Assembly (NCBI RefSeq): GCF_021496665.1
Contig: NZ_CP071246.1
Coordinates: 1,240,001-1,304,000, forward strand
From: Corynebacterium sp. CNCTC7651
GTDB lineage: Bacteria; Actinomycetota; Actinomycetes; Mycobacteriales; Mycobacteriaceae
Length of the DNA: 64,000 bases
Direction: 5' to 3'
Shown here: positions 1 through 64,000 of the stretch, in pieces
Layout of the letters: every line of letters starts with the position of its first letter
Numbering within the stretch: the stretch's first letter is position 1
Program-made: the position numbers and the translations under genes
Notes under the pieces: model-generated
Database searches by the model: none
Seen by the model: only the letters and a program-made list of their open reading frames with translations
What the model was told of the DNA's origin: nothing

Positions 1-780
1 GTCGATCACCGGGCGCAGCAGGTCGGTTTCGTACACGTTGTCCACGCCCTGGAGGATGCAGGCGACGCGCTCCACGCCCAGGCCGGTATCGATGTTCTTG
101 TTCGGCAGCTCGCCGAGGATCTCGAATCCGCCCTTCTTGTCGCCCGCGCCGCGGATGGACTCCATGAAGACCAGGTTCCAGATCTCCATGTAGCGGTTAT
201 CATCCGCGATGGGGCCGCCTTCCTTGCCGTACTCCGGGCCGCGGTCGTAGTAAATCTCGGAGCACGGGCCGCACGGGCCGGGCACACCCATGGACCAGAA
301 GTTGTCCTCCATACCCATGCGCTGAATGCGCTCCGCCGGCACGCCGACCACGTTCTCCCAGATCGCGGCTGCCTCATCGTCCTCGAGGTACACCGTCACC
401 CACAGGCGCTCCGGGTCAAGGCCAAAGCCGCCGTCTTCCACCGCACCGGTAAGAAGCGACCACGCGTGCTTGATCGCGCCCTCCTTGAAATACTGGCCGA
501 AGGAGAAGTTGCCCGCCATCTGGAAGAACGTGTTGTGGCGGGTGGTAATGCCCACCTCTTCAATATCCAGCGTGCGCACGCACTTCTGGATGCTGGTGGC
601 CGTGCCGTTTGCAAACGGCGGGGTCTGCTGGCCCAGGAAGTACGGCTTGAAGGGCACCATGCCGGCGTTGACAAACAGCAGCGTCGGATCATCCAGGATC
701 AGCGAGGCACTGGGCACCTCGGTGTGCCCGGCCTGGACAAAGTGGTTGGTGAACCGCTCCCGGATCTCATGGGTTTGCAC
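1..780 (-). CDS. alaS: alanyl-tRNA synthetase, 5' part (runs off window start)
   Basis: Charges tRNA-Ala with alanine in the cytosol. The visible 260 residues are the class II catalytic core: an [14 protein letters not shown] start, the motif-2 region with [16 protein letters not shown], and the conserved [19 protein letters not shown] segment, ending near [11 protein letters not shown]. The editing and C-Ala domains lie beyond base 1. I chose GTG at 780 because AAAGGA lies about 10 nt upstream and the MQTHEI start is conserved. It is the last visible gene of the minus-strand series aspS, phosphotransferase, rarA, alaS. Identity is clear; only completeness is unknown. Confidence 0.96.
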
Positions 781-859
781 GGTGGTGACATCCTTTCAAT
801 GCTGGTCAATCCCGCACCACTTTACCCGCGCAATGCCGCAGCCTTTGCCGCCCCCGCCG

Positions 860-2270
860 CTAGCGCCCGCGCACCATCCTGCGCAGTCTGCCAAGGTACT
901 CGCTGATGCGTTTCTCGGCCCCGTGGTCTGTGGGTTCGTAGTACACGCGATCCTCCAAACCGTCGGGAATGTACTGCTGCTCCACCACGCCCCGCGGGTC
1001 ATCGTGCGGGTACAGGTACCCCACCGCGTGGCCCAGCGCCTTTGCACCCTGGTAGTGGCCATCGCGCAGGTGGGCGGGCACAGGACCAACGTTGCCCGCC
1101 CGCACATCCTCCTGGGCTGCCGCAATCGCTTGGTACACCGCCGCGGATTTCGGCGCGGTGGCAAGGTGAATCGTGGCTTGCGCCAGCGCGAGTCGCCCCT
1201 CCGGCATGCCGATGAACTGCACAGCCTGCGCCGCCGCAGTAGCAGTCTGCAGCGCTGTCGGGTCCGCCATGCCGATGTCTTCGGAGGCGTGGATCACCAA
1301 CCGGCGCGCGATGAAGCGCGGGTCCTCCCCCGCCTCAATCATGCGGGCCAGGTAATGCAGCGCCGCATCTACATCGGAACCGCGGATGGATTTAATGAAC
1401 GCGCTGGTCACGTCATAGTGCTGGTCCCCATCACGGTCGTAGCGCACCACCGCGCGGTTCACGTTGTCCCGCACCACATCCACGGTCACCGTGCCGCCCT
1501 CCGGCACGGCTTCCGCCGCCGCCTCAAGGTACGTCAAGGCCCGGCGGGCATCCCCGCCGGCGAGGAGGACAAGCTGGTCCCGTGCATCGTCGTCAAGCAC
1601 AATGCCCCCGCCCAGGCCGCGCTCGTCCGAAACGGCGCGGCTAAGCACGCCGCGGATGTCGTCGTCGCTCAAGGGCTCGAGCTTGAGCAGCAAGGAGCGG
1701 GACAAAAGTGGCGCGACGACGGAGAAGCTCGGGTTTTCGGTGGTCGCGGCGACAAGGAGCACGGTGCGGTTTTCCACCGCGGCCAAGAGCGCGTCCTGCT
1801 GCGTTTTGGAGAAACGGTGGACCTCATCGATGAACAGCACCGTCTTCTCGCCGCGCACAAGATCGTGCCGGGCAGTGTCGATCACTTGGCGCACCTCTTT
1901 CACCCCGGAAGTCAGCGCCGAAAGACCCACAAAGCTCTGCCCCATCGTCTGCGCGATGAGAGAGGCGATCGTCGTCTTGCCCGTGCCCGGCGGGCCGTAC
2001 AAGATCACCGACGCCGCGCCGGAGCCCTCCACCAGCCGACGCAGCGGTTTACCCCTCCACCAGCCGACGCAGCGGTTTACCTTCGGAAAGAAGATGGCGC
2101 TGGCCCGCGATCTCGTCCAGACTGCGGGGACGCATCCTCGCCGCCAACGGGGCATCGCTCCCCGCTTCGAAAAAGCTGGCACCGCGCGCGCCGGGCATGT
2201 TGCTTGCCGACGTCCGCTTCTCCCCAGCGTCCTCATCAAACACGCCCCCAAAGAGACCAGCCTGCGTCAT
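860..2270 (-). pseudogene. rarA: RarA/MgsA-type replication-associated AAA ATPase, frameshifted by a 28-bp tandem duplication
   Basis: RarA acts at stalled forks and in recombination. The Walker A motif (GPPGTGKTT), Walker B with DEVHRF, and the C-terminal MgsA/RarA fold ([16 protein letters not shown]) are visible. The true start is ATG 2270, overlapping the upstream phosphotransferase stop as ATGA. The first frame reads to [10 protein letters not shown] and then stops, because a 28-bp unit (2025-2052) is repeated at 2053-2080. Downstream, the second frame resumes with [10 protein letters not shown] and continues normally to TAG at 860. Removing one copy restores one open frame, so this is a very recent mutation or an assembly error, not a decayed gene. 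Confidence 0.9.
2025..2080. repeat. 28-bp perfect tandem duplication inside rarA
   Basis: Two perfect adjacent copies (2025-2052 and 2053-2080) beginning CCCTCCACCAGCC and ending GGTTTAC. The unit is not a multiple of three and creates a TAA stop in the rarA frame. The copies show no divergence. Confidence 0.95.
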
Positions 2271-3474
2271 CGCAACCTGGTAGCCACGCGGTCAGCGAAG
2301 TCTGCGATCACCAGGTACGCCGGGTCGCGCCCAGTGCCCGCGTAGCTGGCCAGGGCCCTAAACGTCTCGTGCAAGTCCTCCCGCACCATGCGTTCCGCGG
2401 CGGTGAACGGACCTTGGTTGCCCGGACGGAGGACGTCGCCTGTGGCGGGCGCGTCGACCTCCTCGATGTCCTCTTCGAAGTCTATGCCGGCGCGTTCAAA
2501 CTCCGCGGCCAGTTCCTCGTCGCCAGCCACAACCTCAGCTAGTGCGACAGGGTTGAGCACGGAGAGGCTGGAGAGCGCCCAGCCGATCAGCGAGCCCGTG
2601 ATGCGCGCCTGCAGGGTGTCTTCGTGCTTCAGCAGCGGCCAGGTGTCCGCGACCTCTGCCAGCCAGGCATCGATGAAGGCGTGCACGGCGTCCTCGTTGA
2701 AATGCTGCGGGGAAATGTAGAGCGGGAACCCGGCGACTACGAAGGCGACGTCAAACGTGGCGTCGCGGAAGCCTGCCCACTCGTAGTCCAAGAACTGGGT
2801 GCCGCGGTCGGTGTACGCGTGAACGCGCGCACTCCTCCGCGCAGCAGCCGGTTCTGGATGTTGGCTGCGGTGAGGCTGACTTCGGTGGGAACCTCGATAC
2901 CGCTCTGCTCCACCATGGCCAGGCCCAATCGAATGCGGTGGGCAAGCAGGCGATCGCGCAGCGCCTGGATGCGCTCCGCTCCCGTGCGGGATCGTGTCAG
3001 GCGCGTGAACAGGACGTTGAACTGCTCCTCTTTCCCCGCCGTCCCAGCATGCATCCGGCCCAAGGCCGTGCCCAGGTTGCGCAGGATCTGCACCAGCTGC
3101 GCCTCGTTCGCCTCCTCCAGCATCGCGGCCAGCGTATCGCCGTCGCCGGAGTCGGAGATGATGAGCATCCGCTTGGCGGTGTCGTACCCCAGCAGCACCG
3201 GGCCGGGGCGCACCTCGCTGCTCAGCGAGGTGGTGAATTGGTATGCGACAACCTCGCGCAGAAACGCGGCATCATCCAACGCGTATCCCGTTTCCGGGGC
3301 GTGCTTGATCACCACAGAACGGTGCTGCAGAAACGGGTTGTGGGCCACGCGCGCGCGAAACACGCCGGCTTGGCCGCTGCCGCTGAGGCGGGTGACATCG
3401 CTCAGGCGTTGGATCCCTCCGTAACGCTTGGTCAGAATCTCTTCCGCTGCTGCGATGACGGCATCCTGCTCCAT
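2267..3474 (-). pseudogene. APH/choline-kinase-like phosphotransferase, single-base frameshift
   Basis: Kinase-fold protein of about 402 residues. The N-lobe shows a VVIKHAPETGY lysine segment followed by LREVVAYQF. The C-lobe shows FLDYEWAGFRDATFDVAFVVAGF, a DYE-type metal-binding region. The reading frame breaks at about 2826-2840, where LLRGG should continue as SARVHAYTDRGTQFLDYEW; the total length is one base short of a multiple of three. A canonical HGDxxxxN catalytic loop is not obvious, as in some actinobacterial family members, so the substrate is unknown. Start ATG 3474; the stop overlaps the rarA start by ATGA. It sits between aspS and rarA, which suggests a housekeeping operon. Confidence 0.75.
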
Positions 3475-3523
3475 CGTCTCACTCCCTTAAGCAGGCGGCG
3501 GGGTTGGGCGGTTGCCCGCCCCC

Positions 3524-3591
3524 GCTACATGGTCTCCCGTGCTACTTGGTCGACCCGGCTACTTGGTGGTCCCGGCTACTTGGTGGTCCCG
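3524..3591. repeat. four 17-bp tandem units over the aspS 3' end
   Basis: Units start at 3524 (degenerate), 3541, 3558 and 3575; consensus GCTACTTGGTGGTCCCG. Read on the minus strand each unit carries a TAG, so the aspS stop (3576-3578) is followed by copies of its own last codons and stop. Confidence 0.85.
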
Positions 3592-5444
3592 GCGCCCGCG
3601 GCTTCGGCCTCGTTGTCCTGGGCCTGGTTCTCCAGGGTCACCTCGTTGTGGCGCTTGCCCTCCGCATCCTGCTTCTTCGGCTTGAAGTCCACGCCGGTCT
3701 CCGCGCGCTGTGCGGCCGGGATCGGCGCCGGAGCGTCCGTCAGCGGGTCAACGCCGCCGCCGGACTTCGGGAATGCGATGACGTCGCGGATGGAGTCGAA
3801 GCCGCCGAGCAGGGATACGATGCGGTCCCAGCCGAACGCGATGCCACCGTGCGGCGGTGCGCCGAACGCGAAGGCGTCGAGCAGGAAGCCGAACTTCTCC
3901 TGCGCCTCCTCCTCGGTGATGCCCATGACCTCAAACACGCGCTCCTGCACCGCGCGCTGGTGGATACGGATGGAGCCGCCGCCGATCTCGTTGCCGTTGC
4001 ACACGATGTCGTATGCATAAGCCAGCGCCTCGCCCGGCTCAGAGTCGAAGGTGTCCATGTACTCCGGCTTCGGAGAGGTGAACGCGTGGTGCACGGCGGT
4101 CCACTTGGAGTGGCCCAGCGCAACATCGCCGGAGGCGGTGGCATCTGCAGCCGGCTCGAACAGCGGGGCATCCACAACCCAGGTGAAGGCCCAGTCGCCC
4201 TCCTCGATCAGGTCGAGCTTGCGGGCGATCTCGCCGCGGGCCGCACCCAGCAGCGCACGGGATGCCTTGGTGTCACCGGCGGCGAAGAAGATAGCGTCGC
4301 CCGGCTTGGCGCCGACGTGCTCCGCAATGCCGGCCTTCTCCTCGTCGGTGATGTTCTTGGCCACCGGGCCGGTCAGCTCGCCGTCCTCCTGCACCAGGAT
4401 GTATGCAAGGCCCTTCGCACCGCGCTGCTTCGCCCACTCCTGCCAGGCATCAAGCTGGCGACGGGGCTGGGAGGCGCCGCCTTCCATGACCACGGCACCC
4501 ACGTACTCCGCCTGGAACACGCGGAACGGGGTATCCTTGAAGAACTCAGTGCACTCCACCAGCGGGATGTCAAAGCGCAGGTCCGGCTTGTCCGAACCGT
4601 ACTTTTCCATCGCTTCCTTGTAGGTCATGCGCGCAATCGGCGTCTGGATGTTGTACCCGATGAGCTTCCACAGCTCCACGAGGATCTCCTCGGCCAGGGC
4701 GATGATGTCGTCCTGGTCCACGAAGGATGCCTCAACGTCCAGCTGGGTGAACTCCGGCTGGCGGTCCGCACGGAAGTCCTCGTCGCGGTAGCAGCGCGCG
4801 ATCTGGTAGTAGCGCTCCATGCCAGCGACCATCAGCAGCTGCTTGAACAGCTGCGGGGACTGCGGCAGGGCGTACCAGGAACCCGGTTTCAGACGCGCCG
4901 GCACCAGGAAGTCGCGCGCGCCCTCCGGGGTGGAACGGGTGAGCGTCGGTGTCTCAATCTCCACGAAGTCGTGGTTATCCAGCACGCGACGGGCAGCGCG
5001 GTTCGCGGCGGAACGCAGGCGCAGCGCCTCTGCCTGGCGGTCGCGGCGCAGGTCCAGATAGCGGTACTTCAGGCGGGTTTCCTCGCCCACCTCGTTAGAA
5101 GACGCATCCTCGATCTGGAACGGCAGCGCAGCGGACTTGTTCAGCACGGTGAGCTCGGTTGCGTTGACCTCAATCTCGCCGGACGCCAAGTTCGGGTTCG
5201 CGGAACCCTCCGGGCGCGGCTCCACAACACCGGTGACCTGGATGACAAACTCGCTGCGCAGGTCGTGCGCCGCCTCAGCCACGTCAGACTCGCGGAACAC
5301 CACCTGGGCCAGGCCCGAGCGGTCGCGCAGGTCAATGAAGATCACGCCGCCGTGGTCGCGCCGGCGTGCCACCCAGCCGGTGAGGGTGACAGCCTGGCCG
5401 TCGAGTTCTTTGTTGAGGTTCCCCGCAAGGTGAGTGCGCAGCAC
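3576..5444 (-). CDS. aspS: aspartyl-tRNA synthetase
   Basis: Class II synthetase attaching Asp to tRNA-Asp (bacterial type; the tRNA-Asn specificity cannot be read here). 622 residues: N-terminal OB fold ([23 protein letters not shown]), motif 2 ([20 protein letters not shown]), a GAD insertion in the middle, and motif 3 ([15 protein letters not shown]). A hydrophilic tail of about 40 residues follows ([21 protein letters not shown]), typical of corynebacterial versions. Start GTG 5444 has GAGGA 7-8 nt upstream. The tail end is built from a 17-bp tandem repeat. First gene of the minus-strand run toward alaS. Confidence 0.97.
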
Positions 5445-5609
5445 GGTTTCTTCCTCGTCCTTCCAGTTGAGGGCTAAGTAACGCCGAAGATTCTACCGCT
5501 TGGCCCCAGCGCCTGCCCACAGGCCTTGGTAGGGGGCTTTTGCTTGACGACGTTCCATAGCACCGCGCCCCGAACACACAGCGTGGAGATGTTTGGCAAA
5601 ATGCGTGGC

Positions 5610-6521
5610 ATGACATTCAAGGGTAATTACGGCCAGGGCGCAGGCCGACGCGCCCAAAGCAGCGCTGGGTCCGGCCGTGCCCCGGCCCGCATGGGTCCAG
5701 GTGCGCTCGCGCTTCCGATGATGCTGGGCGGCGGCGGCATCGGCACGGTGCTGCTGGTGCTGCTGCTCCTCTTTCTCTTCGGCGGCTTCGGCGGCGGAGG
5801 CGGCCAGCAGCCCGCGGGCCAGAACCAGTCGCAGGGCGGCTACAGCCTGGATCACTGCGATGCCCCGAACGCGGCCAACGAGTACGACGACTGCCGTGCA
5901 GAAGCCACGGTCCGATCCGTGGATGAGGTCTGGTCCCACGTGCTGCCGGAGCAGGCTGGGCTGCAATACCGCCAGGCGGGCATGCACATTTTCAAGGGCG
6001 ATGTGACTACCGGCTGCGGCTACGCCACCTCCGATACCGGCCCGTTCTACTGCCCGCGCGATGAGACGGCATACCTTGATGTCTCCTTCTTCAACCAGCT
6101 GCGACAGCTCGGCGGTAACGCCGGCCCGCTGGCGCAGGAGTACGCCACCGCGCACGAGATGGGCCACCACATCCAGCACATCGAAGGCACGCTGGGATTG
6201 AGCGACTACAAGAACCCGGGCGAGGACTCCGCCGCTGTGGCACTTGAGCTGCAGGCGGACTGCTACGCCGGCATCTGGGCGCACTACGCGGAGCAGCAGC
6301 AGATCCTGGAGCCGATCTCGGATCAGCAGCTCAGGGAGGCCATCCAGACGGCCCGGGCGATCGGCGACGACAACATTCAGCGCCGCTCCGGCGGCGAGGT
6401 TGACCCGGATGCGTGGACCCACGGTTCCTCCGAGCAGCGCGGCGAGGCGTTCATGTCCGGTTACCAGACCGGCAAGATGGCTGCCTGCGACACCCTCAAC
6501 CGCGGCGTGTACCAGCAGTAG
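5610..6521 (+). CDS. membrane-anchored neutral zinc metallopeptidase (YpfJ/KPN_02809 family)
   Basis: About 303 residues. A basic Gly-rich N-terminus leads into one transmembrane segment (IGTVLLVLLLLFLFGGF, residues about 45-65), then an extracytoplasmic catalytic domain. The zinc motif HExxH is clear as TAHEMGHHIQHIEG, with LELQADCYAGIWAHY downstream supplying the third ligand region. Substrate unknown. Start taken as ATG 5610 (MTFKGN); in-frame ATGs at 5601 and 5589 are possible and no strong ribosome site settles it. The stop TAG shares its last base with the GTG start of the next gene. Matches the position of Rv2575c near aspS in M. tuberculosis. Confidence 0.85.
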   Translation: MTFKGNYGQGAGRRAQSSAGSGRAPARMGPGALALPMMLGGGGIGTVLLVLLLLFLFGGFGGGGGQQPAGQNQSQGGYSLDHCDAPNAANEYDDCRAEATVRSVDEVWSHVLPEQAGLQYRQAGMHIFKGDVTTGCGYATSDTGPFYCPRDETAYLDVSFFNQLRQLGGNAGPLAQEYATAHEMGHHIQHIEGTLGLSDYKNPGEDSAAVALELQADCYAGIWAHYAEQQQILEPISDQQLREAIQTARAIGDDNIQRRSGGEVDPDAWTHGSSEQRGEAFMSGYQTGKMAACDTLNRGVYQQ

Positions 6522-7258
6522 TGGCAGCCGAAGAACCCACCCGCGCCGTCGCGTTCCTTGCCGCCTTCAATGAGATTGAGGCGTTTCTGCGGGACGCGCT
6601 GGGCGCCAAGAAGACGGACTCCTTCAAATGGATGTGCACGCAGGGCGCAAAGCGAGGCGTGCTCACCCGCGACCAGGCGGATGATCTGAAGGAGTTCGCC
6701 GAGCTGCGCAACGCCATCAGCCACGGCGAGTATCGCGATTTCCGGCCGATCGCGGAGCCGCTGCAGGAGACGGTGGACGAGATTCGCCGGATCCGCGATT
6801 CTCTGGTGGAGCCCACTCTGGCGGTCCACGTGGTTGGGCAAGGCCAGCAAGTGGTCACCTTTGCGCCGGATGATGACATTCTCGAGCCCCTGCACGCGAT
6901 CCGCGAGACCGGGCACACCCAGTTCCCCATCTACGAGGGCGGCACCTGCGTCGGCCTGCTCACCACCAACGCCATCGCGCGGTGGGTGTCGGCCGAGTTG
7001 GAGCGGGGCAATCCTATCGACGCCGAGGGCGAGGTCACTACCGTCGCCGAGGCGCTGAAGCTCTCCGGGCAGCACGACACGGCCGCGTTCCTCCCCCGTA
7101 CTGCCACCGCCGCGATGGCCATCGACGCCTTGACTACCCCGCTTGATTCGGGCGCGCTGCCCCGCATCGTGATCATCACGGAGCATGGCCAGCCCACGCA
7201 GCGGCCCATTGCCATCGTCGGGGCCACAGACATCCCCGCTCTCGCAGACGAGGTGTAG
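6521..7258 (+). CDS. HEPN-like domain plus CBS-domain protein
   Basis: 245 residues, not assigned a known function. Residues about 1-90 are all-helical and carry AELRNAISHGEYRDF, an RNxxxH (R-x4-H) motif like that of HEPN ribonuclease/toxin domains. Residues about 95-240 resemble a CBS pair (DDDILEPLHAIRETGHTQFPIYEGGTCVGLLTTNAIARWV, then IAIVGATDIPAL), which usually senses adenine nucleotides. Start GTG 6521 overlaps the preceding TAG by one base, indicating translational coupling to the metallopeptidase. HEPN assignment is by motif only; a structural non-catalytic helical domain is the alternative. Confidence 0.65.
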   Translation: MAAEEPTRAVAFLAAFNEIEAFLRDALGAKKTDSFKWMCTQGAKRGVLTRDQADDLKEFAELRNAISHGEYRDFRPIAEPLQETVDEIRRIRDSLVEPTLAVHVVGQGQQVVTFAPDDDILEPLHAIRETGHTQFPIYEGGTCVGLLTTNAIARWVSAELERGNPIDAEGEVTTVAEALKLSGQHDTAAFLPRTATAAMAIDALTTPLDSGALPRIVIITEHGQPTQRPIAIVGATDIPALADEV

Positions 7259-7268
7259 AACACGCGGG

Positions 7269-7274
7269 TACACT
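7269..7274 (+). promoter_or_regulatory. -10 element of sdaA, leaderless start
   Basis: TACACT lies 6 nt before the ATG at 7281 and there is no Shine-Dalgarno sequence, so transcription probably begins at the start codon. Confidence 0.55.
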
Positions 7275-7280
7275 GCGCCC

Positions 7281-8675
7281 ATGCCTCAAAGCACGGTGAG
7301 CGTCGTGGACCTGTTCAGCATTGGCATCGGCCCGTCATCATCCCACACGGTGGGTCCGATGCGGGCGGCGAATGCTTTCGTCGAAAAGCTGGGGAAGCTC
7401 CCTGCGACAGTGCGGGTGGAGCTGCGCGGATCGCTGGCCGCGACCGGTATCGGGCACGGCACCGACCGCGCGGTGCTGCTTGGATTGGTGGGCTACACGC
7501 CGACGAACACCAGCGCGGACGTGGCGCCGAAGCCTGGGGATCCAATTCCGGCGGTCGGAACGATCGACGGGCCGGACGGGTCGGTGCACTATGAGCTGGT
7601 TTTTGATCCCATGCCGGTGGAGCAGCACCCGAACTGCTTACTTTTTGATGCGTGGGACGCCGATGGCAACCTGCTGGCTGCGCAGGAAGAGTACTACTCC
7701 GTCGGCGGCGGCTTCATCCTTGACCGCGAAGGCATGGCGGAGCACCACAATGAAACGGGCGTGGCTACTGCCGCGCACGCGGACGCTGTCCCCTACCCGT
7801 TCAGCAACGGTCAGCAGCTCATTGCGCAGTGCGAGCGCCACGGGTTGACCATCGCCGAGCTGATGCTGGCGAACGAGGAAGCTATTCACGGCCGGGAAAC
7901 GCTGAATGCGCACCTGGATGCGGTGTGGGACGTGATGCAGGAGTGCGTGGCGCACGGGCTGAAGACGGAAGGTACGCTGCCCGGCGGGCTGAACGTGCGG
8001 CGCCGCGCGAATCGGCTGCACCGCTTGCTCACGGCGGAGTACCAGGCATCCACTGCCCGCGGATTAGATGCGATGGAATGGGTGAACCTGTACGCGCTGG
8101 CTGTGAACGAGGAGAACGCGGCGCACGGGCAGATTGTCACCGCGCCCACCAACGGTGCGGCAGGCATCATCCCCGCGGTGATGCATTACTGCCGGGACTT
8201 TATGGATGATTTTGACACCCAGCGCGCACGCGAGTTTCTGCTCACCGCTGGTGCCATCGGCGCGATAATCAAGACAAACGCTTCCATTTCCGGCGCGGAG
8301 GTGGGATGCCAGGGCGAGGTAGGCTCCGCATCCTCCATGGCCGCCGCGGGCATGTGCGCGATCCTGGGCGGCTCCCCGCAGCAGGTGGAAAACGCCGCCG
8401 AGATCGCGCTGGAGCACAACCTGGGCTTGACCTGCGACCCGGTGGGCGGCCTTGTGCAGGTGCCGTGCATCGAACGCAACGCCATCGGCGGCGTGAAGGC
8501 CATCAACGCTGCGCGCCTGGCCAAGCTTGGCGACGGCACCAACATCGTCACCCTGGACGACGTGGTGGAAACGATGGCTTCCACCGGCCGCGACATGATG
8601 ACCAAGTACAAGGAGACGTCCATGGGCGGGCTGGCAGTGCAGCTTGGCCTGCCCGTGAACATCACGGAGTGCTAG
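7281..8675 (+). CDS. sdaA: L-serine ammonia-lyase (iron-sulfur dependent)
   Basis: Single-chain bacterial L-serine dehydratase that deaminates serine to pyruvate. 464 residues with fused beta and alpha parts: N-terminal VSVVDLFSIGIGPSSSHTVGPMRAAN, and C-terminal cysteines expected to hold the 4Fe-4S cluster, visible in HYCRDF, GAEVGCQGEVGSASSMAAAG and LTCDPVGGLVQVPCIERN. ATG 7281 is preceded by TACACT and no ribosome site. It converges on hisS with only a 2-bp gap between the two stop codons and no separate terminator. Confidence 0.96.
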   Translation: MPQSTVSVVDLFSIGIGPSSSHTVGPMRAANAFVEKLGKLPATVRVELRGSLAATGIGHGTDRAVLLGLVGYTPTNTSADVAPKPGDPIPAVGTIDGPDGSVHYELVFDPMPVEQHPNCLLFDAWDADGNLLAAQEEYYSVGGGFILDREGMAEHHNETGVATAAHADAVPYPFSNGQQLIAQCERHGLTIAELMLANEEAIHGRETLNAHLDAVWDVMQECVAHGLKTEGTLPGGLNVRRRANRLHRLLTAEYQASTARGLDAMEWVNLYALAVNEENAAHGQIVTAPTNGAAGIIPAVMHYCRDFMDDFDTQRAREFLLTAGAIGAIIKTNASISGAEVGCQGEVGSASSMAAAGMCAILGGSPQQVENAAEIALEHNLGLTCDPVGGLVQVPCIERNAIGGVKAINAARLAKLGDGTNIVTLDDVVETMASTGRDMMTKYKETSMGGLAVQLGLPVNITEC

Positions 8676-8677
8676 CG

Positions 8678-9964
8678 CTACTCGGCCGGAAGAAAGATCG
8701 CGTCGATCACTGCGCCCGGATCGAGCGGCACGGTCTGCTGCTCCTGGGTTTTCAGGTTCTTCACGGTCACCTCGCCGGCCTCTAGCTCGCGATCGCCGAG
8801 CACAAGCGCGGTGTGTGCGCCTGCGCGGTCCGCGCCCTTCATCGCGCCCTTGAGGCCGCGGCCGCCGTACGCCATGTCTGCGGCGATGCCGTTGGCGCGG
8901 AGATCGTCGATAAGCAACGCCATGCGCTGCTGCGCAGCGTCGCCGATGGCGACACCGAAAACGTCCACGCGGGCATCAACCCCGTCCAGCACTACGCCCT
9001 CCGCTTCGAGGGCGAGCACGGTGCGGTCCACGCCGAGGCCGAAACCGATGCCGGAGAGATCCTGGCCGCCGATCTGCGCCATGAGCCCGTCGTAGCGCCC
9101 GCCACCGCCGATGCCGGACTGCGCGCCGAGGCCGTCGTGCACGAACTCGAACGTGGTCTTGGTGTAGTAATCCAGGCCGCGGACCATGCGCGCGTTGATC
9201 ACGTACGCCACGCCCAGGGCATCGAGAGTGGACGTCACGGTGTCGAAGTGGGCGCGGCAGCCCTCGCAGAGGTGGTCCAGCATCAGCGGCGCGGCCTCGG
9301 TCATTGCGCGGACATCCTCGCGCTTATCGTCCAGAACGCGTAGCGGGTTGATTTCGGCGCGGTGGCGGGTTTCCTCATCCAACGGCAGGTCGAAGAGGAA
9401 CGCCTGCAGCTTTTCGCGGTAGGTAGGACGGCATTCGGCGCAGCCCAAGCTGGTCAGCTCGAGCCGGAAGCCGGTCAACCCCACGGAGCGGTAGCAGCGG
9501 TCCGCCAGCGCGATAATCTCCGCGTCCAGCAGCGGATCATCCACACCGATAGCCTCCACGCCCACCTGCTGCAGCTGGCGGTAGCGGCCGGCCTGCGGGC
9601 GCTCATAGCGGAAGAACGGGCCGTAGTAATTCAGCTTCACCGGCAGGTAGCCGCGGTCCAGGTTGTGCTCAATCACCGCGCGCATCACGCCCGCGGTGCC
9701 CTCCGGCCGCAGCGTGACCGAACGCTCGCCGCGGTCCTCGAAGGTGTACATCTCCTTGCTCACCACATCCGTGGATTCGCCCACGCCGCGGGCGAACAGC
9801 GTGGTGTCCTCGAACACCGGCAGCTCGATGTGCTGGTAGCCCGCGAGGCGGGCCTGCTTTGCAAACTCGTCGCGCACCTTAATAAAGGTTGCGGATGCCG
9901 GCGGGACGTAATCCGGCACACCTTTCGGGGCGGAAAGGGCCTGGAACTTATTCTTCTCGCTCAC
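8678..9964 (-). CDS. hisS: histidyl-tRNA synthetase
   Basis: Class II synthetase of 428 residues. Visible landmarks: [14 protein letters not shown], motif 2 [25 protein letters not shown], the histidine-binding segment [17 protein letters not shown], motif 3 [16 protein letters not shown], and a C-terminal anticodon-binding domain from about residue 330. GTG 9964 is the chosen start: TAAACT lies 8 nt upstream and overlaps the stop region of the next gene, suggesting a leaderless promoter. In-frame starts farther upstream would run into the hydrolase gene and lack conserved residues. Confidence 0.95.
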
Positions 9965-9972
9965 GTCGGACC

Positions 9973-9978
9973 AGTTTA
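9973..9978 (-). promoter_or_regulatory. -10 element of hisS, leaderless start
   Basis: TAAACT on the minus strand, 8 nt before GTG 9964, overlapping the stop codon (9976-9978) of the upstream hydrolase. No ribosome site is present. Confidence 0.45.
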
Positions 9979-10614
9979 CAACCGGCGCGCATTCGCCTCG
10001 CGCAGGAAGGGGTTGCTCGCTCGCTCTTGCTTGACAGAGGTCACGGGACCATGCCCCGGCAGCACCGTCGCCGTATCGTCCAGTTCCCACACCGGACCGC
10101 GGAGTGTCTCCCGCATGGCAGCCGGATCTGAGTACTCCAGATCCGTCCGCCCGATAGAACCTCTAAATAGCACGTCCCCGCCGAACACGATCTCATCCAT
10201 GCTCAGCAGCACACTGCCCGGCGAGTGCCCAGGTGCGTGGCTAACGGTAAGTTCCACGCCGGCTACCTCAATGGTCGCGCCGTCTTCGAGGTCGCGGATG
10301 TCGGCTGGGAGGCGCATCGAATGAGCGTCGAAAAGCGTGCGGGAATGCTCCGGCACGCCGCCTTGCAGCATGAACGCGTCCGCGGGGTGGATGTAGACCG
10401 GAACGGCGAGTTCAGCGGCGTCGCGGACATGGTCCAGGTGTCCGTGGGTGAGCAGTACAGCACTGAGCTGCACGCCCTGCTCCGCGAGGATTTGCTGCAC
10501 CCGCGGCGCTGCGCCCAGGCCGGGATCCACCACAAACGCGTGGCCGATCTCCTCGTTGACCACAACATAGCAATTGGTCTGGTACGGCCCGGTGGAGAAT
10601 CCTGCGATCTGCAT
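9976..10614 (-). CDS. metallo-beta-lactamase fold hydrolase (glyoxalase II-like)
   Basis: 212 residues. The zinc signature [17 protein letters not shown] (HxHxDH), the later histidine in [14 protein letters not shown], and the [15 protein letters not shown] segment identify a glyoxalase-II-like hydrolase with two metal sites. The gene lies just upstream of hisS, as Rv2581c does in M. tuberculosis. Start ATG 10614 has AGGA about 7-8 nt upstream. The physiological thioester or other substrate cannot be read from the sequence. Confidence 0.88.
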
Positions 10615-10749
10615 GCTGCAATCCTAGGCCCGCCGCGAGGGTGCTGCCGCGAGGGTGCCGGTGCAGAACCGGGCTGCTGCTAGGCTTTGACCGTTCACTT
10701 TCCCGCGCGCGGCCCGCGCGGGTGCACAAGCATGAGGAAAGAGGTCACG

Positions 10750-11709
10750 GTGGCTAGCAACGAGCAGCGAGGCAAAGACGCCCTGGCGAACCTGGAGAAG
10801 GAACTCGCGGCGCGCGACCGCAAGCAGAAGTCCCGCCCGTGGGTGACGGCGGCAGCATCGCTGGCCGTAATCGCGGCCCTGGGCGGCGGCATCTACTTCC
10901 TGGCAACGCAGGGGTCTGAGGAAGAGGTCACTGCCTCCGAAGAGACCACCACGGCAGAATCCGCCGCTGAAACCACCGCCGCGGAGAGCGAGTTCGACCC
11001 GAACGAGTACGCGGCATTGGCAACGCAGCGCACCGAGGCGCTTCCGGCGACCGTGAACTGCGAGTACAGCGAGGACGGCCGCGACGAGCACTTTATCGGC
11101 CTCCCACCGACGGAGGGCGTGTCCGCGGAGGGCACCGTGACCGTGGAGCTGGATACCACCGAGGGCCCGATTGGGATGGAGCTGGACCGCTCCGTTTCCC
11201 CGTGCACCGTCAACGCTATTGAGTACTTGGCGGCGGACGGCTACTTCAACGACACGGTGTGCCACCGCCTGACCACCGGCGACGGTTTGAAGGTGCTGCA
11301 GTGCGGCGACCCGTCCGGCACCGGCGCCGGCGGCCCGGGCTTCCAGTTTGCCAACGAGTTCCCGACCGATGAGGAGCTTGCTACTGTCGACGATTCCCAG
11401 CTGGGCCTGCCCGAGGGCATCAGCGACCAGGAGCGTGACCAGTACCGTTCGATGATGCTGCAGAGCGACCCGAAGCGCTACGAGCGCGGCACCATCGCCA
11501 TGGCTAACGCCGGCGTGGGCACAAACGGCTCCCAGTTCTTCCTCAACTACGGCCCGTCCATCCTCCCGCCGCTGTACACCTACTTCGGCATGATCGACGA
11601 CGCCGGCCTGGCCACCCTGGACGCGATCGCCGCGGCAGGTGTTGAGGGCGGGGCGTCCGACGGCACCCCCGCCAAGGAAGTCAGGATCAAGACCGCCACG
11701 GTCCGCTAG
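10750..11709 (+). CDS. ppiB: membrane-anchored cyclophilin-type peptidyl-prolyl isomerase
   Basis: 319 residues. A charged N-terminus (KDALANLEKELAARDRKQKSRP) precedes one membrane helix (WVTAAASLAVIAALGGGIYFLA, about residues 32-54), an acidic Ser/Thr/Glu linker, and a cyclophilin domain from about residue 120 (GTVTVELDTTEGPIGMELDR, then GTIAMANAGVGTNGSQFFLNY). It should assist folding outside the membrane. GTG 10750 was chosen because AAGAGG lies about 6 nt upstream; an earlier in-frame ATG would precede the usual length. Divergent from the hydrolase; position matches Rv2582. Confidence 0.9.
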   Translation: MASNEQRGKDALANLEKELAARDRKQKSRPWVTAAASLAVIAALGGGIYFLATQGSEEEVTASEETTTAESAAETTAAESEFDPNEYAALATQRTEALPATVNCEYSEDGRDEHFIGLPPTEGVSAEGTVTVELDTTEGPIGMELDRSVSPCTVNAIEYLAADGYFNDTVCHRLTTGDGLKVLQCGDPSGTGAGGPGFQFANEFPTDEELATVDDSQLGLPEGISDQERDQYRSMMLQSDPKRYERGTIAMANAGVGTNGSQFFLNYGPSILPPLYTYFGMIDDAGLATLDAIAAAGVEGGASDGTPAKEVRIKTATVR

Positions 11710-11742
11710 GGCTTTGCTTGACGACGCAAGCTTCCGACCCTA

Positions 11743-11771
11743 TTGCGCTCCCATTGACGTGCAGTTATTAT
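11743..11771 (+). promoter_or_regulatory. vegetative promoter for the small secreted protein gene
   Basis: -35 TTGCGC (11743-11748), 17-nt spacer, -10 TATTAT (11766-11771). Predicted start near 11778 leaves a leader of about 29 nt before ATG 11807. Confidence 0.55.
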
Positions 11772-11806
11772 GACCAGCGTTGTCTAGCCGTCCACACATA
11801 GATGGG

Positions 11807-12085
11807 ATGTACGTTATGCAGATCCGCAAGGGCCTTGTCGCCGCAGGTACCGCTGCCGCTGTGCTCACCTCCGGTGTCACCGTCGCTTCCGCCCAGCCGG
11901 TGGTGAACAACAAGGAGGCCGTTACTAAGACGGTTTCCACCACCGATTCCAAGGCATCTTCTTCCTCCCAGGACGGCAAGAAGATCAGCCCGAAGGAGAT
12001 CCAAGAGTGGATCGCAGTGGTTACGGCTCTGATCGGCCTGCTTGGCACCATCGCTTCCTTCGCTAACAAGTACATCAAGCCGTAG
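11807..12085 (+). CDS. small secreted protein with C-terminal hydrophobic helix
   Basis: 92 residues, family not recognised. A cleavable signal peptide (MQIRKGLVAAGTAAAVLTSGVTVASAQ) is followed by a Ser/Lys-rich stretch and a C-terminal amphipathic to hydrophobic segment (EIQEWIAVVTALIGLLGTIASFANKYIKP). Small size, own promoter, own terminator and probable export resemble the short peptides of the corynebacterial envelope, but no sequence match to PorA or PorH is claimed. Start ATG 11807 or 11816; both keep the signal peptide. Flanked by a good promoter (11743-11771) and a strong terminator (12132-12160), so it is monocistronic. Confidence 0.7.
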   Translation: MYVMQIRKGLVAAGTAAAVLTSGVTVASAQPVVNNKEAVTKTVSTTDSKASSSSQDGKKISPKEIQEWIAVVTALIGLLGTIASFANKYIKP

Positions 12086-12131
12086 GAGCTTGGGGCTTAG
12101 TTGCTCGGCCCGTAAACTGAGGAACGTCAGA

Positions 12132-12160
12132 CCGCTCGGCACCGGTGCCGGGCGGTTTTT
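12132..12160 (+). terminator. intrinsic terminator of the small secreted protein gene
   Basis: A 24-nt hairpin (CCGCTCGGCACC and GGTGCCGGGCGG, one mismatch) followed by TTTTT. Confidence 0.85.
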
Positions 12161-12213
12161 GCGTGCTTTAGGTATACCCCTGACACGCTGAGGCACCGGG
12201 ATGGCATGCGGAA

Positions 12214-12256
12214 AGCGCCGCCCCACTCCCCCTCCGTGAAGGGGTGGGACGGCGCT
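12214..12256 (-). terminator. probable terminator of the ushA-like gene
   Basis: Long inverted repeat with arms AGCGCCGTCCCACCCC and GGGGCGGCGCT on the minus strand, followed by TTTCC. It sits just after the nucleotidase stop at 12281. Confidence 0.65.
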
Positions 12257-12280
12257 AGTTAGCGGGAGGCCGCTAAATGA

Positions 12281-14556
12281 TTACCACTGTGCCTGGATCA
12301 GGGAAGCAATCGGGAAGCCCGCGTTGGTGACCAGGAAGCCACCGAGGCCGATTGCGATCAGGATTGCGATTGAGGTGCCGATGATGGTGCCTGCGAGCGC
12401 CTTGCTTGCGGAGGAGCCAGAGGTGGTGTTGTCGCCGGTGTTGCCACCCGGTGCGGTGCCGGTGTCGCCGCCCTTGCCAGCGACGGTGACCGGCATGGTG
12501 ACCTTGGTGCCAGCGTCGGTGGTGATCTCCAGGGTCTGAGCGCCGGTGACGCCAGCCGGAATGTTCAGGGTCACGGTTGCGCGACCCTGCTCGCCGTAGC
12601 CCTTATCAGCGTCGGTGACGTTGTTGTCAACCTTGGCGGTAGCCTTTGCCTTGCCAACCTTGACGGTGACGTTCTGAGCCTTCGGCTCGCCCTCGGAGGA
12701 GTAGGAAAGCGAAGTGAGCTTGATCTCGTTCTTGCCAGCCTTCAGGCCACCCTCCGGCAGGACGACACCGACGTCCTTCTGGCCCTTGCGGACCTCAATG
12801 CTGTCAGCGTTGAGGTGGTCGATCAGAGCTTGGGTGTCGTTGTAGCCAATGTCCAGACGCTCGATGATCTTAGAAGGATCAAGGAAGTCGTCACCACCCT
12901 CAAGCAGGAAGGTGGAGGCAGCGAACGTGTACTCCTTGTTCGGATCCAGATTCGCACCGTTGATAGTGAGGTTCTGAATACGCTGGCCGCGCGCCGCCTC
13001 AGGGTTGTAGGTGTAAGCCACGTTGTCGGAGAGGCCCATGTCCAGGCGAGGACGGCCGGAGGAGGCCGTCTTCTCCTCGGTCTGCCACTGGTTCTCGAGC
13101 ATCTCCTTAAGGGTGGAACCCTTGATTTTTGCGAAGGAAATGCCGTTGCCGAAGGGCTGAACGGTTACAGCATCCTTGTAGGTGATCTCGCCCTTCGGCA
13201 GATCGTCGCGCACGCCGCCTGCATTCATGATGCCGAAGTCGATCTCGCGACCCATGTACTTGCTCAGTGACTGAACTGCGGACTGCGCCAACATGTTGTT
13301 TGCAGTGGACTCGGTACCGCGGTTAGAACCAGGCTCCGCGCCCGGGTTGGAACCACGCTTGAAGTCAGCCTTGGTAGTCGCGACAACTTCCTTGCCCAGC
13401 TCGTCAGCATTCTTCTTCGCTTCGGTGACGATCTTCTCAACATTTACATTCGGGGTGATCTTGAGATCGGCCAGCTGAGAAGCGTCGATGAAGTTGTAGG
13501 TCGGCTTGCCAACAACTTTCTTTGCCTTCTTGTCGTACTGGAAGTCCATGTCAATGACGGTCTTGCCGTACTCCCACGCCTGCGCGTAAGGAACCGGAGC
13601 ATCCGCGTTCTCGTACACCACGTGAGAATCGCCACCGAAGAGGAAGTCAACGTACTTCGCGTCGAGCTTATCGGCGCGCTCCTTCGCATCATCGTGGATC
13701 AGTGCGATGACAACGTCAGCCTTGCCGGCATCCTTGAGCGCCTTAGCTTCCTTGTTCACCCACTCAGCGGAATCCTTGATGTCCACTGCGGCGACGTTGG
13801 ACGGTGCGGACTTCGTGACGGTGAGGGTCGAGGTGGTGCCGATCAGTGCAACCTTGACACCATCAACATCGACAATGTTGTAAGGGTTGACCTCGCGGGT
13901 GTCGGTCCCCTTCAAGAAGATGTTAGCGCCGAGCTGGGTCTGGTTCTTCCACTTGGTGTCATCGGCGGAAGTGACGTTCTGGTGTTCAACGGCCGTCTCG
14001 CGCATGATGCGGCCGGTGATGTCGGAGTAGCCCTGATCGAACTCGTGGTTGCCCACTGCGCTGCCGTGGGTGCCGATGGCCTGCAGGAAGTCCATCGTTG
14101 GCTGATCCTTCTCGTTAATCATGGATACGAAGCCGGAGCCACCCTGGTTGTCACCGGGAAGTCCATCGTTGGCTGATCCTTCTCGTTAATCATGGATACG
14201 AAGCCGGAGCCACCCTGGTTGTCACCGGAGTTGGTAACAATGAGGTTCTCGTTCTGTGCACGCAGGTAGTCGATGATGCCAGCCACACGTGCCGCACCCA
14301 TCTCGTCACCCTTCTTCGGGGTTTCGACCTTTACGTCCTTGCCCTTATCGTCCTTCACCGCGTTGCCCGCAGCGTCCTTCTTGGTCGTGGTAGACGGCTT
14401 GTATTCGAGGCGGCCGTGGAAGTCGGTGAAGTTCGCGACCTTAATGTCGACGATGTTGCCATTCTCATCAGCAAACGCGACGGGGACGCCGGACAGAATG
14501 ACAGCGGTTGCGGTGGTGGCAGCGACGAGGCTACCTACGCGACGGAAAGAAAACAC
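12281..14556 (-). pseudogene. secreted 5'-nucleotidase/UDP-sugar hydrolase (UshA-like), frameshifted by a 71-bp duplication
   Basis: Exported, cell-surface-anchored phosphoesterase of about 734 residues once repaired. The signal peptide is MFSFRRVGSLVAATTATAVILSGVPVAFA. The metallophosphatase domain shows NFTDFHGRLEYK, NSGDNQGG and GNHEFDQG. A 5'-nucleotidase C-terminal domain (MNAGGVRDDLPKGEITYKDAVTVQPFGN) and a C-terminal membrane helix (ALAGTIIGTSIAILIAIGLGGFL) follow. Start GTG 14556 has AAGGAG 7 nt upstream. The frame breaks at 14086-14227, where a 71-bp segment is duplicated in tandem; deleting one copy joins DNQGGSGFVSMINEKDQPTMDF to LQAIGTHGSAVGNHEFDQG. Confidence 0.9.
14086..14227. 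repeat. 71-bp perfect tandem duplication in the ushA-like gene
   Basis: Copies 14086-14156 and 14157-14227 are identical. The unit length leaves remainder 2 when divided by three, so it breaks the frame. A GGA microhomology flanks the unit. Confidence 0.95.
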
Positions 14557-14730
14557 GGAAAGCTCCTTAGGGTGACAACAGGTTCACCCCACTTTGTAAC
14601 CGTGTCCCAAGCCACACGCAGGACTCTGTTATGGTTCTGACAGTTTGAACTGCGAAGCTAACCTCGAGGTCAGGAAAAATTCACTTTTCTGTCACACCGT
14701 ATTCGCCCAAAAGCTACGAGCGGCAGTCGC

Positions 14731-16939
14731 TTACGCTGTCACCCGGTAGATGTCGAAGACGCCCTCAACGTTGCGGAGCTGGTTCATAATCTGGCCGAGC
14801 TGTTTGATGTCGGAGACTTCGATGGTGAGGCGCACCGTAGCCACCCGATCATCCCCCGCTTGGGATGAAAGTGCGAGGATGGGCAGCTTCTGCTCCGATA
14901 GCACGCCGGTAAGCTCTGCGAGCAAACCGTTGCGGTCCAGCGCCTCAACCTGGAGGGTGGCGCGCGAGGCGCTTCCGGTGCCGCTGGCGTTGGCCCACGC
15001 GACGTCGATAAGCCGCTCCGGCTCCTCGCGCAGCTTGGCCGCATTGGTGCAGTCGCCGCGATGCACGGAGACTCCCCCGCCACGGGTGACAAACCCGAAG
15101 ATTTCATCACCCGGCACAGGCTGGCAGCACTTGGCAAGCTTGGCCATCACGTCCGGGCTACCCTGCACAAGGACGCCGGGGCCGTCATGCCGCGACGCAC
15201 GCTGGATGATCTCGGCTCACGTGCTGCGCGGACACGTTGCCGGCGCCAATCGCGGTATACAGCGCGTCTACGTCCGGGTAGTGCAGCTGCGTGGCAACGC
15301 GGCGCATAGATTCCGCGGTGAACAGGCGGTGCATGGGCAATCCGCCACGCTGCACCTCTGCCGCTAGGGCATCGCGGCCAGCTTCGAGGTGCTCCTCGCG
15401 GCGTTCTTTGGCAAACCACTGGCGGATCTTGGACTTCGCGCGCGGGGAGACCACGAAGTCTTGCCAATCCCTGGACGGGCCGGCGTTCTGGTCCTTGGAG
15501 GTGAAGATCTCCACGCGGTCGCCGGACTTGAGTTCGGACTCCAGCGCAACAAGTTTGCCGTTGACCTTTGCGCCAATGCAGCGGTGGCCAACCTCGGTGT
15601 GCACCGCGTAGGCGAAGTCCACCGGGGTGGAACCGGCGGGCAAGTTCACCACGTCGCCCTTCGGGGTGAACACGAAGATCTGCTGGCTGGTCAGGTCGTA
15701 GCGCAGCGAATCCAAGAACTCGTTCGGGTCCGCCGCTTCCTTCTGCCAGTCCAGCAGCTGGCGCATCCACGCCATCTGGTCAACCTCGGCCTGATCACCC
15801 TTGTGGGAGCCCTTGGTTTCCTTGTAGCGCCAGTGGGCAGCCACGCCGAACTCTGCGTTGTAGTGCATCTCATGCGTGCGCACCTGCACTTCGAGGGGCC
15901 GGCCGGTGTCCGTCATCACCGTGGTGTGCAGGGACTGGTAGACACCGAAGCGCGGGTTGGAGATGTAGTCTTTGAACCGCCCCGGCATGGGCGAGTACAG
16001 GGCGTGCACCACACCGATCGCGGCGTAGCAATCATGCACCGTGTCTACCAGGACGCGGATGCCCACGAGGTCGAAGATCTCGTTGAACTCGTGGCCGCGC
16101 ACCACCATCTTCTGATAGATGGACCAGTAGTGCTTCGGCCGCCCCATCACTTCGCCGTCAATGCCGTTGGCGCGCAGCTCCGCCTGGAGCTCTGTGGTGA
16201 TCTCGTGCAGCGCCCGATCGCGCGACGGGGCGTGGTCCGCCACTAGCCGCACAATCTCCTCGTACTTTTTCGGGTAGAGGATGGCAAAGGCGAGGTCTTC
16301 CAGCTCCCACTTCACACTGGCCATTCCCAGGCGGTGAGCCAGCGGTGCGATAACGTCCAGCGTTTCGCGCGCCTTCTTCGCCTGCTTTTCCGGCGGCAGG
16401 AAGCGCATGGTGCGCATGTTGTGCAGCCGGTCCGCCACTTTGATCACTAGCACGCGCGGATCTTCCGCCATGGCCACGATCATCTTGCGGATGGTTTCCG
16501 CCTCCGCGGCAGCCCCCAAGGCAACCTTGTCCAGCTTGGTCACACCGTTGACCAGTCGGGCAACTTCGGGGCCGAACTCCTCGGTCAGCTGCTCCAGGCT
16601 GTAATCGGTGTCCTCCACCGTGTCGTGCAGCAGGGCGGCAACCAACGTGGTGGTGTCCATGCCCAGCTCGCCGCAGATGGTGGCCACGGACAGCGGGTGG
16701 GTGATGTACGGGTCGCCCGACTTGCGGTACACGCCCTCGTGCAGCCGCTCCGCAGTCTCGTAGGCGCGATTGAGCAGCTCAACGTCCGCCTTCGGGTGGT
16801 ATTTCCGGTGGATGGAAAGCAGCGGGTCCAACACGGGATTCGTGCGCGCGCGCCCGCCACCGGTGAGAGACCGCGCGAGGCGGGCAGACACGCTTCGCAC
16901 AGTAGGGCCGGAACGCTTCGTGGGTTTATCGTGCGTCAC
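14731..16939 (-). pseudogene. rel: bifunctional (p)ppGpp synthetase/hydrolase Rel, frame broken by a small deletion
   Basis: Stringent-response enzyme making and degrading (p)ppGpp. In order: hydrolase domain with [10 protein letters not shown] and [15 protein letters not shown]; synthetase domain ([44 protein letters not shown]); TGS domain ([44 protein letters not shown]); then ..GNVSAQHV at about 15216. The expected next residues are missing and the frame changes; the correct frame resumes at [30 protein letters not shown], with the zinc-finger/RIS and ACT domains. Loss is 3n+2 bases, by comparison with Rel length (about 760 residues) roughly 70-80 bp. Start GTG 16939 has GGAGG upstream. 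The N-terminal 580 residues could still be made. Confidence 0.9.
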
Positions 16940-17016
16940 CGTGTGCCCTCCGAATCCAGGGGTGAAATTGAACGTCGTAAAGCAAAGAAAGCTCTAGTTT
17001 AGCGCCCCGGAGTTGG

Positions 17017-17559
17017 CTACTGGCCCACCACTACCACGGTGCCCTCCGGGAGCTTGTCGCGGCCGCCGAGGCCTTCAACCTCCAGGACCACCACGTAGCC
17101 AACGACCTGTCCGCCCGCGCGCTCGATGAGGTCGGTCGCGGCTACAAGCGTGCCGCCGGTTGCCAGCACGTCGTCCACAAGCACGACCTTCTTGCCCGCC
17201 AGGTCCATGCCGTTGGCGGGGATTTCCAGCGCGGCGGTGCTGTACTCCGTGGTGTACTCCTGGGTGATCACCGGCGGGGGCAGCTTGCCCTTCTTGCGAA
17301 TCGCCAGGATGCCAAGGCCCATGTCATACGCCACGGCGGAGCCGAGGAGGAAGCCGCGCGCGTCAAGGCCGCCGATGATGTCCGCACCGAGGGCCTCGCA
17401 GGCGCGGGCCATCTCCTCGATTACGGCGTGCAACGCGTCCGGATCGGCGAGCACCGGCGTGAGGTCCTCGAACAGCACGCCCTCCTCCGGGAAATCTGGC
17501 ACCCGGCGGATCTTCGCCGCGAGGGCTTCCTTGGCAGATGCGTAGGGGTTTTCGGACAT
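17017..17559 (-). CDS. apt: adenine phosphoribosyltransferase
   Basis: Salvages adenine with PRPP to AMP. 180 residues with the PRPP-binding loop [26 protein letters not shown] and the adenine-site segment [54 protein letters not shown]. Start ATG 17559 has GAGGAAG about 9 nt upstream. It lies between the dciAE-like lipoprotein gene and rel, the usual corynebacterial/mycobacterial order (Rv2583c-Rv2585c), with 77 bp before rel. Confidence 0.96.
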
Positions 17560-17593
17560 GGTGCGGGCTTCCTCGGTTCTTGAGTTGCGGGAG

Positions 17594-19219
17594 TTAGGGC
17601 TGGGTGGCTTTGAACTGCCAACGGTTCATGTTCCAGCCAATGCCGGACAACCCTGTGTACGGCACTACGTTACCCACGTTGCGGTCAATTGCGAACGTGA
17701 CGGGTTGGGCAGCCAGCGGGATTGAGGGCAGGACGTTCCACAGGAAGTGCTCCTGCCCGGCGATGGTGCTCAAATTCTGGGGCCGGTTGCTTGCCGCCGG
17801 GTACTCCATCAACGGGTCGATGGGCCGTAGCACCGCGTCCACCGTGCCCTCGGCGATGATCTCCTCGCCCCACTCCCCGTATTGGAACCGCGGCAGGTCT
17901 GCCAGGGACTTCCCGTCGCCGGTCACGTCCACGATCGTGATGCCGGCAGGTTCGCAGCTTGCCCGCATCGCCTCGATCATCGCCGCGTAACGCTCGCTTG
18001 GGTACGGCGCACCGATGCGCACTTCGGTACCGGCAAGGGCGCTTGCAGCGGCGATATCCACGTCTAGGCGCTGCTGGGCAGCCCCCTCCAGCCGCTTCGC
18101 CAAGGGGTCGTCCCACTGCACCACGTGCAGCGGGGCGACGGGGACATCAATGCCCGCGACGGCAGAAGACGCAGCGGCGACTCCGCGCGGATCCACGCAG
18201 CGGGACAACGCCCGACGGTTGTCCTGGTAGGACCACGTGCCCACCTCAGGGAACGTCAGCACCTCGGTGAGCTGGCCGACGGTGGATGTGACATCAAGCC
18301 TGTTGCCCTCTGCGTTCGGGTCGAACCAGGGAGCCTTGGCATCGCGCAGGTCCCCCACCATCAGCTCGCCGCTTTCGGCAAGCTCTGCCGTATCGACGGA
18401 ACCGGGCCACACCACAAGCTCCTGTTCAATAGGAGCGTCGCCGTAGTAGAACTCGTTCGCGGCCAGCGTGACCTCGCCGTGCTCCCCCACGCTCTGGATC
18501 ACGTACGGGCCGAAAGAGACCTGCAGATCCGGATCGAAATTGTTGAGGTCGAAGCCGTGGCGCCACACTTCAGCGATTGGTCGAAGCCGGGAGAGTTCGC
18601 CGGAATACAACGCATCGTCCAGCTCCTCAACGCTCATCTCCAGCTTGGCGGCAACTGCATGTGAGGGGAGCACGGTCCCTGCCTCGAAGAGGCCGCGCCA
18701 CCGGGCGCCGCGCCCCTCCTTGAAGATGAGGGAAAATTCCTTGCTGCCGGGGGTGCAGGTGAGCTCCGCCGTGTCGTCGAACAGCGGCATGTGGGAGCCG
18801 AAGATCTCCGGGTTGGTGCCCGCGGTGAATGCCAGCAGGTAATCCGAACACGTCACCGGCGTGCCATCCGAGAACACCGCCTCTTCCGAAAGGGTGTAAA
18901 TGACGCGGCTGCCGGCACCGGGGATCGCCTGGGTGGTCACCAGGTCCGTGTTCGGGATGCGCTGCCCCTCCGGCCCCGGCACGTAGACGCCGGGATAGAG
19001 GCGGCCGGAAAGCTTCTGCGCAAGCGTGGTATTGCCCTCAAGAGAGCCGGCATTGGTAGTGGGCAGCTCTCCCGCCACTTGGTACCCGGCAATGGGTTCC
19101 GCAGCTACTTCTTCGGCACGATCACCGCTGCACGCCGCAGCCCCCAGTGACAGCGACACAGCAAGGGCCGCCGCAACTTTCTTCCTGCGCGCAGCGAACA
19201 CCCGTCTCACGTTTCCCAC
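17594..19219 (-). CDS. extracytoplasmic substrate-binding lipoprotein (peptide-binding type, dciAE-like)
   Basis: 541 residues. A signal peptide with lipobox LGAAAC (residues about 25-30) anchors it to the outer face of the membrane. The body resembles family 5 peptide/nickel-binding proteins: ..[40 protein letters not shown], a conserved [26 protein letters not shown] segment and a C-terminal [15 protein letters not shown]. No permease genes are adjacent, so partners are unknown. Its place between apt and secF matches dciAE of C. glutamicum and Rv2585c. Start GTG 19219 has AGGGA about 9 nt upstream. Confidence 0.85.
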
Positions 19220-19243
19220 GCGAATAGTCCCTTCCTCCGAGCG

Positions 19244-20449
19244 CTAGCGCGCGGTGGGGCGCCACGTGGTAGAGCCCCCGCGGGTCTCCGGGTATTCACG
19301 CGGCGTTTCGGCAGACGCAGGGGAAGCAACGCGGGAAGACACCGGCGCGGTGACGGTGCGCTTGGGGGTTGCCACTGCACCGTCGTCAAGCACCGTGCCC
19401 TCAGTGCCCTCTGTGCCCTCCGCTGCCGCCGTGCGCGAGGCGCGGAAGGCCGCGACCTCCTCGTTGTGGCGCTTGTACTTGTCCTTGCGCTCCACCAGGC
19501 TGACCAACAGCGGGGTGGCCAGGAAGAGGGAGGAGAAGATGCCCTCGATCACGCCGATGAGCTGGATCAACGCGAGGTCCCGCAGCGTGCCCACACCAAG
19601 CATCCACACGGCAACCACCATGAGAGCGATGATCGGCAGCGCGGAAATCACGGAGGTGGAGATGGAACGCATCACCGTCTGGTTCAACGCCAGGTTCGCC
19701 TCTTCTGCGTACGTGGAGCGGCGTGAATCCAGCACTCCGGAAGTGTTTTCCTTCACCTTGTCGAAGACGATCACGGTGTCGTAGATCGAGAACGTCAGCA
19801 CCGTGAGCAGACCGATGATCATCGCCGGTGTGACTTCGAGGCCGAACAGGGCGTAGATGCCCATGATCAGCACGCCATCCACCAGCAGGGCCACCATCGC
19901 GGCAACCGCCATCTCGCGCTGCAGGCGCAGCGCCACGTAGATTGCCGCCGCAACCAGGAACACGCCCATGGCAAGCAGCATGCGCTGGGTAATCGTGTCA
20001 CCCCAGGACTCGGATACCGTCGAATCACCGATCGCATCGGCGCTCGGCTGCCCCTCCTGGTTCAGGGGCTGGTATTCGTCGAAAATCGCCTGGCGCGCCT
20101 GGTCGATTTGCTCCTGCGTGAGGTGCTGCGAGTTGATCTCCAGTGTGCGCGCGTCGCCCGCACCAACAATCTGCGTCAGCTCCGGGGTCACGCCGGTGGC
20201 ATCGATGAAGGTCGCCTCCACCTGCTCTGCCACCAGGTCGCCCGCGGGCATGGACATCTTGGTGCCGCCCTCGAAATCAATACCCAGGTTGAACCCGCGC
20301 AGCAGCATCGCAGCGACGGCCACAACCAGAAGCGCCATCGTAATGCCGTACCACGTCTTGCGGCGCCCGACGAAGTCGATTGCACCCTCGCGCGTGTAAA
20401 TCCGCTCCCAGCGGCCGGTGTCCACGGTGGTCTCTACAGCAGTGCTCAT
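19244..20449 (-). CDS. secF: protein translocase subunit SecF
   Basis: 401 residues, partner of SecD in the proton-driven accessory Sec complex. Six membrane segments: TM1 (TWYGITMALLVVAVAAMLLRGF), a periplasmic loop with NLGIDFEGGTKM (the D1 and D4 motif region), and a five-helix bundle with LTVLTFSIYDTVIVFDKVKEN and RSISTSVISALPIIALMVV. A charged C-terminal tail with VPEG-like repeats ends the protein. Start ATG 20449 overlaps no other gene; the stop of secD is 2 bp upstream. Translationally coupled to secD. Confidence 0.96.
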   Translation of the reverse strand: MSTAVETTVDTGRWERIYTREGAIDFVGRRKTWYGITMALLVVAVAAMLLRGFNLGIDFEGGTKMSMPAGDLVAEQVEATFIDATGVTPELTQIVGAGDARTLEINSQHLTQEQIDQARQAIFDEYQPLNQEGQPSADAIGDSTVSESWGDTITQRMLLAMGVFLVAAAIYVALRLQREMAVAAMVALLVDGVLIMGIYALFGLEVTPAMIIGLLTVLTFSIYDTVIVFDKVKENTSGVLDSRRSTYAEEANLALNQTVMRSISTSVISALPIIALMVVAVWMLGVGTLRDLALIQLIGVIEGIFSSLFLATPLLVSLVERKDKYKRHNEEVAAFRASRTAAAEGTEGTEGTVLDDGAVATPKRTVTAPVSSRVASPASAETPREYPETRGGSTTWRPTAR

Positions 20450-20451
20450 GT

Positions 20452-22411
20452 CTACTTCTCCTCCGTGGTTGGGGCTTTCACGCTTGCCGACGCTCGATTT
20501 TGACGCCCCACTTCAAAAGCCTTCGCCATGCCGTTGACACTCGGCTTGGACCAGAACTGGCTGCGGGACGCGAGGATGAGCAGCGGTGCGGTGATCAGGA
20601 ACGTGACAACCAAGTCGAACACCGTGGTCAGACCCATGGTGAAGGCGAAACCCTTCACGTCGCCCACGGCCAGGAAGTAGATGATCACTGCGCCGATGAG
20701 CGTCACCATGTTGCCGGTGATGATCGTGTCCTTCGCGCGGTCCCAACCGGACGCGGTGGCGGAGCGGAAGGTCTTGCCCTTGCGCACCTCATCCTTAATG
20801 CGCTCGTAGATGACCACGAAGGAGTCCGCCGTGGTACCGATACCGATGACCAGGCCGGCGATGCCGGAGAGGTCCAGCGAGTAGCCGATCCAGCGGCCCA
20901 GCAGCACCAGCGAGCCGTAGACCAACAGGCCAGCGGCGAACAGGGTGAACAGCGAGATCAGGCCGAACAGGCGGTAATACGCAAAGACGAAGATGGCCAC
21001 CAAGAGCAGGCCAACCAGGCCGGCGTAGATGCCTGCCTGCAGGGAGGCCAGGCCGAGTGACGGCGGCACGGTCATCGCAGTACCGCCCGGCTCGCCGTTC
21101 TCGCCAGCGAAAGACAGCGGCAGCGCGCCGTAGCGCAGGTTATTCGCCAGCGCCTCCGCCTCTTCCTGGGTGAACTGGCCGGTAATGGAGGTCGCGGAGC
21201 CCACCGGGGTGGCACCCTGGATCACCGGCGCAGAGATCACCTGGGAATCGAGTGTGATGGCAATCTGCTGGCCAATCAGCGCGTTGGTTAGCTGCGCCCA
21301 CGTCTGGGAGCCGTTGTACTGGCCATCCTGGCTGAACGCGAAGCTGGGCAATCTGCTGGCCAATCAGCGCGTTGGTTAGCTGCGCCCACGTCTGGGAGCC
21401 GTTGTACTGGCCATCCTGGCTGAACGCGAAGCTGATTTCCATTTGGCCGGTCTGGATGTTCGGGCCACCGGTAATCGCGCGGCTGGTGTCAATCTGCTCG
21501 CCGGTCAAACGCGGACCATCTACATCCGTCACGCCGGTCAAAAGCGGCACCTCGTCCAGCAGCATGGCCTGGCCGGTGGAGGGGTCGCACGCGATCAGGG
21601 GCAGAGCCTCTTCATCCGAGCCCGCGAGCGGATCGGTCTCCTGGCCCATGCAACGGCTGGACATCAGCACCAGTGCGGCGAACTGCTGCGTCGGATCCGT
21701 GGACTGGCGGGTGTCCTGCAGGATTTCAGTGGTTGCCCTGCGACGCTCGGACGCCTCCACCGGGCCGTTCGGCTCCGGCAGCTCAGTTGCGTTCACCTTC
21801 GGCGCCTCTGCGGCCGGGGCCGGCTCGGCGGCCTCTTCGCCCTCGGCGGCGGCCTCTTCGCCCTCGGCGGCGGCTTCCTCGCCCTCGGCGGCAGCTGGCT
21901 CTTCTTCCGGCGCCAGCACCAAGTCAACGGCGCTCTGCGCGCCCTCCTGGGAGATCACGCCATACTCCACCCACTTCGTCGCCGTGTCCATCAGCACATC
22001 TTCGAGTGCTTCCGGATCCGGCATGGGCGGGTTCAGCACGGGGCGGAACAGCAGCTGGGAGGTCTGGCCGATGTTGCGGACCTCAGACGTGTCGTCGCCA
22101 GCAGCGGTGATGACCAGGGTGTTACCGTCCACCACCACGGAAGCGCCGGACACACCCATGCCGTTCACACGCTGCTCAAGGATGTTGCGTGCATCCTCGA
22201 GCTGCTCGCGCGTCGGCTCCGCCCCCTGCGGGACGAGGGTTACGCGGGTACCACCCTGCAGGTCAATACCCAGCTTGGGTGATGCGGCCTTGTCGCCGGT
22301 GAAAAAGACCAGCGAATAAACACCGATGACAATAAGCGCGAACAACGCCATGGCCCGCAGCGGCCATTGACGCGATGCCCCGCCGGATCGCCGAGTGTGT
22401 GTAGACGACAC
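20452..22411 (-). pseudogene. secD: protein translocase subunit SecD, frameshifted by an 88-bp duplication
   Basis: Accessory Sec subunit, 623 residues when repaired. TM1 (MALFALIVIGVYSLVFF), then KLGIDLQGGTRVTLVPQG, a long periplasmic domain, then TM2-6 with ARGVLIGIG-type segment SGIAGLVIGIGTTADSFVVIYERIKDEVRKGK. An acidic insert made of three AAAEGEE repeats lies at about residues 175-198. The frame breaks where 88 bp (21259-21346) recur at 21347-21434, duplicating QISFAFSQDGQYNGSQTW..LIGQQIA. Removing one copy restores the gene. Start GTG 22411, AGGAG about 9 nt upstream. Because secF and yajC are intact, loss of secD in nature would be surprising. Confidence 0.9.
21259..21434. repeat. 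88-bp perfect tandem duplication in secD
   Basis: Copies 21259-21346 and 21347-21434 are identical; 88 is not a multiple of three. Confidence 0.95.
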
Positions 22412-22558
22412 TGAGCTTGCTCCTCTATTTTTCCTTGCATTTTCGCGCCCCGGTCACCGGCATCGCGGCGCATCAAGGCGCGCGAATGTCTCGCCCACGG
22501 GGCGTGCACATCGCAACATGCTACGGCATGGGGCCCGCGATCCCTATGTTGCGTCGAC

Positions 22559-22855
22559 CTACGGCGCGGGCGTTTCTCCTTCGACCGGGATCTCAGACAC
22601 AGGGTCCACCGTGCGCATTACGCCAGCGATCTCCAGCTGCACCACGGTGCCCGGTGCGATGTCAAGGTCGACTACCTCGCCGCGCTTGCCCACAACGGTG
22701 CCGTGCAGACCAGCAACGGTGATGATCTTGTCGCCGGGTTGAAGCCCATCACGCATGGCCTGCACCTCCCCCTGGCGCTTGCGCTGCGTGCGCATGAGCA
22801 GCATCGGCGGGACCAAGAACAGCAGCAGAATTATGAGCAGTGGCAGAAACTCCAT
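22559..22855 (-). CDS. yajC: preprotein translocase subunit YajC
   Basis: 98 residues, small Sec accessory protein. One N-terminal membrane helix (FLPLLIILLLFLVPPMLL), a basic stop-transfer, then the soluble YajC core (QAMRDGLQPGDKIITVAGLHGTVVGKRGEVVDLDIAPGTVVQLEIAGVMRTV). The start could be ATG 22855 (MEFLPLL) or ATG 22864 (MPGMEF); neither has a strong ribosome site. Lies upstream of secD and overlaps nothing; 25 bp after the ruvB stop. Confidence 0.92.
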   Translation of the reverse strand: MEFLPLLIILLLFLVPPMLLMRTQRKRQGEVQAMRDGLQPGDKIITVAGLHGTVVGKRGEVVDLDIAPGTVVQLEIAGVMRTVDPVSEIPVEGETPAP

Positions 22856-22880
22856 GCCGGGCATTGTGGCATACCCACCG

Positions 22881-23957
22881 CTAGAACAGATCCAGCTGGC
22901 CCGGCGCATCCGGCGGCGGGGTCATGCCCAAGTGGTGCCACGCGGATGCCGTTGCCACGCGCCCGCGGCCGGTGCGCGCCATGAGTCCCGCGCGCACAAG
23001 ATAGGGTTCGCAGACCTCTTCCACCGTGCCGGGCTCTTCGCCCACTGCGATGGCGAGCGTGTTCACGCCAACTGGCCCGCCGCCGTGGCCGCGGATCAGC
23101 GAATCCAGCACGGCACGGTCCAGCCGGTCCAGCCCAAGCTCGTCCACGTCGAAGACGGCGAGCGCGGCGCGCGCCGCCTCCAGGTCCACGCGACCATCCC
23201 CGTTCACATCTGCCCAGTCCCGTACTCGCCGCAGCAAGCGGTTGGCAATACGCGGCGTGCCGCGCGAGCGGGACGCGATCTCCACCGCGGCATCGTGATC
23301 AATATCCACTCCAAGGATCCGCGCGGCGCGGGTGACCACCTTGGTCAGATCCTCAACGTCGTAGAACTCCATCTGGGCGGTGAAGCCGAAACGATCGCGC
23401 AGCGGGCCGGTGAGCATGCCCGCGCGAGTCGTTGCCCCGACGAGCGTGAACGGCGGGATCTCCAACGGAATCGACGTTGCGCCCGGGCCCTTGCCCACAA
23501 TCACGTCGATGCGGAAATCCTCCATCGCCATGTAGAGCATTTCCTCGGCCGGCCGGGCGATGCGGTGGATTTCGTCGATGAACAGGACGTCGCCCTCCAT
23601 CAAGTTCGACAGCATCGCGGCAAGATCGCCGGCGCGTTCCAGCGCCGGTCCGGATGTCATGCGCAGAGACGTCCCCAGCTCCTGCGCGATAATCATCGCC
23701 ATCGTGGTCTTACCAAGGCCAGGCGGGCCAGACAGCAGGATGTGGTCCGGGGTAACTCCGCGGCGGCGCGCACCAGCCAACACCAGGTTCAGCTGCTCGC
23801 GCACCTTTGGCTGGCCAATGAACTCGTTGATGGATTTGGGGCGCAACGTCTTCTCAACATCGCGCTCTTCGGGCTGCACTTCAAGGCCGACCAAGGAATC
23901 GTCGGCACGCCCGAAGCCCTCCGGGAGCGTGAATTCGGTCTTCTCGATGTCGGACAT
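22881..23957 (-). CDS. ruvB: Holliday junction branch-migration helicase RuvB
   Basis: 358 residues, AAA+ motor of the RuvAB complex. Walker [15 protein letters not shown], Walker [13 protein letters not shown], sensor 1 [18 protein letters not shown], arginine-finger region and a winged-helix C-terminus ([32 protein letters not shown]). ATG 23957 starts 10 bp after the ruvA stop. Complete and typical in length. Confidence 0.97.
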
Positions 23958-23967
23958 GCTGCCTCCC

Positions 23968-24579
23968 CTACTGCTTGCCCAGCTGGGTCAGCGCCGCGCG
24001 AAGCAGGGCGGAGGTCGGCGCGTCCGGGGTTTCGGCAGCGAGCGTATCGACGATCGGCCGAGCCACCTTCTCACTAAAGCCCAGCCCAACAAGCGCTTCA
24101 ACCACCTGCTCTGTGGCGTAGGTGCCGGTAGCTGCGGGCTGCGCCGAGCCTGCAGCGGTGCCAGCGGGCTCCGCGGCCAGCCCCTCCACCTTGTCCTTGA
24201 GCTCTAGCACGATGCGCTCCGCCATTTTCTTGCCTACGCCGGGGATGGTCTGGATGCCCTTCGCATCGCCTGCTGCAATGCGGGTGGCCAGTTCGCCTGG
24301 CTCGAAGACCGCCAGCGCAGCCAGCGCGAGCTTGGGGCCAAGCCCGGTGACGGTCTGAAGTTTGTGGAACATGGTGCGGCCGTCCGCGTCGGAAAAACCG
24401 TACAGCGTCACCCCGTCATCCTTGACCACCATGGATGTGAGCACCCTGCGGGTCTCGCCGCGCGTCAGCCTGCCAAGGGTGGGTGGGGTGGCCAGGAAGC
24501 GGTAGCCAACACCCGCGCATTCGATGACCGCGTGGTCGAGGCCAATCGCAATGACCTCTCCGTTGAGCGAATCAATCAT
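23968..24579 (-). CDS. ruvA: Holliday junction DNA-binding protein RuvA
   Basis: 203 residues. N-terminal OB fold ([28 protein letters not shown]), two helix-hairpin-helix motifs ([16 protein letters not shown] and [23 protein letters not shown]), an Ala/Gly-rich flexible linker and a C-terminal RuvB-binding domain ([22 protein letters not shown]). Middle gene of ruvC-ruvA-ruvB. Confidence 0.97.
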
Positions 24580-24597
24580 GGTTGCCTGGTCCTTTCA

Positions 24598-25140
24598 CTA
24601 ACCCCAACCGCCGGCACGGGCAGAAGTGCCAAGGGCCTCCGCCCGGGCGATGAGCGGCGCTCGCCAGCAGTGGCACACCGCAATGGCCAGCGCGTCCGCC
24701 GCGTCGGCGGGCTTCGGCGCCTCGCTCAGCCCCAAGATGCGGGTGATCATGTTAGTCATCTGCTTCTTATCCGCCCGGCCATTGCCGGAAATGGCCTTCT
24801 TCACCTCGGACGGCGTGTATTGGTGCACCGGAATGCCCCGCTCAGCGGCGGCCAGTACCAGCACGCCGACGGCGTGAGCAGTGTGCATGACAGTGGAGAC
24901 GTTGCCGCGCTCGAAGATGCGCTCCATCGCCACCACATCCGGCTGATACTCATCCATCCAATCCCCCACCGCGCGGGAAATCCGCAGCAGGCGCTCCGAC
25001 AGTTCGGCGGAGGAGGGCGTGCGCACCACGCCCACGGCAACCGGCAGAATTTGGCGGCCCCGACCGGCCTGCACGATGGATAGGCCGCAACGGGTCAGAC
25101 CCGGGTCAATGCCCATCACGCGCAGACCCTCGAGGCTCAT
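24598..25140 (-). CDS. ruvC: crossover junction endodeoxyribonuclease RuvC
   Basis: 180 residues, resolvase cutting Holliday junctions. Catalytic acids visible in [12 protein letters not shown] (first Asp), [14 protein letters not shown] (Glu), and the paired Asp of [14 protein letters not shown]. Start ATG 25140 was chosen over longer in-frame openings because GAGGA, overlapping the yebC stop region, lies 10 nt upstream. Confidence 0.95.
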
Positions 25141-25147
25141 CTGCGTA

Positions 25148-25900
25148 TTAATCCTCGAGCTGTGCAGCGACCTCGTCGGAGATCGACATGTTGGTGTACA
25201 CGTTCTGCACGTCGTCCGAATCCTCGAGCGCGTCGATGATGCGCAGCATCTTCTTCGCGCCCTCCGCGTCCATCTCCACCTGGACGTCTGCACGGAACTC
25301 CTGGCCGGAATCCTCCACCTCGATGCCCTCACCGGCAAGTGCCTCGCGCACCGCGGCCAGGTCAGTCGGCTTGCACACAATCTCGAACTCTTCGCCGAGG
25401 TCATTGACTTCCTCAGCGCCAGCGTCAAGCACTGCCATCAGCACATCGTCTTCGGTCAGCTCACCCTTGGCAATGGTGACAACGCCGGTGCGCTCGAACA
25501 TGTAGCCCACGGAGCCGGACTCGCCCAGGTTGCCGCCGTTCTTGGTCATGGCAGTACGCACATCCGTGGCGGCGCGGTTGCGGTTGTCCGTCAGGCACTC
25601 GATGAGCACGGCCACGCCGTTGACGCCGTAGCCCTCGTACATCACGGTCTCCCAGTTGGAACCGCCGGCAATCTCGCCGGAGCCGCGCTTGCGCGCACGC
25701 TCGATATTGTCGCCCGGGACCGAGGCCTTCTTGGCCTTACGAATCATGTCGTCCAGCGTCGGGTTACCAGCCGGGGCACCGCCGCCGGTACGCGCCGCCA
25801 CCTCAATATCCTTGATCAGCTTCGCCCACAGCTTGGAACGCTTTGCGTCGTTCGCGGCCTTCTTGTGCTTCGTCGTCGCCCATTTAGAGTGGCCAGCCAT
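25148..25900 (-). CDS. yebC: YebC/PmpR-type regulator or translation factor
   Basis: 250 residues, near the family norm. Starts [32 protein letters not shown], with [17 protein letters not shown] and [23 protein letters not shown] typical of TACO1/YebC. The family includes a DNA-binding regulator beside ruvC and proteins that help ribosomes through proline stretches; both roles are possible. First gene of the yebC-ruvCAB run; 8 bp separate its stop from the ruvC start. Confidence 0.95.
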
Positions 25901-26003
25901 CTCGCACCCCTTCTCCCGTAATCTTCCGTACGCTAATTCGAATAACGGGTGCCCAGTATACGCGGGCGCGCCAAATCGCCCGCTAACCGCTCGTCGCCCG
26001 CCG

Positions 26004-26797
26004 CTACTTGTCGCGGACAGGCACTTGCGTGGCACCCGCGCGCAGATCACGCGCCAGTCCCTCCTGGGTGACCAGCGCCACGAGCTCACCCCGCGCGTTG
26101 AAAATGCGGCCCTGGGCCAGCGCACGGCCGGACGCGGCAGAGGGCGAAGCTTGGCGGTAGAGCAACCAATCGTCCACACGCAGCGGCCGCAAGAACCAGA
26201 TAGCGTGGTCCAAGGAAGCCAGCTGCACCTCATAGCCGGGGTGCGCCTGCAGCGCGGAGAACAAAATGGTCATGTCGGACATGTAGGCGAACGCGCTGGC
26301 GTGCACCGCGTCATTGTCCGGCAGTTCGTGCCCGCATGTTCGGGGCCGTTATCCAGGTCGTGGGGCAGGTCCCGCTGCACCGGTACGTCTTCAGGGGCGG
26401 GCACCTCCGGCATCGGCTCCGCATGTTCGGGGCCGTTATCCAGGTCGTGGTGGAAGCTCGCCGTCATGGTGAAGCAGCAGGTTTCCCCCTGGAACGCCTC
26501 CACAGAGCGGGAGGCGAAGCTCCGCCCGTCCCGGTGGCGGCGGACGCGATACGTCGTCTGCCTATCCGCATCAGCCGGCGCCAGGAAGTATGCGTGCAGC
26601 GAGTGCACGAGCTTCTCCGGGCTCACGGTGCGCGTCGCCGCCTCCAGCGCCTGGGCAACCAGATGCCCGCCAAAGGTCCGGTGAAATACCTCGGTGTGCA
26701 TCTCGGGGCCGCAGAACGCGTCATTGCCAAGGTCCTCCAACCGAAGCACCCGCACAAGATCAGAGTCGTAGGAGCCTGTATCCAGCGGTGAGGTCAT
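26004..26797 (-). pseudogene. tesB: acyl-CoA thioesterase II (TesB-like), internal rearrangement
   Basis: Double-hotdog thioesterase hydrolysing acyl-CoA. The N-terminal hotdog is intact (FHRTFGGHLVAQALEAATRTV, LHSLHAYFLAPADADRQTTYRVRRHRDGRSFASRSV). The C-terminal hotdog is intact ([62 protein letters not shown]). The linker of about 45-50 residues between PVQRDLP and ELPDND is missing. In its place stands a 32-bp copy of upstream DNA encoding HDLDNGPEHA, leaving the frame wrong. Start ATG 26797, with TAGTCT 7 nt upstream and no ribosome site. Order next to yebC/ruvC matches Rv2605c. Confidence 0.85.
26332..26450. repeat. 32-bp direct repeat at 87-bp offset within tesB
   Basis: Perfect copies at 26332-26363 and 26419-26450 (CCGCATGTTCGGGGCCGTTA... 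on the plus strand). The copy at 26332 replaces the missing middle of the gene. Confidence 0.9.
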
Positions 26798-26804
26798 ACC
26801 GCGC

Positions 26805-26810
26805 AGACTA
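26805..26810 (-). promoter_or_regulatory. -10 element of tesB, leaderless start
   Basis: TAGTCT on the minus strand, 7 nt before ATG 26797, overlapping the stop codon of the preceding gene. Confidence 0.4.
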
Positions 26811-27317
26811 CTCCGCAGCGCCGGGGCCCGCCGGAAGCTGCCCCAACGCCGCATATTCCGGCAGTGCCGCGGTGCCGCCGAGGCGCAACGTTCGCACCAA
26901 CGGGCGCAGACGCAGCGCGCGCGTGTCCGCTACAGCATCGTTGTAGAACCGCAGGGCCAGCATGACCCGCGTGTCCGCATCACGCAGCTCCCGCTCCGCC
27001 GCGCTGTCTGCGCCATCCCCGCCCGTCGCAGCTCTGTGTACCGCTACCTCCGCGGCCAGCGCGTCTTCCTTATCCAGGCGCGAGCGCAGGTCCCGATCAC
27101 TCAGGCGCACTTCTTCGGTGGCGCGCGCAGCACCGGCCGCCGCGGGGAGGGTCGCGGCGATCACGGCGCAGCGCCGGTCCAGCGCCGCCTGCAGCGCGTC
27201 GCGCGAACGGTCCAGCCGGATGTGCAGGCGGTTCAGCCGCTGCGCCGTCAGCACCGCCCACACGGCAAGCGCGGCAACCGCAACAGCCACAAGCAGCCAC
27301 ATCAGCGCGCTACTCAC
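26808..27317 (-). CDS. membrane-anchored coiled-coil protein (LemA-like), unknown function
   Basis: 169 residues. One N-terminal membrane helix (LMWLLVAVAVAALAVWAVL) followed by Arg- and Ala-rich helical sequence likely to form coiled coil (LNRLHIRLDRSRDALQAALDRRCAVIAATL..). The pattern, including ALRFYNDAVADTRALRLRPLVRTLRLGGTAALPEY, recalls LemA proteins, but this is inference. GTG 27317 overlaps the pimA stop as GTGA, so it is translated together with pimA. Confidence 0.6.
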   Translation of the reverse strand: MSSALMWLLVAVAVAALAVWAVLTAQRLNRLHIRLDRSRDALQAALDRRCAVIAATLPAAAGAARATEEVRLSDRDLRSRLDKEDALAAEVAVHRAATGGDGADSAAERELRDADTRVMLALRFYNDAVADTRALRLRPLVRTLRLGGTAALPEYAALGQLPAGPGAAE

Positions 27318-28408
27318 CGCGCCACCCGCACCTTCTCGCCCGTGGCCACCGTCTCGTAGACGGCCATCACCTGATCCGCCACGCGCGCCCAGTCATACAC
27401 CTCAGCGCGCCGTGTGCCGGCTTCGATGAGGCGGCTGCGCTTCGAAGGATCGTCGATAAGCAAGGAAAGCTCCTCGGCCAGCGCCTCCGCGTCGCCGACG
27501 GGGAAGAGCACGCCGGCAGGCGCTGGAGCCCCGGCGTTGCACACCGCGGCGAACGCCTCGATGTCGCTGGCCACCACAGCGCAGCCCGCCGCCATCGCCT
27601 CCACCAGCACAATGCCGAAGCTTTCGCCGCCTAGGTTCGGCGCGACGTAAATGTCCGCGCGCCCCAGGATCTCGGCCTTGCGCTCCTCGCTCACCTTGCC
27701 CACAAAGTCCACGCCCGGCACCTCCCGCGGGTGGCCGCCGCCGATCACGGTCACTTTCACCGGGGCTTTGAGCTTATCGACGGCACCTAGCAACACCTCA
27801 AGGCCCTTCCTCGGCTCATCGATCCTGCCGAGGAAGACGATTTCAACCTGGTTGCCCGTATTGGGCGCGGTGCGCGCGGCAACGAAGCGCGCGGTATCCA
27901 CGCCGTTGGGGATGACCACCGGATCGGTGCCCACCTGCTCCACCTGCCAGCGGCGGGCGAGTTCGGACACCGCGATGCCGCCGCGGATCTTCTCCAGGTT
28001 CTTGCGCATGACTGGAAGCGCGGCTTTCAGGGCGACCGAAGACGTGGCCGAGGTGTGGTACGTGGCCACGATCGGGCCCTCCGCGACCCGGACCGCGGAC
28101 ATGGCGTAGCTCTGCGCGTTCGGCTCGTGCACGTGGAGGACGTCGAAATCTCCGGCCTCGATGAACGCCTTGGTAGTGCGCCCGACCTGCGGGCCGACGG
28201 CCAGGCGCGCTACCGAACCGTTGTAGCGCACCGGCACCGCCGCCCCGCCGCGAGTGACGTAGCCGGGCAACTGGGTGTCCTCGGATGCGGGGCCCAGCAC
28301 CTCGACGTGGTGGCCGCGTGCGCGCAGCACTTCCGCCAAGTCCAGTACGTGGGCTTGGACGCCGCCCGGTTCGTCGAAGGAGTACGGGCACACCATGCCG
28401 ATGCGCAT
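27314..28408 (-). CDS. pimA: phosphatidyl-myo-inositol mannosyltransferase PimA
   Basis: 364-residue GT-B glycosyltransferase adding the first mannose from GDP-mannose to phosphatidylinositol at the inner membrane face. GT4 marks: MRIGMVCPYSFDEPGGVQAHVLDLAEVLRARGH, HVHEPNAQSYAMSAVR, IPNGVDTARF, and the donor-site E(x7)E in NLGGESFGIVLVEAMAAG. Start ATG 28408 has a strong GGGGAGG 5 nt upstream and the PatA-like stop 2 bp before. Part of HIT-pgsA-PatA-pimA, the same order as Rv2613c-Rv2610c. Confidence 0.93.
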   Translation of the reverse strand: MRIGMVCPYSFDEPGGVQAHVLDLAEVLRARGHHVEVLGPASEDTQLPGYVTRGGAAVPVRYNGSVARLAVGPQVGRTTKAFIEAGDFDVLHVHEPNAQSYAMSAVRVAEGPIVATYHTSATSSVALKAALPVMRKNLEKIRGGIAVSELARRWQVEQVGTDPVVIPNGVDTARFVAARTAPNTGNQVEIVFLGRIDEPRKGLEVLLGAVDKLKAPVKVTVIGGGHPREVPGVDFVGKVSEERKAEILGRADIYVAPNLGGESFGIVLVEAMAAGCAVVASDIEAFAAVCNAGAPAPAGVLFPVGDAEALAEELSLLIDDPSKRSRLIEAGTRRAEVYDWARVADQVMAVYETVATGEKVRVAR

Positions 28409-28410
28409 GT

Positions 28411-29364
28411 CTACCTCCCCTGCTGGCCGGGGCGTTTTCGACGCGGGCGCTGGGGCCGATCCGCCGGCCAGAGCGGCTGCAGCATGTGCCAATCCCCCGG
28501 GTGCGCCGCGATGTTGGCGGCGAAGCCGTCCGCCACGCGCTGCACTGTGGAGGCAAGGTCTGTGACCTCAATCGCGGGGTCCACCTTCAGACCCCATCCG
28601 GGCCTGTTCTTCCGGCGCGGTTCATCCCGCCCGTCCTGGCTGTCTGTGTACCAGGAGTGCACCACGAAAAGTTCCGCGCCGGTGTCCATCGCCAGCTTTG
28701 CCGGCCCGACAGGGAAGGTTGTTTCCTCCCCGAAGAACGTGACCGGCACGCCGCGGCCGCCCATGTCGCGCTCTCCCATCAGGCACACGATGCCCCCGTC
28801 CTCCAGCACCTCGCGGAGGCGCTCAAACGGCGGGCGCTCCCCGCCGGTGAGCGGCAGCACCTCGAAGCCCATGGATTCGCGGTACTCCACAAAAGCGTCG
28901 AACAGCGCTTCCGGCTTCAGCCGCTCCGCCACCGTGGCAAAGCCGCCGTAGTGCTTGGCCAGGAATAGGCCGGCGAAATCCCAGTTGCCCGAGTGCGGCA
29001 GGGTCAAGACCACGCCCTTGCCCTTCGCCAGCCCAGCCTCGAGGTACTCCAGCCCCTCCACGCCAGCGGCGTACCGGGCGAGCAGATCCTCGTCCTCAGC
29101 GATCCGCGGCAGCCGGAACGCCTCCAGCCAGTACCGCGCGTACGAGCGGACAGCATCACGGACCAACTCCTGCGTCACGTGCTCCGGCCCGACTACGCGC
29201 GTGAGGTTGCGGCGCAGCATCTCCATGCCCTTGCCGTCGTCGGACATGCGGTCGGCGCCGGCTCGGAAGAGCGGCCAGGTGACTCCAGGTGGCAGCGCCC
29301 CGATGATCTTCCACCCGGCAATGTAGCCGTAGGCCGTGAGCGTCTCGCGGATGCTGTTACCCAT
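28411..29364 (-). CDS. phosphatidylinositol mannoside acyltransferase (PatA/HtrB family)
   Basis: 317 residues. Family marks: HSGNWDFAGLFLAKHYGG (HxxxxD acyltransferase motif), SMGFEVLPLTGGERPPFERLREVLEDGGIVCLMGERDMGGRGVPVTFFGEET, and PAKLAMDTGAELFVVHSW. By context, between pgsA and pimA, it should acylate the mannose of PIM1, as Rv2611c does. Start ATG 29364; a 24-bp gap follows the pgsA stop. Confidence 0.9.
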   Translation of the reverse strand: MGNSIRETLTAYGYIAGWKIIGALPPGVTWPLFRAGADRMSDDGKGMEMLRRNLTRVVGPEHVTQELVRDAVRSYARYWLEAFRLPRIAEDEDLLARYAAGVEGLEYLEAGLAKGKGVVLTLPHSGNWDFAGLFLAKHYGGFATVAERLKPEALFDAFVEYRESMGFEVLPLTGGERPPFERLREVLEDGGIVCLMGERDMGGRGVPVTFFGEETTFPVGPAKLAMDTGAELFVVHSWYTDSQDGRDEPRRKNRPGWGLKVDPAIEVTDLASTVQRVADGFAANIAAHPGDWHMLQPLWPADRPQRPRRKRPGQQGR

Positions 29365-29388
29365 GCTTTTCCCTTCTGCGGCCCCGGT

Positions 29389-30024
29389 TTACGCCCCCGG
29401 CGGGGGTGGCAGGACAACGTTCGCCTTCGGGTCCTGGTGCGCGTACTTGAGGCGCTGCACCACAGTGAACGCAGAGCCGACGACCAGAATCCAGATAGCC
29501 GCTTCCACCGCATGCGGCACACCGAAGCCCTCCAGACCCAGGCCCACCAGCGCGATGATGAGGCGCTCCGGGCGCTCCACCAGGCCGCCGACAATCTTCA
29601 ACCCGCCGGCCTCGCCGCGGGCCTTGATGTAGCTGATCACCTGGGACAGCACTAGCACCACCAAGCACGCCGCAACGTGTGCTGGCCCAGCGTCTGCCAC
29701 GTACACCAGCCACATCGCGATGGCGCCGAACAGCGCGCCGTCCGTAATCCGGTCGCAGCTTGCATCCAACGTGGCGCCAAACGCCGTGCCTCCGCCGCGC
29801 AGCCGCGCCATGGTCCCGTCCACCATGTCAAACGCCGCGAACAACCCGATCAAGATCGCTGCAGCAACAAGGTGGCCGGTGGGAATGAGCACCACGGTGA
29901 GCAGTACGGAGATCGCCGTGCCAGCGATTGTCACCACATTCGGGGTCAGCCCCGCGCGCAGCATGGCGTTGGCCACGGGCTCGACGTACTTGCGCACCGG
30001 TTTCCGTCCGTGGACGCTCAGCAT
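29389..30024 (-). CDS. pgsA: phosphatidylinositol phosphate synthase (CDP-alcohol phosphotransferase)
   Basis: 211-residue integral membrane enzyme that joins CDP-diacylglycerol with inositol phosphate in actinobacteria. The CDP-alcohol signature is complete: DMVDGTMARLRGGGTAFGATLDASCD, with all four Asp. Several membrane helices follow. The name rests on context with PatA-like and pimA. GGAGGG lies about 11 nt before ATG 30024; the HIT stop is 4 bp upstream. Confidence 0.9.
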   Translation of the reverse strand: MLSVHGRKPVRKYVEPVANAMLRAGLTPNVVTIAGTAISVLLTVVLIPTGHLVAAAILIGLFAAFDMVDGTMARLRGGGTAFGATLDASCDRITDGALFGAIAMWLVYVADAGPAHVAACLVVLVLSQVISYIKARGEAGGLKIVGGLVERPERLIIALVGLGLEGFGVPHAVEAAIWILVVGSAFTVVQRLKYAHQDPKANVVLPPPPGA

Positions 30025-30028
30025 GGGT

Positions 30029-30565
30029 CTATTCTCCCTCCGATTCGAGCTCGGCCCAGCCCTCAGCCAGCAGGGCGCGGGTCTCTCGCAGCAACTGCGG
30101 CAACACCTTGGTACCACCGATTACTGTCATGAAGTTGGAATCACCCGCCCACCGCGGCACAACGTGCAGGTGAAGGTGGTCGCTGACGGAACCGCCAGCC
30201 GCCTTGCCCAGGTTCAGGCCGACGTTGATCGCCTCCGGGCGCGACACGTGCTTGAGCGTGCGTACGGCATGCTTTGCAAAGGCCATGAGCTCCGCGGTTT
30301 CAGCCTCCGTCAGCGCCTCCAGCTCCGCCACCTTGCGGTACGGCACCACCATCAGGTGCCCGGCGTTGTACGGGTAGAGGTTCAGCACCGCAAACACCAG
30401 CTCGCCGCGCGCGATGACTAGGCCGTCCTCGTCGCTCATCTGGGGGATTTCCAGGAACGGGTCGGAGGGCTCGTTGCTTTTCGACGGCATCTTGGCGATG
30501 TAGCTGGACCGATACGGCGCCCACAACCTCGTCAGCCGGTCCGTGTCCCCCGCGCCCTGATCCAC
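30029..30565 (-). CDS. HIT-family nucleotide hydrolase/phosphorylase
   Basis: 178 residues. The histidine triad is SDHLHLHVVPRW (HxHxH), with GHLMVVPYRKVAELEALT upstream. Like Rv2613c it may act on Ap4A as phosphorylase or hydrolase. The N-terminus is WAPYRSSYI after a short lead. Start GTG 30565 is preferred, but a TTG inside the thrS end at about 30617 is possible. The gene lies between thrS and pgsA and reads in the same direction. Confidence 0.85.
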   Translation of the reverse strand: MDQGAGDTDRLTRLWAPYRSSYIAKMPSKSNEPSDPFLEIPQMSDEDGLVIARGELVFAVLNLYPYNAGHLMVVPYRKVAELEALTEAETAELMAFAKHAVRTLKHVSRPEAINVGLNLGKAAGGSVSDHLHLHVVPRWAGDSNFMTVIGGTKVLPQLLRETRALLAEGWAELESEGE

Positions 30566-30596
30566 GTAGGGGTCTTCGCGGGATTCGGGCGGCTGC

Positions 30597-32672
30597 TTAT
30601 GCCCGTCGTGAAGCAATGGCTTCCTCGCTCGGCTGGGTGTTGTTCTTCTCCGTGATCCAGGTGGTGATGAGCTCCACTGCCTCATCGACAGGGACGCCGT
30701 TGACCTGGGTGCCGTCGAGGAAGCGGAAGCTCACCGCGCCTGCCTCCACGTCGCGCGCGCCGGCCAACAGCATGAACGGCACCTTGGAGGTGGTGTGGGT
30801 GCGGATCTTCTTCTGCATGCGGTCATCCGAGTGGTCCACCTCAGCCCGCACCCCGCGCTCGCGGAGACGGGCAATGACACCGTCCAGGTGCGGGCCGAAA
30901 TCGTCCGCCACCGGGATGCCCACCACCTGGTGCGGGGCAAGCCATGCCGGGAACGCGCCGGCGTAGTGCTCCAGCAGCACGCCGAAGAAGCGCTCGATAG
31001 AGCCGAAGAGTGCGCGGTGGATCATCACCGGGCGCTTCTTCGAACCGTCGGAGGAGGTGTAGGTGAGGTCGAAGCGCTCCGGCAGGTTGAAGTCCAGCTG
31101 CACGGTGGACATCTGCCAGGTGCGGCCGATGGCGTCGCGCGCCTGCACGGAAATCTTCGGGCCGTAGAACGCCGCGCCAGCCGGATCCGGTACCAGCTCC
31201 AGGCCACTCTTGGTGGCCACGGACTCCAGGATGTTGGTGGAGCGCTCCCAGATCTCGTCGTCGCCAATGTACTTCTCCGGGTCCTTGGTGGACAGCTCCA
31301 GGTAGAAGTCGTCCAGGCCGTAGTCCTGCAGCAGGGAGATAATGAACTCCAGCACGCTGGTCAGCTCGTCCTCCAGCTGCTCCTCGGTGCAGTAGATGTG
31401 CGCATCGTCCTGCGTGAAGCCGCGGGCGCGGGTGAGGCCGTGGACAACGCCGGACTTCTCGTAGCGGTACACCGTGCCGAACTCGAAGAGGCGCAGCGGC
31501 AGCTCACGGTAGGAGCGTCCGCGCGAATCGAAGATGAGGTTATGCATCGGGCAGTTCATCGGCTTGACGTAGTAGTCCACCGCCTGCTTGGTCACGTTGC
31601 CCTCATCATCCACCTCGCCGTCCAGCTTCATCGGCGGGAACATACCGTCCGCATACCAGTCCAGGTGGCCGGACTTCTTGAACAGCTCGCCCTTGGTCAC
31701 GTGCGGGGTGTTCACGAAGGAGTAGCCTGCGGCCAGGTGGCGCTCGCGGGAGTGCTGCTCCATCACCATGCGGATAATGCCGCCGTCCGGGTGGAAGACT
31801 GGCAGGCCGGAACCGACCTCGTCCGGGAAGGAGAACAGATCCATCTCGTTGCCCAGGCGGCGGTGGTCGCGCTTCTCCGCCTCCTCGAGCATGGTCATGT
31901 ACTCGTCCAACTTCTCCTTGGACTCCCACGCCGTGCCGTAGATGCGCTGCAGGCCGGCGTTGGCCTGGTCGCCGCGCCAGTACGCAGCGGAGGATCGGGT
32001 CAGCGCGAACGCCGGGATGTACTTGGTGGTGGGCACGTGCGGGCCGCGGCACAGGTCGCGCCACTCCACCTCGTCCGTGCGCGGATTCAAATTGTCGTAG
32101 TGCGTCAGCTCGCCGGCGCCCACCTCGGTGGCCTCATCCGAATTCGGGTCAACGTTGCCCTTGTCCTGGATCAGCTCGAGCTTGTACGGCTCATCCTTCA
32201 GATCCTCCGCGGCCTCCTCCTGCGAGGCGTACACGCCGCGGGCGAACTTCTGGCCCTGCTTGATGATCTTCTTCATCCGCTTCTCCAGCGTCTTCAGATC
32301 CTCCGGAGTGAAGGGCTCGGCGGAATCGAAGTCGTAATAGAAGCCGTCGTTAATAGCGGGGCCAATGCCCAGCTTCGTGCCCGGGAACTCTGCCTGCACG
32401 GCCTGCGCCAAAACGTGCGCGCAGGAGTGGCGGATCACGGAGCGGCCCAGCTCAGTGTTCGCGGCGATGGGCATGAACGTGGCCGTCTCATCCGGCACGT
32501 GAGAAAGGTCCTTGAGGTTGCCTTCCGCATCCTGGACCACCACGATGGCGTTGTCGCCCTTGTTCGGCAGGTCCAACTCCCGCATCGCGGCGCCCACGGC
32601 AGTGCCGGCGGGAACCTCGAAGGGTTCAAACTGCACGGCCTCGTGGGTCGAGGGGGCTGCTTCAGTGGACAT
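30597..32672 (-). CDS. thrS: threonyl-tRNA synthetase
   Basis: 691 residues. N-terminal TGS domain ([17 protein letters not shown]), editing/SAD domain ([37 protein letters not shown]), class II core with zinc-site Cys ([12 protein letters not shown]), motif 2 [33 protein letters not shown], motif 3 [19 protein letters not shown], and anticodon-binding domain. Start ATG 32672 has AAAAGGAG about 6-7 nt upstream. Confidence 0.97.
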
Positions 32673-32772
32673 GGGCGCTCCTTTTAAGCGTCATGGGCTC
32701 GCGTCATACCTGGACGCGGCCCGGGGACAGGTCGCTAGCGATCCTACTCCCGCCCCGGCCACTCGCCCGGTA

Positions 32773-33987
32773 TCAGGCCAGAACCGACTCGCCCCAGTAC
32801 GTGTCGCTCTCGCCCTGCCCCGGATCTGTCCCCGGCGGCACCCAGTACACCGCAGAACCGATGTGGGTGATCCACTCGTTCAACCGGTCCGCCTCATCCA
32901 ACCGCTGCAACACCGGGGTGAACTGCACATCCGGGTCCTTCTGAAACGCGATGAAGATCAGGCCCGCGTTGGACAGCTCGCCGGAGCCTGGCACCGGCGG
33001 CAAGTTGTAGTTGTACGGACGGCGCTTGAAGCGCTGCTCCGGGTGGTCCGCCGGCGGCCTCGAGCGCGCCATGTGGGAGTTGCGGTCAATCACCGGCAGG
33101 CCGTACCCGTCAATCGCCTCGAAGTCCGGTTCAGTGAATTCATCGCCGCCGGTCAGTGGAGCTCCGTCGGCGAGCTTGCGGCCCACGGCCTCCTCCCGGG
33201 ACGCGCGGTCCAGCATCTCCCACTCGTCGAGGTGCATTGCTATTCGACGAATGACCAGAGACGTCGAGCCGTCCTCCCGCCACACTTGCTTCGCATACTC
33301 GTCTTCTTCGTAGGGGTTGACCGTGCCGTCCACCTGGCCGAAGAGATTGCGCGGGGTCTGGCCGGTGGGGATCGCGCCGTAGGCGTTCATGAACCCCTGC
33401 TGGATCCAGGCCGTCTCTACGTAATCGGCGCCTGCGCGCGTCATGTGGCGCAGTGCCCACGCGCACATCACCGGGTCATCGGCGCAGATCTGCAGCGCAA
33501 TGTCGGTCTGCCCCCACGCGGGGTCCAGCTCGTCGCGGGTCATCGCGGGGATGTCGTGCAGCCAGTCCGGCTTCTTGTTCGGCGCTGCGATGTCGAAGAC
33601 GCGCTCCCCCAGCCCGAGGGTGAACGTGAGGTTGGCGGGCCACACGTTCATCTCCGGCTCGAGGCTGCCCAGCGGTGTGCGCCCGGCTGCGAGCTCGCGC
33701 GCATCCTCTGTCCACAGCCGCATGAGGCGGTTGATGCTCGCCTTGTCCACGCCGTCTTTGAGGTTGAAGCCAGCCAAGTTGAGGTCCGCCTGGGTGGCGG
33801 TGGCAATCCCGGCCTGGTGCGGGCCGTCAAACTCGACGACGGCCTTTTGCAGCGGCTGGTTATCCGGATCCGAGTTACTGGGCACACCGGGTGGCGCATC
33901 CTGGTCCCGGCCACATGCGGAAAGCATGCCGGCTGATGCAGCAGCGGCTGCGGAACCGGCGAAAAATTGCCTACGCGAAACACTCAT
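32773..33987 (-). CDS. Tat-exported Dyp-type haem peroxidase (EfeB-like lipoprotein)
   Basis: 404 residues. The N-terminus SVSRRQFFAGSAAAAASAGMLSACG combines a twin-arginine signal with a lipobox (LSAC), so the enzyme should be exported folded and lipid-anchored. Dyp marks: NLFGQVDGTVNP (GxxDG motif), the proximal His in DRNSHMARSRP, and the C-terminal AGLIFIAFQKDPDVQFTPVLQRL. It likely oxidises dyes or handles haem outside the cell; the deferrochelatase role of EfeB is possible. Grouped with two copper genes (copC-like and PCuAC). Confidence 0.88.
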   Translation of the reverse strand: MSVSRRQFFAGSAAAAASAGMLSACGRDQDAPPGVPSNSDPDNQPLQKAVVEFDGPHQAGIATATQADLNLAGFNLKDGVDKASINRLMRLWTEDARELAAGRTPLGSLEPEMNVWPANLTFTLGLGERVFDIAAPNKKPDWLHDIPAMTRDELDPAWGQTDIALQICADDPVMCAWALRHMTRAGADYVETAWIQQGFMNAYGAIPTGQTPRNLFGQVDGTVNPYEEDEYAKQVWREDGSTSLVIRRIAMHLDEWEMLDRASREEAVGRKLADGAPLTGGDEFTEPDFEAIDGYGLPVIDRNSHMARSRPPADHPEQRFKRRPYNYNLPPVPGSGELSNAGLIFIAFQKDPDVQFTPVLQRLDEADRLNEWITHIGSAVYWVPPGTDPGQGESDTYWGESVLA

Positions 33988-33999
33988 ATCGCACTACCC

Positions 34000-34641
34000 C
34001 TACACGTCAAGCCGCGGCGCGGAGCTGCCGCCGCTGCTGCCGGTGCTGTCTGTGCCGGCAGTGCTGTCGGTGCCGGCATCGGCTGCACTGCGCTTGGCGT
34101 TGCCGCGCTGGTGCCGGCTCACCGCCGCCAGACCCGCACCGGCAAGTGCAACAACACCGATGATGAGGAGGATCAAGCGCATGTTGTCGCGTCTTTCCTC
34201 CTCTATGGCGGGAGTGTTTTCGCTAGGGGCAGCCGCAGTTGTCACTTCGGAGCCAGCCGGCGCGTATGTGAATGTGGTCATGCCCTTCGTGGCGTGACCG
34301 TCGGAGGACACGATTTGGAAGCCGATGCGGTACTCCCCCGGCGCGGCATCGATGCCATCCGGCACGTCGATGCTGACGAAGCGACCATCCACGGTCGGCT
34401 CGCCAGAAAATAGGACATCGGGGCCCTTATCCGTGGCGCGGGAGAGCGCGAACGTGTTGAAGCCCTCTTGGGGCTGGCCGGAAAACTCGAGCTGGAGGGT
34501 GGAGGGGAAGGTGGCAATGACAGAGCCGTTTTCCGGGTTGCCGCCCACCACCGAGTCGTGCGCGAGTGCAGCCGGAGCCGCAGCGCACGCGAGCATGGAC
34601 GCGGCAGCAACCCCACTAGCAAATCGACGACACCGAACCAT
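34000..34641 (-). CDS. CopC-domain copper-binding membrane protein
   Basis: 213 residues. Signal peptide ending AAPAALAHDSVVGGNPENGSVI, so mature protein begins with His as in CopC; then the CopC beta-barrel (FPSTLQLEFSGQPQEGFNTFALSR, GEYRIGFQIVSSDGHATKGMTTFTY) with His at HATKG, a membrane helix (LILLIIGVVALAGAGLAAVS) and a Ser/Thr/Gly-rich cytoplasmic tail with GTDST repeats. Start ATG 34641 has GGAGG 7 nt upstream. Probably copper handling with PCuAC. Confidence 0.85.
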   Translation of the reverse strand: MVRCRRFASGVAAASMLACAAAPAALAHDSVVGGNPENGSVIATFPSTLQLEFSGQPQEGFNTFALSRATDKGPDVLFSGEPTVDGRFVSIDVPDGIDAAPGEYRIGFQIVSSDGHATKGMTTFTYAPAGSEVTTAAAPSENTPAIEEERRDNMRLILLIIGVVALAGAGLAAVSRHQRGNAKRSAADAGTDSTAGTDSTGSSGGSSAPRLDV

Positions 34642-34709
34642 GCTCACAACCTCCACGCACTCACATCAGTCTTACAAACAACCCTAGTTGGCCAGTTCGT
34701 GCTTGTGGC

Positions 34710-35318
34710 TTAGTGCTTGCGGCCCTCGTGTTCTGCGCCGTGCTGGTGGCCCTGCAGGTTGCCGTCCTCGCCGTAGCTCTCATCACCCGGAAGCATGGTG
34801 CGCACGGCCACGTCCGGGACCACAACTTCGCTGCCGTCTGCGAAGTTCAGCGTCACGTCGACGGTGTCGCCAGCAGCGATTTCGGGCGTGTAACCCATGA
34901 TCATCAGGTGGTCCGCGCCAGGCTTGAACTCGTAAGAGCCGCCGGCGGGGATCACGGTGCCGCCCGTCTTTTCGCGCATCACACCATCCACAACCTCGTG
35001 GATCTCATAGCTCGCATCACCCAACGAGGTGGTGAAACCGCTCAGGGTGACGTCCTTGTCGGTGTGGTTGTGCAGCGTGCCAAAGATGGCGGTCATGTCC
35101 GTGCCGTCCGGCGTATCCGCCGCAGCCTTGGCGCGGATCGTCGCGCCGTCAAACATCACGTCAGCGTCGCCGTGCGTGTGCTTCTCGTCAGCAGCAGCCG
35201 CGCCGGTTGCGGTGCCTGAGGTGGGGGCTACGGTGCCATTGTTGCCGTCGCCGTTGCCGCAGGCCACTAGCGTGAGGGCCAGCGCGCCGGCGGAAAGTGC
35301 TGCAAAGGTGCGTCGCAT
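34710..35318 (-). CDS. PCuAC-type periplasmic copper chaperone lipoprotein
   Basis: 202 residues. Lipobox LTLVACGNGD marks a lipoprotein. The core carries the PCuAC Met/His motif: EIHEVVDGVMREKTGGTVIPAGG...ADHLMIMGY. The tail is His-rich (GHQHGAEHEGRKH). It should bind copper at the cell surface, possibly for cytochrome oxidase. Same strand as CopC and the Dyp peroxidase; 68 bp upstream of CopC start. Start ATG 35318, with AGAAG just upstream. Confidence 0.85.
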   Translation of the reverse strand: MRRTFAALSAGALALTLVACGNGDGNNGTVAPTSGTATGAAAADEKHTHGDADVMFDGATIRAKAAADTPDGTDMTAIFGTLHNHTDKDVTLSGFTTSLGDASYEIHEVVDGVMREKTGGTVIPAGGSYEFKPGADHLMIMGYTPEIAAGDTVDVTLNFADGSEVVVPDVAVRTMLPGDESYGEDGNLQGHQHGAEHEGRKH

Positions 35319-35344
35319 AGAAACTTCTACCCTTTCATCCATGC

Positions 35345-35362
35345 GTCCCGGGGAGCACCCCG
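35345..35362. repeat. GC-rich hairpin between mycolyltransferase and PCuAC genes
   Basis: Perfect 7-bp stem CCCGGGG and CCCCGGG around AGCA. No T-run follows, so a weak terminator or mRNA-stability element is possible. Confidence 0.4.
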
Positions 35363-35452
35363 GGCGCTTCATTGCGCGTTGCTCCAATAGTCGGCAAAGA
35401 CGCAGCCTTAGTTCCCGCGGGGTGAAAACAATCGTCGATAAGCACCCCTGCC

Positions 35453-36667
35453 CTACTCCACGCCAAGCGCGGGGCCGATGGTCTGCCAGGACAACGGCAG
35501 CTCGCGCTGGAAGGTGCCCAGGTTGTGGGTGCCCTCGTAGAGCTCGTACCAGTCATAATCCACCCCGCGCTTGTCTGCGCGCTTCATGAAGTGGTGGGAG
35601 CAGACGTACGCCAGCTGCTCGTCCGGGACGAGGAGGAAGTCCGGCGAATCCGTCATCTGATCGTCGAACTCGGAGTGGATGCCGCGCGATGCGGTAAGGA
35701 AAAGCTTCTTGCCGCGAAGTTGCTCGATCTGGTTGACCGGGGAGTTGACGTTCCACACCTCGCTCAGCGGGCTGCCCCACATCTGCTTCGGGTCGCCCTT
35801 GTAAAAGCGCACGCCAATTTGGGCGAAGGGTCCGCCGACAATGCCGGACGTAGACGGGCAGGACGAGTACGTGCCCGCCGCCACGAACCGATCCGACAAT
35901 GTGGCGACCGTCAGCGCCGAACCTCCGTGAGCGGACGCGCCCGCGATCGCGTCGCGCCCCGTGCCGTGGAACAGCGCATCGATTACCGGCGGCAACTCGC
36001 GCGACATGTACGTCGCCCACTTCGTCTCACCGAGCTCAGGGTGCGGCTCGCGCCAATCTGTCGCCATCGTGCCGCGCGTGCCGTACGGGGACACCACGTT
36101 CACGTTCTTGCCCTTGAAGAACTCCGGGATGCCCTCATACTGGGTAAACGGGGTACCGCCTGCACCGCCGAGGATGTAGTACGTCGGCCGCGGCGTGGCG
36201 TTGTCCGGCCCACCTGCCGGCGAGATCACGTCGTTGACAATTTCCTTGCCCATCGACGGCGACCACACGGTCACCTTCCACATCGTCTCACTGACCTGCT
36301 CCACCTTCCGCAGCTCCCCGGCAGGCGCGTCCTCCGCCGGCGCCACACGGTAGGTGCCCTTGCTTATCGACGCTCCCCCATTGTCAAAACCGAACAACAT
36401 CGACCCGAAAGCTCCGCCCATCAGGCTGGCCAGGAACACCGCCGGCCACGCCGCCACCGGGTGCGACGACATGGAGCTGCGCGCACGGTTGAACTGCTGC
36501 TTGAAGTCACCCTCCGAGGAATCCGCGGAGGACTTCGACTTGGCGGTGGTGGATGCGGCCGGGGTGGCCGCCGAAGTGGCTGCCGAAGTGGTGGGGGCGG
36601 CATGCGCGGACAGCGCGACTACGGCTGCGGTGGCGAGGGCCAAACCGCGTCGTTTCGTGGATTGCAT
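35453..36667 (-). CDS. secreted mycolyltransferase/antigen 85-type esterase
   Basis: 404 residues. Signal peptide, low-complexity Ser/Thr/Ala-rich lead, then an alpha/beta-hydrolase: nucleophile motif GASAHGGSALTVA, active His in LYEGTHNLGTFQRELPLSW and an acid in between. Family members transfer mycolates to arabinogalactan and trehalose; the signal and family fit that, but the substrate is inferred. ATG 36667 has TACAGT 6 nt upstream and no ribosome site, so it may be leaderless. Confidence 0.85.
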   Translation of the reverse strand: MQSTKRRGLALATAAVVALSAHAAPTTSAATSAATPAASTTAKSKSSADSSEGDFKQQFNRARSSMSSHPVAAWPAVFLASLMGGAFGSMLFGFDNGGASISKGTYRVAPAEDAPAGELRKVEQVSETMWKVTVWSPSMGKEIVNDVISPAGGPDNATPRPTYYILGGAGGTPFTQYEGIPEFFKGKNVNVVSPYGTRGTMATDWREPHPELGETKWATYMSRELPPVIDALFHGTGRDAIAGASAHGGSALTVATLSDRFVAAGTYSSCPSTSGIVGGPFAQIGVRFYKGDPKQMWGSPLSEVWNVNSPVNQIEQLRGKKLFLTASRGIHSEFDDQMTDSPDFLLVPDEQLAYVCSHHFMKRADKRGVDYDWYELYEGTHNLGTFQRELPLSWQTIGPALGVE

Positions 36668-36673
36668 TCTGAC

Positions 36674-36679
36674 ACTGTA
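36674..36679 (-). promoter_or_regulatory. -10 element of the mycolyltransferase gene
   Basis: TACAGT on the minus strand, 6 nt before ATG 36667; no Shine-Dalgarno sequence. Confidence 0.5.
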
Positions 36680-36717
36680 GCGGGACGCACTCCCCGCAGG
36701 GGCCACTGCAAAAATTA

Positions 36718-36739
36718 AACCCCGAGCCAACTCGGGGTT
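36718..36739 (-). terminator. intrinsic terminator after tRNA-Val(CAC)
   Basis: Perfect 9-bp stem AACCCCGAG and CTCGGGGTT around TTGG, followed by TAATTTTT on the minus strand. Confidence 0.8.
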
Positions 36740-36746
36740 CTTGCTG

Positions 36747-36818
36747 TGGTCCTAGCTGGGATCGAACCAGCGACCTTTCCGGTGTGAACGGAACGCTCTT
36801 CCACTGAGCCATAGGACC
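36747..36818 (-). tRNA. tRNA-Val (CAC anticodon)
   Basis: 72 nt; acceptor GGTCCTA/TAGGACC, D arm GCTC/GAGC, anticodon stem TTCCG/CGGAA with loop TTCACAC giving anticodon CAC (valine GUG), T arm GCTGG/CCAGC. Reads on the minus strand into the terminator at 36718. Confidence 0.95.
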
Positions 36819-36839
36819 GAACGGCGAATACTTTACACA

Positions 36840-37190
36840 GCCCCAAGGTTTACAACGAATCGCCTGCTCAACACCCTGCAAAGTGATAAACTCCGCGTCG
36901 GCGGCATGGTTTCGACGGGCAATCCCACCGGGCGATTCCGCCGGGCAGAGACCCTCCCGGAACGATCTGACAATCTCGTTCCGGGGCATCCGCGTTCCCG
37001 CAGGTCGCCATTTTGGTTTACCAACTCGTTCCGGCGGGTCAGGCCCCAAGGTGCGATCGTCGGCACGCGCTGCCACCCCCAACGTACTGCGGATTTGGTC
37101 GCACCGCGCGCAGCGGTTAAGGTTCTATCTCGCACAATCACAGTGCCGACAATCACAGTGCTAAGGCGCAATGCTGAGGCACAGTGCGAT
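36840..37190 (+). other. about 350-nt gene-free leader upstream of the tRNA cluster, with promoter and strong hairpin
   Basis: No supported protein gene here. A -10-like TAAACT (36887-36892) would start RNA near 36899 with GGCGGCATGGTTTCGACGGG, which recalls a tmRNA 5' end. A hairpin follows (CCCGGAACGA...TCGTTCCGGG, 36957-36986), and a 12-bp direct repeat CAATCACAGTGC lies at 37136-37163. There is no tRNA-like 3' half or tag reading frame, so tmRNA is rejected. It may be a processed leader of the tRNA transcript or an uncharacterised RNA. Confidence 0.4.
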
Positions 37191-37263
37191 GCGGATGTAG
37201 CGCAGTTGGTAGCGCATCACCTTGCCAAGGTGAGGGTCGCGAGTTCGAGTCTCGTCATCCGCT
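37191..37263 (+). tRNA. tRNA-Gly (GCC), copy 1
   Basis: 73 nt; acceptor GCGGATG/CATCCGC, anticodon stem TCACC/GGTGA with loop TTGCCAA (anticodon GCC). Identical in sequence to the copies at 37411 and 37738. Confidence 0.95.
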
Positions 37264-37286
37264 CAAGGTCTCAAAGACCTAGTCCC

Positions 37287-37358
37287 GCGCGATTAGCTCA
37301 GCGGGAGAGCGCTTCCCTGACACGGAAGAGGTCACTGGTTCAATCCCAGTATCGCGCA
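37287..37358 (+). tRNA. tRNA-Val (GAC), copy 1
   Basis: 72 nt; acceptor GCGCGAT/ATCGCGC fully paired, anticodon stem CTTCC/GGAAG with loop CTGACAC (anticodon GAC). T arm ACTGG/CCAGT. Confidence 0.95.
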
Positions 37359-37359
37359 C

Positions 37360-37384
37360 CGGGTTCTTTTCCTTAAGGAACCCG
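37360..37384 (+). terminator. hairpin after tRNA-Val copy 1
   Basis: CGGGTTC and GAACCCG with an 11-nt loop; T-rich tail is weak (TTTCGG), so attenuation or RNA processing is as likely as termination. Repeated at 37687-37711 in the duplicated cassette. Confidence 0.5.
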
Positions 37385-37410
37385 TTTCGGAGGCTTCCAG
37401 CCGACGAAAC

Positions 37411-37483
37411 GCGGATGTAGCGCAGTTGGTAGCGCATCACCTTGCCAAGGTGAGGGTCGCGAGTTCGAGTCTCGTCATCCGCT
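37411..37483 (+). tRNA. tRNA-Gly (GCC), copy 2
   Basis: Identical to copy 1 over 73 nt. Confidence 0.95.
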
Positions 37484-37511
37484 CAAGTACTTTCCACGTA
37501 CTTCACATCCT

Positions 37512-37582
37512 GGTGGATTGGTCGAGTGGTTAGGCAACGGTCTGCAAAACCGTGTACACGGGTTCGATTCCCGTATCCACCT
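37512..37582 (+). tRNA. tRNA-Cys (GCA)
   Basis: 71 nt plus encoded CCA (37583-37585); acceptor GGTGGAT/ATCCACC, anticodon stem ACGGT/ACCGT with loop CTGCAAA (anticodon GCA), T arm ACGGG/CCCGT. Confidence 0.95.
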
Positions 37583-37613
37583 CCACAAAAGCCGTCCCAG
37601 TTACGGATATACC

Positions 37614-37685
37614 GCGCGTTTAGCTCAGCGGGAGAGCGCTTCCCTGACACGGAAGAGGTCACTGGTTCAATCCCAGTATCGCGCA
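37614..37685 (+). tRNA. tRNA-Val (GAC), copy 2 with acceptor mismatch
   Basis: Same as copy 1 except position 6, where A is T. This puts T opposite T in the sixth acceptor pair, so copy 2 may be less active. Confidence 0.9.
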
Positions 37686-37686
37686 C

Positions 37687-37711
37687 CGGGTTCTTTTCCT
37701 TAAGGAACCCG
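37687..37711 (+). terminator. hairpin after tRNA-Val copy 2 (duplicate)
   Basis: Identical copy of the hairpin at 37360-37384, displaced by 327 bp. Confidence 0.45.
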
Positions 37712-37737
37712 TTTCGGAGGCTTCCAGCCGACGAAAC

Positions 37738-37810
37738 GCGGATGTAGCGCAGTTGGTAGCGCATCACCTTGCCAAGGTGAGGGTCGCGAGTTCGAGTCTC
37801 GTCATCCGCT
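37738..37810 (+). tRNA. tRNA-Gly (GCC), copy 3
   Basis: Identical to copies 1 and 2. Last tRNA of the cluster, followed by a GC-rich hairpin at 37821-37848. Confidence 0.95.
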
Positions 37811-37820
37811 CCACCACATA

Positions 37821-37848
37821 GCCCCGGCCGCAGCACATGCGCCGGGGC
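37821..37848 (+). terminator. hairpin at the end of the tRNA cluster
   Basis: Perfect 8-bp stem GCCCCGGC and GCCGGGGC around a 12-nt loop, followed by TATTCT. Probably terminates tRNA transcription; overlaps the -10 of the next gene. Confidence 0.6.
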
Positions 37849-37854
37849 TATTCT
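37849..37854 (+). promoter_or_regulatory. -10 element of the RibD-like gene
   Basis: TATTCT, 7 nt before ATG 37862, without a ribosome site; a leaderless start is likely. Confidence 0.5.
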
Positions 37855-37861
37855 CGTGCCC

Positions 37862-38542
37862 ATGCACAGCCAGGTTGATCCCAAGCACCTCGTCGGCCCC
37901 ACCCTCCCCGTGGGCGAGCGCGAAGTCCGCGCCGTGACCATCAACACCCTCTTCGGCGGATTCGGCCGCGCTGGCACGTCCGGCCCACTGGGCAACGAGA
38001 CGGACGCCGCACTCATCGGCGCGCTGCGCAGCTGGGCGGACGTGATCCTGGTCGGCAGCGGCACTGTCCAGGCCGAGGACTACGGCCCGGCACACACCCC
38101 CATGGCTGTCCTCAGCACCTCACTCCAGCTGGACACGGACTTGGGCATTTTCCACGGCTCACGGCTCATCGTCCTCGCCCCGGAGCGCTCGCTTGACGAC
38201 GTTTCCCTCGAACCCAACCGCCACGCCCTCCGCAACGCGGGAGCGGAGCTCATGAGCTCGGGAGGTGGCAGCGCCCCCGAGATCATCAACGCGCTCCACG
38301 AGGCGGGTTTCGCGCGCATCCTCTGCGAGGGCGGCCCGAGCGTCTACGCCGACATGCTCTCCGCAGACCTTGTCGATGTCCTGCACCTCACCCTGGACCC
38401 CTCCATCGGCCCGGAGGACGGCCCGTTCGGCCTGAAGCTGGGCGGGGATCAACACCCGCGCCGTTTCGCCATCGAAGATGCCACCGTAGACGGCACTGCG
38501 ATGCTCTTCTGTCGGTTGCGGCGGGTGGGGGAACGTCGATAA
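37862..38542 (+). CDS. RibD C-terminal/dihydrofolate-reductase-like reductase
   Basis: 226 residues with the RibD_C fold: VTINTLFGGFGRAGTSGPLGNETDAALIGALRSWADVILVGSGTVQAEDYGP, then LHEAGFARILCEGGPSVYADMLSADLVDVLHLTLDPSIG. NADPH-dependent pyrimidine or related reductase is the general role. By position it matches Rv2671, whose product can replace dihydrofolate reductase; that function is inferred. Start ATG 37862 has TATTCT 7 nt upstream. A copy of the recurrent GCTTNNCGACG word overlaps its stop. Confidence 0.8.
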   Translation: MHSQVDPKHLVGPTLPVGEREVRAVTINTLFGGFGRAGTSGPLGNETDAALIGALRSWADVILVGSGTVQAEDYGPAHTPMAVLSTSLQLDTDLGIFHGSRLIVLAPERSLDDVSLEPNRHALRNAGAELMSSGGGSAPEIINALHEAGFARILCEGGPSVYADMLSADLVDVLHLTLDPSIGPEDGPFGLKLGGDQHPRRFAIEDATVDGTAMLFCRLRRVGERR

Positions 38543-38556
38543 GCAAGAGCCCCCGG

Positions 38557-38562
38557 TACGGT
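38557..38562 (+). promoter_or_regulatory. -10 element of the aftC-like gene
   Basis: TACGGT, 7 nt before GTG 38570; no Shine-Dalgarno sequence. Confidence 0.45.
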
Positions 38563-38569
38563 TGAGCGC

Positions 38570-39832
38570 GTGCACGATCTCTGGACCGCTCCCCCGCCCA
38601 AGGCCGGACCGACTACCGCCGCGCGCGCCGCGAACGCGTTGGCGTGGCCGCTGGCGGTCCTGCTGATCATCCACCGTCTGGCAGTCCTCGCGCGCACAGG
38701 CTCGGTGACTGACGATTTCACCACCGTGTGGTCCGCCACCCGCCGCTTCGTGGAGCGCGTGCCGGTGTACAACGAGGTCTACCACCACGTCAACCCCCAT
38801 TACCTGTACAACCCGGGCGCCACCCTGCTGCTCTCCCCGCTGGGCCTCATCCCCACCATGGAGGCGGCCCGGCCCTGGTTCATCGCGCTGAACGCCGCGT
38901 GCATCATCGCGGCGATCGCCTGGCTAACGCGCCTCGCGGGACACCGCCTCACTTCGCCGGTATTCCCCGCCGCGCTCGCGCTCGCCTTTGCTACGGAGGC
39001 GGTGACAAATACGCTGGTCTTCGCCAACATCAACGGCGTGCTGCTCCTCGCGCTCACCGCGTTCATTGCCTTGCTTCTCGACGATCACTCGTTGCCAGCC
39101 GGAATCGTGCTGGGCTTGGCAATCGTCGTTAAGCCAATGTTCGCTCCGCTGATCGTCCTGCCGCTCATGCGGCTGGAGTGGAAGGCGGTGGCCGCGGCGG
39201 TTGCTGTGCCGGTGGTGCTCAACGTGGTTGCGTGGCCGCTGACGCCGGGCGCAAGCGACTACCTGGACAAGCTCGTGCCGTACCTGGGGCAGACGCGCGA
39301 CTACGCCAACTCCTCGCTCGCAGGGCTGGCCGTGTACTTCGGCATGCCGGGGTGGCTGCACACGTCCCTGTTCCTGTTCTTCGCAGCTGCGGTTGCCGTG
39401 GCGGTGCTGGGGCTTGCACGCTGGCGGTTTAGCGACCCGTGGCTGTGGCTCACGCTCAGCTCCGGCGTGCTCCTTGCGGGGGTGTGCCTGCTGTCCTCGC
39501 TCGGTCAGGCCTATTACTCCATGATGCTCTTCCCCGCCCTGTTCACCGTGCTCCACCGCGCCTCCCCAATGCACACCTGGCCGGCGTGGCTCGGCGCACT
39601 GCTGTGCCTTGCCCCCTTGACCTGGGTCGTGCCCGCACGCCCTATCGCCGGCCAGTGGGTGACCACATTCCTGCCAACTGCGGGGTGGGCGGTGTTCATC
39701 CTCGCGGTGGCTACGTGGGTAGTGTCGGTGCAGACATGTCACCGAATGGAAGGGCGCAACTATGACCGAGCAGACCACCCCGGACTACAAGAACTGGACC
39801 GAGGAGCAGTGGCGCGAAAAGCTCACGCCTGA
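38570..39832 (+). CDS. aftC: GT87 arabinofuranosyltransferase, AftC-like
   Basis: 420-residue integral membrane GT-C enzyme of the GT87 (DUF2029) type. About ten hydrophobic segments; the family loop with Asp is DDFTTVWSATRRFVERVPVYNEVYHHVNPHYLYNPGATLLLSPLG. Using decaprenyl arabinose it should branch arabinan in the cell wall. The name rests on family and on the msrB neighbour, as Rv2673-Rv2674. Start GTG 38570. The last 71 bp overlap msrB in another frame, so the C-terminal HRMEGRNYDR.. tail may be nonessential. Confidence 0.75.
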   Translation: MHDLWTAPPPKAGPTTAARAANALAWPLAVLLIIHRLAVLARTGSVTDDFTTVWSATRRFVERVPVYNEVYHHVNPHYLYNPGATLLLSPLGLIPTMEAARPWFIALNAACIIAAIAWLTRLAGHRLTSPVFPAALALAFATEAVTNTLVFANINGVLLLALTAFIALLLDDHSLPAGIVLGLAIVVKPMFAPLIVLPLMRLEWKAVAAAVAVPVVLNVVAWPLTPGASDYLDKLVPYLGQTRDYANSSLAGLAVYFGMPGWLHTSLFLFFAAAVAVAVLGLARWRFSDPWLWLTLSSGVLLAGVCLLSSLGQAYYSMMLFPALFTVLHRASPMHTWPAWLGALLCLAPLTWVVPARPIAGQWVTTFLPTAGWAVFILAVATWVVSVQTCHRMEGRNYDRADHPGLQELDRGAVARKAHA

Positions 39833-40184
39833 GGAGTTTTACGTGCTGCGCCAGGCGGGCACCGAGCCCCCCGGCGTGGGCGAATACACCGACACCACCA
39901 CCGAGGGCGTGTACCACTGCCGCGCGTGCGGGGAGGAGCTCTTCCGCTCCACCGAGAAGTTCTCCTCCCACTGCGGCTGGCCGTCCTTCTTCTCCCCGCT
40001 GGCTGGCGACAAGGTGATTGAGCGCGAGGACCGCTCCCACGGCATGGTGCGCACCGAGGTGCTGTGCGCAAACTGCGGCTCCCACCTCGGCCACGTCTTC
40101 GCCGGCGAGGGCTACGACACACCGACTGACCTGCGCTACTGCATCAACTCCATCTCCATGACGCTGGAGGAGCGGGAGGTCTAG
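39762..40184 (+). CDS. msrB: peptide methionine-R-sulfoxide reductase
   Basis: 140 residues repairing oxidised methionine. Two zinc-binding CxxC motifs (CRAC and CANC), HCGWPSFFSPL and the catalytic Cys in RYCINSISM. Start ATG 39762 has GGAAGGG about 7 nt upstream and lies inside the end of aftC, which suggests coupled translation. It converges on hemQ with 19 bp between. Confidence 0.96.
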   Translation: MTEQTTPDYKNWTEEQWREKLTPEEFYVLRQAGTEPPGVGEYTDTTTEGVYHCRACGEELFRSTEKFSSHCGWPSFFSPLAGDKVIEREDRSHGMVRTEVLCANCGSHLGHVFAGEGYDTPTDLRYCINSISMTLEEREV

Positions 40185-40203
40185 CCCTTCCGGCAATACG
40201 CCG

Positions 40204-40905
40204 CTACGGCAGAATCTCCACAACCTCGCGGATGCTGGAGACGCGGCGGCCGGTCTGGAACGGGACCTCCTCGCGCACGTGCAGGCGGGCCTCCGTGTAG
40301 CGCATCTTGTGCATGAGCTCCTCGATGCGCTCCAGGGTCGGAGCCTCGAAGGCCAGCATCCACTCGTAGTCACCCAGCACGAACGCCTCGACGGTGTTGG
40401 CGCGCACATCCGCGAAGTCGCGCGCCGCCATGCCGTGCTCCGACAGAATGCGGCGGCGCTCCGTCGGCTCCAGCAAGTACCAGTCGTAAGAGCGGACGAA
40501 CGGGTAGACGGTGATCCAGTCCTGCGGATCCTCGCCCATGATGAAGCTTGGCAAGTGGGACTTGTTGAACTCCGCCGGGCGGTGCAGCCCGTTGCCCAGC
40601 CAGCTCAGCTCCACCAGCTGGCCCAGCGTGGTAGTGCGGCGGAACGCCGCCAGCGCATCCTGCAGCTCGGAGAAGTGCTCCGCGTGCCACCAAATCATGA
40701 AATCAGCGTCCGCGCGGATGCCGGTGTTGTCGTAGATGCCGCGGACCGTGACCTTGCCCTCCTCTTCCAGGCGGGCGAAGAATGCTTCAGCCTCCTCGAT
40801 GATGCGGGAGCGCTCCGTGCCCAACGCGCCCGGGATGGCGCGGAAGACAGCGAACTGGAGGTAGCGCTGGACGGAATTCAGTGCGTCGAAATCGAGCTTG
40901 GCCAT
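40204..40905 (-). CDS. hemQ: coproheme decarboxylase HemQ
   Basis: 233 residues of the chlorite-dismutase-like family. It completes haem synthesis in Gram-positive and actinobacterial cells by decarboxylating coproheme III. Marks: [37 protein letters not shown], the catalytic Tyr segment [32 protein letters not shown] with haem-ligating His, and [34 protein letters not shown]. Start ATG 40905. Convergent with msrB. Confidence 0.95.
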
Positions 40906-41020
40906 GTGGCGAAAATCCTTTCATCCATCAAAAGTCGTACGTCCATCTTACCCCCACCCCCACCATGTGGACGGCGCGCCTCCCACGTACAGCGGGCGCT
41001 GCTGGATACCTTTGGTGCCT

Positions 41021-41659
41021 GTGAAGCACACGGATACCTCCCCCGTCGCCCCCACCCCGCTGGGTGGCGAGCACGCAGCCGGCACCCCGGCAGCTACTCC
41101 GGCGGAATTTTCTGCCGCCGTGGAATCCATGCACGCGGCGAGGTTACGCCCGGAAATCACCCTCGGCACCATTCGCCCACCCCAGCGCCCTGCGCCGTTC
41201 AGCCACGCCGTTGGCTTGGAAGTTGACCGCGGAGACGACGCGGACCACGTGCCCACCGACAGCGAAGGCGACGCATTCGGCCGCCTGATCCTCCTCCACT
41301 CCCCCGACGCGGAGGAGGCATGGGAGGGCTCCATGCGCTTGGTGGCGTACATCCAGGCGGATATGGATGACGCGGTTGCGTCCGACCCGCTGCTGCCGGA
41401 CGTGGCATGGCAGTGGCTGAACGAGTCCCTGGCCGAGAACGGCGCCGGGTTCACCAACCTGGGCGGCACGGTGACCTCCACCGCCTCGGTGCGCTTCGGC
41501 GAAATCGGTGGCCCACCCCGCGCCTACCAGCTTGAAATGCGCGCCTCGTGGACCGCGGACGGGCTGGACCTTGCGCCGCACGTCCAGGCGTTTGCCGCTG
41601 TCCTCGCCCTTGTCGCCGGCCTGCCGCCGGAGGGCGTGACCGAGCTCGGCCGCCGATAG
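41021..41659 (+). CDS. DUF3000-family protein
   Basis: 212 residues, cytosolic, function unknown, near Rv2680 in order. Features: PEFSAAVESMHAARLRPEITLGTIRPPQRPAPFSHAVGLEV, DAEEAWEGSMRLVAYIQADMDDAVASDPLLPDVAWQWLNESL, then EMRASWTADGLDLAPHVQAFAAVLALVAGLPPEGV. Start GTG 41021 with TACCTT 8 nt upstream; leaderless and no ribosome site. GTG 41015 is the alternative. The rnd gene begins 4 bp after the stop. Confidence 0.8.
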   Translation: MKHTDTSPVAPTPLGGEHAAGTPAATPAEFSAAVESMHAARLRPEITLGTIRPPQRPAPFSHAVGLEVDRGDDADHVPTDSEGDAFGRLILLHSPDAEEAWEGSMRLVAYIQADMDDAVASDPLLPDVAWQWLNESLAENGAGFTNLGGTVTSTASVRFGEIGGPPRAYQLEMRASWTADGLDLAPHVQAFAAVLALVAGLPPEGVTELGRR

Positions 41660-41663
41660 CAGG

Positions 41664-42872
41664 ATGGCTTCGCGTCCACCGTTTGAGCTGGTTACAACCC
41701 CCGAGGACTTTGCTCGCGCGGCGGCTGCGCTCGCGGCTGGGCGGGGCCCTTTCGCCATCGACACCGAGCGCGCCTCTGCGTTTAGGTACGACGACCGAGC
41801 TTTCCTTGTCCAAGTGCACCGCCGCGGCGCCGGCACGTTCCTCTTCGCGCCGGAGGGCCACCGCGAGGCGCTCGGGGAAGCACTTGGCCCTGTAGTCAAC
41901 GGCACGGACTGGATTCTGCACGCTGCGGGCGAGGACCTTGCCAGCCTCGCGCTCTTGGGCCTCAAACCGGGATCGCTCTTCGACACCGAGCTTGCAGCCC
42001 GCCTGGCCGGCTTCGAGCGCCCGAACCTCGGCGCAATGGTGGAGCATTTCACCGGGACCACCCTGGAGAAAGGCCACGGCCGCGAGGACTGGTCCACCAC
42101 CCCGCTTCCCGATGAGTGGCTGGTCTACGCGGCGGAAGACGTGACGTACCTCCACATCCTCGCGGAAGCTCTCGCCGAGGAGTTGGATGCCCGGGGCATG
42201 CTGGACGCTGCGGAGCAGGAGTTCTCCCACATCATCGCCACTAGGAGCACGCCGCCGGCCCAGAAGACCTGGCGCGATGTGAAGGGCATGTCCACGGTGC
42301 GCACTCCGGCGGGCCTGCAGATCGCCCGCGCGCTTTTCGCGGAGCGGGATGCCACCGCCCGCGCGCAGGACATCTCACCCTCCACCGTGCTGCCCAGCCG
42401 CGTCATCGTGGAGGTGGCGAAGGCGGAACCAAACCATCCGGGTGAGCTCGCCAAAGTCCACGGCTTCCCCGCGCGGAAACGCGGGGCGACGGGACGATGG
42501 TTTGCCGTGATTGAGGCGGCGTTACGTGAACGTCGTCAAGCATGGCCCGCGCCCTCGCGGCGGGCGAGCGACGTGCCGCCGTCCAAATCGCACTGGCAGC
42601 GCCACTACCCCGAGTCCTACGCCGTGCTCGATGCAGCGCGCGGCCACATCGCAGAGGCAGCAGCAGAACTCGGGATCGGGGCGGAGAACGTGCTCGCACC
42701 CGCAGTATTGCGCCAGGTCATCTGGGCCGCGGCGGACGACCCAGTCGAAGTCACGGCCGCATTGGGCACGGATTTTGCTTGCCGACGCCTCCTCGAATCC
42801 GGCGCCCGGCCCTGGCAGGCCAGCATCGCGGGCCCACTCATCGCCCGCGCATACAGCGAATCAGCTGACTAG
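41664..42872 (+). CDS. rnd: ribonuclease D-like 3'-5' exonuclease
   Basis: 402 residues. DEDD exonuclease: FAIDTERASAFRYDDRAFLVQVH (DxE), HAAGEDLASLALLGLKPGSLFDTELAARLAGF (second Asp region), and YAAEDVTYLHILAEALAEELD (Y/D motif III). An HRDC-like domain follows (TRSTPPAQKTWRDVKG...HPGELAKVHGFPARK) and a second similar helical domain. It probably trims tRNA 3' ends. Start ATG 41664. Convergent with dxs; stops 2 bp apart. Confidence 0.9.
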   Translation: MASRPPFELVTTPEDFARAAAALAAGRGPFAIDTERASAFRYDDRAFLVQVHRRGAGTFLFAPEGHREALGEALGPVVNGTDWILHAAGEDLASLALLGLKPGSLFDTELAARLAGFERPNLGAMVEHFTGTTLEKGHGREDWSTTPLPDEWLVYAAEDVTYLHILAEALAEELDARGMLDAAEQEFSHIIATRSTPPAQKTWRDVKGMSTVRTPAGLQIARALFAERDATARAQDISPSTVLPSRVIVEVAKAEPNHPGELAKVHGFPARKRGATGRWFAVIEAALRERRQAWPAPSRRASDVPPSKSHWQRHYPESYAVLDAARGHIAEAAAELGIGAENVLAPAVLRQVIWAAADDPVEVTAALGTDFACRRLLESGARPWQASIAGPLIARAYSESAD

Positions 42873-42874
42873 TT

Positions 42875-44809
42875 CTAGTCGCGGTCCGCCAATGCAGCCG
42901 CCCACTCGCGTACTTGTTGCGCAGCGGAGACAGCGTCAAGCCCGTACTCCGCGAAGACTTCGCCGCGGGAGGCGTGCGCCGGGAAGATGTCCGGGAACGC
43001 GAGGTGGCGAACCGGGGTATCCACCTCCGCGGCGGCGAGCGCCTCGGAGATCGCGGACCCCACGCCGGCGCGGACAATGCCGTCTTCGTACACCACCACC
43101 ATGTCCGCCTCCACGGCCATGGCAATGATGTCCGGCGAGACAGGGATGACCCAGCGCGGATCAATTACCGTGACGCGGATGCCGTCCGCCGCAACGTCCT
43201 CGGCGACGGCAAGCGCGTAATCTGCAAGCGCACCCACAGCGACCAGGAGGACCTCAATCGCGTCGTCCCCCTGCTGGTCCGAGGCGGCTTCGTCTGGCAC
43301 ACGCAACACGTCGATGCCGCTAGCCAGGCGCTCCACCGCGTCGATGTGGTCGGTGACGCTGCCCTTGGGGAAACGGACCACAGTCGGGCCGTCATCCACC
43401 GCGATGGCCTCGCGGAACTCCTCGCGCAGACGAGCGGCGTCGCGCGGCGCGGCGATGCGGATGCCCGGCACGATGGAGGCCATCGCCATATCCCACACAC
43501 CGTTGTGGCTCGCTCCGTCCGAGCCTGTGATCCCCGCACGGTCCAGCACAAACGTCACCGGCTGGTTGATCAGCGCCACGTCCATAAGCATCTGGTCAAA
43601 CGCGCGGTTGAGGAAGGTGGAGTAAATCGCCACCACCGGGTGCATCCCGCCCAGGGCCAAGCCAGCTGCGGAAGCTACGGCGTGCTGCTCCGCGATGCCC
43701 ACGTCGAAGAAGCGGTCTGGGAACTGTTCCGCAAACGGCGAAAGCCCGGTCGGGCCCGCCATTGCCGCTGTGATCGCCACAATGTCCTCGCGCTCGTGCC
43801 CGGCCTTCAGCAGCTCCTGCGTGAACACGGATGTCCATCCGGGCGGCGTCTTCGCTAGAGCCTCGCCCGTAACCGGGTCGATGGCCCCGGTGGAGTGCAT
43901 CTGATCCGCTTCATCGTTCACCGCGGGCGCGAAACCGTGGCCCTTCTCCGTGACCACGTGCAGGATCAGCGGTCCGGAGTACTGCTTCGCGTACTTGAAT
44001 GCGGCGATCAGTGCCTTGAGGTCATGCCCCTCGATGGGGCCGACGTACTTCATCCCCAGCTCAGAGAACATCTCCGTGGGCAGCACCTGGTAGCGCACCC
44101 CTGCCTTGAACGCGTGCAGCGCCTCAAAGGTGCGGTTGCCCACCCAGCCCATGGATTTCAGCGTCTTTTTGCCGGATTCCATCACCTCGTCGTACCCAGG
44201 CTGGATCCGGATCGCGGCCAGCTGGTCGCGAAGGCGAGTGAGGTTGTTTGCAAAACCACCGATAGTAGGCGCGTAGGAGCGGCCGTTGTCGTTGACCACA
44301 ATCACCACGTTGCGGTCCCCCGCGGCGATGTTGTTCAGCGCCTCCCAGCACATGCCGCCGGTCAGCGCGCCGTCCCCCACCACGGCCACAACGTTGCTAT
44401 CTCCCTCGCCCTTGAGCTGCTTCGCTTTCGCCAACCCGTCCGCATAACTCAGCGACGCACTGGCGTGGGAGGACTCGGTCCAATCGTGCTCGGACTCGGA
44501 GCGCGAGGTGTAGCCGGACAACCCGCCTTTCTGACGAAGGGAATCAAACTGATCCGCGCGCCCGGTGAGGATCTTGTGCACGTAGGACTGGTGCGACGTA
44601 TCGAAGATGATCGGATCGTTCGGCGAGTCGAACACCCAGTGCAGGGCGATGGTCAACTCCACCACGCCAAGGTTCGGCCCGAGGTGACCGCCGGTGGCGG
44701 AAACCTTGTGGATGAGCATCTGCCGGATCTCATCCGCGAGCTTGCCCAACTCCTTCTGCGGCAGGGCCTTGAGGTCTGCCGGTGAAGCGAGGGTGTCTAG
44801 CAATCTCAC
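42875..44809 (-). CDS. dxs: 1-deoxy-D-xylulose-5-phosphate synthase
   Basis: 644 residues, first enzyme of the MEP isoprenoid pathway. TPP-binding [18 protein letters not shown] with [37 protein letters not shown], the transketolase mid-segment [22 protein letters not shown], and [21 protein letters not shown]. Start GTG 44809 after GGAG. Full-length and intact. Confidence 0.97.
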
Positions 44810-44899
44810 AGTTAGGGTCTGCTCCTTTTACGTTTTGGGTGCGCCGCGTAGGCGATCCCGCTTCCGAGCCATCTTACACTGGGCGAAGCTCGCCCATCT

Positions 44900-46144
44900 C
44901 TACTGCCCGCGCGGGGAAAGTTCCACGATGGTTTCGAAGTGGTGGGTGGCCCCGAAAGCGTCGACAAGCATCATGCGCCCCGGCACGTACCCCGCCGAAG
45001 CCCACGCCGCGAGGTCGCGCGCCAGCGTCGCCGGATCGCACCCGATGTGGATCACCCGCTCCGGGCCTGCTGCGGCAACCGCCTGCACTACCTGCTCTCC
45101 CGCACCAGACCGCGGCGGGTCCAGCACAACAAGGCTCGGGGCTGGGAGCGTATCGACGCTCCCTTCAACCCTGCCCCGGTGCACCTCCACCGGAAGGCCG
45201 CGCAGACCCGGCTGCGGGTTCGACGTGGCCGCCGGGGAGTAGTCCACGGTGTGGACGGTGGCCCCGCCGGTCGCCGCGTGGATGGCGGGCACAAACGCGC
45301 CGACGCCGCCGTAAAGGTCCCACGCATCGCCGCGGGAGTAGGAGTCAGCGCCCCATTCCTGGATTAGGTGTGCATAGGCTTCGGGTGCCTCTTGGTGCGC
45401 CTGCCAGAATGCGGTGGCGGGAAAGCTGAACTCGGCATCCCCAATGCGCTCAGTTACCTGCCCGGTCCCCTCGATGACAGTGTGGATCTCTTCCACACGC
45501 CGCCCGCGTTGCACGCGCGCTGTCTCAACCACGTGGCGCGTGCCGTCCGCGTCGCGCACGGCCACAACCTCACTGCCGGGAGTGAACCGCTGCTGGCCGA
45601 TCAGCCCGTCAGTCAAACCGGGCACCGGCTGCGTGCAAGCCTCAGACGCGATGACGTCCGTGGAGCGGGCACGGCGCACGCCGGCCAGCCCCGCCTGGTC
45701 TACGCCCAGCCGCACGCGGGTGCGCCATCCGACGTGAGGCTCGAGCGCGCGGGCGTCAATGGATGCTGGGTCAAACGCCTCCAAGGCGCCCGAGCGTCCG
45801 GCCAACGCGGAGAGCTGGCCCCGCAATACGTCAAGCTTCAGGTCCAGCTGCGCATCCGGCGCGACATGGCTGTAATCGCAGCAGCCCGCGCCCGCGGCCG
45901 CAGCCGGGCAGGCAGTTGGCACGCGGATGGGTGAAGGCTCGAGCACCTCGACCAGGTCGGCGCGCGCCCAGCGCTTCTTCTCCTTGGTCAAGCGCGCGGA
46001 GACGGTGTCCCCCGGCAACGCGCCGGCGACAAAGACCACTCGCCCATCTGCGTCGTTGCCAATGCCCTCCCCGCCGTGGGCCATGCGAGTGATGGCAAGG
46101 TTGACGGTGCCGCGTTCAGTGGTGCCGTGTTCAGATTCGGTCAT
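44900..46144 (-). CDS. TrmA/RumA-type RNA m5U methyltransferase
   Basis: 414 residues. N-terminal TRAM domain (LAITRMAHGGEGIGNDADGRVVFVAGALPGDTVSARLTKEKKRWARADLVEVL), a cysteine-poor metal region (CPAAAAGAGCCDYSH), and a SAM methyltransferase domain with DLYGGVGAFVPA, VVLDPPRSGAGEQV and the catalytic Cys segment IHIGCDPATLARDLA. Substrate (tRNA or 23S rRNA uracil) uncertain; matches Rv2689c. Start ATG 46144 follows the DUF3710 stop by 2 bp. Confidence 0.85.
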   Translation of the reverse strand: MTESEHGTTERGTVNLAITRMAHGGEGIGNDADGRVVFVAGALPGDTVSARLTKEKKRWARADLVEVLEPSPIRVPTACPAAAAGAGCCDYSHVAPDAQLDLKLDVLRGQLSALAGRSGALEAFDPASIDARALEPHVGWRTRVRLGVDQAGLAGVRRARSTDVIASEACTQPVPGLTDGLIGQQRFTPGSEVVAVRDADGTRHVVETARVQRGRRVEEIHTVIEGTGQVTERIGDAEFSFPATAFWQAHQEAPEAYAHLIQEWGADSYSRGDAWDLYGGVGAFVPAIHAATGGATVHTVDYSPAATSNPQPGLRGLPVEVHRGRVEGSVDTLPAPSLVVLDPPRSGAGEQVVQAVAAAGPERVIHIGCDPATLARDLAAWASAGYVPGRMMLVDAFGATHHFETIVELSPRGQ

Positions 46145-46146
46145 GC

Positions 46147-47067
46147 CTAGCGGTTGTCACCAGCCGCGTCCGCACCGCCGTTCTGCTGACGGTTGATCTC
46201 CATGATCTCGCGCAGAGCATCGCTCAGCGCGTTCGGGTTGCCGCCGGTCGGCGCCTGGCCCTGCGCAAACGGATCATTCTGCTGCGCTGCGCGGGCCTGG
46301 ACGGCCTGCTGCACCTGTGCTGCGAGCTGCGCCGGCAAAACGACGGGCAGGGAGTTACCTGCCAGAATGGGCTCCTCGCCGCGGTAGACAAAGGAACGGG
46401 CGATAGTTTCGCGGCCCAGGTCAGCCATCTCGGCTTCGCGCCCGGACGGTGCCGCCAGGGTGACGCGGTACAGCCAGCGCGGGCCCTCAATGCCGATGAT
46501 GCGGATCGTGCCGTTGGTGCCGGTGCCCACGACCTCGCGGCCCCACGGACCCTCCTCCACGTGCACAGGCATGCCCTCGGAACGCATGCCCTCCGTGATC
46601 TCTGCAGCGGATTCCTCCCACATTCCGCCCGTGCGCGGCGCGGCAAACGCCACGGGGGTCAAGCGGCCGTACGGGGTCACAATGTGGACCATCTTCGGGC
46701 CCTGCTCCCCCATCTCCACCTGCACCTGCGTCCCCTTGGGCATGGGCACCCGCATGGAGCCGAGGGCTAGCGTGACATCGGAGAAATCGGAGAAGTCGAA
46801 ATCATCGATATCCACCGAGTCCCCGTCGAACGGACCGGTGGAGCCGTTCACGGGGTCGTAGTTCTGCAGCGGCGCGGTGCCCGCAGCCTGCTCGATCGAC
46901 TCCACCGCGGCAGGAGCCGGGGTGGCTGGCGCCTCTGCCGGTGCATCTGCGACCGACGCGGAATCCTCTACCGGTGCCGGCTGCTCTACCGGGGTATCTA
47001 CCGGATCGGTGTTTTTCTCGGTGTTCTTCTCAGTGCTCTTCTTCTTGCCAAACGGCCAAAGTGCCAT
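46147..47067 (-). CDS. DUF3710-family protein
   Basis: 306 residues, actinobacterial, function unknown. N-terminus MALWPFGKKKSTEKN, then an acidic Ala/Pro-rich stretch and the conserved core (LGSMRVPMPKGTQVQVEMGEQGPKMVHIVTPYGRLTPVAFAAPRTGGMWEESAAEITEGMRSEG, VEEGPWGREVVGTGTNGTIRIIGIEGPRWLYRVTLAAP). C-terminus Gln/Asn/Ala-rich. Precedes the methyltransferase gene and follows dut. Confidence 0.85.
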   Translation of the reverse strand: MALWPFGKKKSTEKNTEKNTDPVDTPVEQPAPVEDSASVADAPAEAPATPAPAAVESIEQAAGTAPLQNYDPVNGSTGPFDGDSVDIDDFDFSDFSDVTLALGSMRVPMPKGTQVQVEMGEQGPKMVHIVTPYGRLTPVAFAAPRTGGMWEESAAEITEGMRSEGMPVHVEEGPWGREVVGTGTNGTIRIIGIEGPRWLYRVTLAAPSGREAEMADLGRETIARSFVYRGEEPILAGNSLPVVLPAQLAAQVQQAVQARAAQQNDPFAQGQAPTGGNPNALSDALREIMEINRQQNGGADAAGDNR

Positions 47068-47117
47068 GGTGGTCTCGCTTTCTGCTTTCGTCGTAAATGC
47101 TAAATCTGCTCTCGACC

Positions 47118-47609
47118 TTAATGCGTGCCCGTGGAGCCGTACCCGCCAGTACCGCGCGCCGTTTCGTCCAGCTCCTCGACCTCTTCGAAGCCCACAAGCT
47201 CCACCCGCTGCACCACCAGCTGGGCAATGCGCATGCCGCGCGTGACCTCGAACGCCTTGGCGCGATCGGTGTTAAGCAAGCACACCTTCAACTCGCCGCG
47301 GTACTCCGCATCGACAGTGCCCGGGGCGTTGACGATGGTGATTCCGTGCTTGGCGGCTAGCCCGGAACGGGGATGGATTAGCCCCACCGTGCCCATCGGC
47401 AACGCAATGGCAATGCCGGTGCCAATCAGGGCACGCTCTCCCGGGGCCAACGTCACATCCTCTGCAGCGTAAAGGTCCGCACCCGCGTCCCCGGCGTGGG
47501 CGCGCATCGGAAGGACTGCATCAGGGTGAAGGCGCTTCACCCGCAGCGGCTCCAGGGGCCAGGCGGCCGATGGTGACGTGGGCAGTTCTGTGTCTACGTG
47601 GTCGTTCAC
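47118..47609 (-). CDS. dut: deoxyuridine 5'-triphosphate nucleotidohydrolase
   Basis: 163 residues, hydrolyses dUTP to dUMP and keeps uracil out of DNA. The five dUTPase motifs appear: [54 protein letters not shown] and the C-terminal [11 protein letters not shown] arm. Start GTG 47609 has TAGTGT 7 nt upstream; leaderless. Between DUF3710 and DUF3093, as Rv2697c-Rv2698. Confidence 0.95.
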
Positions 47610-47616
47610 GTGCCCC

Positions 47617-47622
47617 ACACTA
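47617..47622 (-). promoter_or_regulatory. -10 element of dut
   Basis: TAGTGT on the minus strand, 7 nt before GTG 47609; no ribosome site. Confidence 0.5.
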
Positions 47623-47673
47623 CGCAAGGTGCCTGTCTTGCTGGCCGCATGGAGTTTGGCCTTGGGGCTCAAC

Positions 47674-47679
47674 TAAGGT
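47674..47679 (+). promoter_or_regulatory. -10 element of the DUF3093 gene
   Basis: TAAGGT, 7 nt before GTG 47687; divergent from dut. Confidence 0.5.
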
Positions 47680-47686
47680 TGAAACG

Positions 47687-48217
47687 GTGACCAACCTCAG
47701 TACTTCCTCCCCCGGGTCCGGATCTGCGGCACCGCAGGTGCTTTACACGGAGCGGCAATGGGTTCCCTGGTACTGGTGGGCAGCCGGTCTCGGCTTGGTC
47801 TTGCTTCTCGCGGCGCAGTTCGCGCTGAACAGGAACATCTGGTGGTTTGTCATCTCGTTCCTCGCCGTTGGCGCACTGGTGGGCTGGTTCCTCACCTGGT
47901 TGTCTAAGACAGTGCTGCGCGTTGAGTTAGAGGCGGACGGCACCCGCTGGCTTATTGTCGATGACGCGAATCTGCCCAATACTGTCGTCGCCCGCTCGAT
48001 GGTGGTGCCGCTTTCTGCCCGGCAGAATGCGCTGGGCCGGCAGCTCGATCCCGCCGCGTTTCTGGTTTCCCATGCGTGGGTGCCGGAGCACGTGCTGCTG
48101 GTGTTGAACGACCCCGAAGATCCCACCCCCTATTGGATGATCTCGGCGCGCAACCCGGAAGCTGTGTTGGATGCTTTCGTGCCGGGTCAGCGCACCGAGA
48201 CCAGCGCCGGGGAGTAG
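47687..48217 (+). CDS. DUF3093 membrane protein
   Basis: 176 residues. Two membrane helices (WVPWYWWAAGLGLVLLLAAQFAL and IWWFVISFLAVGALVGWFL), then a soluble domain with ELEADGTRWLIVDDANLPNTVVARSMVVPLSARQNALGRQLDPAAFLVSHAWVPEHVLLVLNDPEDPTPYWMISARNPE. Function unknown; matches Rv2698. Start GTG 47687 with TAAGGT 7 nt upstream; divergent from dut. Confidence 0.88.
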   Translation: MTNLSTSSPGSGSAAPQVLYTERQWVPWYWWAAGLGLVLLLAAQFALNRNIWWFVISFLAVGALVGWFLTWLSKTVLRVELEADGTRWLIVDDANLPNTVVARSMVVPLSARQNALGRQLDPAAFLVSHAWVPEHVLLVLNDPEDPTPYWMISARNPEAVLDAFVPGQRTETSAGE

Positions 48218-48225
48218 CCCCCGCC

Positions 48226-48519
48226 CTACTCGCAGTCCAGGCAGATCATGGAGCCGTCCGGCTCCGTGTGCGCCAGACGCTTGCGCTTCTGCACTAGGAA
48301 GCAGGATGCGCAGGTGAACTCGTCTTCCTGACGCGGCTTCACCTCAACGTTGAGCTCCTCGCCGGAAAGGTCCTGGCTGGGAAGCTCGAAAGAATCAACG
48401 ATCTCGCCGTCATCATCCATGCTGCTGCCGGCAGCTTCGGCGGCCTTCAGGCCCTCGAGGGAATCGGTCTCAATGTCGTCGTCCATGCGGCGACGCGGCG
48501 CGTCGTAATCGGTAGCCAC
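48226..48519 (-). CDS. DUF4193-family protein
   Basis: 97 residues, highly acidic, actinobacterial, function unknown. N-terminus ATDYDAPRRRMDDDIETDSLEGLKA, C-terminus FTCASCFLVQKRKRLAHTEPDGSMICLDCE with two CxxC motifs, probably a zinc ribbon. Start GTG 48519. Position matches Rv2699c. Converges on DUF3093. Confidence 0.9.
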   Translation of the reverse strand: MATDYDAPRRRMDDDIETDSLEGLKAAEAAGSSMDDDGEIVDSFELPSQDLSGEELNVEVKPRQEDEFTCASCFLVQKRKRLAHTEPDGSMICLDCE

Positions 48520-48692
48520 TGTGGGAGTCCTCCAGCCAATGCGGTCTTGCGCACATCGGTGCGTAAAAGTCGGTCAATGCGCGGTGTAACAGCGCTCGGT
48601 TGAGGCGCTGTATCTGCACGATTTAGGCGGAATAGTAAAGCAACCCGACACGTCTGTCATCCGTGCACGTCATACGAGGTAACGGGGGTAAT

Positions 48693-49574
48693 TTAAGGCC
48701 CCTCCAAGGGTTGGTCCGCGCCTGCGGCAGCAAGCAGGTCCGCGAAGGGCTCCCACAACCGCGGTGCCGCGGCAATGACAGGCGCGCCGATGTCCGCGCG
48801 GTCCACAAGACCCGGGTGCACGACCTTCGCCCCCGCTTCGGCGGCGATGACAGCGCCGGCCGCGTAATCCCAGGGGTGCGTCCCGTGCTCGTAGTACGCA
48901 TCCACCCGCCCCTCCGCCACGTGGCACAGGTCCAGCGCCGCAGAGCCGAGGCGCCGGATGTCGCGCACGCGCGGCAGAATGAGCCGCAGCATCTCCGCCT
49001 GCTTGGCGCGGCGGGCGGCGTCGTATGCAAAGCCCGTAGCTACCAGCGCCAGATCGGTGTTGGACTCGCGCGACGCAATCAAGCGCCGCCGCTCGCCGCC
49101 GCGCTCCACAAACGCACCCTCGCCGGCGGCAGCGGAGTACACGTCCCCGTTCGCCACATTCACCACGCACCCAGCAACCAGCTCGCCGTGCAGGGCAGCG
49201 CCGATCGAGACCGCATACACAGGCAGGCCGTAGAGGAAGTTCACGGTGCCGTCGATCGGATCAACGATCCACAGCACACCACTGGTGCCCGCTACATCCG
49301 CGCCCTCCTCCCCGAGAATGCCGTCGTCAGGCCTCAGCTCCTTCAGACGTTCAGTAATGCGCTGCTCGGCGGCTTTGTCCACCGCGGTCACCGGATCCAC
49401 CGGCGAAGTCTTGGTGCTGGTCACTTGGGCGACGGACCCGTGCTTCGCCAGGAAATCGCGCTGGAGCACGATGAGGTCGGCGGCATCCTTGGCCAGGTCT
49501 AAGCAAACGTCGAGAAGCTCGGTGGCGGCGGGAGTGGGCTGAGAGGAAGTGGGTGTGGCGTCCATGTGCTCCAT
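48693..49574 (-). CDS. suhB: inositol monophosphatase-family protein (SuhB-like)
   Basis: 293 residues. Metal-binding motif [66 protein letters not shown]. It should dephosphorylate inositol or related phosphates; inositol is needed for PIM lipids and mycothiol. The start is ATG 49574 (MEHMDATP) or ATG 49565 (MDATP). Divergent from ppgK, same order as Rv2701c-Rv2702. Confidence 0.9.
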
Positions 49575-49598
49575 CGTGCCTGTGTTGCTCCCGTTTTG

Positions 49599-49604
49599 TA
49601 CACT
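49599..49604 (+). promoter_or_regulatory. -10 element of ppgK
   Basis: TACACT, 7 nt before ATG 49612; no Shine-Dalgarno sequence. Confidence 0.55.
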
Positions 49605-49611
49605 GCACGGC

Positions 49612-50373
49612 ATGGCAGAGGGCACGAACCTTGGTGTGGGCGTGGATGTCGGCGGCTCCGGCATCAAGGGCGCAGTGGTTGATCTGGATACCGGCGAGTT
49701 TGTCGGCGAGCGGGTGAAAATTCTCACCCCGAAGCCGGCCACCCCGGATGCGGTTGCCGCCGTGGTTGCGGATATTGTGCGCGAGCTGGACTGGGACGGC
49801 CCCGTCGGCGTGGCGCTGCCGAGCGTGATCAAGCACCAGGTCGCCCAGACCGCGGCCAACATCGACAAGTCTTGGATTGGCACCAACGTCCACGATCTGC
49901 TTTCCCGCCACCTCGGCGCGCGCCCCATTGCCGTGCTGAACGACGCTGACGCGGCCGGCCTCGCCGAAGTAGCGTTCGGGGAGCCGGAGGCGCAGAACGG
50001 CGCCGTCATCTTCCTCACCTTCGGCACCGGCATCGGCTCCGCATTCTTCGCGGAGGGCAGGCTCTTCCCCAACACCGAGCTGGGGCATTTGCTTATCGAC
50101 GGTCGAGATGCCGAGCACATTGCTTCCTCCGCCGTGAAGGATGCTGAAGAGCTCAGCTACTCCCAGTGGGCGGAACGCGTTGATGGCGTGCTGCACGAGT
50201 TTGACCGCCTGTTCAACCCCACCGCGTTCGTTGTGGGCGGCGGAATCTCCCGCAAGGCGGAAAAGTGGGTGCCGAAGTTGACGGTTGATGTACCCGTCAT
50301 CCCCGCGAAGCTGCGCAACCGCGCGGGCATTGTGGGTGCGGCGATGGCAGCCCACGATCACGTCACCCCCTAA
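49612..50373 (+). CDS. ppgK: polyphosphate glucokinase
   Basis: 253-residue ROK kinase phosphorylating glucose with polyphosphate or ATP. ATP loop [71 protein letters not shown]. Start ATG 49612 has TACACT 7 nt upstream. The sigA gene follows in the same orientation. Confidence 0.94.
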
Positions 50374-50401
50374 CACTTCTGCGCCCGGTCGGCGGGTCGG
50401 T

Positions 50402-50431
50402 GGAATTTAATCCGCGGGCCGTTGTTACACT
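50402..50431 (+). promoter_or_regulatory. putative sigA promoter region
   Basis: TACACT at 50426-50431 is a housekeeping -10. An overlapping GGAA (50402) ... GTT (50424) pair with 18-nt spacing resembles a SigH-type stress promoter. The transcript would carry a leader of about 125 nt with small hairpins (GGACGGAAGTCC and CCCCGGCCACCGGGG). Confidence 0.4.
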
Positions 50432-50562
50432 TGGCGTTCTGAAATCGCGGACGGAAGTCCGTACCCTGGTGTGCCACATACCCCGGCCACCGGGGTCCGC
50501 CCCCGTAAACGGCTCCCACCGTGCGGGGAGCGGGAGATGATCCGACTGTGGAAAGGGCGTAC

Positions 50563-52197
50563 GTGGTAGCCAGCGAAGCTTCAGGCGAGGACACCGTCAC
50601 CGGCGCGGCAAACGCACCTGGCGGTGATACCGGCACGGAATCCACCACCGGCACAACCGGCACCAAGCGTGCTGTGAAGAAGACGGCGAAAAAGACTGTC
50701 AAGAAGACGGCTAAGAAGGCCGTGAAGAGGACCTCCACCGCCACTTCTGCGGCAGCTGAGGGTGCGGATGTGGAGGCAGCCGATGATGGCGAGCAGGCTC
50801 CGGTGAAGCAGGCTGCCAAGAAGACCGCGAAAAAGACCGCCAAGAAGGCCGTGAAGAAGGCTGCCAAGAAGACGGCGAAAAAGACCGCGAAGAAGGCAAC
50901 GAAGAAGACGGCGAAGAAGACGGCGAAGAAGGTTGCCGCTAAGGACTCGGCCGTTCCTGGCGAGGACCAGCTCGAGCCGGAAGAGCTTGAGACCGAGGAC
51001 GGTCTTAGTGTCGGCGAAGAGGAGCCGGCCGATCTGGATTACGACCCAGAAGACCCGGAGCTCATCGACGACGAGGATGACGCGTTCGATGACGAGCTGC
51101 CGGGCGACCTCGAGGACGATGAACTCGACGGCGATGAGGCCGACGAGGATGAAGAGGACGAGGAAGATGAGGACGAAGAGGAAGACGATGGCTCCTCCGT
51201 CTGGGACATCGAAGAATCTGCCGCCCTCCGTCAGGCCCGTAAGGATGCGCAGCTCACTGCCTCTGCTGACTCTGTTCGCGCGTACCTGAAGCAAATCGGC
51301 AAGGTGGCCCTGCTTGACGCGGAGCAGGAGGTTTCCCTGGCCAAGCGCATTGAGGCTGGCTTGTACGCCCAGTACCGCCTTGATGAGATGGCCCGCGCCG
51401 CGGAAGAGGGTGACAAGGATGCCAAACTCACCCCTGCGATGAAGCGTGATCTCCGCGCCGTTGCACGCGACGGACGCAAGGCGAAGAACCACCTGCTGGA
51501 GGCCAACCTCCGCCTCGTGGTTTCCCTGGCAAAGCGCTACACCGGCCGAGGTATGGCGTTCTTGGACCTGATCCAGGAGGGCAACCTGGGCTTGATCCGT
51601 GCTGTGGAGAAGTTCGACTACTCCAAGGGCTACAAGTTCTCCACCTATGCAACATGGTGGATCCGCCAGGCCATTACCCGCGCGATGGCGGACCAGGCCC
51701 GAACCATCCGCATCCCGGTCCACATGGTCGAGGTGATCAACAAGCTCGGCCGCATCCAGCGCGAGCTGTTGCAGGACCTCGGCCGCGAGCCGACGCCGCT
51801 TGAGCTGGCGAAGGAAATGGACATCACCGAGGAGAAGGTCCTCGAGATCCAGCAGTACGCCCGCGAGCCGATCTCACTGGACCAGACTATTGGCGACGAG
51901 GGCGACAGCCAGCTAGGCGACTTCATCGAGGACTCCGAGGCCGTGGTCGCCGTGGACGCTGTCTCCTTCACACTGCTGCAGGACCAGCTCCAGGACGTGC
52001 TCCACACGCTCTCCGAGCGCGAGGCCGGCGTGGTCCGCCTGCGCTTCGGGCTTACCGACGGCATGCCGCGCACCCTCGACGAGATCGGCCAGGTTTACGG
52101 CGTGACCCGCGAGCGTATCCGCCAGATCGAGTCGAAGACCATGTCTAAGCTGCGCCACCCCTCCCGCTCCCAGGTACTACGCGACTACTTGGACTAG
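50563..52197 (+). CDS. sigA: principal RNA polymerase sigma factor SigA
   Basis: 544 residues. N-terminal half is unusual: Ala/Lys-rich AKKTAKK repeats (about residues 40-125), then a strongly acidic stretch ([20 protein letters not shown]). The conserved part has region 1.2 ([27 protein letters not shown]), region 2 ([74 protein letters not shown]), region 3 and region 4 ([23 protein letters not shown]). GTG 50563 was chosen since AAAGG lies 7-8 nt upstream; GTG 50548 is the alternative. Vegetative sigma; terminator at 52237. Confidence 0.96.
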
Positions 52198-52236
52198 GCG
52201 GACCGGGCTGGCGCTGTGCCAGCTTGGCGACGATTG

Positions 52237-52266
52237 GCCGGGCGAGACGATTTCTCGCCCGGCTTT
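52237..52266 (+). terminator. intrinsic terminator of sigA
   Basis: Perfect 11-bp stem GCCGGGCGAGA and TCTCGCCCGGC around CGATT, then TTTG. Lies directly before the palindromic array. Confidence 0.85.
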
Positions 52267-52285
52267 GCGTTGCACCGAGCGAAAT

Positions 52286-53059
52286 GTTTTCCGCCGTGCG
52301 GAATCGCGCCCTGCGGAGCACTCTCAACCCTCACGTGAAGGTTCTCCGCCGTGCGGAACACTCTCAAGTCTCGCTTCATGGTTCTCCGCCGTGCGGAAGA
52401 CCCTCAAGTCTCACTTCATGGTTCTCCGCCGTGCGGAACACTCTCAACCCTCACGTGAAGGTTCTCCGCCGTGCGGAACACTCTCAACCCTTACGTGTAG
52501 GTTTTCCGCCGTGCGGAACACTCTCAACCCTCACGTGAAGGTTCTCCGCCGTGCGGAACACCCTCAAGTCTCACTTCATGGTTCTCCGCCGTGCGGAACA
52601 CCCTCAACCCTCACGTGAAGGTTCTCCGCCGTGCGGAATCGCGTGCGGAGCATTCTCAACCCTCGCGTGAATGTTTTCCGCCGTGCGGAACACTCTCAAC
52701 CCTTACGTGAAGGTTCTCCGCCGTGCGGAAGATCTGCCAGGCTTTGCCTGGGCAGCCGTGGTTTTCCGCCGTGCGGAATCGCGACCTGCGGAACACCCTC
52801 AAGTCTCACTTCAGGGTTTTCCGCCGTGCGGAATCGCGCGCTGCGGAACACTCTCAACCCTTACGTGAAGGTTTTCCGCCGTGCGGAACACTCTCAACCC
52901 TCACGTGAAGGTTCTCCGCCGTGCGGAACACCCTCAAGTCTCACTTCATGGTTCTCCGCCGTGCGGAACACCCTCAAGTCTCACGTGAAGGTTCTCCGCC
53001 GTGCGGAACACTCTCAACCCTTGCTTCATGGTTCTCCGCCGTGCGGAACACCCTCAACA
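52286..53059. repeat. 18-unit palindromic tandem array (mostly 40-bp period)
   Basis: Core CCGCCGTGCGG starts at 52291, 52346, 52386, 52426, 52466, 52506, 52546, 52586, 52626, 52678, 52718, 52766, 52821, 52876, 52916, 52956, 52996 and 53036. Each unit starts GGTTCTCCGCCGTGCGGAA (often TT for CT), a hairpin of TCCGC and GCGGA around CGT. The linker between is of two kinds: A, CTCAACCCTCACGTGAAG with variants; B, CTCAAGTCTCACTTCATG with variants. Spacing is 40 bp except where extra pieces such as TCGCGCCCTGCGGA are inserted. All forward frames are open but no gene is supported. Not a CRISPR: linkers are not unique. Confidence 0.92.
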
Positions 53060-53100
53060 TGAAAGAGACCCCAGCACGTAGCCGGGGCCAGAATCTGCTG

Positions 53101-53128
53101 AACCAGGCCGGCTCCAAAACCGGACTGG
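53101..53128. terminator. imperfect hairpin between the array and the DUF4190-like gene
   Basis: ACCAG...CCGG and CCGG...CTGGT arms with a small bulge (ACCAGGCCGG/CCGGACTGGT). It could terminate the minus-strand gene after 53138; there is no T-run. Confidence 0.35.
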
Positions 53129-53137
53129 TGCTGCGAG

Positions 53138-53806
53138 TTAATTGTTCGCGTTCGGGTTCAACCGCGGGTTGTTCAGCACCTCGCGCTGGATGCACTCCTG
53201 CAGCTCCTGCGGGTTGTCCTGGTACTGCTCACACTTTTCGATCATCCCGCTGTCCAGCACTTCTTGGGCGATCTGGTAGCCAAAGGCGAAAAGCGCGGCG
53301 GACACAACCAAGGAGATTGCGCCCATGACGATACCGGCGATGGCCTTGCCCTTGCCGCTGTTTGCGCCCGGCACGTGGACGCCAGCTTGAATGTCCTTGG
53401 CGCGGCGGATACCCAAGAAGCCGAGCACGATGGAGACAAGGCCGAGGACGATCGCAAACGGGAAGAACAGGACGATGAAGATCAAAGCAATGATGCCGAC
53501 GACCAGGGCAGCGGTTGACATCGAGTTCTTCGGAGCCACCCCTGCTGGCCCGTAACCCGGGTAAGGCTGCTGGCCGTAACCGTCCTGGCCGTACTGGCCG
53601 TACCCAGAATCCTGGCCATACTGGCTGTAGCTGTCTTGGCCGTACTGGCCAAAGTTGGACTGGCCAGTTTGCCCGTAATCGCTCTGCTGGCCGTAGGAGC
53701 CATAATCGGGCTCCTGCCCGGACGGGTTGTAGGCGGAGTAGCCCTCAGGGTGGTTAAAGCCGCTCGGGTCCGGCTGATTGCGGTTGGGGTACGGGTTGTT
53801 AGTCAC
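53138..53806 (-). CDS. Gly/Gln/Tyr-rich DUF4190-like membrane protein
   Basis: 222 residues. Long N-terminal low-complexity region of YGQ-type repeats (SYGQQSDYGQTGQSNFGQYGQDSYSQYGQ..), two hydrophobic segments (STAALVVGIIALIFIVLFFPFAIVLGLVSIVLGFLGI and GKGKAIAGIVMGAISLVVSAALFAFGY) and a short Asn/Gln-rich tail. The core with GxRxAK-type spacing (GFLGIRRAKDIQAG) is typical of DUF4190. Function unknown. Start GTG 53806. Its stop faces the array. Confidence 0.75.
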   Translation of the reverse strand: MTNNPYPNRNQPDPSGFNHPEGYSAYNPSGQEPDYGSYGQQSDYGQTGQSNFGQYGQDSYSQYGQDSGYGQYGQDGYGQQPYPGYGPAGVAPKNSMSTAALVVGIIALIFIVLFFPFAIVLGLVSIVLGFLGIRRAKDIQAGVHVPGANSGKGKAIAGIVMGAISLVVSAALFAFGYQIAQEVLDSGMIEKCEQYQDNPQELQECIQREVLNNPRLNPNANN

Positions 53807-53918
53807 AGTGATCTCTTTCTCGACTCATGTCTGTTGAAGTTTCCCCGCCATGATACAGATCCCGCCCCGGCACAACGGTCGCCAAAGCCCCTACCGGAAT
53901 GCCTTACAGCCAAAGCCC

Positions 53919-55757
53919 CTACCAACCGCGGAGGTAGGCAATGCGGTCGCGAAGTTGCTCCGCGTTGCAGAGCGCCGTGGGTGGACCGCCGCAAGCGTTG
54001 CGCGCCTCAGTATGGATCGCGCCGTGGGCGCGCCCGGTTTTACTTGCGACGATTGCAACACGCGCGTTGAGCTCCTTGCGCAGCTCCGGGATTTCGTCGG
54101 AGGCAACAGCTCCAGAAGTGCCGGCCCCAGAAGTGCCGGCCCCTGAACTGCTGGCCCCAGCTGACGCAGCCCCGGCTCCGCCGCTTGGTGGTTGGGATGT
54201 TCTTCCGTCGTTAAGCGGGGAGCCCGGAAGGGGCTCGCCCAAAAGCTCGGCGCGCTCGCGGGCCTGCCGCTCGGCCGCCCGGCGCGCCTTCTCCTCGGCG
54301 TCCCTCGCGTCGAGCTGGTCGCTCTGGCGTTTACGCAGAAGCAGTTTCACCTGCTCAGCGTCAAGCAAACCGGGAAGCCCCAGGAAGTCCTGCTCCTCGG
54401 CGGAGCCGGCTTCAGTTGGGGTGCCGTAGGTGGAGCCTTCGAAAATGAGCGAGTCCAGCTCGGCGGACGCGCCGATGGCCTCGTAGCCGGTGAGCTCGTC
54501 CGGCTCGTTCTCGGTGCGGTTCGCCTGCTCCAAGAGCTCGTCGGACCAGCCGGATTCGCGGTGCGGCTTGCCCAGCACGTGGTCGCGCGCAACCTCCATG
54601 TCCTCGGCGAGCTGAAGCAGCACCGGCACGGACGGCAGGAACACCGAGGCAGACTCGCCGGGCAGGCGGGAGCGCACAAAGCGCCCGATGGCCTGGGCGA
54701 AGAAGAGCGGGGTGGACGCGGAGGTGGCGTAGACGCCGACGGCCAAGCGCGGCACGTCCACGCCCTCGGACACCATGCGCACGGCCACCATCCACTCGGA
54801 CGTGGAGTTGGAGAATTCTGTGATGCGGTCGGATGCTCCGGCTTCGTCCGAAAGCACGACGGTGACCGGCGTGGAGCTGATGCCCTGCAGGATCTTTGCG
54901 TAAGCGCGCGCGGTGGTGGTGTTGGTGGCAATGACCAGCCCGCCGGCATCCGGCATGTGGGCGCGGATCTTCATCAGGCGGGTGTGCGCGGCTGTGAGCA
55001 CCGCCGCGATCCAATCGCCTTTCGGGTCCAGCGCCGTGCGCCACGCTTTCGCTGTCTGCTCCGCATTCAGCGGCTCTCCCAGACGCGCGGAGTATTCCTC
55101 CCCCGCCGAATCCTTCCACTGGGCCTCGCCGGAATAGGCCAGGAACACCACCGGGCGCACTACGCCGTCGCGCAGCGCCTCGGCGTAGCCGTAGGTGTAG
55201 TCGGACTGGGAGACCAAGTGGCCCTCCCCGTCCTCTTCGTAGCGCACGAAGGGGATCTGCGAATCGTCGGACCGGAACGGCGTGCCGGTCAAAGCCAAGC
55301 GGTGCTCTACGTCGTTGTACGCCTCATAGATACCGTCGCCCCAGCTCTTGGCGTCGCCCGCGTGGTGGATCTCATCCAGAATCACCAGCGTGCGCCGCGC
55401 ACTTGCAACGGCGTGGTGCTTGAACGGGTGCATGCCCACCTGGGCGTACGTGACCACAATGCCGTCGTAGGCAGGGTTCACCGCGGACGCGTTGGTGAAG
55501 TCCGGGTCCAGCGACAGACCGAAGCGCTTTGCCGCGTCTGCCCACTGGTGCTTCAGGTGCTCGGTTGGCACCACCACGATGAGGCGCTGCACGCTTTTCG
55601 ACGAATACAGCTCCGCCGCCAGCGTCAAAGCAAACGTCGTCTTGCCGGCGCCCGGCGTAGCAACAGCGAGGAAGTCTCGCGGCTTGTCCCGCAGAAACGA
55701 ATCAAGGGCCTCCTGCTGCCATGCGCGCAGACGAGGCCCCGAGGTTGACGATGTCAC
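53919..55757 (-). CDS. superfamily 2 DEAD/DEAH-box helicase
   Basis: 612 residues. Motif I ATPGAGKTTFALTLAAEL, motif Ia VVVPTEHLKHQW, motif II LDEIHHAGD, motif III ALTGTPFRSDD, motif V MVSEGVDVPRLAVGVYAT and motif VI QAIGRFVRSRLP, so an SSL2/XPB-like SF2 helicase. The C-terminal linker has GAGTSGAGTSGA repeats. GTG 55757 overlaps the DUF3039 stop as GTGA, giving coupled translation. Role unknown; DNA repair or RNA turnover is possible. Confidence 0.85.
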   Translation of the reverse strand: MTSSTSGPRLRAWQQEALDSFLRDKPRDFLAVATPGAGKTTFALTLAAELYSSKSVQRLIVVVPTEHLKHQWADAAKRFGLSLDPDFTNASAVNPAYDGIVVTYAQVGMHPFKHHAVASARRTLVILDEIHHAGDAKSWGDGIYEAYNDVEHRLALTGTPFRSDDSQIPFVRYEEDGEGHLVSQSDYTYGYAEALRDGVVRPVVFLAYSGEAQWKDSAGEEYSARLGEPLNAEQTAKAWRTALDPKGDWIAAVLTAAHTRLMKIRAHMPDAGGLVIATNTTTARAYAKILQGISSTPVTVVLSDEAGASDRITEFSNSTSEWMVAVRMVSEGVDVPRLAVGVYATSASTPLFFAQAIGRFVRSRLPGESASVFLPSVPVLLQLAEDMEVARDHVLGKPHRESGWSDELLEQANRTENEPDELTGYEAIGASAELDSLIFEGSTYGTPTEAGSAEEQDFLGLPGLLDAEQVKLLLRKRQSDQLDARDAEEKARRAAERQARERAELLGEPLPGSPLNDGRTSQPPSGGAGAASAGASSSGAGTSGAGTSGAVASDEIPELRKELNARVAIVASKTGRAHGAIHTEARNACGGPPTALCNAEQLRDRIAYLRGW

Positions 55758-56020
55758 TTGCGGCGCAGCCCCTTGTAAATACGCTCGCAGTCCCCGCACA
55801 CGGGCGATCCCGGCTTTGCCTGCTTCTTCACCGGGAACGTCTCCCCGCACAGGGCCACGACCATCTTGCCGGAGATAGCCGAGTCGACGATTTGGTCTTT
55901 CTTGACGTAGTGGAAAACCTTGGGGGTTCCATCGTCAGTCGTGGACGAGGTATCTTCCCGCAGGTCGGTGCGCTCGAGGGTTTTCGTCGTCGTCTTCACG
56001 CCCACCATCATGCCCCACAT
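55754..56020 (-). CDS. DUF3039-family protein
   Basis: 88 residues. Zinc-binding CGETFPVKKQAKPGSPVCGDCERIYKGLR with CxxC and an upstream Cys, VFHYVKKDQIVDSAISGKMVVALCGE. Function unknown; Rv2708c neighbour of DUF3099. Start ATG 56020 is supported by TAAGTT 8 nt upstream; GTG 55999 (VKTTTKTLERTDL) is an alternative. The first gene of DUF3039-helicase. Confidence 0.85.
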   Translation of the reverse strand: MWGMMVGVKTTTKTLERTDLREDTSSTTDDGTPKVFHYVKKDQIVDSAISGKMVVALCGETFPVKKQAKPGSPVCGDCERIYKGLRRK

Positions 56021-56045
56021 GGCGGAAGAACTTAAGCCGGAGGGC

Positions 56046-56051
56046 TACCCT
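56046..56051 (+). promoter_or_regulatory. -10 element of the DUF3099 gene
   Basis: TACCCT, 8 nt before ATG 56060; divergent from DUF3039. Confidence 0.4.
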
Positions 56052-56059
56052 CTAAAGCT

Positions 56060-56521
56060 ATGAGCGCAACCGGCGAGCACTTCCACGACCGTGACACGGT
56101 GGACGTGGATGTAGAGCCCGAGGGCAAGAAGCCCCGCCGCAGTCGACGCTCCTCCCGCGCTCTGATCACGGACCTCAAGCATTCCCCCGAGCAGAACCGC
56201 CAGAGCCGCGAGAAGCAGTACCTCATCCTGCAGGGCATCCGTCTGCCGTTCATTCTGCTTTCCCTCGTCGCCGCGTTCGGCTGGAACAACTGGGGTTTGG
56301 CCTCCATCTTCTTCCTCATTTCTGTTCCGCTACCCTGGATCTCGGTGATGGTGGCCAACGGTGAGGGCGAAGTGCGTGACGCGCGTTCCCGCAACGTATA
56401 TAAGCCCGCGGTTGCGCGCGAGGAGGCATACCGGCTGGAGGCCGCACGCCAGGCCCAGCTGAACCAGGCTTCCCAGTCTGGCAGCGCGCAGGCGCCCAGT
56501 ATCATCGAGCACGACGATTAG
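56060..56521 (+). CDS. DUF3099 membrane protein
   Basis: 153 residues. Hydrophilic N-terminus, two membrane helices (IRLPFILLSLVAAFG and WGLASIFFLISVPLPWISVMVANG), charged C-terminus. LITDLKHSPEQNRQSREKQYLILQGIRLP is family-typical. Function unknown; Rv2709 counterpart, before sigB in that genome. TACCCT lies 8 nt before ATG 56060. Confidence 0.85.
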   Translation: MSATGEHFHDRDTVDVDVEPEGKKPRRSRRSSRALITDLKHSPEQNRQSREKQYLILQGIRLPFILLSLVAAFGWNNWGLASIFFLISVPLPWISVMVANGEGEVRDARSRNVYKPAVAREEAYRLEAARQAQLNQASQSGSAQAPSIIEHDD

Positions 56522-56553
56522 ACGCCTTCGACGCGAAGGAGCTTGAAAGCCTC

Positions 56554-58073
56554 GTGACCGCTCCCACTCCCCCAGCGCCACTCATGCGTGAGCTTGCTGC
56601 CGCGCTCACCAGCGCAAACTTCACCGCCGAGGGTATCGCCGCGCACTTGGGCCCCGACGCCACCGACGCGCTTTACCGCGGCGAGCCCGGCGTTGTCCTC
56701 GCCGCCACCCGCGGCGGCACCACGCTGGATTCGCTCATCCGCTTCTTCCTCCTACGCCGCCCCGCCACCGGCGAGCAGCTCGCGGACATGCTGGGTTCCC
56801 GGCTGGGGCTTTCGCTTATCGACGCTTCATTTGTCGCCCCAACCCCAGCAGGCGACCTTGAAGTCCAGTTTGACGTTCGACCCCACATCGTGGCCGGCGA
56901 GCCTAGGTTGGTGCTGTCGGACCGAGACGCCTCCGTCACCGACATCGTGCCCGGGCGGGACCACGTTCTGGGTGTTGGTGCCGCGTCCCTGTCTCTCTTA
57001 TCCGCCGCACCCCAGACACCCGTGGACCGGGTTTTGGACCTTGGCACCGGTTCCGGCATCCAGGCCCTGGCCCAGGCAGGTTGCGCGGAGCGCGTGGTGG
57101 CGACGGATGTGCACCCCCGCGCAATTGCGCTCGCGGAAGCAACGCTTGCAGCAAACAACGTGGACAACGTGGAGTTGCGCACCGGCGGCTGGTTCGATCC
57201 GGTGGCCGGCGAGCGGTTCGACCGGATCGTGGCCAACCCGCCGTTTGTGGTGGGGCTGCCGGAGGTTGGTCACGTCTACCGCGATTCCGGGCTCGCGCTC
57301 GACGGGGCGACCGAACTCGTGCTTTCACAAGCACCGGACTACCTGGCTGAGGACGGCACCGCGTGCGTGTTGGGCGCGTGGGTCCACACCTTGGACACAC
57401 CGTGGCAGACGCGTGTGGCCTCCTGGCTGCCGTCGACAGGCATCAGTGCGTGGGTGCTGCAGCGGGACGTGGTGGACCCCGGCATGTACGTCTCCACCTG
57501 GCTCAAGGATGAATCAGTGGACCCCCGCTCCCGCGAAGCCATCGAACGCACCGAGACGTGGCTGGACTTTTTCGATGCCCATGACGTGCACGCAATCGGC
57601 TTCGGCTGGGTGTTCCTCCGCGACATCGGGGATGCATCGTCCGAGATCACTGCCGAAGAGCTGCGCCAGACCTTCACCGATCCCCTCGGCCCCGAGGTGG
57701 AGGAGTACTTCCTGCGCACTGACTGGCTGCGGGGCCGCGACAGGGACGGTGTCCTAGACGCGGCGTACCTTCTCCGTCCCGGCGTGGCGTTGGAAGACGT
57801 CCAGTTGGCGGTCCTAGACGCGGCGTACCTTCTCCGTCCCGGCGTGGCGTTGGAAGACGTCCAGTTGGCGGATGACGTAACCGGTATGGGTTTTGCGCCT
57901 GAGGTCATCTTTCCGGGCTCCACCCGCAAGGCCTGCCCTTACGCGCGGTGGTGGGCCTGCTCGCAGCCTCGCGCGGCCTTACCGACGCGGCCCAGATCGC
58001 CGAGCTGGAGGCGGATGCCGCGAGCGTGATCGTTGACCTGGTTCGCCACGGTTTAGTTATTTATCCCCGCTGA
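56554..58073 (+). pseudogene. class I SAM-dependent methyltransferase (HemK/RsmC-like fold), 60-bp duplication and 3' frameshift
   Basis: N-methyltransferase type: LDLGTGSGIQALAQAG (motif I), VVATDVHPRAIALAEATLAAN, and IVANPPFVVGLPE (NPPF, motif IV), so an adenine or glutamine N-methylase fold; substrate unknown. Start GTG 56554. A 60-bp segment (57751-57810) is repeated in frame at 57811-57870, doubling VLDAAYLLRPGVALEDVQLA. Further on, one base is missing at about 57930 (CGCAAG GCCTGCCC), after which the frame ends at 58029; the other frame reads GLPLRAVVGLLAASRGLTDAAQIAELEADAASVIVDLVRHGLVIYPR to TGA 58071. Both faults look recent. Confidence 0.8.
57751..57870. repeat. 60-bp perfect in-frame tandem duplication
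   Basis: Copies 57751-57810 and 57811-57870 (start GTCCTAGACGCGG) are identical. Being a multiple of three, the duplication alone would not break the frame. Confidence 0.95.
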
Positions 58074-58094
58074 CATTGCAGAGGTGGTTGCGGC

Positions 58095-58529
58095 ATGAGA
58101 GCAGTGCTGACTCGGGTTTCCAGCGCATCGGTGACTGTCGACGGTGAGATTGTCGGCAGCATCGATTGCCCGCAGACCGGCGGAATCTTGGCCTTGGTGG
58201 GTGTCGGCGCGGACGATGGCGAAGACGCATGCGAAACGATGGCCCGCAAGATCGCCGAGCTGCGAATCCTGGAGGGCGAGCGATCTGTGCTGGACGCGGA
58301 CGCGCCCGTGCTCTTGGTTAGTCAGTTCACGCTGATGGGAAGAACGGCCAAGGGGCGGCGCCCCTCGTGGTCCGACGCGGCGCCGGGTGACGTTGCAGAG
58401 CCGGTAATCGAGGCGATTGCAGCAAGCTTGCGGGACCGCGGAATCACGGTTGAGCAGGGCCGATTTGGTGCCAAGATGCGGGTTGAAAGCGTGAATGAAG
58501 GCCCGTTTACCGTAATCGTCGAAACTTAG
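58095..58529 (+). CDS. dtd: D-aminoacyl-tRNA deacylase
   Basis: 144 residues, removes D-amino acids from t[24 protein letters not shown], the catalytic [17 protein letters not shown] motif, and [11 protein letters not shown] (GP-type motif). Start ATG 58095 has GAGGTGG about 8 nt upstream. It begins 21 bp after the methyltransferase stop and is followed by the sigB promoter region. Confidence 0.95.
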
Positions 58530-58547
58530 CCTGCACCGCCACGCAGG

Positions 58548-58563
58548 AGTGATACGATTCACA
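58548..58563 (+). promoter_or_regulatory. GlxR-like site upstream of sigB
   Basis: AGTGATACGATTCACA, GTGA-N6-TCAC, one base from the GlxR/CRP consensus TGTGA-N6-TCACA. It overlaps a 7-bp inverted repeat CACATCA-AAG-TGATGTG at 58562-58578. Confidence 0.45.
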
Positions 58564-58610
58564 CATCAAAGTGATGTGCCCGGGTACGGAAATCCCCACT
58601 CCCCACCCCC

Positions 58611-58639
58611 GGGAACAAACGCGAACCCCCGCGCGTTAT
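58611..58639 (+). promoter_or_regulatory. SigH-type promoter of sigB
   Basis: -35 GGGAAC (58611-58616), 17-nt spacer, -10 CGTTAT (58634-58639), matching the GGAA...GTT pattern of corynebacterial SigH promoters. Stress induction of sigB by SigH is known in C. glutamicum. Confidence 0.6.
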
Positions 58640-58680
58640 GTAGTTGGATTCCCCACAACCTTATGAGGAGGCAGCACCAC

Positions 58681-59673
58681 ATGACTCAGCCGGATCATGC
58701 CAACGCCGCAGAGCAGGAGGAAGTTGACCGCGGTAGCCGCCGAAATCAGACGAACGATAACCCGTCCGCTGACCTTGTCCGCGTGTACCTCAACGGCATT
58801 GGCAAGACCGCTCTGCTGGATGCAGAGGAAGAAGTTGAGCTTGCCCAGCAGATCGAGGTTGGGCTGTACGCCCAGTACCTCCTGGATGACCCGGACACCG
58901 AACTCACCCGCGCGATGAAGCGCGACCTGAAGATCCTGGCCAAGCAGGGCCGCAAAGCACGCGCCCACCTGCTCGAGGCGAACCTCCGCCTGGTTGTCTC
59001 CCTGGCGAAGCGCTACACCGGCCGCGGGATGCCGCTATTGGACTTGATCCAGGAGGGCAACCTGGGCCTCATCCGCGCGATGGAGAAGTTCGATTACACC
59101 AAGGGCTTCAAGTTCTCCACTTACGCCACCTGGTGGATCCGTCAGGCCATCACCCGCGGAATGGCGGACCAGTCCCGCACTATCCGTCTCCCGGTCCACC
59201 TTGTGGAGCAGGTGAACAAGCTTTCCCGCATCCGCCGCGAGATGTACCAGTCCCTGGGACGCGAACCGACGAATGAGGAGCTGGCGGAGGAATCCGGCAT
59301 CCCCGAGGCGAAGATTGAGATGCTGCTGCGCCAGTCTCGTGACCCGGTGAGCTTGGACATGCCGGTCGGCGCTGATGAAGAGGCGCCGTTGGGCGACTTC
59401 ATCGAGGACGCCGAGGCGACCGACGCAGAGGATGCGGTGGTGTCCACCCTGCGCCACGACGACATCGAAGACATTATTAACGGCCTCGAGCAGCGCGAGC
59501 AGGATGTGATTCGCCTGCGCTACGGTCTGACCGATGGTGTGCCGCGCACACTGGATCAGATTGGCCGCGAGTTCGGCCTCTCCCGCGAGCGGGTCCGACA
59601 GATCGAGCGCGAGGTAATGGCCAAACTTCGCGTGGGCGAGCGGGCTGACCGTCTCCGCGATTACGCGATGTAA
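58681..59673 (+). CDS. sigB: group 2 sigma factor SigB
   Basis: 330 residues, close to SigA from region 1.2 on ([112 protein letters not shown], and [17 protein letters not shown]) but with only a short N-terminus, so a non-essential stationary/stress sigma. Start ATG 58681 has GAGGAGG 9-10 nt upstream. Its own promoter is SigH-like; a strong terminator follows. Confidence 0.96.
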
Positions 59674-59695
59674 ATACCCAGGTCGAACACGTTGT

Positions 59696-59725
59696 GCCCG
59701 GTGCATGCACCGGGCCTTTGTGTTT
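59696..59725 (+). terminator. intrinsic terminator of sigB
   Basis: Perfect 20-bp palindrome GCCCGGTGCATGCACCGGGC followed by CTTTGTGTTT. Confidence 0.85.
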
Positions 59726-59750
59726 CCCGCAACATTCAGCTGGGCTGGGT

Positions 59751-59756
59751 TAAAGT
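59751..59756 (+). promoter_or_regulatory. -10 element of dtxR
   Basis: TAAAGT, 7 nt before ATG 59764, without a ribosome site; leaderless start likely. Confidence 0.5.
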
Positions 59757-59763
59757 AGTGCGT

Positions 59764-60450
59764 ATGCGTGATCTGGTCGACACCACGGAAATGTACCTGC
59801 GGACGGTATATGAGCTTGAGGAAGAGGGCATTATCCCCCTGCGCGCCCGCATCGCAGAGCGCCTTGAGCAGTCCGGCCCCACGGTGTCCCAGACAGTGGC
59901 CCGCATGGAGCGCGACGGGCTGATCGTCGTGGAGCGGGACAGGTCCCTTTCCCTCACGCCGCAGGGTCGGGAGCTGGCCACGTCGGTGATGCGTAAGCAC
60001 CGCCTTGCAGAGCGCCTGCTCACCGATGTGTTGGGGCTGGACATTGAAGAGGTCCACGAGGAAGCCTGCCGCTGGGAGCATGTGATGAGCGATGCGGTTG
60101 AACGCCGCGTTGCCGCGGTGCTTGAGGATCCGAGCCGCTCCCCCTTCGGTAACCCCATTCCGGCGTTGGAGGAGATCGGCGGCCCGAGCACGGTTGATAT
60201 CCAGCAAGGTCAGCGCAGCGTTGACCTGCGCTTGACTGGCCCCGCGCAGGTGAAGGTGGTGCAGATCAGCGAGATCCTCCAGCAGGGCACAGCAGTGCAG
60301 TCCCCGCTGATCTCCCTCGGTTCCCTGGTGGGACAAACCGTAACCCTGGACCCGCACGAGGACGGGGCGATGACGGTGACCACGCAGGAAGGCGAGTCGG
60401 TAGAACTCGCCCCCGAGTTTGCGCACGCGCTGCGCGTTGAGCTGGCCTAG
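59764..60450 (+). CDS. dtxR: iron-dependent transcriptional repressor DtxR
   Basis: 228 residues. Winged-helix DNA-binding domain ([65 protein letters not shown]), metal-binding/dimer domain ([37 protein letters not shown], with Cys and His ligands) and an SH3-like C-terminal domain ([11 protein letters not shown]...[13 protein letters not shown]). Fe2+-bound form represses iron uptake genes. Follows sigB as in other corynebacteria and Rv2710-Rv2711. Confidence 0.96.
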
Positions 60451-60470
60451 AGCTAGCGTGGCCCCGGCAA

Positions 60471-61646
60471 TTACTTAGCCCCTGCGCGGCCCTCCAGCAG
60501 CTCCCAGGCTTCGCCGCAACCGCGCAACGCGGTTTTGATGAGAGACTCGTGGGCGCCTGCGCGCAGAAGTTGTGCAAGGTAGTAGGACAAAGAGTGTTCC
60601 GGGATTTCTTCCTGCGCGCACTCTAAGGCGGCACTTGCCCAGGATGTGAGCTTGAGCTTCACTGCAATCAGCGCCCAGATGCACAGTGCATTGCAGCGGA
60701 TGACGCCGTTGTAGTTGCGGGCGATGTCCACCAGCACCGCCCCCGCGGAAAATGGATGGTCCAGCGCCGTGGCAATCAGGCTGTCGCGCAAAGGGTTGCG
60801 GGTGAGCACTGCGGCGACGTGCTCGAGATCGTGCGTTGCGGCGGACAGATCGCGTGAAGTGGACCAGGCCTCGTCTCCAATGAACGGCCCCGCGGTTGCG
60901 GTACGCAGCACATCGCAGGCACGCTGGACCTCCGCGCGAGCGTTTCCCGGGTCCGAGGAGAGCGCATCTACAAGGCGCTGGCCGCGGCCGTAGATCGAAG
61001 CAAGGGTGCGGCTGTCCGGCATGCACCCGATCGGCCCGCACGCGTCGAAAAATGAGCGGGTGTGCTCGCGGTCCAGCTCAGGAAGCGCGCCCAGGGCCAG
61101 CAACGGCGCCATGGTGGGTTGGGCTACCACCGAGGAAATCGTCCCGCCAGCCACATTGTCGGGCAGGCCAGCCTCGGTGAGTACCGGGTTATCTGGGCCG
61201 AAGAGGGTGGTGTACGGGGTGCCGGTGGCGATCTCTGAGGCCAGCCAGCAAGCGTCGATAAGCGGGAGCCCAGTTGTGGCACGGGCGGCGCCGAGTTCGA
61301 AAACAGCATCCGCGACTAGGGGGGAGTCCGGGATGCGGCTGATAACAAGGGCAAGGCGGGCGGCGGTGAGTTCGGTGGTGGTGGAGGAGGCGTATTCGGT
61401 GATGCGGGCGGTGTGGCAGAGGTCGGTGCGCAGGATGGGGCCGAGGAAGAGCCCATCTGTGTCGCGGTTGTGCTCGAGGGTGAGGATGATGGCGGATTCC
61501 TGAGGGTAGAACCCGAGGATGCCGGGGATAGCGGCGAAGAGGTCGCCGAGGCTGCGAAGCGTTGCCTCGACGGGGGTGTGCGGAGTGGACTGGGATTCAA
61601 AGTGTGGTGTTTGTGTCATGGGTATTGGACGCTCGCGGGGCCGCAT
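60471..61646 (-). CDS. DUF4192-family protein
   Basis: About 391 residues, function unknown, family common in actinobacteria next to dtxR (Rv2712c). Features: LRSLGDLFAAIPGILGFYPQESAIILTLE, an ITEYASSTTTELTAARLALVISRIPDSPLVADAVFELG segment, DLEHVAAVLTRNPLRDSLIATALDHPFSAGAVLVDIARNYNG, and SYYLAQLLRAGAHESLIKTALRGCG. No signal peptide. The start is ATG 61646 (AAAAGG 9 nt upstream) or ATG 61619 (MTQTPHFE). Converges on dtxR. Confidence 0.8.
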   Translation of the reverse strand: MRPRERPIPMTQTPHFESQSTPHTPVEATLRSLGDLFAAIPGILGFYPQESAIILTLEHNRDTDGLFLGPILRTDLCHTARITEYASSTTTELTAARLALVISRIPDSPLVADAVFELGAARATTGLPLIDACWLASEIATGTPYTTLFGPDNPVLTEAGLPDNVAGGTISSVVAQPTMAPLLALGALPELDREHTRSFFDACGPIGCMPDSRTLASIYGRGQRLVDALSSDPGNARAEVQRACDVLRTATAGPFIGDEAWSTSRDLSAATHDLEHVAAVLTRNPLRDSLIATALDHPFSAGAVLVDIARNYNGVIRCNALCIWALIAVKLKLTSWASAALECAQEEIPEHSLSYYLAQLLRAGAHESLIKTALRGCGEAWELLEGRAGAK

Positions 61647-61678
61647 TCGTTCCATCCTTTTCTGAACTCGCGGCGGCG

Positions 61679-61729
61679 TTATCCACAATCCGGGGCGATA
61701 TGGTCATCCCAGTGGCGGGCTGTGGATAG
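61679..61729. promoter_or_regulatory. inverted pair of DnaA-box-like sequences
   Basis: TTATCCACA (61679-61687) is a perfect DnaA-box consensus. TGTGGATAG (61721-61729) is one base from the reverse consensus. They face each other in the gap upstream of the DUF4192 and PAC2 genes. Confidence 0.5.
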
Positions 61730-61917
61730 ATCGGGCCGCGCCGCTGGCATCGGACAAGCGGATGGGGCAGAATTGAATGCCCGATACCGTGCCTGCCGCG
61801 GTGTGCCACGGCGTGCAGCAGCCTGTCGCGCGCGGGAATGTTGCGGCAGCTTCTACCGTTGACATGTACAACTGCGCATGGGGATGTGCGCACCTTTGTT
61901 CCATGAGGAGGAATACC

Positions 61918-62961
61918 ATGTCGGACGATCACCGCATGTACGAACTTGAGTATCCTTCGCCAGCTGTCGGCGAGGGGGCTCCCGCCGGCCCGACCCTGAT
62001 TATTGCGATGCAGGGCTACGCAGACGCCGGCCACGCTGTGGAAGGTTCCGCAGACCACCTAAAGGCTGCGCTGGAATCGCGCACGGTGGCCACCTTCAAC
62101 AACGATGAGTTGATTGACTACCGCTCCCGCCGCCCTGTGGTCACCCTGAACAAGCACGAAATCTCCAGCGTGGAGGATCTGGAGCTGGACATGCGCGTGC
62201 TGCGGGACGAGGAGGGCACGTCCTTCCTGCTGCTTTCCGGCCCGGAGCCGGACTTGCGCTGGGAGGCATTCAGCGAGGCTGTAGCGGACTTGGTGGAGCG
62301 TTTCGATGTTCGCGAGACCATCTGCCTCTACGCCGCCCCGATGGGTGCGCCTCACACCCGCCCGCTGGTGGTGTCCGCGCACGGCAACAACCGCGACCTG
62401 GTGGGTTCCATGTTCACGTTCGACGGGATGGTCACCATTCCGGGTTCTGCCGCCATCTTGATTGAGCGGGAGCTGCACAAGCGTGGCCGCCCGGTTGCCG
62501 GCTACACGGCGCACGTGCCGCACTATGTGGCATCCTCGCCGTACCCGCACGCGATGCTGCAGCTGCTGCAGTCCGTGGAAGACGCTTCCAACCTGAAGTT
62601 CCCGCTGCGTGCCTTGGAGCGGGACATGGCGAAGGTGTCCCGCCAGCTTGCGGAGCAGACGGCTGCGAGCGAAGAGATCGCGCACGTGGTGCAGGCCCTG
62701 GAGCAGCACTACGACCAGGAGATGGAAGATTACCGTGAGCGGCACCCGGAGGCGATGATGCCGGGTGAGGCGCAGGTGCCTTCTGGCGAGGAGATCAGCG
62801 AGGCATTTGAGAACTTCCTGGCCGCAATCGAGGACCGTGACCGCCCGCGGGGTGAGGTCGGTTCCGCTTTCAGCGAAGATGACCGCCAGCGCCTGAGCGA
62901 CCACTACTTCGTCGACCCAGCCGAGGACCTCGAGGAGGACCCTGAGGAGGACGACGAGTAG
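61918..62961 (+). CDS. PAC2-family protein
   Basis: 347 residues, PAC2 (proteasome assembly chaperone 2-like) fold; related to Rv2714, function unknown. Features: LIIAMQGYADAGHAVEGSADHLKAALESRTVATFNNDELIDYRSRRP, LLLSGPEPDLRWEAFSEAV, YAAPMGAPHTRPLVVSAHGNNRDL, VPHYVASSPYPHAMLQLLQSVEDAS, then a long helical and acidic C-terminus. Start ATG 61918 has GAGGAGG 5-6 nt upstream; earlier in-frame starts lack such a site. Confidence 0.88.
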   Translation: MSDDHRMYELEYPSPAVGEGAPAGPTLIIAMQGYADAGHAVEGSADHLKAALESRTVATFNNDELIDYRSRRPVVTLNKHEISSVEDLELDMRVLRDEEGTSFLLLSGPEPDLRWEAFSEAVADLVERFDVRETICLYAAPMGAPHTRPLVVSAHGNNRDLVGSMFTFDGMVTIPGSAAILIERELHKRGRPVAGYTAHVPHYVASSPYPHAMLQLLQSVEDASNLKFPLRALERDMAKVSRQLAEQTAASEEIAHVVQALEQHYDQEMEDYRERHPEAMMPGEAQVPSGEEISEAFENFLAAIEDRDRPRGEVGSAFSEDDRQRLSDHYFVDPAEDLEEDPEEDDE

Positions 62962-62966
62962 TTCGC

Positions 62967-62972
62967 TAGGTT
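62967..62972 (+). promoter_or_regulatory. -10 element of the Ski2-like helicase gene
   Basis: TAGGTT, 7 nt before GTG 62980, without a ribosome site. Confidence 0.4.
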
Positions 62973-62979
62973 GGTAGGC

Positions 62980-64000
62980 GTGATGCTTGCCGATTTGCTG
63001 CCTGATCTCGCCGACGTTCCGGAGTCTCTCTTCGAGGACGCGGTGTGGGAATCCTTCACCCGGTGGACTGCCGCGCGCGGGATCTCGTTGTATCCGGCGC
63101 AGGAAGAGGCGTCGCTGTCGCTCTTGGCGGGCGATAACGTCATCCTGGCTACCCCCACCGGCTCCGGCAAATCCATGGTGGCGAACGCCGCGCACTTCAT
63201 CGCCATGGCCCGCGGCCAGCGCAGCTTCTACACCGCGCCTATCAAGGCCCTGGTGAGCGAGAAGTTCTTCGCGCTGTGCGAGATCTTCGGTCCCGAGAAC
63301 GTGGGCATGATGACCGGTGATGCAACGGTAAACGGCAACGCCCCCATCATCGCGGCGACCGCCGAAATTGTGGCCAACATTGCCTTGCGTGAGGGCGCCA
63401 ATGCCCGCATTGACCAGGTGGTGATGGATGAGTTCCACTACTACTCAGAGCCGGACCGCGGCTGGGCATGGCAGGTGCCGCTGCTAGAACTGCCGAAGGC
63501 GCAGTTTTTGCTCATGTCCGCAACCCTCGGCGACACGAAGTGGCTGGAGGACGACCTCACTGCCCGCACCGGTCGGCGCACCACCTACGTGGGCGGCTCC
63601 ACCCGCCCCGTCCCATTGGACTTCCATTACGTGTTCACCCCGGTCCACGAGACCATCGAGGAACTCATCGCGGACGGCAAGGCACCGATTTACGTCGTGC
63701 ACTTTTCCCAGCGCGAAGCCACAGAGCGCGCCCAGGCGCTGACCAGCATGACCTTCCTCACCACCGAAGAAAAGGCACAGGTTGCAGCCGAGATCGGGGA
63801 CTTCCGCTTTACGACGACGTTTGGCAAGACCCTGTCCAAGCTCGTCCGCCGCGGGATTGGCATCCACCATGCCGGCATGCTGCCGAAATACCGCCGACTA
63901 GTGGAGCGTCTCTCCCAGACCGGGCTGCTGAAAGTTATCTGCGGCACCGACACCCTCGGCGTTGGCATCAACGTGCCAATCCGCACGGTGCTGATCACGG
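62980..64000 (+). CDS. Ski2-like DEAD/DEAH-box helicase, N-terminal part
   Basis: Runs off the window end. Visible helicase marks: [18 protein letters not shown] (motif I), [15 protein letters not shown] (Ia), [18 protein letters not shown] (II), LLMSATLGD (III), [16 protein letters not shown] (IV) and [49 protein letters not shown] (V). Similar to the long DUF3516-type actinobacterial helicases. Start GTG 62980 or ATG 62983; TAGGTT lies 7 nt before the GTG. Follows the PAC2 gene by 18 bp. Confidence 0.85.

Follow-up and report, generated by a model that had tools for sequence, protein, structure and literature searches.

A genus-wide DNA word with two dialects in Corynebacterium: a probable DNA-uptake sequence

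To our knowledge, words for self-recognition in DNA uptake have so far been reported in only two other bacterial families, the Neisseriaceae and the Pasteurellaceae. Abundant genomic words of other kinds include HIP1 of cyanobacteria, a palindromic octamer very abundant in its clade, as well as Chi, which is skewed to the leading strand, and KOPS, which is polar toward the terminus. The neisserial DUS (GCCGTCTGAA and its dialects) is read by the minor pilin ComP, and one genome, that of Simonsiella muelleri, holds two DUS dialects (PMC3630211). The Pasteurellaceae USS exists in two main types (AAGTGCGGT and ACAAGCGGT), with ComN as a merely predicted reader; the cores of the two systems are CTG (DUS) and GCGG (USS) (PMC12616744). 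Within genes, known uptake sequences are reported to prefer one orientation and one frame (PMC2346458).

Here, we analysed 64,000 nt of Corynebacterium sp. CNCTC7651 (NZ_CP071246.1, 1,240,001..1,304,000; this whole stretch is referred to as the window, and its genome as G000). The window holds 34 exact matches to GCTTNNCGACG, while 100 shuffles gave a mean of 1.05 and a maximum of 4, which bears out the claim of the initial annotation that the word lies far above chance. All 26 matches listed there were exact and placed within 1 base, and 8 more had been overlooked. Its statement that most matches are TGCTTATCGACG or TGCTTGACGACG was overstated, as both together account for 11 of the 34 (counted by eye). 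The exact matches are as follows (window coordinates, strand, word):

1588..1598, minus, GCTTGACGACG
2202..2212, plus, GCTTGCCGACG
5542..5552, plus, GCTTGACGACG
7379..7389, minus, GCTTTTCGACG, absent from earlier list
8525..8535, plus, GCTTGGCGACG, absent from earlier list
8905..8915, minus, GCTTATCGACG
10326..10336, minus, GCTTTTCGACG, absent from earlier list
11716..11726, plus, GCTTGACGACG
15003..15013, minus, GCTTATCGACG, absent from earlier list
16973..16983, minus, GCTTTACGACG, absent from earlier list
19381..19391, minus, GCTTGACGACG
20482..20492, plus, GCTTGCCGACG
27451..27461, minus, GCTTATCGACG
27772..27782, plus, GCTTATCGACG
30476..30486, plus, GCTTTTCGACG
30604..30614, minus, GCTTCACGACG, absent from earlier list
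35433..35443, minus, GCTTATCGACG
36362..36372, plus, GCTTATCGACG
38191..38201, plus, GCTTGACGACG
38534..38544, minus, GCTTATCGACG
39073..39083, plus, GCTTCTCGACG
39124..39134, minus, GCTTAACGACG
42531..42541, minus, GCTTGACGACG
42777..42787, plus, GCTTGCCGACG
44959..44969, minus, GCTTGTCGACG
49508..49518, minus, GCTTCTCGACG
50091..50101, plus, GCTTATCGACG
52050..52060, plus, GCTTACCGACG, absent from earlier list
52222..52232, plus, GCTTGGCGACG
54206..54216, minus, GCTTAACGACG
55593..55603, plus, GCTTTTCGACG
56814..56824, plus, GCTTATCGACG
61253..61263, minus, GCTTATCGACG
63806..63816, plus, GCTTTACGACG, absent from earlier list

Over the whole 2.45-Mb genome we counted 1,418 words (695 forward and 723 reverse) against 70 (30 and 40) for a control in which the word is read backwards, i.e., a 20-fold enrichment. 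The initial annotation had proposed a genome-wide comparison with a Markov model, and in a 464-kb sample of this genome 255 words were seen where Markov orders 1-5 expect 7.8-10.8 (24-fold above order 5); order 6, which already holds parts of the word, expects 27. Two outcomes had been named there as speaking against the observation, counts close to Markov expectation and an enrichment limited to the window; both fail, since the counts are far above expectation and the enrichment is genome-wide. The word is an asymmetric, two-part 11-mer with flanking letter preferences, and all nine of its fixed letters are enriched jointly. In G000 the forms that deviate from it by one letter mostly occur about as often as expected or less often, the clear exceptions being GCGTNNCGACG (84 vs. 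13 expected), more weakly GCTCNNCGACG (29 vs. 13 expected), and forms with the first two letters changed to A. Words are spread roughly evenly along the chromosome; between 62 and 82 kb of the genome, where the forward-strand positions had hinted at an island without words, they are only partly thinned out. The proposed test for strand bias relative to replication found none (132 vs. 145 words), and across 24 stretches the density showed no significant trend outward from the origin (rho -0.38, p 0.066). Inverted word pairs act as terminators in Neisseria and Haemophilus; here such pairs are not enriched, and we rejected this role.

The word is also found in related species, where the initial annotation had suggested looking for it: at least 400 copies are present in 159 of the 242 Corynebacterium genomes, among them one that we take to be C. 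glutamicum (1,183 words), and 40 genomes from other families of the order are near background. Word-rich genomes carry about one word per 1-7 kb. When gapped words were ranked in six word-rich genomes sampled (46.7-60% GC), the word came first in four; in G131 the top entry was an overlapping form of it, and in G267 the list was filled by a local repeat array.

A second form, GCTTNNCGATG (CGATG), came to light by aligning C. macginleyi and C. phoceense loci, which ruled out the idea that all word-poor genomes are wordless. This T dialect, separated from the C dialect by one C-T transition, reaches 490-1,337 copies in 14 of the 80 genomes searched (out of 242, including all 71 with fewer than 195 C-words), with the caveat that the T word read backwards, which served as its control, holds a stop codon and is thus biased low. 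One genome, G119, contains the two dialects together. T-words often occupy the same orthologous places as C-words: between sister clades, 8 of 14 aligned C-words and 8 of 10 aligned T-words differ solely in the dialect letter, at a surrounding identity of 77%. At the comEC loci of four C-T pairs the single-letter change was seen at only 3 of 13 sites (2 gapped), and control words yielded too few aligned sites for a comparison (unchanged 0 of 1, 2 of 5, and none). Nor is the word strongly conserved everywhere, as two T-dialect relatives 88% identical kept only 3 of 8 words unchanged. Near background for both dialects are 54 of the 242 genomes, defined by fewer than 195 C-words and no T excess, of which a few lie two- to fourfold above the reversed control (e.g., 134 copies in G178 and 127 in G231). 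Neither form is in excess in the wordless genomes, and no prominent substitute word was found in five of them (G009, G013, G014, G110 and G106; 80 kb each). Mapped onto a TadA tree of 44 proteins, the three labels require 6 changes, compared with a shuffled mean of 17.7. Dialects or losses follow lineages.

The words lie in both orientations and in genes and gaps, as initially described, with 57 of the 255 sites in the G000 sample wholly or partly outside called genes. Within genes, as predicted by a simple purpose-made caller, 133 words are sense and 65 antisense; 122 of the 133 share one frame, and the words are no denser towards gene ends. Leucine is encoded by CTT in 9.1% of cases overall, but in 122 of 159 when it precedes NNC-GAC-G after a G, and in only 7 of 128 where the middle codon lacks the final C in the otherwise same context. 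Aspartate is GAC in 80 of 81 word contexts of G000 (63% overall) and GAT in 46 of 50 contexts of the T-dialect genome G103 (55% overall), with GAC 4 and GAT 5 in such contexts of five wordless genomes; for these counts genes were taken by a crude longest-frame rule, which recovers 80 of the 122 in-frame sites. Since synonymous codon choice follows the word, we conclude that the DNA word itself is maintained, beyond the protein sequence. Foreign DNA, as represented by phages, contains few copies: in five phages that infect word-rich hosts, three of them covered in part, we counted 4 words against 98 expected at the density of their hosts, a figure resting on the presumed host species.

ComEC was present in 241 of the 242 Corynebacterium genomes, a T2SSE/TadA-type ATPase above the family cut-off in 235 (the profile also matches ATPases other than TadA), and DprA in all 58 chosen genomes; in G000, comEA adjoins comEC. 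Wherever they were sought, ComEA, ComEC, DprA and a Tad/Flp pilus locus turned up almost without exception, wordless species included, and they therefore explain neither the presence nor the absence of the word; ComEC, TadA and DprA were each discarded as discriminators. The Pfam TadE profile (PF07811) matched nothing in any of the 58 genomes and is thus uninformative, and what we call TadE- and TadF-like proteins were matched weakly, below cut-off, by NF041390 and above cut-off by TIGR03816. Among residues of ComEA, ComEC, Flp and the TadE- and TadF-like proteins, none tracks the dialects without exception. Two candidates from a first set failed in a wider one, ComEA 198 (Ser also in several C genomes) and ComEC 318 (Ala in 39 of 47 C and 0 of 9 T genomes), and Flp is identical from the presumed cleavage site onward across one dialect switch. 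The Tad/Flp pilus locus and ComEA/ComEC resemble those of Micrococcus luteus, an actinobacterium with comEA and comEC that is reported to transform naturally with Flp/Tad pili (PMC6370729). By titles and abstract openings, we found no report of natural transformation in Corynebacterium in the open literature, nor any counterpart of the word in the literature searched.

Taken together, GCTTNNCGAYG, with its C and T dialects and lineage-specific flanks, probably serves the genus Corynebacterium as a DNA-uptake sequence (we put this at roughly 0.65), judging from sequence comparisons. An uptake word with dialects, independent of those of the Neisseriaceae and Pasteurellaceae, is our best reading; the likeness to DNA-uptake words suggested at the outset agrees best with the evidence from the genome, the genus, phages, codons and dialects. 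Enrichment throughout the genome, synonymous maintenance, dialects, phage rarity and the presence of the machinery are established directly, and from there we infer that the word is bound, that it acts in uptake and what kind of protein reads it. A receptor at the surface or in the envelope, most likely associated with ComEA and the Tad/Flp pilus, would bind word-bearing double-stranded DNA, which would then cross the mycolate outer layer; ComEC would import a single strand for recombination by DprA and RecA. Because word-bearing kin DNA would be preferentially taken up, word-making mutations would spread by recombination and word-breaking ones would be replaced, so that words could accrue at the observed spacing, in both orientations and in genes and gaps. 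Were the reader to change, the preferred letter would shift and the whole word set would follow, giving rise to dialects.

Several other explanations share part of this evidence. Many copies, placed roughly evenly and rare in phages, would also be expected of a site for a cytoplasmic chromosome protein (a nucleoid organiser, condensin loader or ParB-/FtsK-type guide) kept for the chromosome's sake, yet there is neither replication polarity nor a significant trend from the origin, and near-background counts in 54 species together with a genome-wide one-letter switch would be odd for a core function; we regard this as unlikely. Marginally less likely still is a HIP1-like iterated word arising from methylation or repair bias (e.g., a methyltransferase plus Vsr-type repair), in which deamination of methyl-C and its repair would leave one dialect or the other. 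The dialects do differ by a C-T transition, and, as HIP1 illustrates, a word can be abundant without any role in uptake; however, such a bias would act on one letter, while here nine fixed letters rise together with most neighbours near or below expectation, neither form is enriched in wordless genomes, and the word is asymmetric with flanking preferences. The HIP1-type alternative raised in the initial annotation also sits badly with the lack of a HIP1-like palindrome.

Recognition by an AdnAB/RecBCD-type nuclease during repair, as a recombination signal in the manner of Chi, would account for genome-wide over-representation and rarity in phages, but Chi is usually strand-skewed while the strands are equal here, and a two-part 11-mer with flank preferences exceeds known Chi words in length, which makes this explanation improbable. 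A codon-pair or protein-motif effect has almost nothing to recommend it: Leu-x-Asp is itself in excess (910 vs. 728 expected) and most sense words share a frame, but the excess hangs on neighbouring codon letters, not on amino acids, and the antisense and non-genic sites refute it as the sole cause.

With less assurance than for the uptake reading itself, we lean towards a broader proposal, namely that a DNA-uptake language is seen here for the first time beyond the Proteobacteria. It would consist of a genus-wide word for self-DNA, present in most of the 242 species, C. glutamicum probably included, with at least two dialects that would bias interspecies transformation, and it would be read at the mycolate-outer-membrane surface by a receptor linked to the Tad/Flp pilus. 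If true, natural transformability would be a present or recent trait of most corynebacteria. Being independent of the two known cases and in another phylum, this third one would show that uptake words have evolved repeatedly, and would suggest transformability of C. glutamicum and many commensal corynebacteria; it would also open a simple route for bringing DNA into an industrial strain. Sister clades with opposite dialects, above all those of C. macginleyi and C. kefirresidentii, offer a natural experiment for finding the reader protein.

Compared with known systems, the word resembles HIP1 in being very abundant in a clade, in genes and gaps, but departs from that palindrome in its asymmetry, its two parts and its dialects. 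Chi and KOPS are likewise over-represented signal words, with a strand skew that is lacking here. The fixed letters contain neither a CTG nor a GCGG core, so that the word is neither a neisserial DUS nor a Pasteurellaceae USS. With the USS it shares over-representation in self-DNA and two main types, in another phylum and with an unrelated sequence; the USS is reported to be denser at gene ends (PMC2346458), whereas this word has no gene-end bias. From the DUS it differs in its unrelated sequence, in inverted pairs that are not in excess, and in its putative uptake role in an actinobacterium with a Tad/Flp pilus locus. The likeness to the DUS is nevertheless extensive: hundreds to thousands of copies on both strands, a location mostly in genes with one orientation preferred in frame, dialects about a letter apart that follow phylogeny, and, in G119, a two-dialect genome that parallels Simonsiella muelleri.

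Exact copies of GCTTNNCGACG occur 34 times in the window, divided equally between the two orientations (17 per strand). The initial annotation had counted about 26; all 26 positions are genuine, and eight further copies had been overlooked. In dinucleotide-shuffled versions of the window the mean was 1.05 copies and the maximum 4 (100 shuffles). The whole G000 genome (one contig, 2,453,109 bases; the window is G000:C1:1240001-1304000) holds 695 and 723 words on its two strands, in comparison to 30 and 40 for the word read backwards. The excess also held against Markov models of order 1-5, with 255 words versus 7.8-10.8 expected in a 464-kb sample of G000 (the window and 20 stretches of 20 kb).

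The words are not pieces of a longer repeat, since in this sample the flanks show little except coding periodicity once a dozen or so bases away from the word. AT, TT and GA are favoured as the middle pair, the second position after the word is usually T or C, G is common 6-9 bases before it, and the variant GCGTNNCGACG is tolerated (84 observed versus 13 expected in the sample). As initially described, both genes and gaps are occupied: 198 of the 255 words are genic and 57 lie wholly or partly outside genes, the non-coding share of the sample being 16.4%. Among genic words, the coding strand carries 133, of which 122 read in the frame xxG-CTT-NNC-GAC-G (Leu-x-Asp), and no bias toward gene ends was found in the sample. 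Spacing is near exponential (mean 1.66 kb). With the origin placed at dnaA of G000 (2,306,671), the 24 stretches of G000 that were counted hold 132 words in the leading and 145 in the lagging direction. Close inverted word pairs show no clear excess over expectation.

Other repeats were seen as well. In L031-L050, stretches of G000, 10-mers such as ATCCCCGCTA and GCTCATCCCC reach 85-95 copies and look like pieces of a CRISPR repeat array. A 263-aa frame occurs six times in G000:C1 (70133, 999185, 1172638, 1792195, 1932992 and 2333713); all six match a DnaA-like ATPase with the same sub-threshold score, and the frame is probably an insertion sequence helper. In another genus genome, G267 (L083-L085), a family of direct repeats, with CCGCATACG and AACTACCTC among its parts, heads the word statistics.

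The word is maintained at the DNA level. In the G000 sample CTT makes up 9.1% of all leucine codons; preceding NNC-GAC-G after a G, leucine is CTT in 122 of 159 cases, and where the middle codon ends other than in C, in 7 of 128. The tripeptide Leu-x-Asp itself is in excess (910 observed versus 728 expected), thus the words even bend protein sequence. A codon effect is refuted as the sole cause, alone among the rival explanations in this. Comparison of C. tuberculostearicum with C. kefirresidentii, plus two Tad loci, left 14 of 20 words unchanged at 88.5% identity, where independent letters would give about 7. Between T-dialect genomes (G218/G254 versus G122/G103, 76.7% identity) 7 of 14 were unchanged, two gapped words included, with about 1 expected; between G006, also of the T dialect, and C. 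macginleyi (88.3% identity) just 3 of 8 were, with about 3 expected.

The search in related species, proposed at the outset, revealed hundreds of copies in most genus genomes: of 242, 159 have at least 400 words and 12 have between 195 and 399; the remaining 71 have fewer, which leaves 54 wordless genomes once those of the T dialect are removed. Forty genomes from other families of the order (among 100 relatives) stayed near the reversed control, with a top ratio of about 1.6. G153, which we take to be C. glutamicum ATCC 13032, has 1,183 words (79 in ten stretches totalling 200 kb, versus 3.2 by an order-5 Markov model), and G275, presumably C. vitaeruminis, has 1,454.

Words in comEC loci (examples from 80 named loci, counted per about 21 kb)
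C. gottingense: 13 words
C. kefirresidentii: 12 words
C. lipophiloflavum: 11 words
C. lemuris: 11 words
C. tuberculostearicum: 11 words
C. silvaticum: 11 words
C. oculi: 9 words
C. mastitidis: 4 words
C. parakroppenstedtii: 1 word
C. jeikeium: 0 words
C. glyciniphilum: 0 words
Other genera: 0-2 words

Five phages totalling 236 kb (BFK20, P1201, phi674 and two that infect C. vitaeruminis) contain 4 C-words versus 98 predicted from host density under guessed host species, which places them at composition background, not under it. The hosts of BFK20, P1201 and phi674 are recorded as Brevibacterium flavum, which we take to be C. glutamicum, and as C. glutamicum.

In the comEC loci of C. macginleyi and C. 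phoceense (about 21 kb each) there is no GCTTNNCGACG; GCTTNNCGATG occurs 9 and 8 times, several copies at orthologous positions. Among 80 genomes searched for this T-word, 14 have 490-1,337 copies and 4 have 159-223; G000 has 21. Pooled stretches of T genomes (185 kb) hold 78 T and 4 C words, those of C genomes (275 kb) 151 C and 7 T, and those of wordless genomes (489 kb) 14 T and 7 C. The choice between the dialect letters is synonymous: in the word frame aspartate is GAC in 80/81 cases in G000 and 32/36 in G153, GAT in 46/50 in the T genome G103, and GAC in 4 and GAT in 5 in five wordless genomes. When the C. macginleyi side is aligned with that of C. tuberculostearicum/kefirresidentii, the dialect letter is the sole difference in 8/14 aligned C-words and 8/10 aligned T-words, at a surrounding identity of 77%; in a further comparison of comEC loci this was so at 3/13 sites. 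Finer dialects exist in the word flank, where the share of words followed by NC is 94-95% in the pooled loci of T genomes and of their C sisters, but 63% in G103. In genome G131 (L074-L076), 87% of 40 sites have an A immediately following the word.

A tree of 44 TadA proteins places the 12 T genomes within a single 17-member clade (SH-aLRT 99) that also includes 4 C genomes and 1 wordless genome; all labels require 6 changes versus a shuffled mean of 17.7. Within lineages, then, the state has both switched and been lost. G119, taken as C. camporealensis, carries 1,337 CGATG and 352 CGACG words and may be in mid-switch. Wordless G013 (L057-L060), nested in the T-dialect clade, has comEA, comEC and Tad genes, and its word loss is perhaps recent.

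Regarding the machinery, comEA adjoins comEC in G000, followed by a frame judged by eye as holA; dprA is present, and the Tad/Flp locus lies at 89.4-93.9 kb with the following families:
CpaE homologue
TadA ATPase
T2SSF
DUF4244 (Flp pilin)
Rv3654c-family TadE-like protein

ComEC was found in 241/242 genus genomes, a T2SSE/TadA ATPase above cut-off in 235/242, and ComEA in 38/38 comEC-bearing loci, word-rich and wordless alike. All seven Tad genes have matches in 45/45 loci, less clear-cut in L180, where the TadC match is short, and in L191, where TadE and TadF share one long frame. The ComEA C-terminus reads poorly or unlike the others in L013 (word-rich G042), L111 (C. phoceense; its protein contains an X) and L128 (C. 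parakroppenstedtii). Flp is identical from the presumed cleavage site onward in G006 (T) and G004 (C). In the compared genomes, the residues of ComEA, ComEC and the TadE-like and TadF-like pilins include none that tracks the dialects without exception. Since wordless species keep the same com/tad genes, a specific reader would have been lost or loosened there, or else the word serves some other purpose, and it is here that the uptake reading is weakest.

Preferential uptake followed by recombination would raise the copy number of the word, would leave it without polarity and spread across genes and gaps, and could give rise to its rarity in phages, its dialects and its losses. The uptake reading explains all of these, while a role as chromosome guide, a Chi-like signal and a methylation or repair bias each account less well for at least one point.

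Among the matches listed in open full-text journal literature, we found no report of an uptake word from an actinobacterium, Corynebacterium included. The phrase "naturally competent" in one C. glutamicum paper is said of Bacillus. According to one source, uptake words are known from Neisseriaceae and Pasteurellaceae only (PMC12616744). Micrococcus luteus is reported to transform with Flp/Tad pili, comEA and comEC being present (PMC6370729, PMC6667448). For Neisseriaceae, dialects and one genome with two of them have been reported (PMC3630211), and here, likewise, G119 has both. Uptake words of Neisseriaceae and Pasteurellaceae are reported to show an in-frame bias (PMC2346458), and in the G000 sample the word is similarly found in one frame in 122/133 coding-strand cases.
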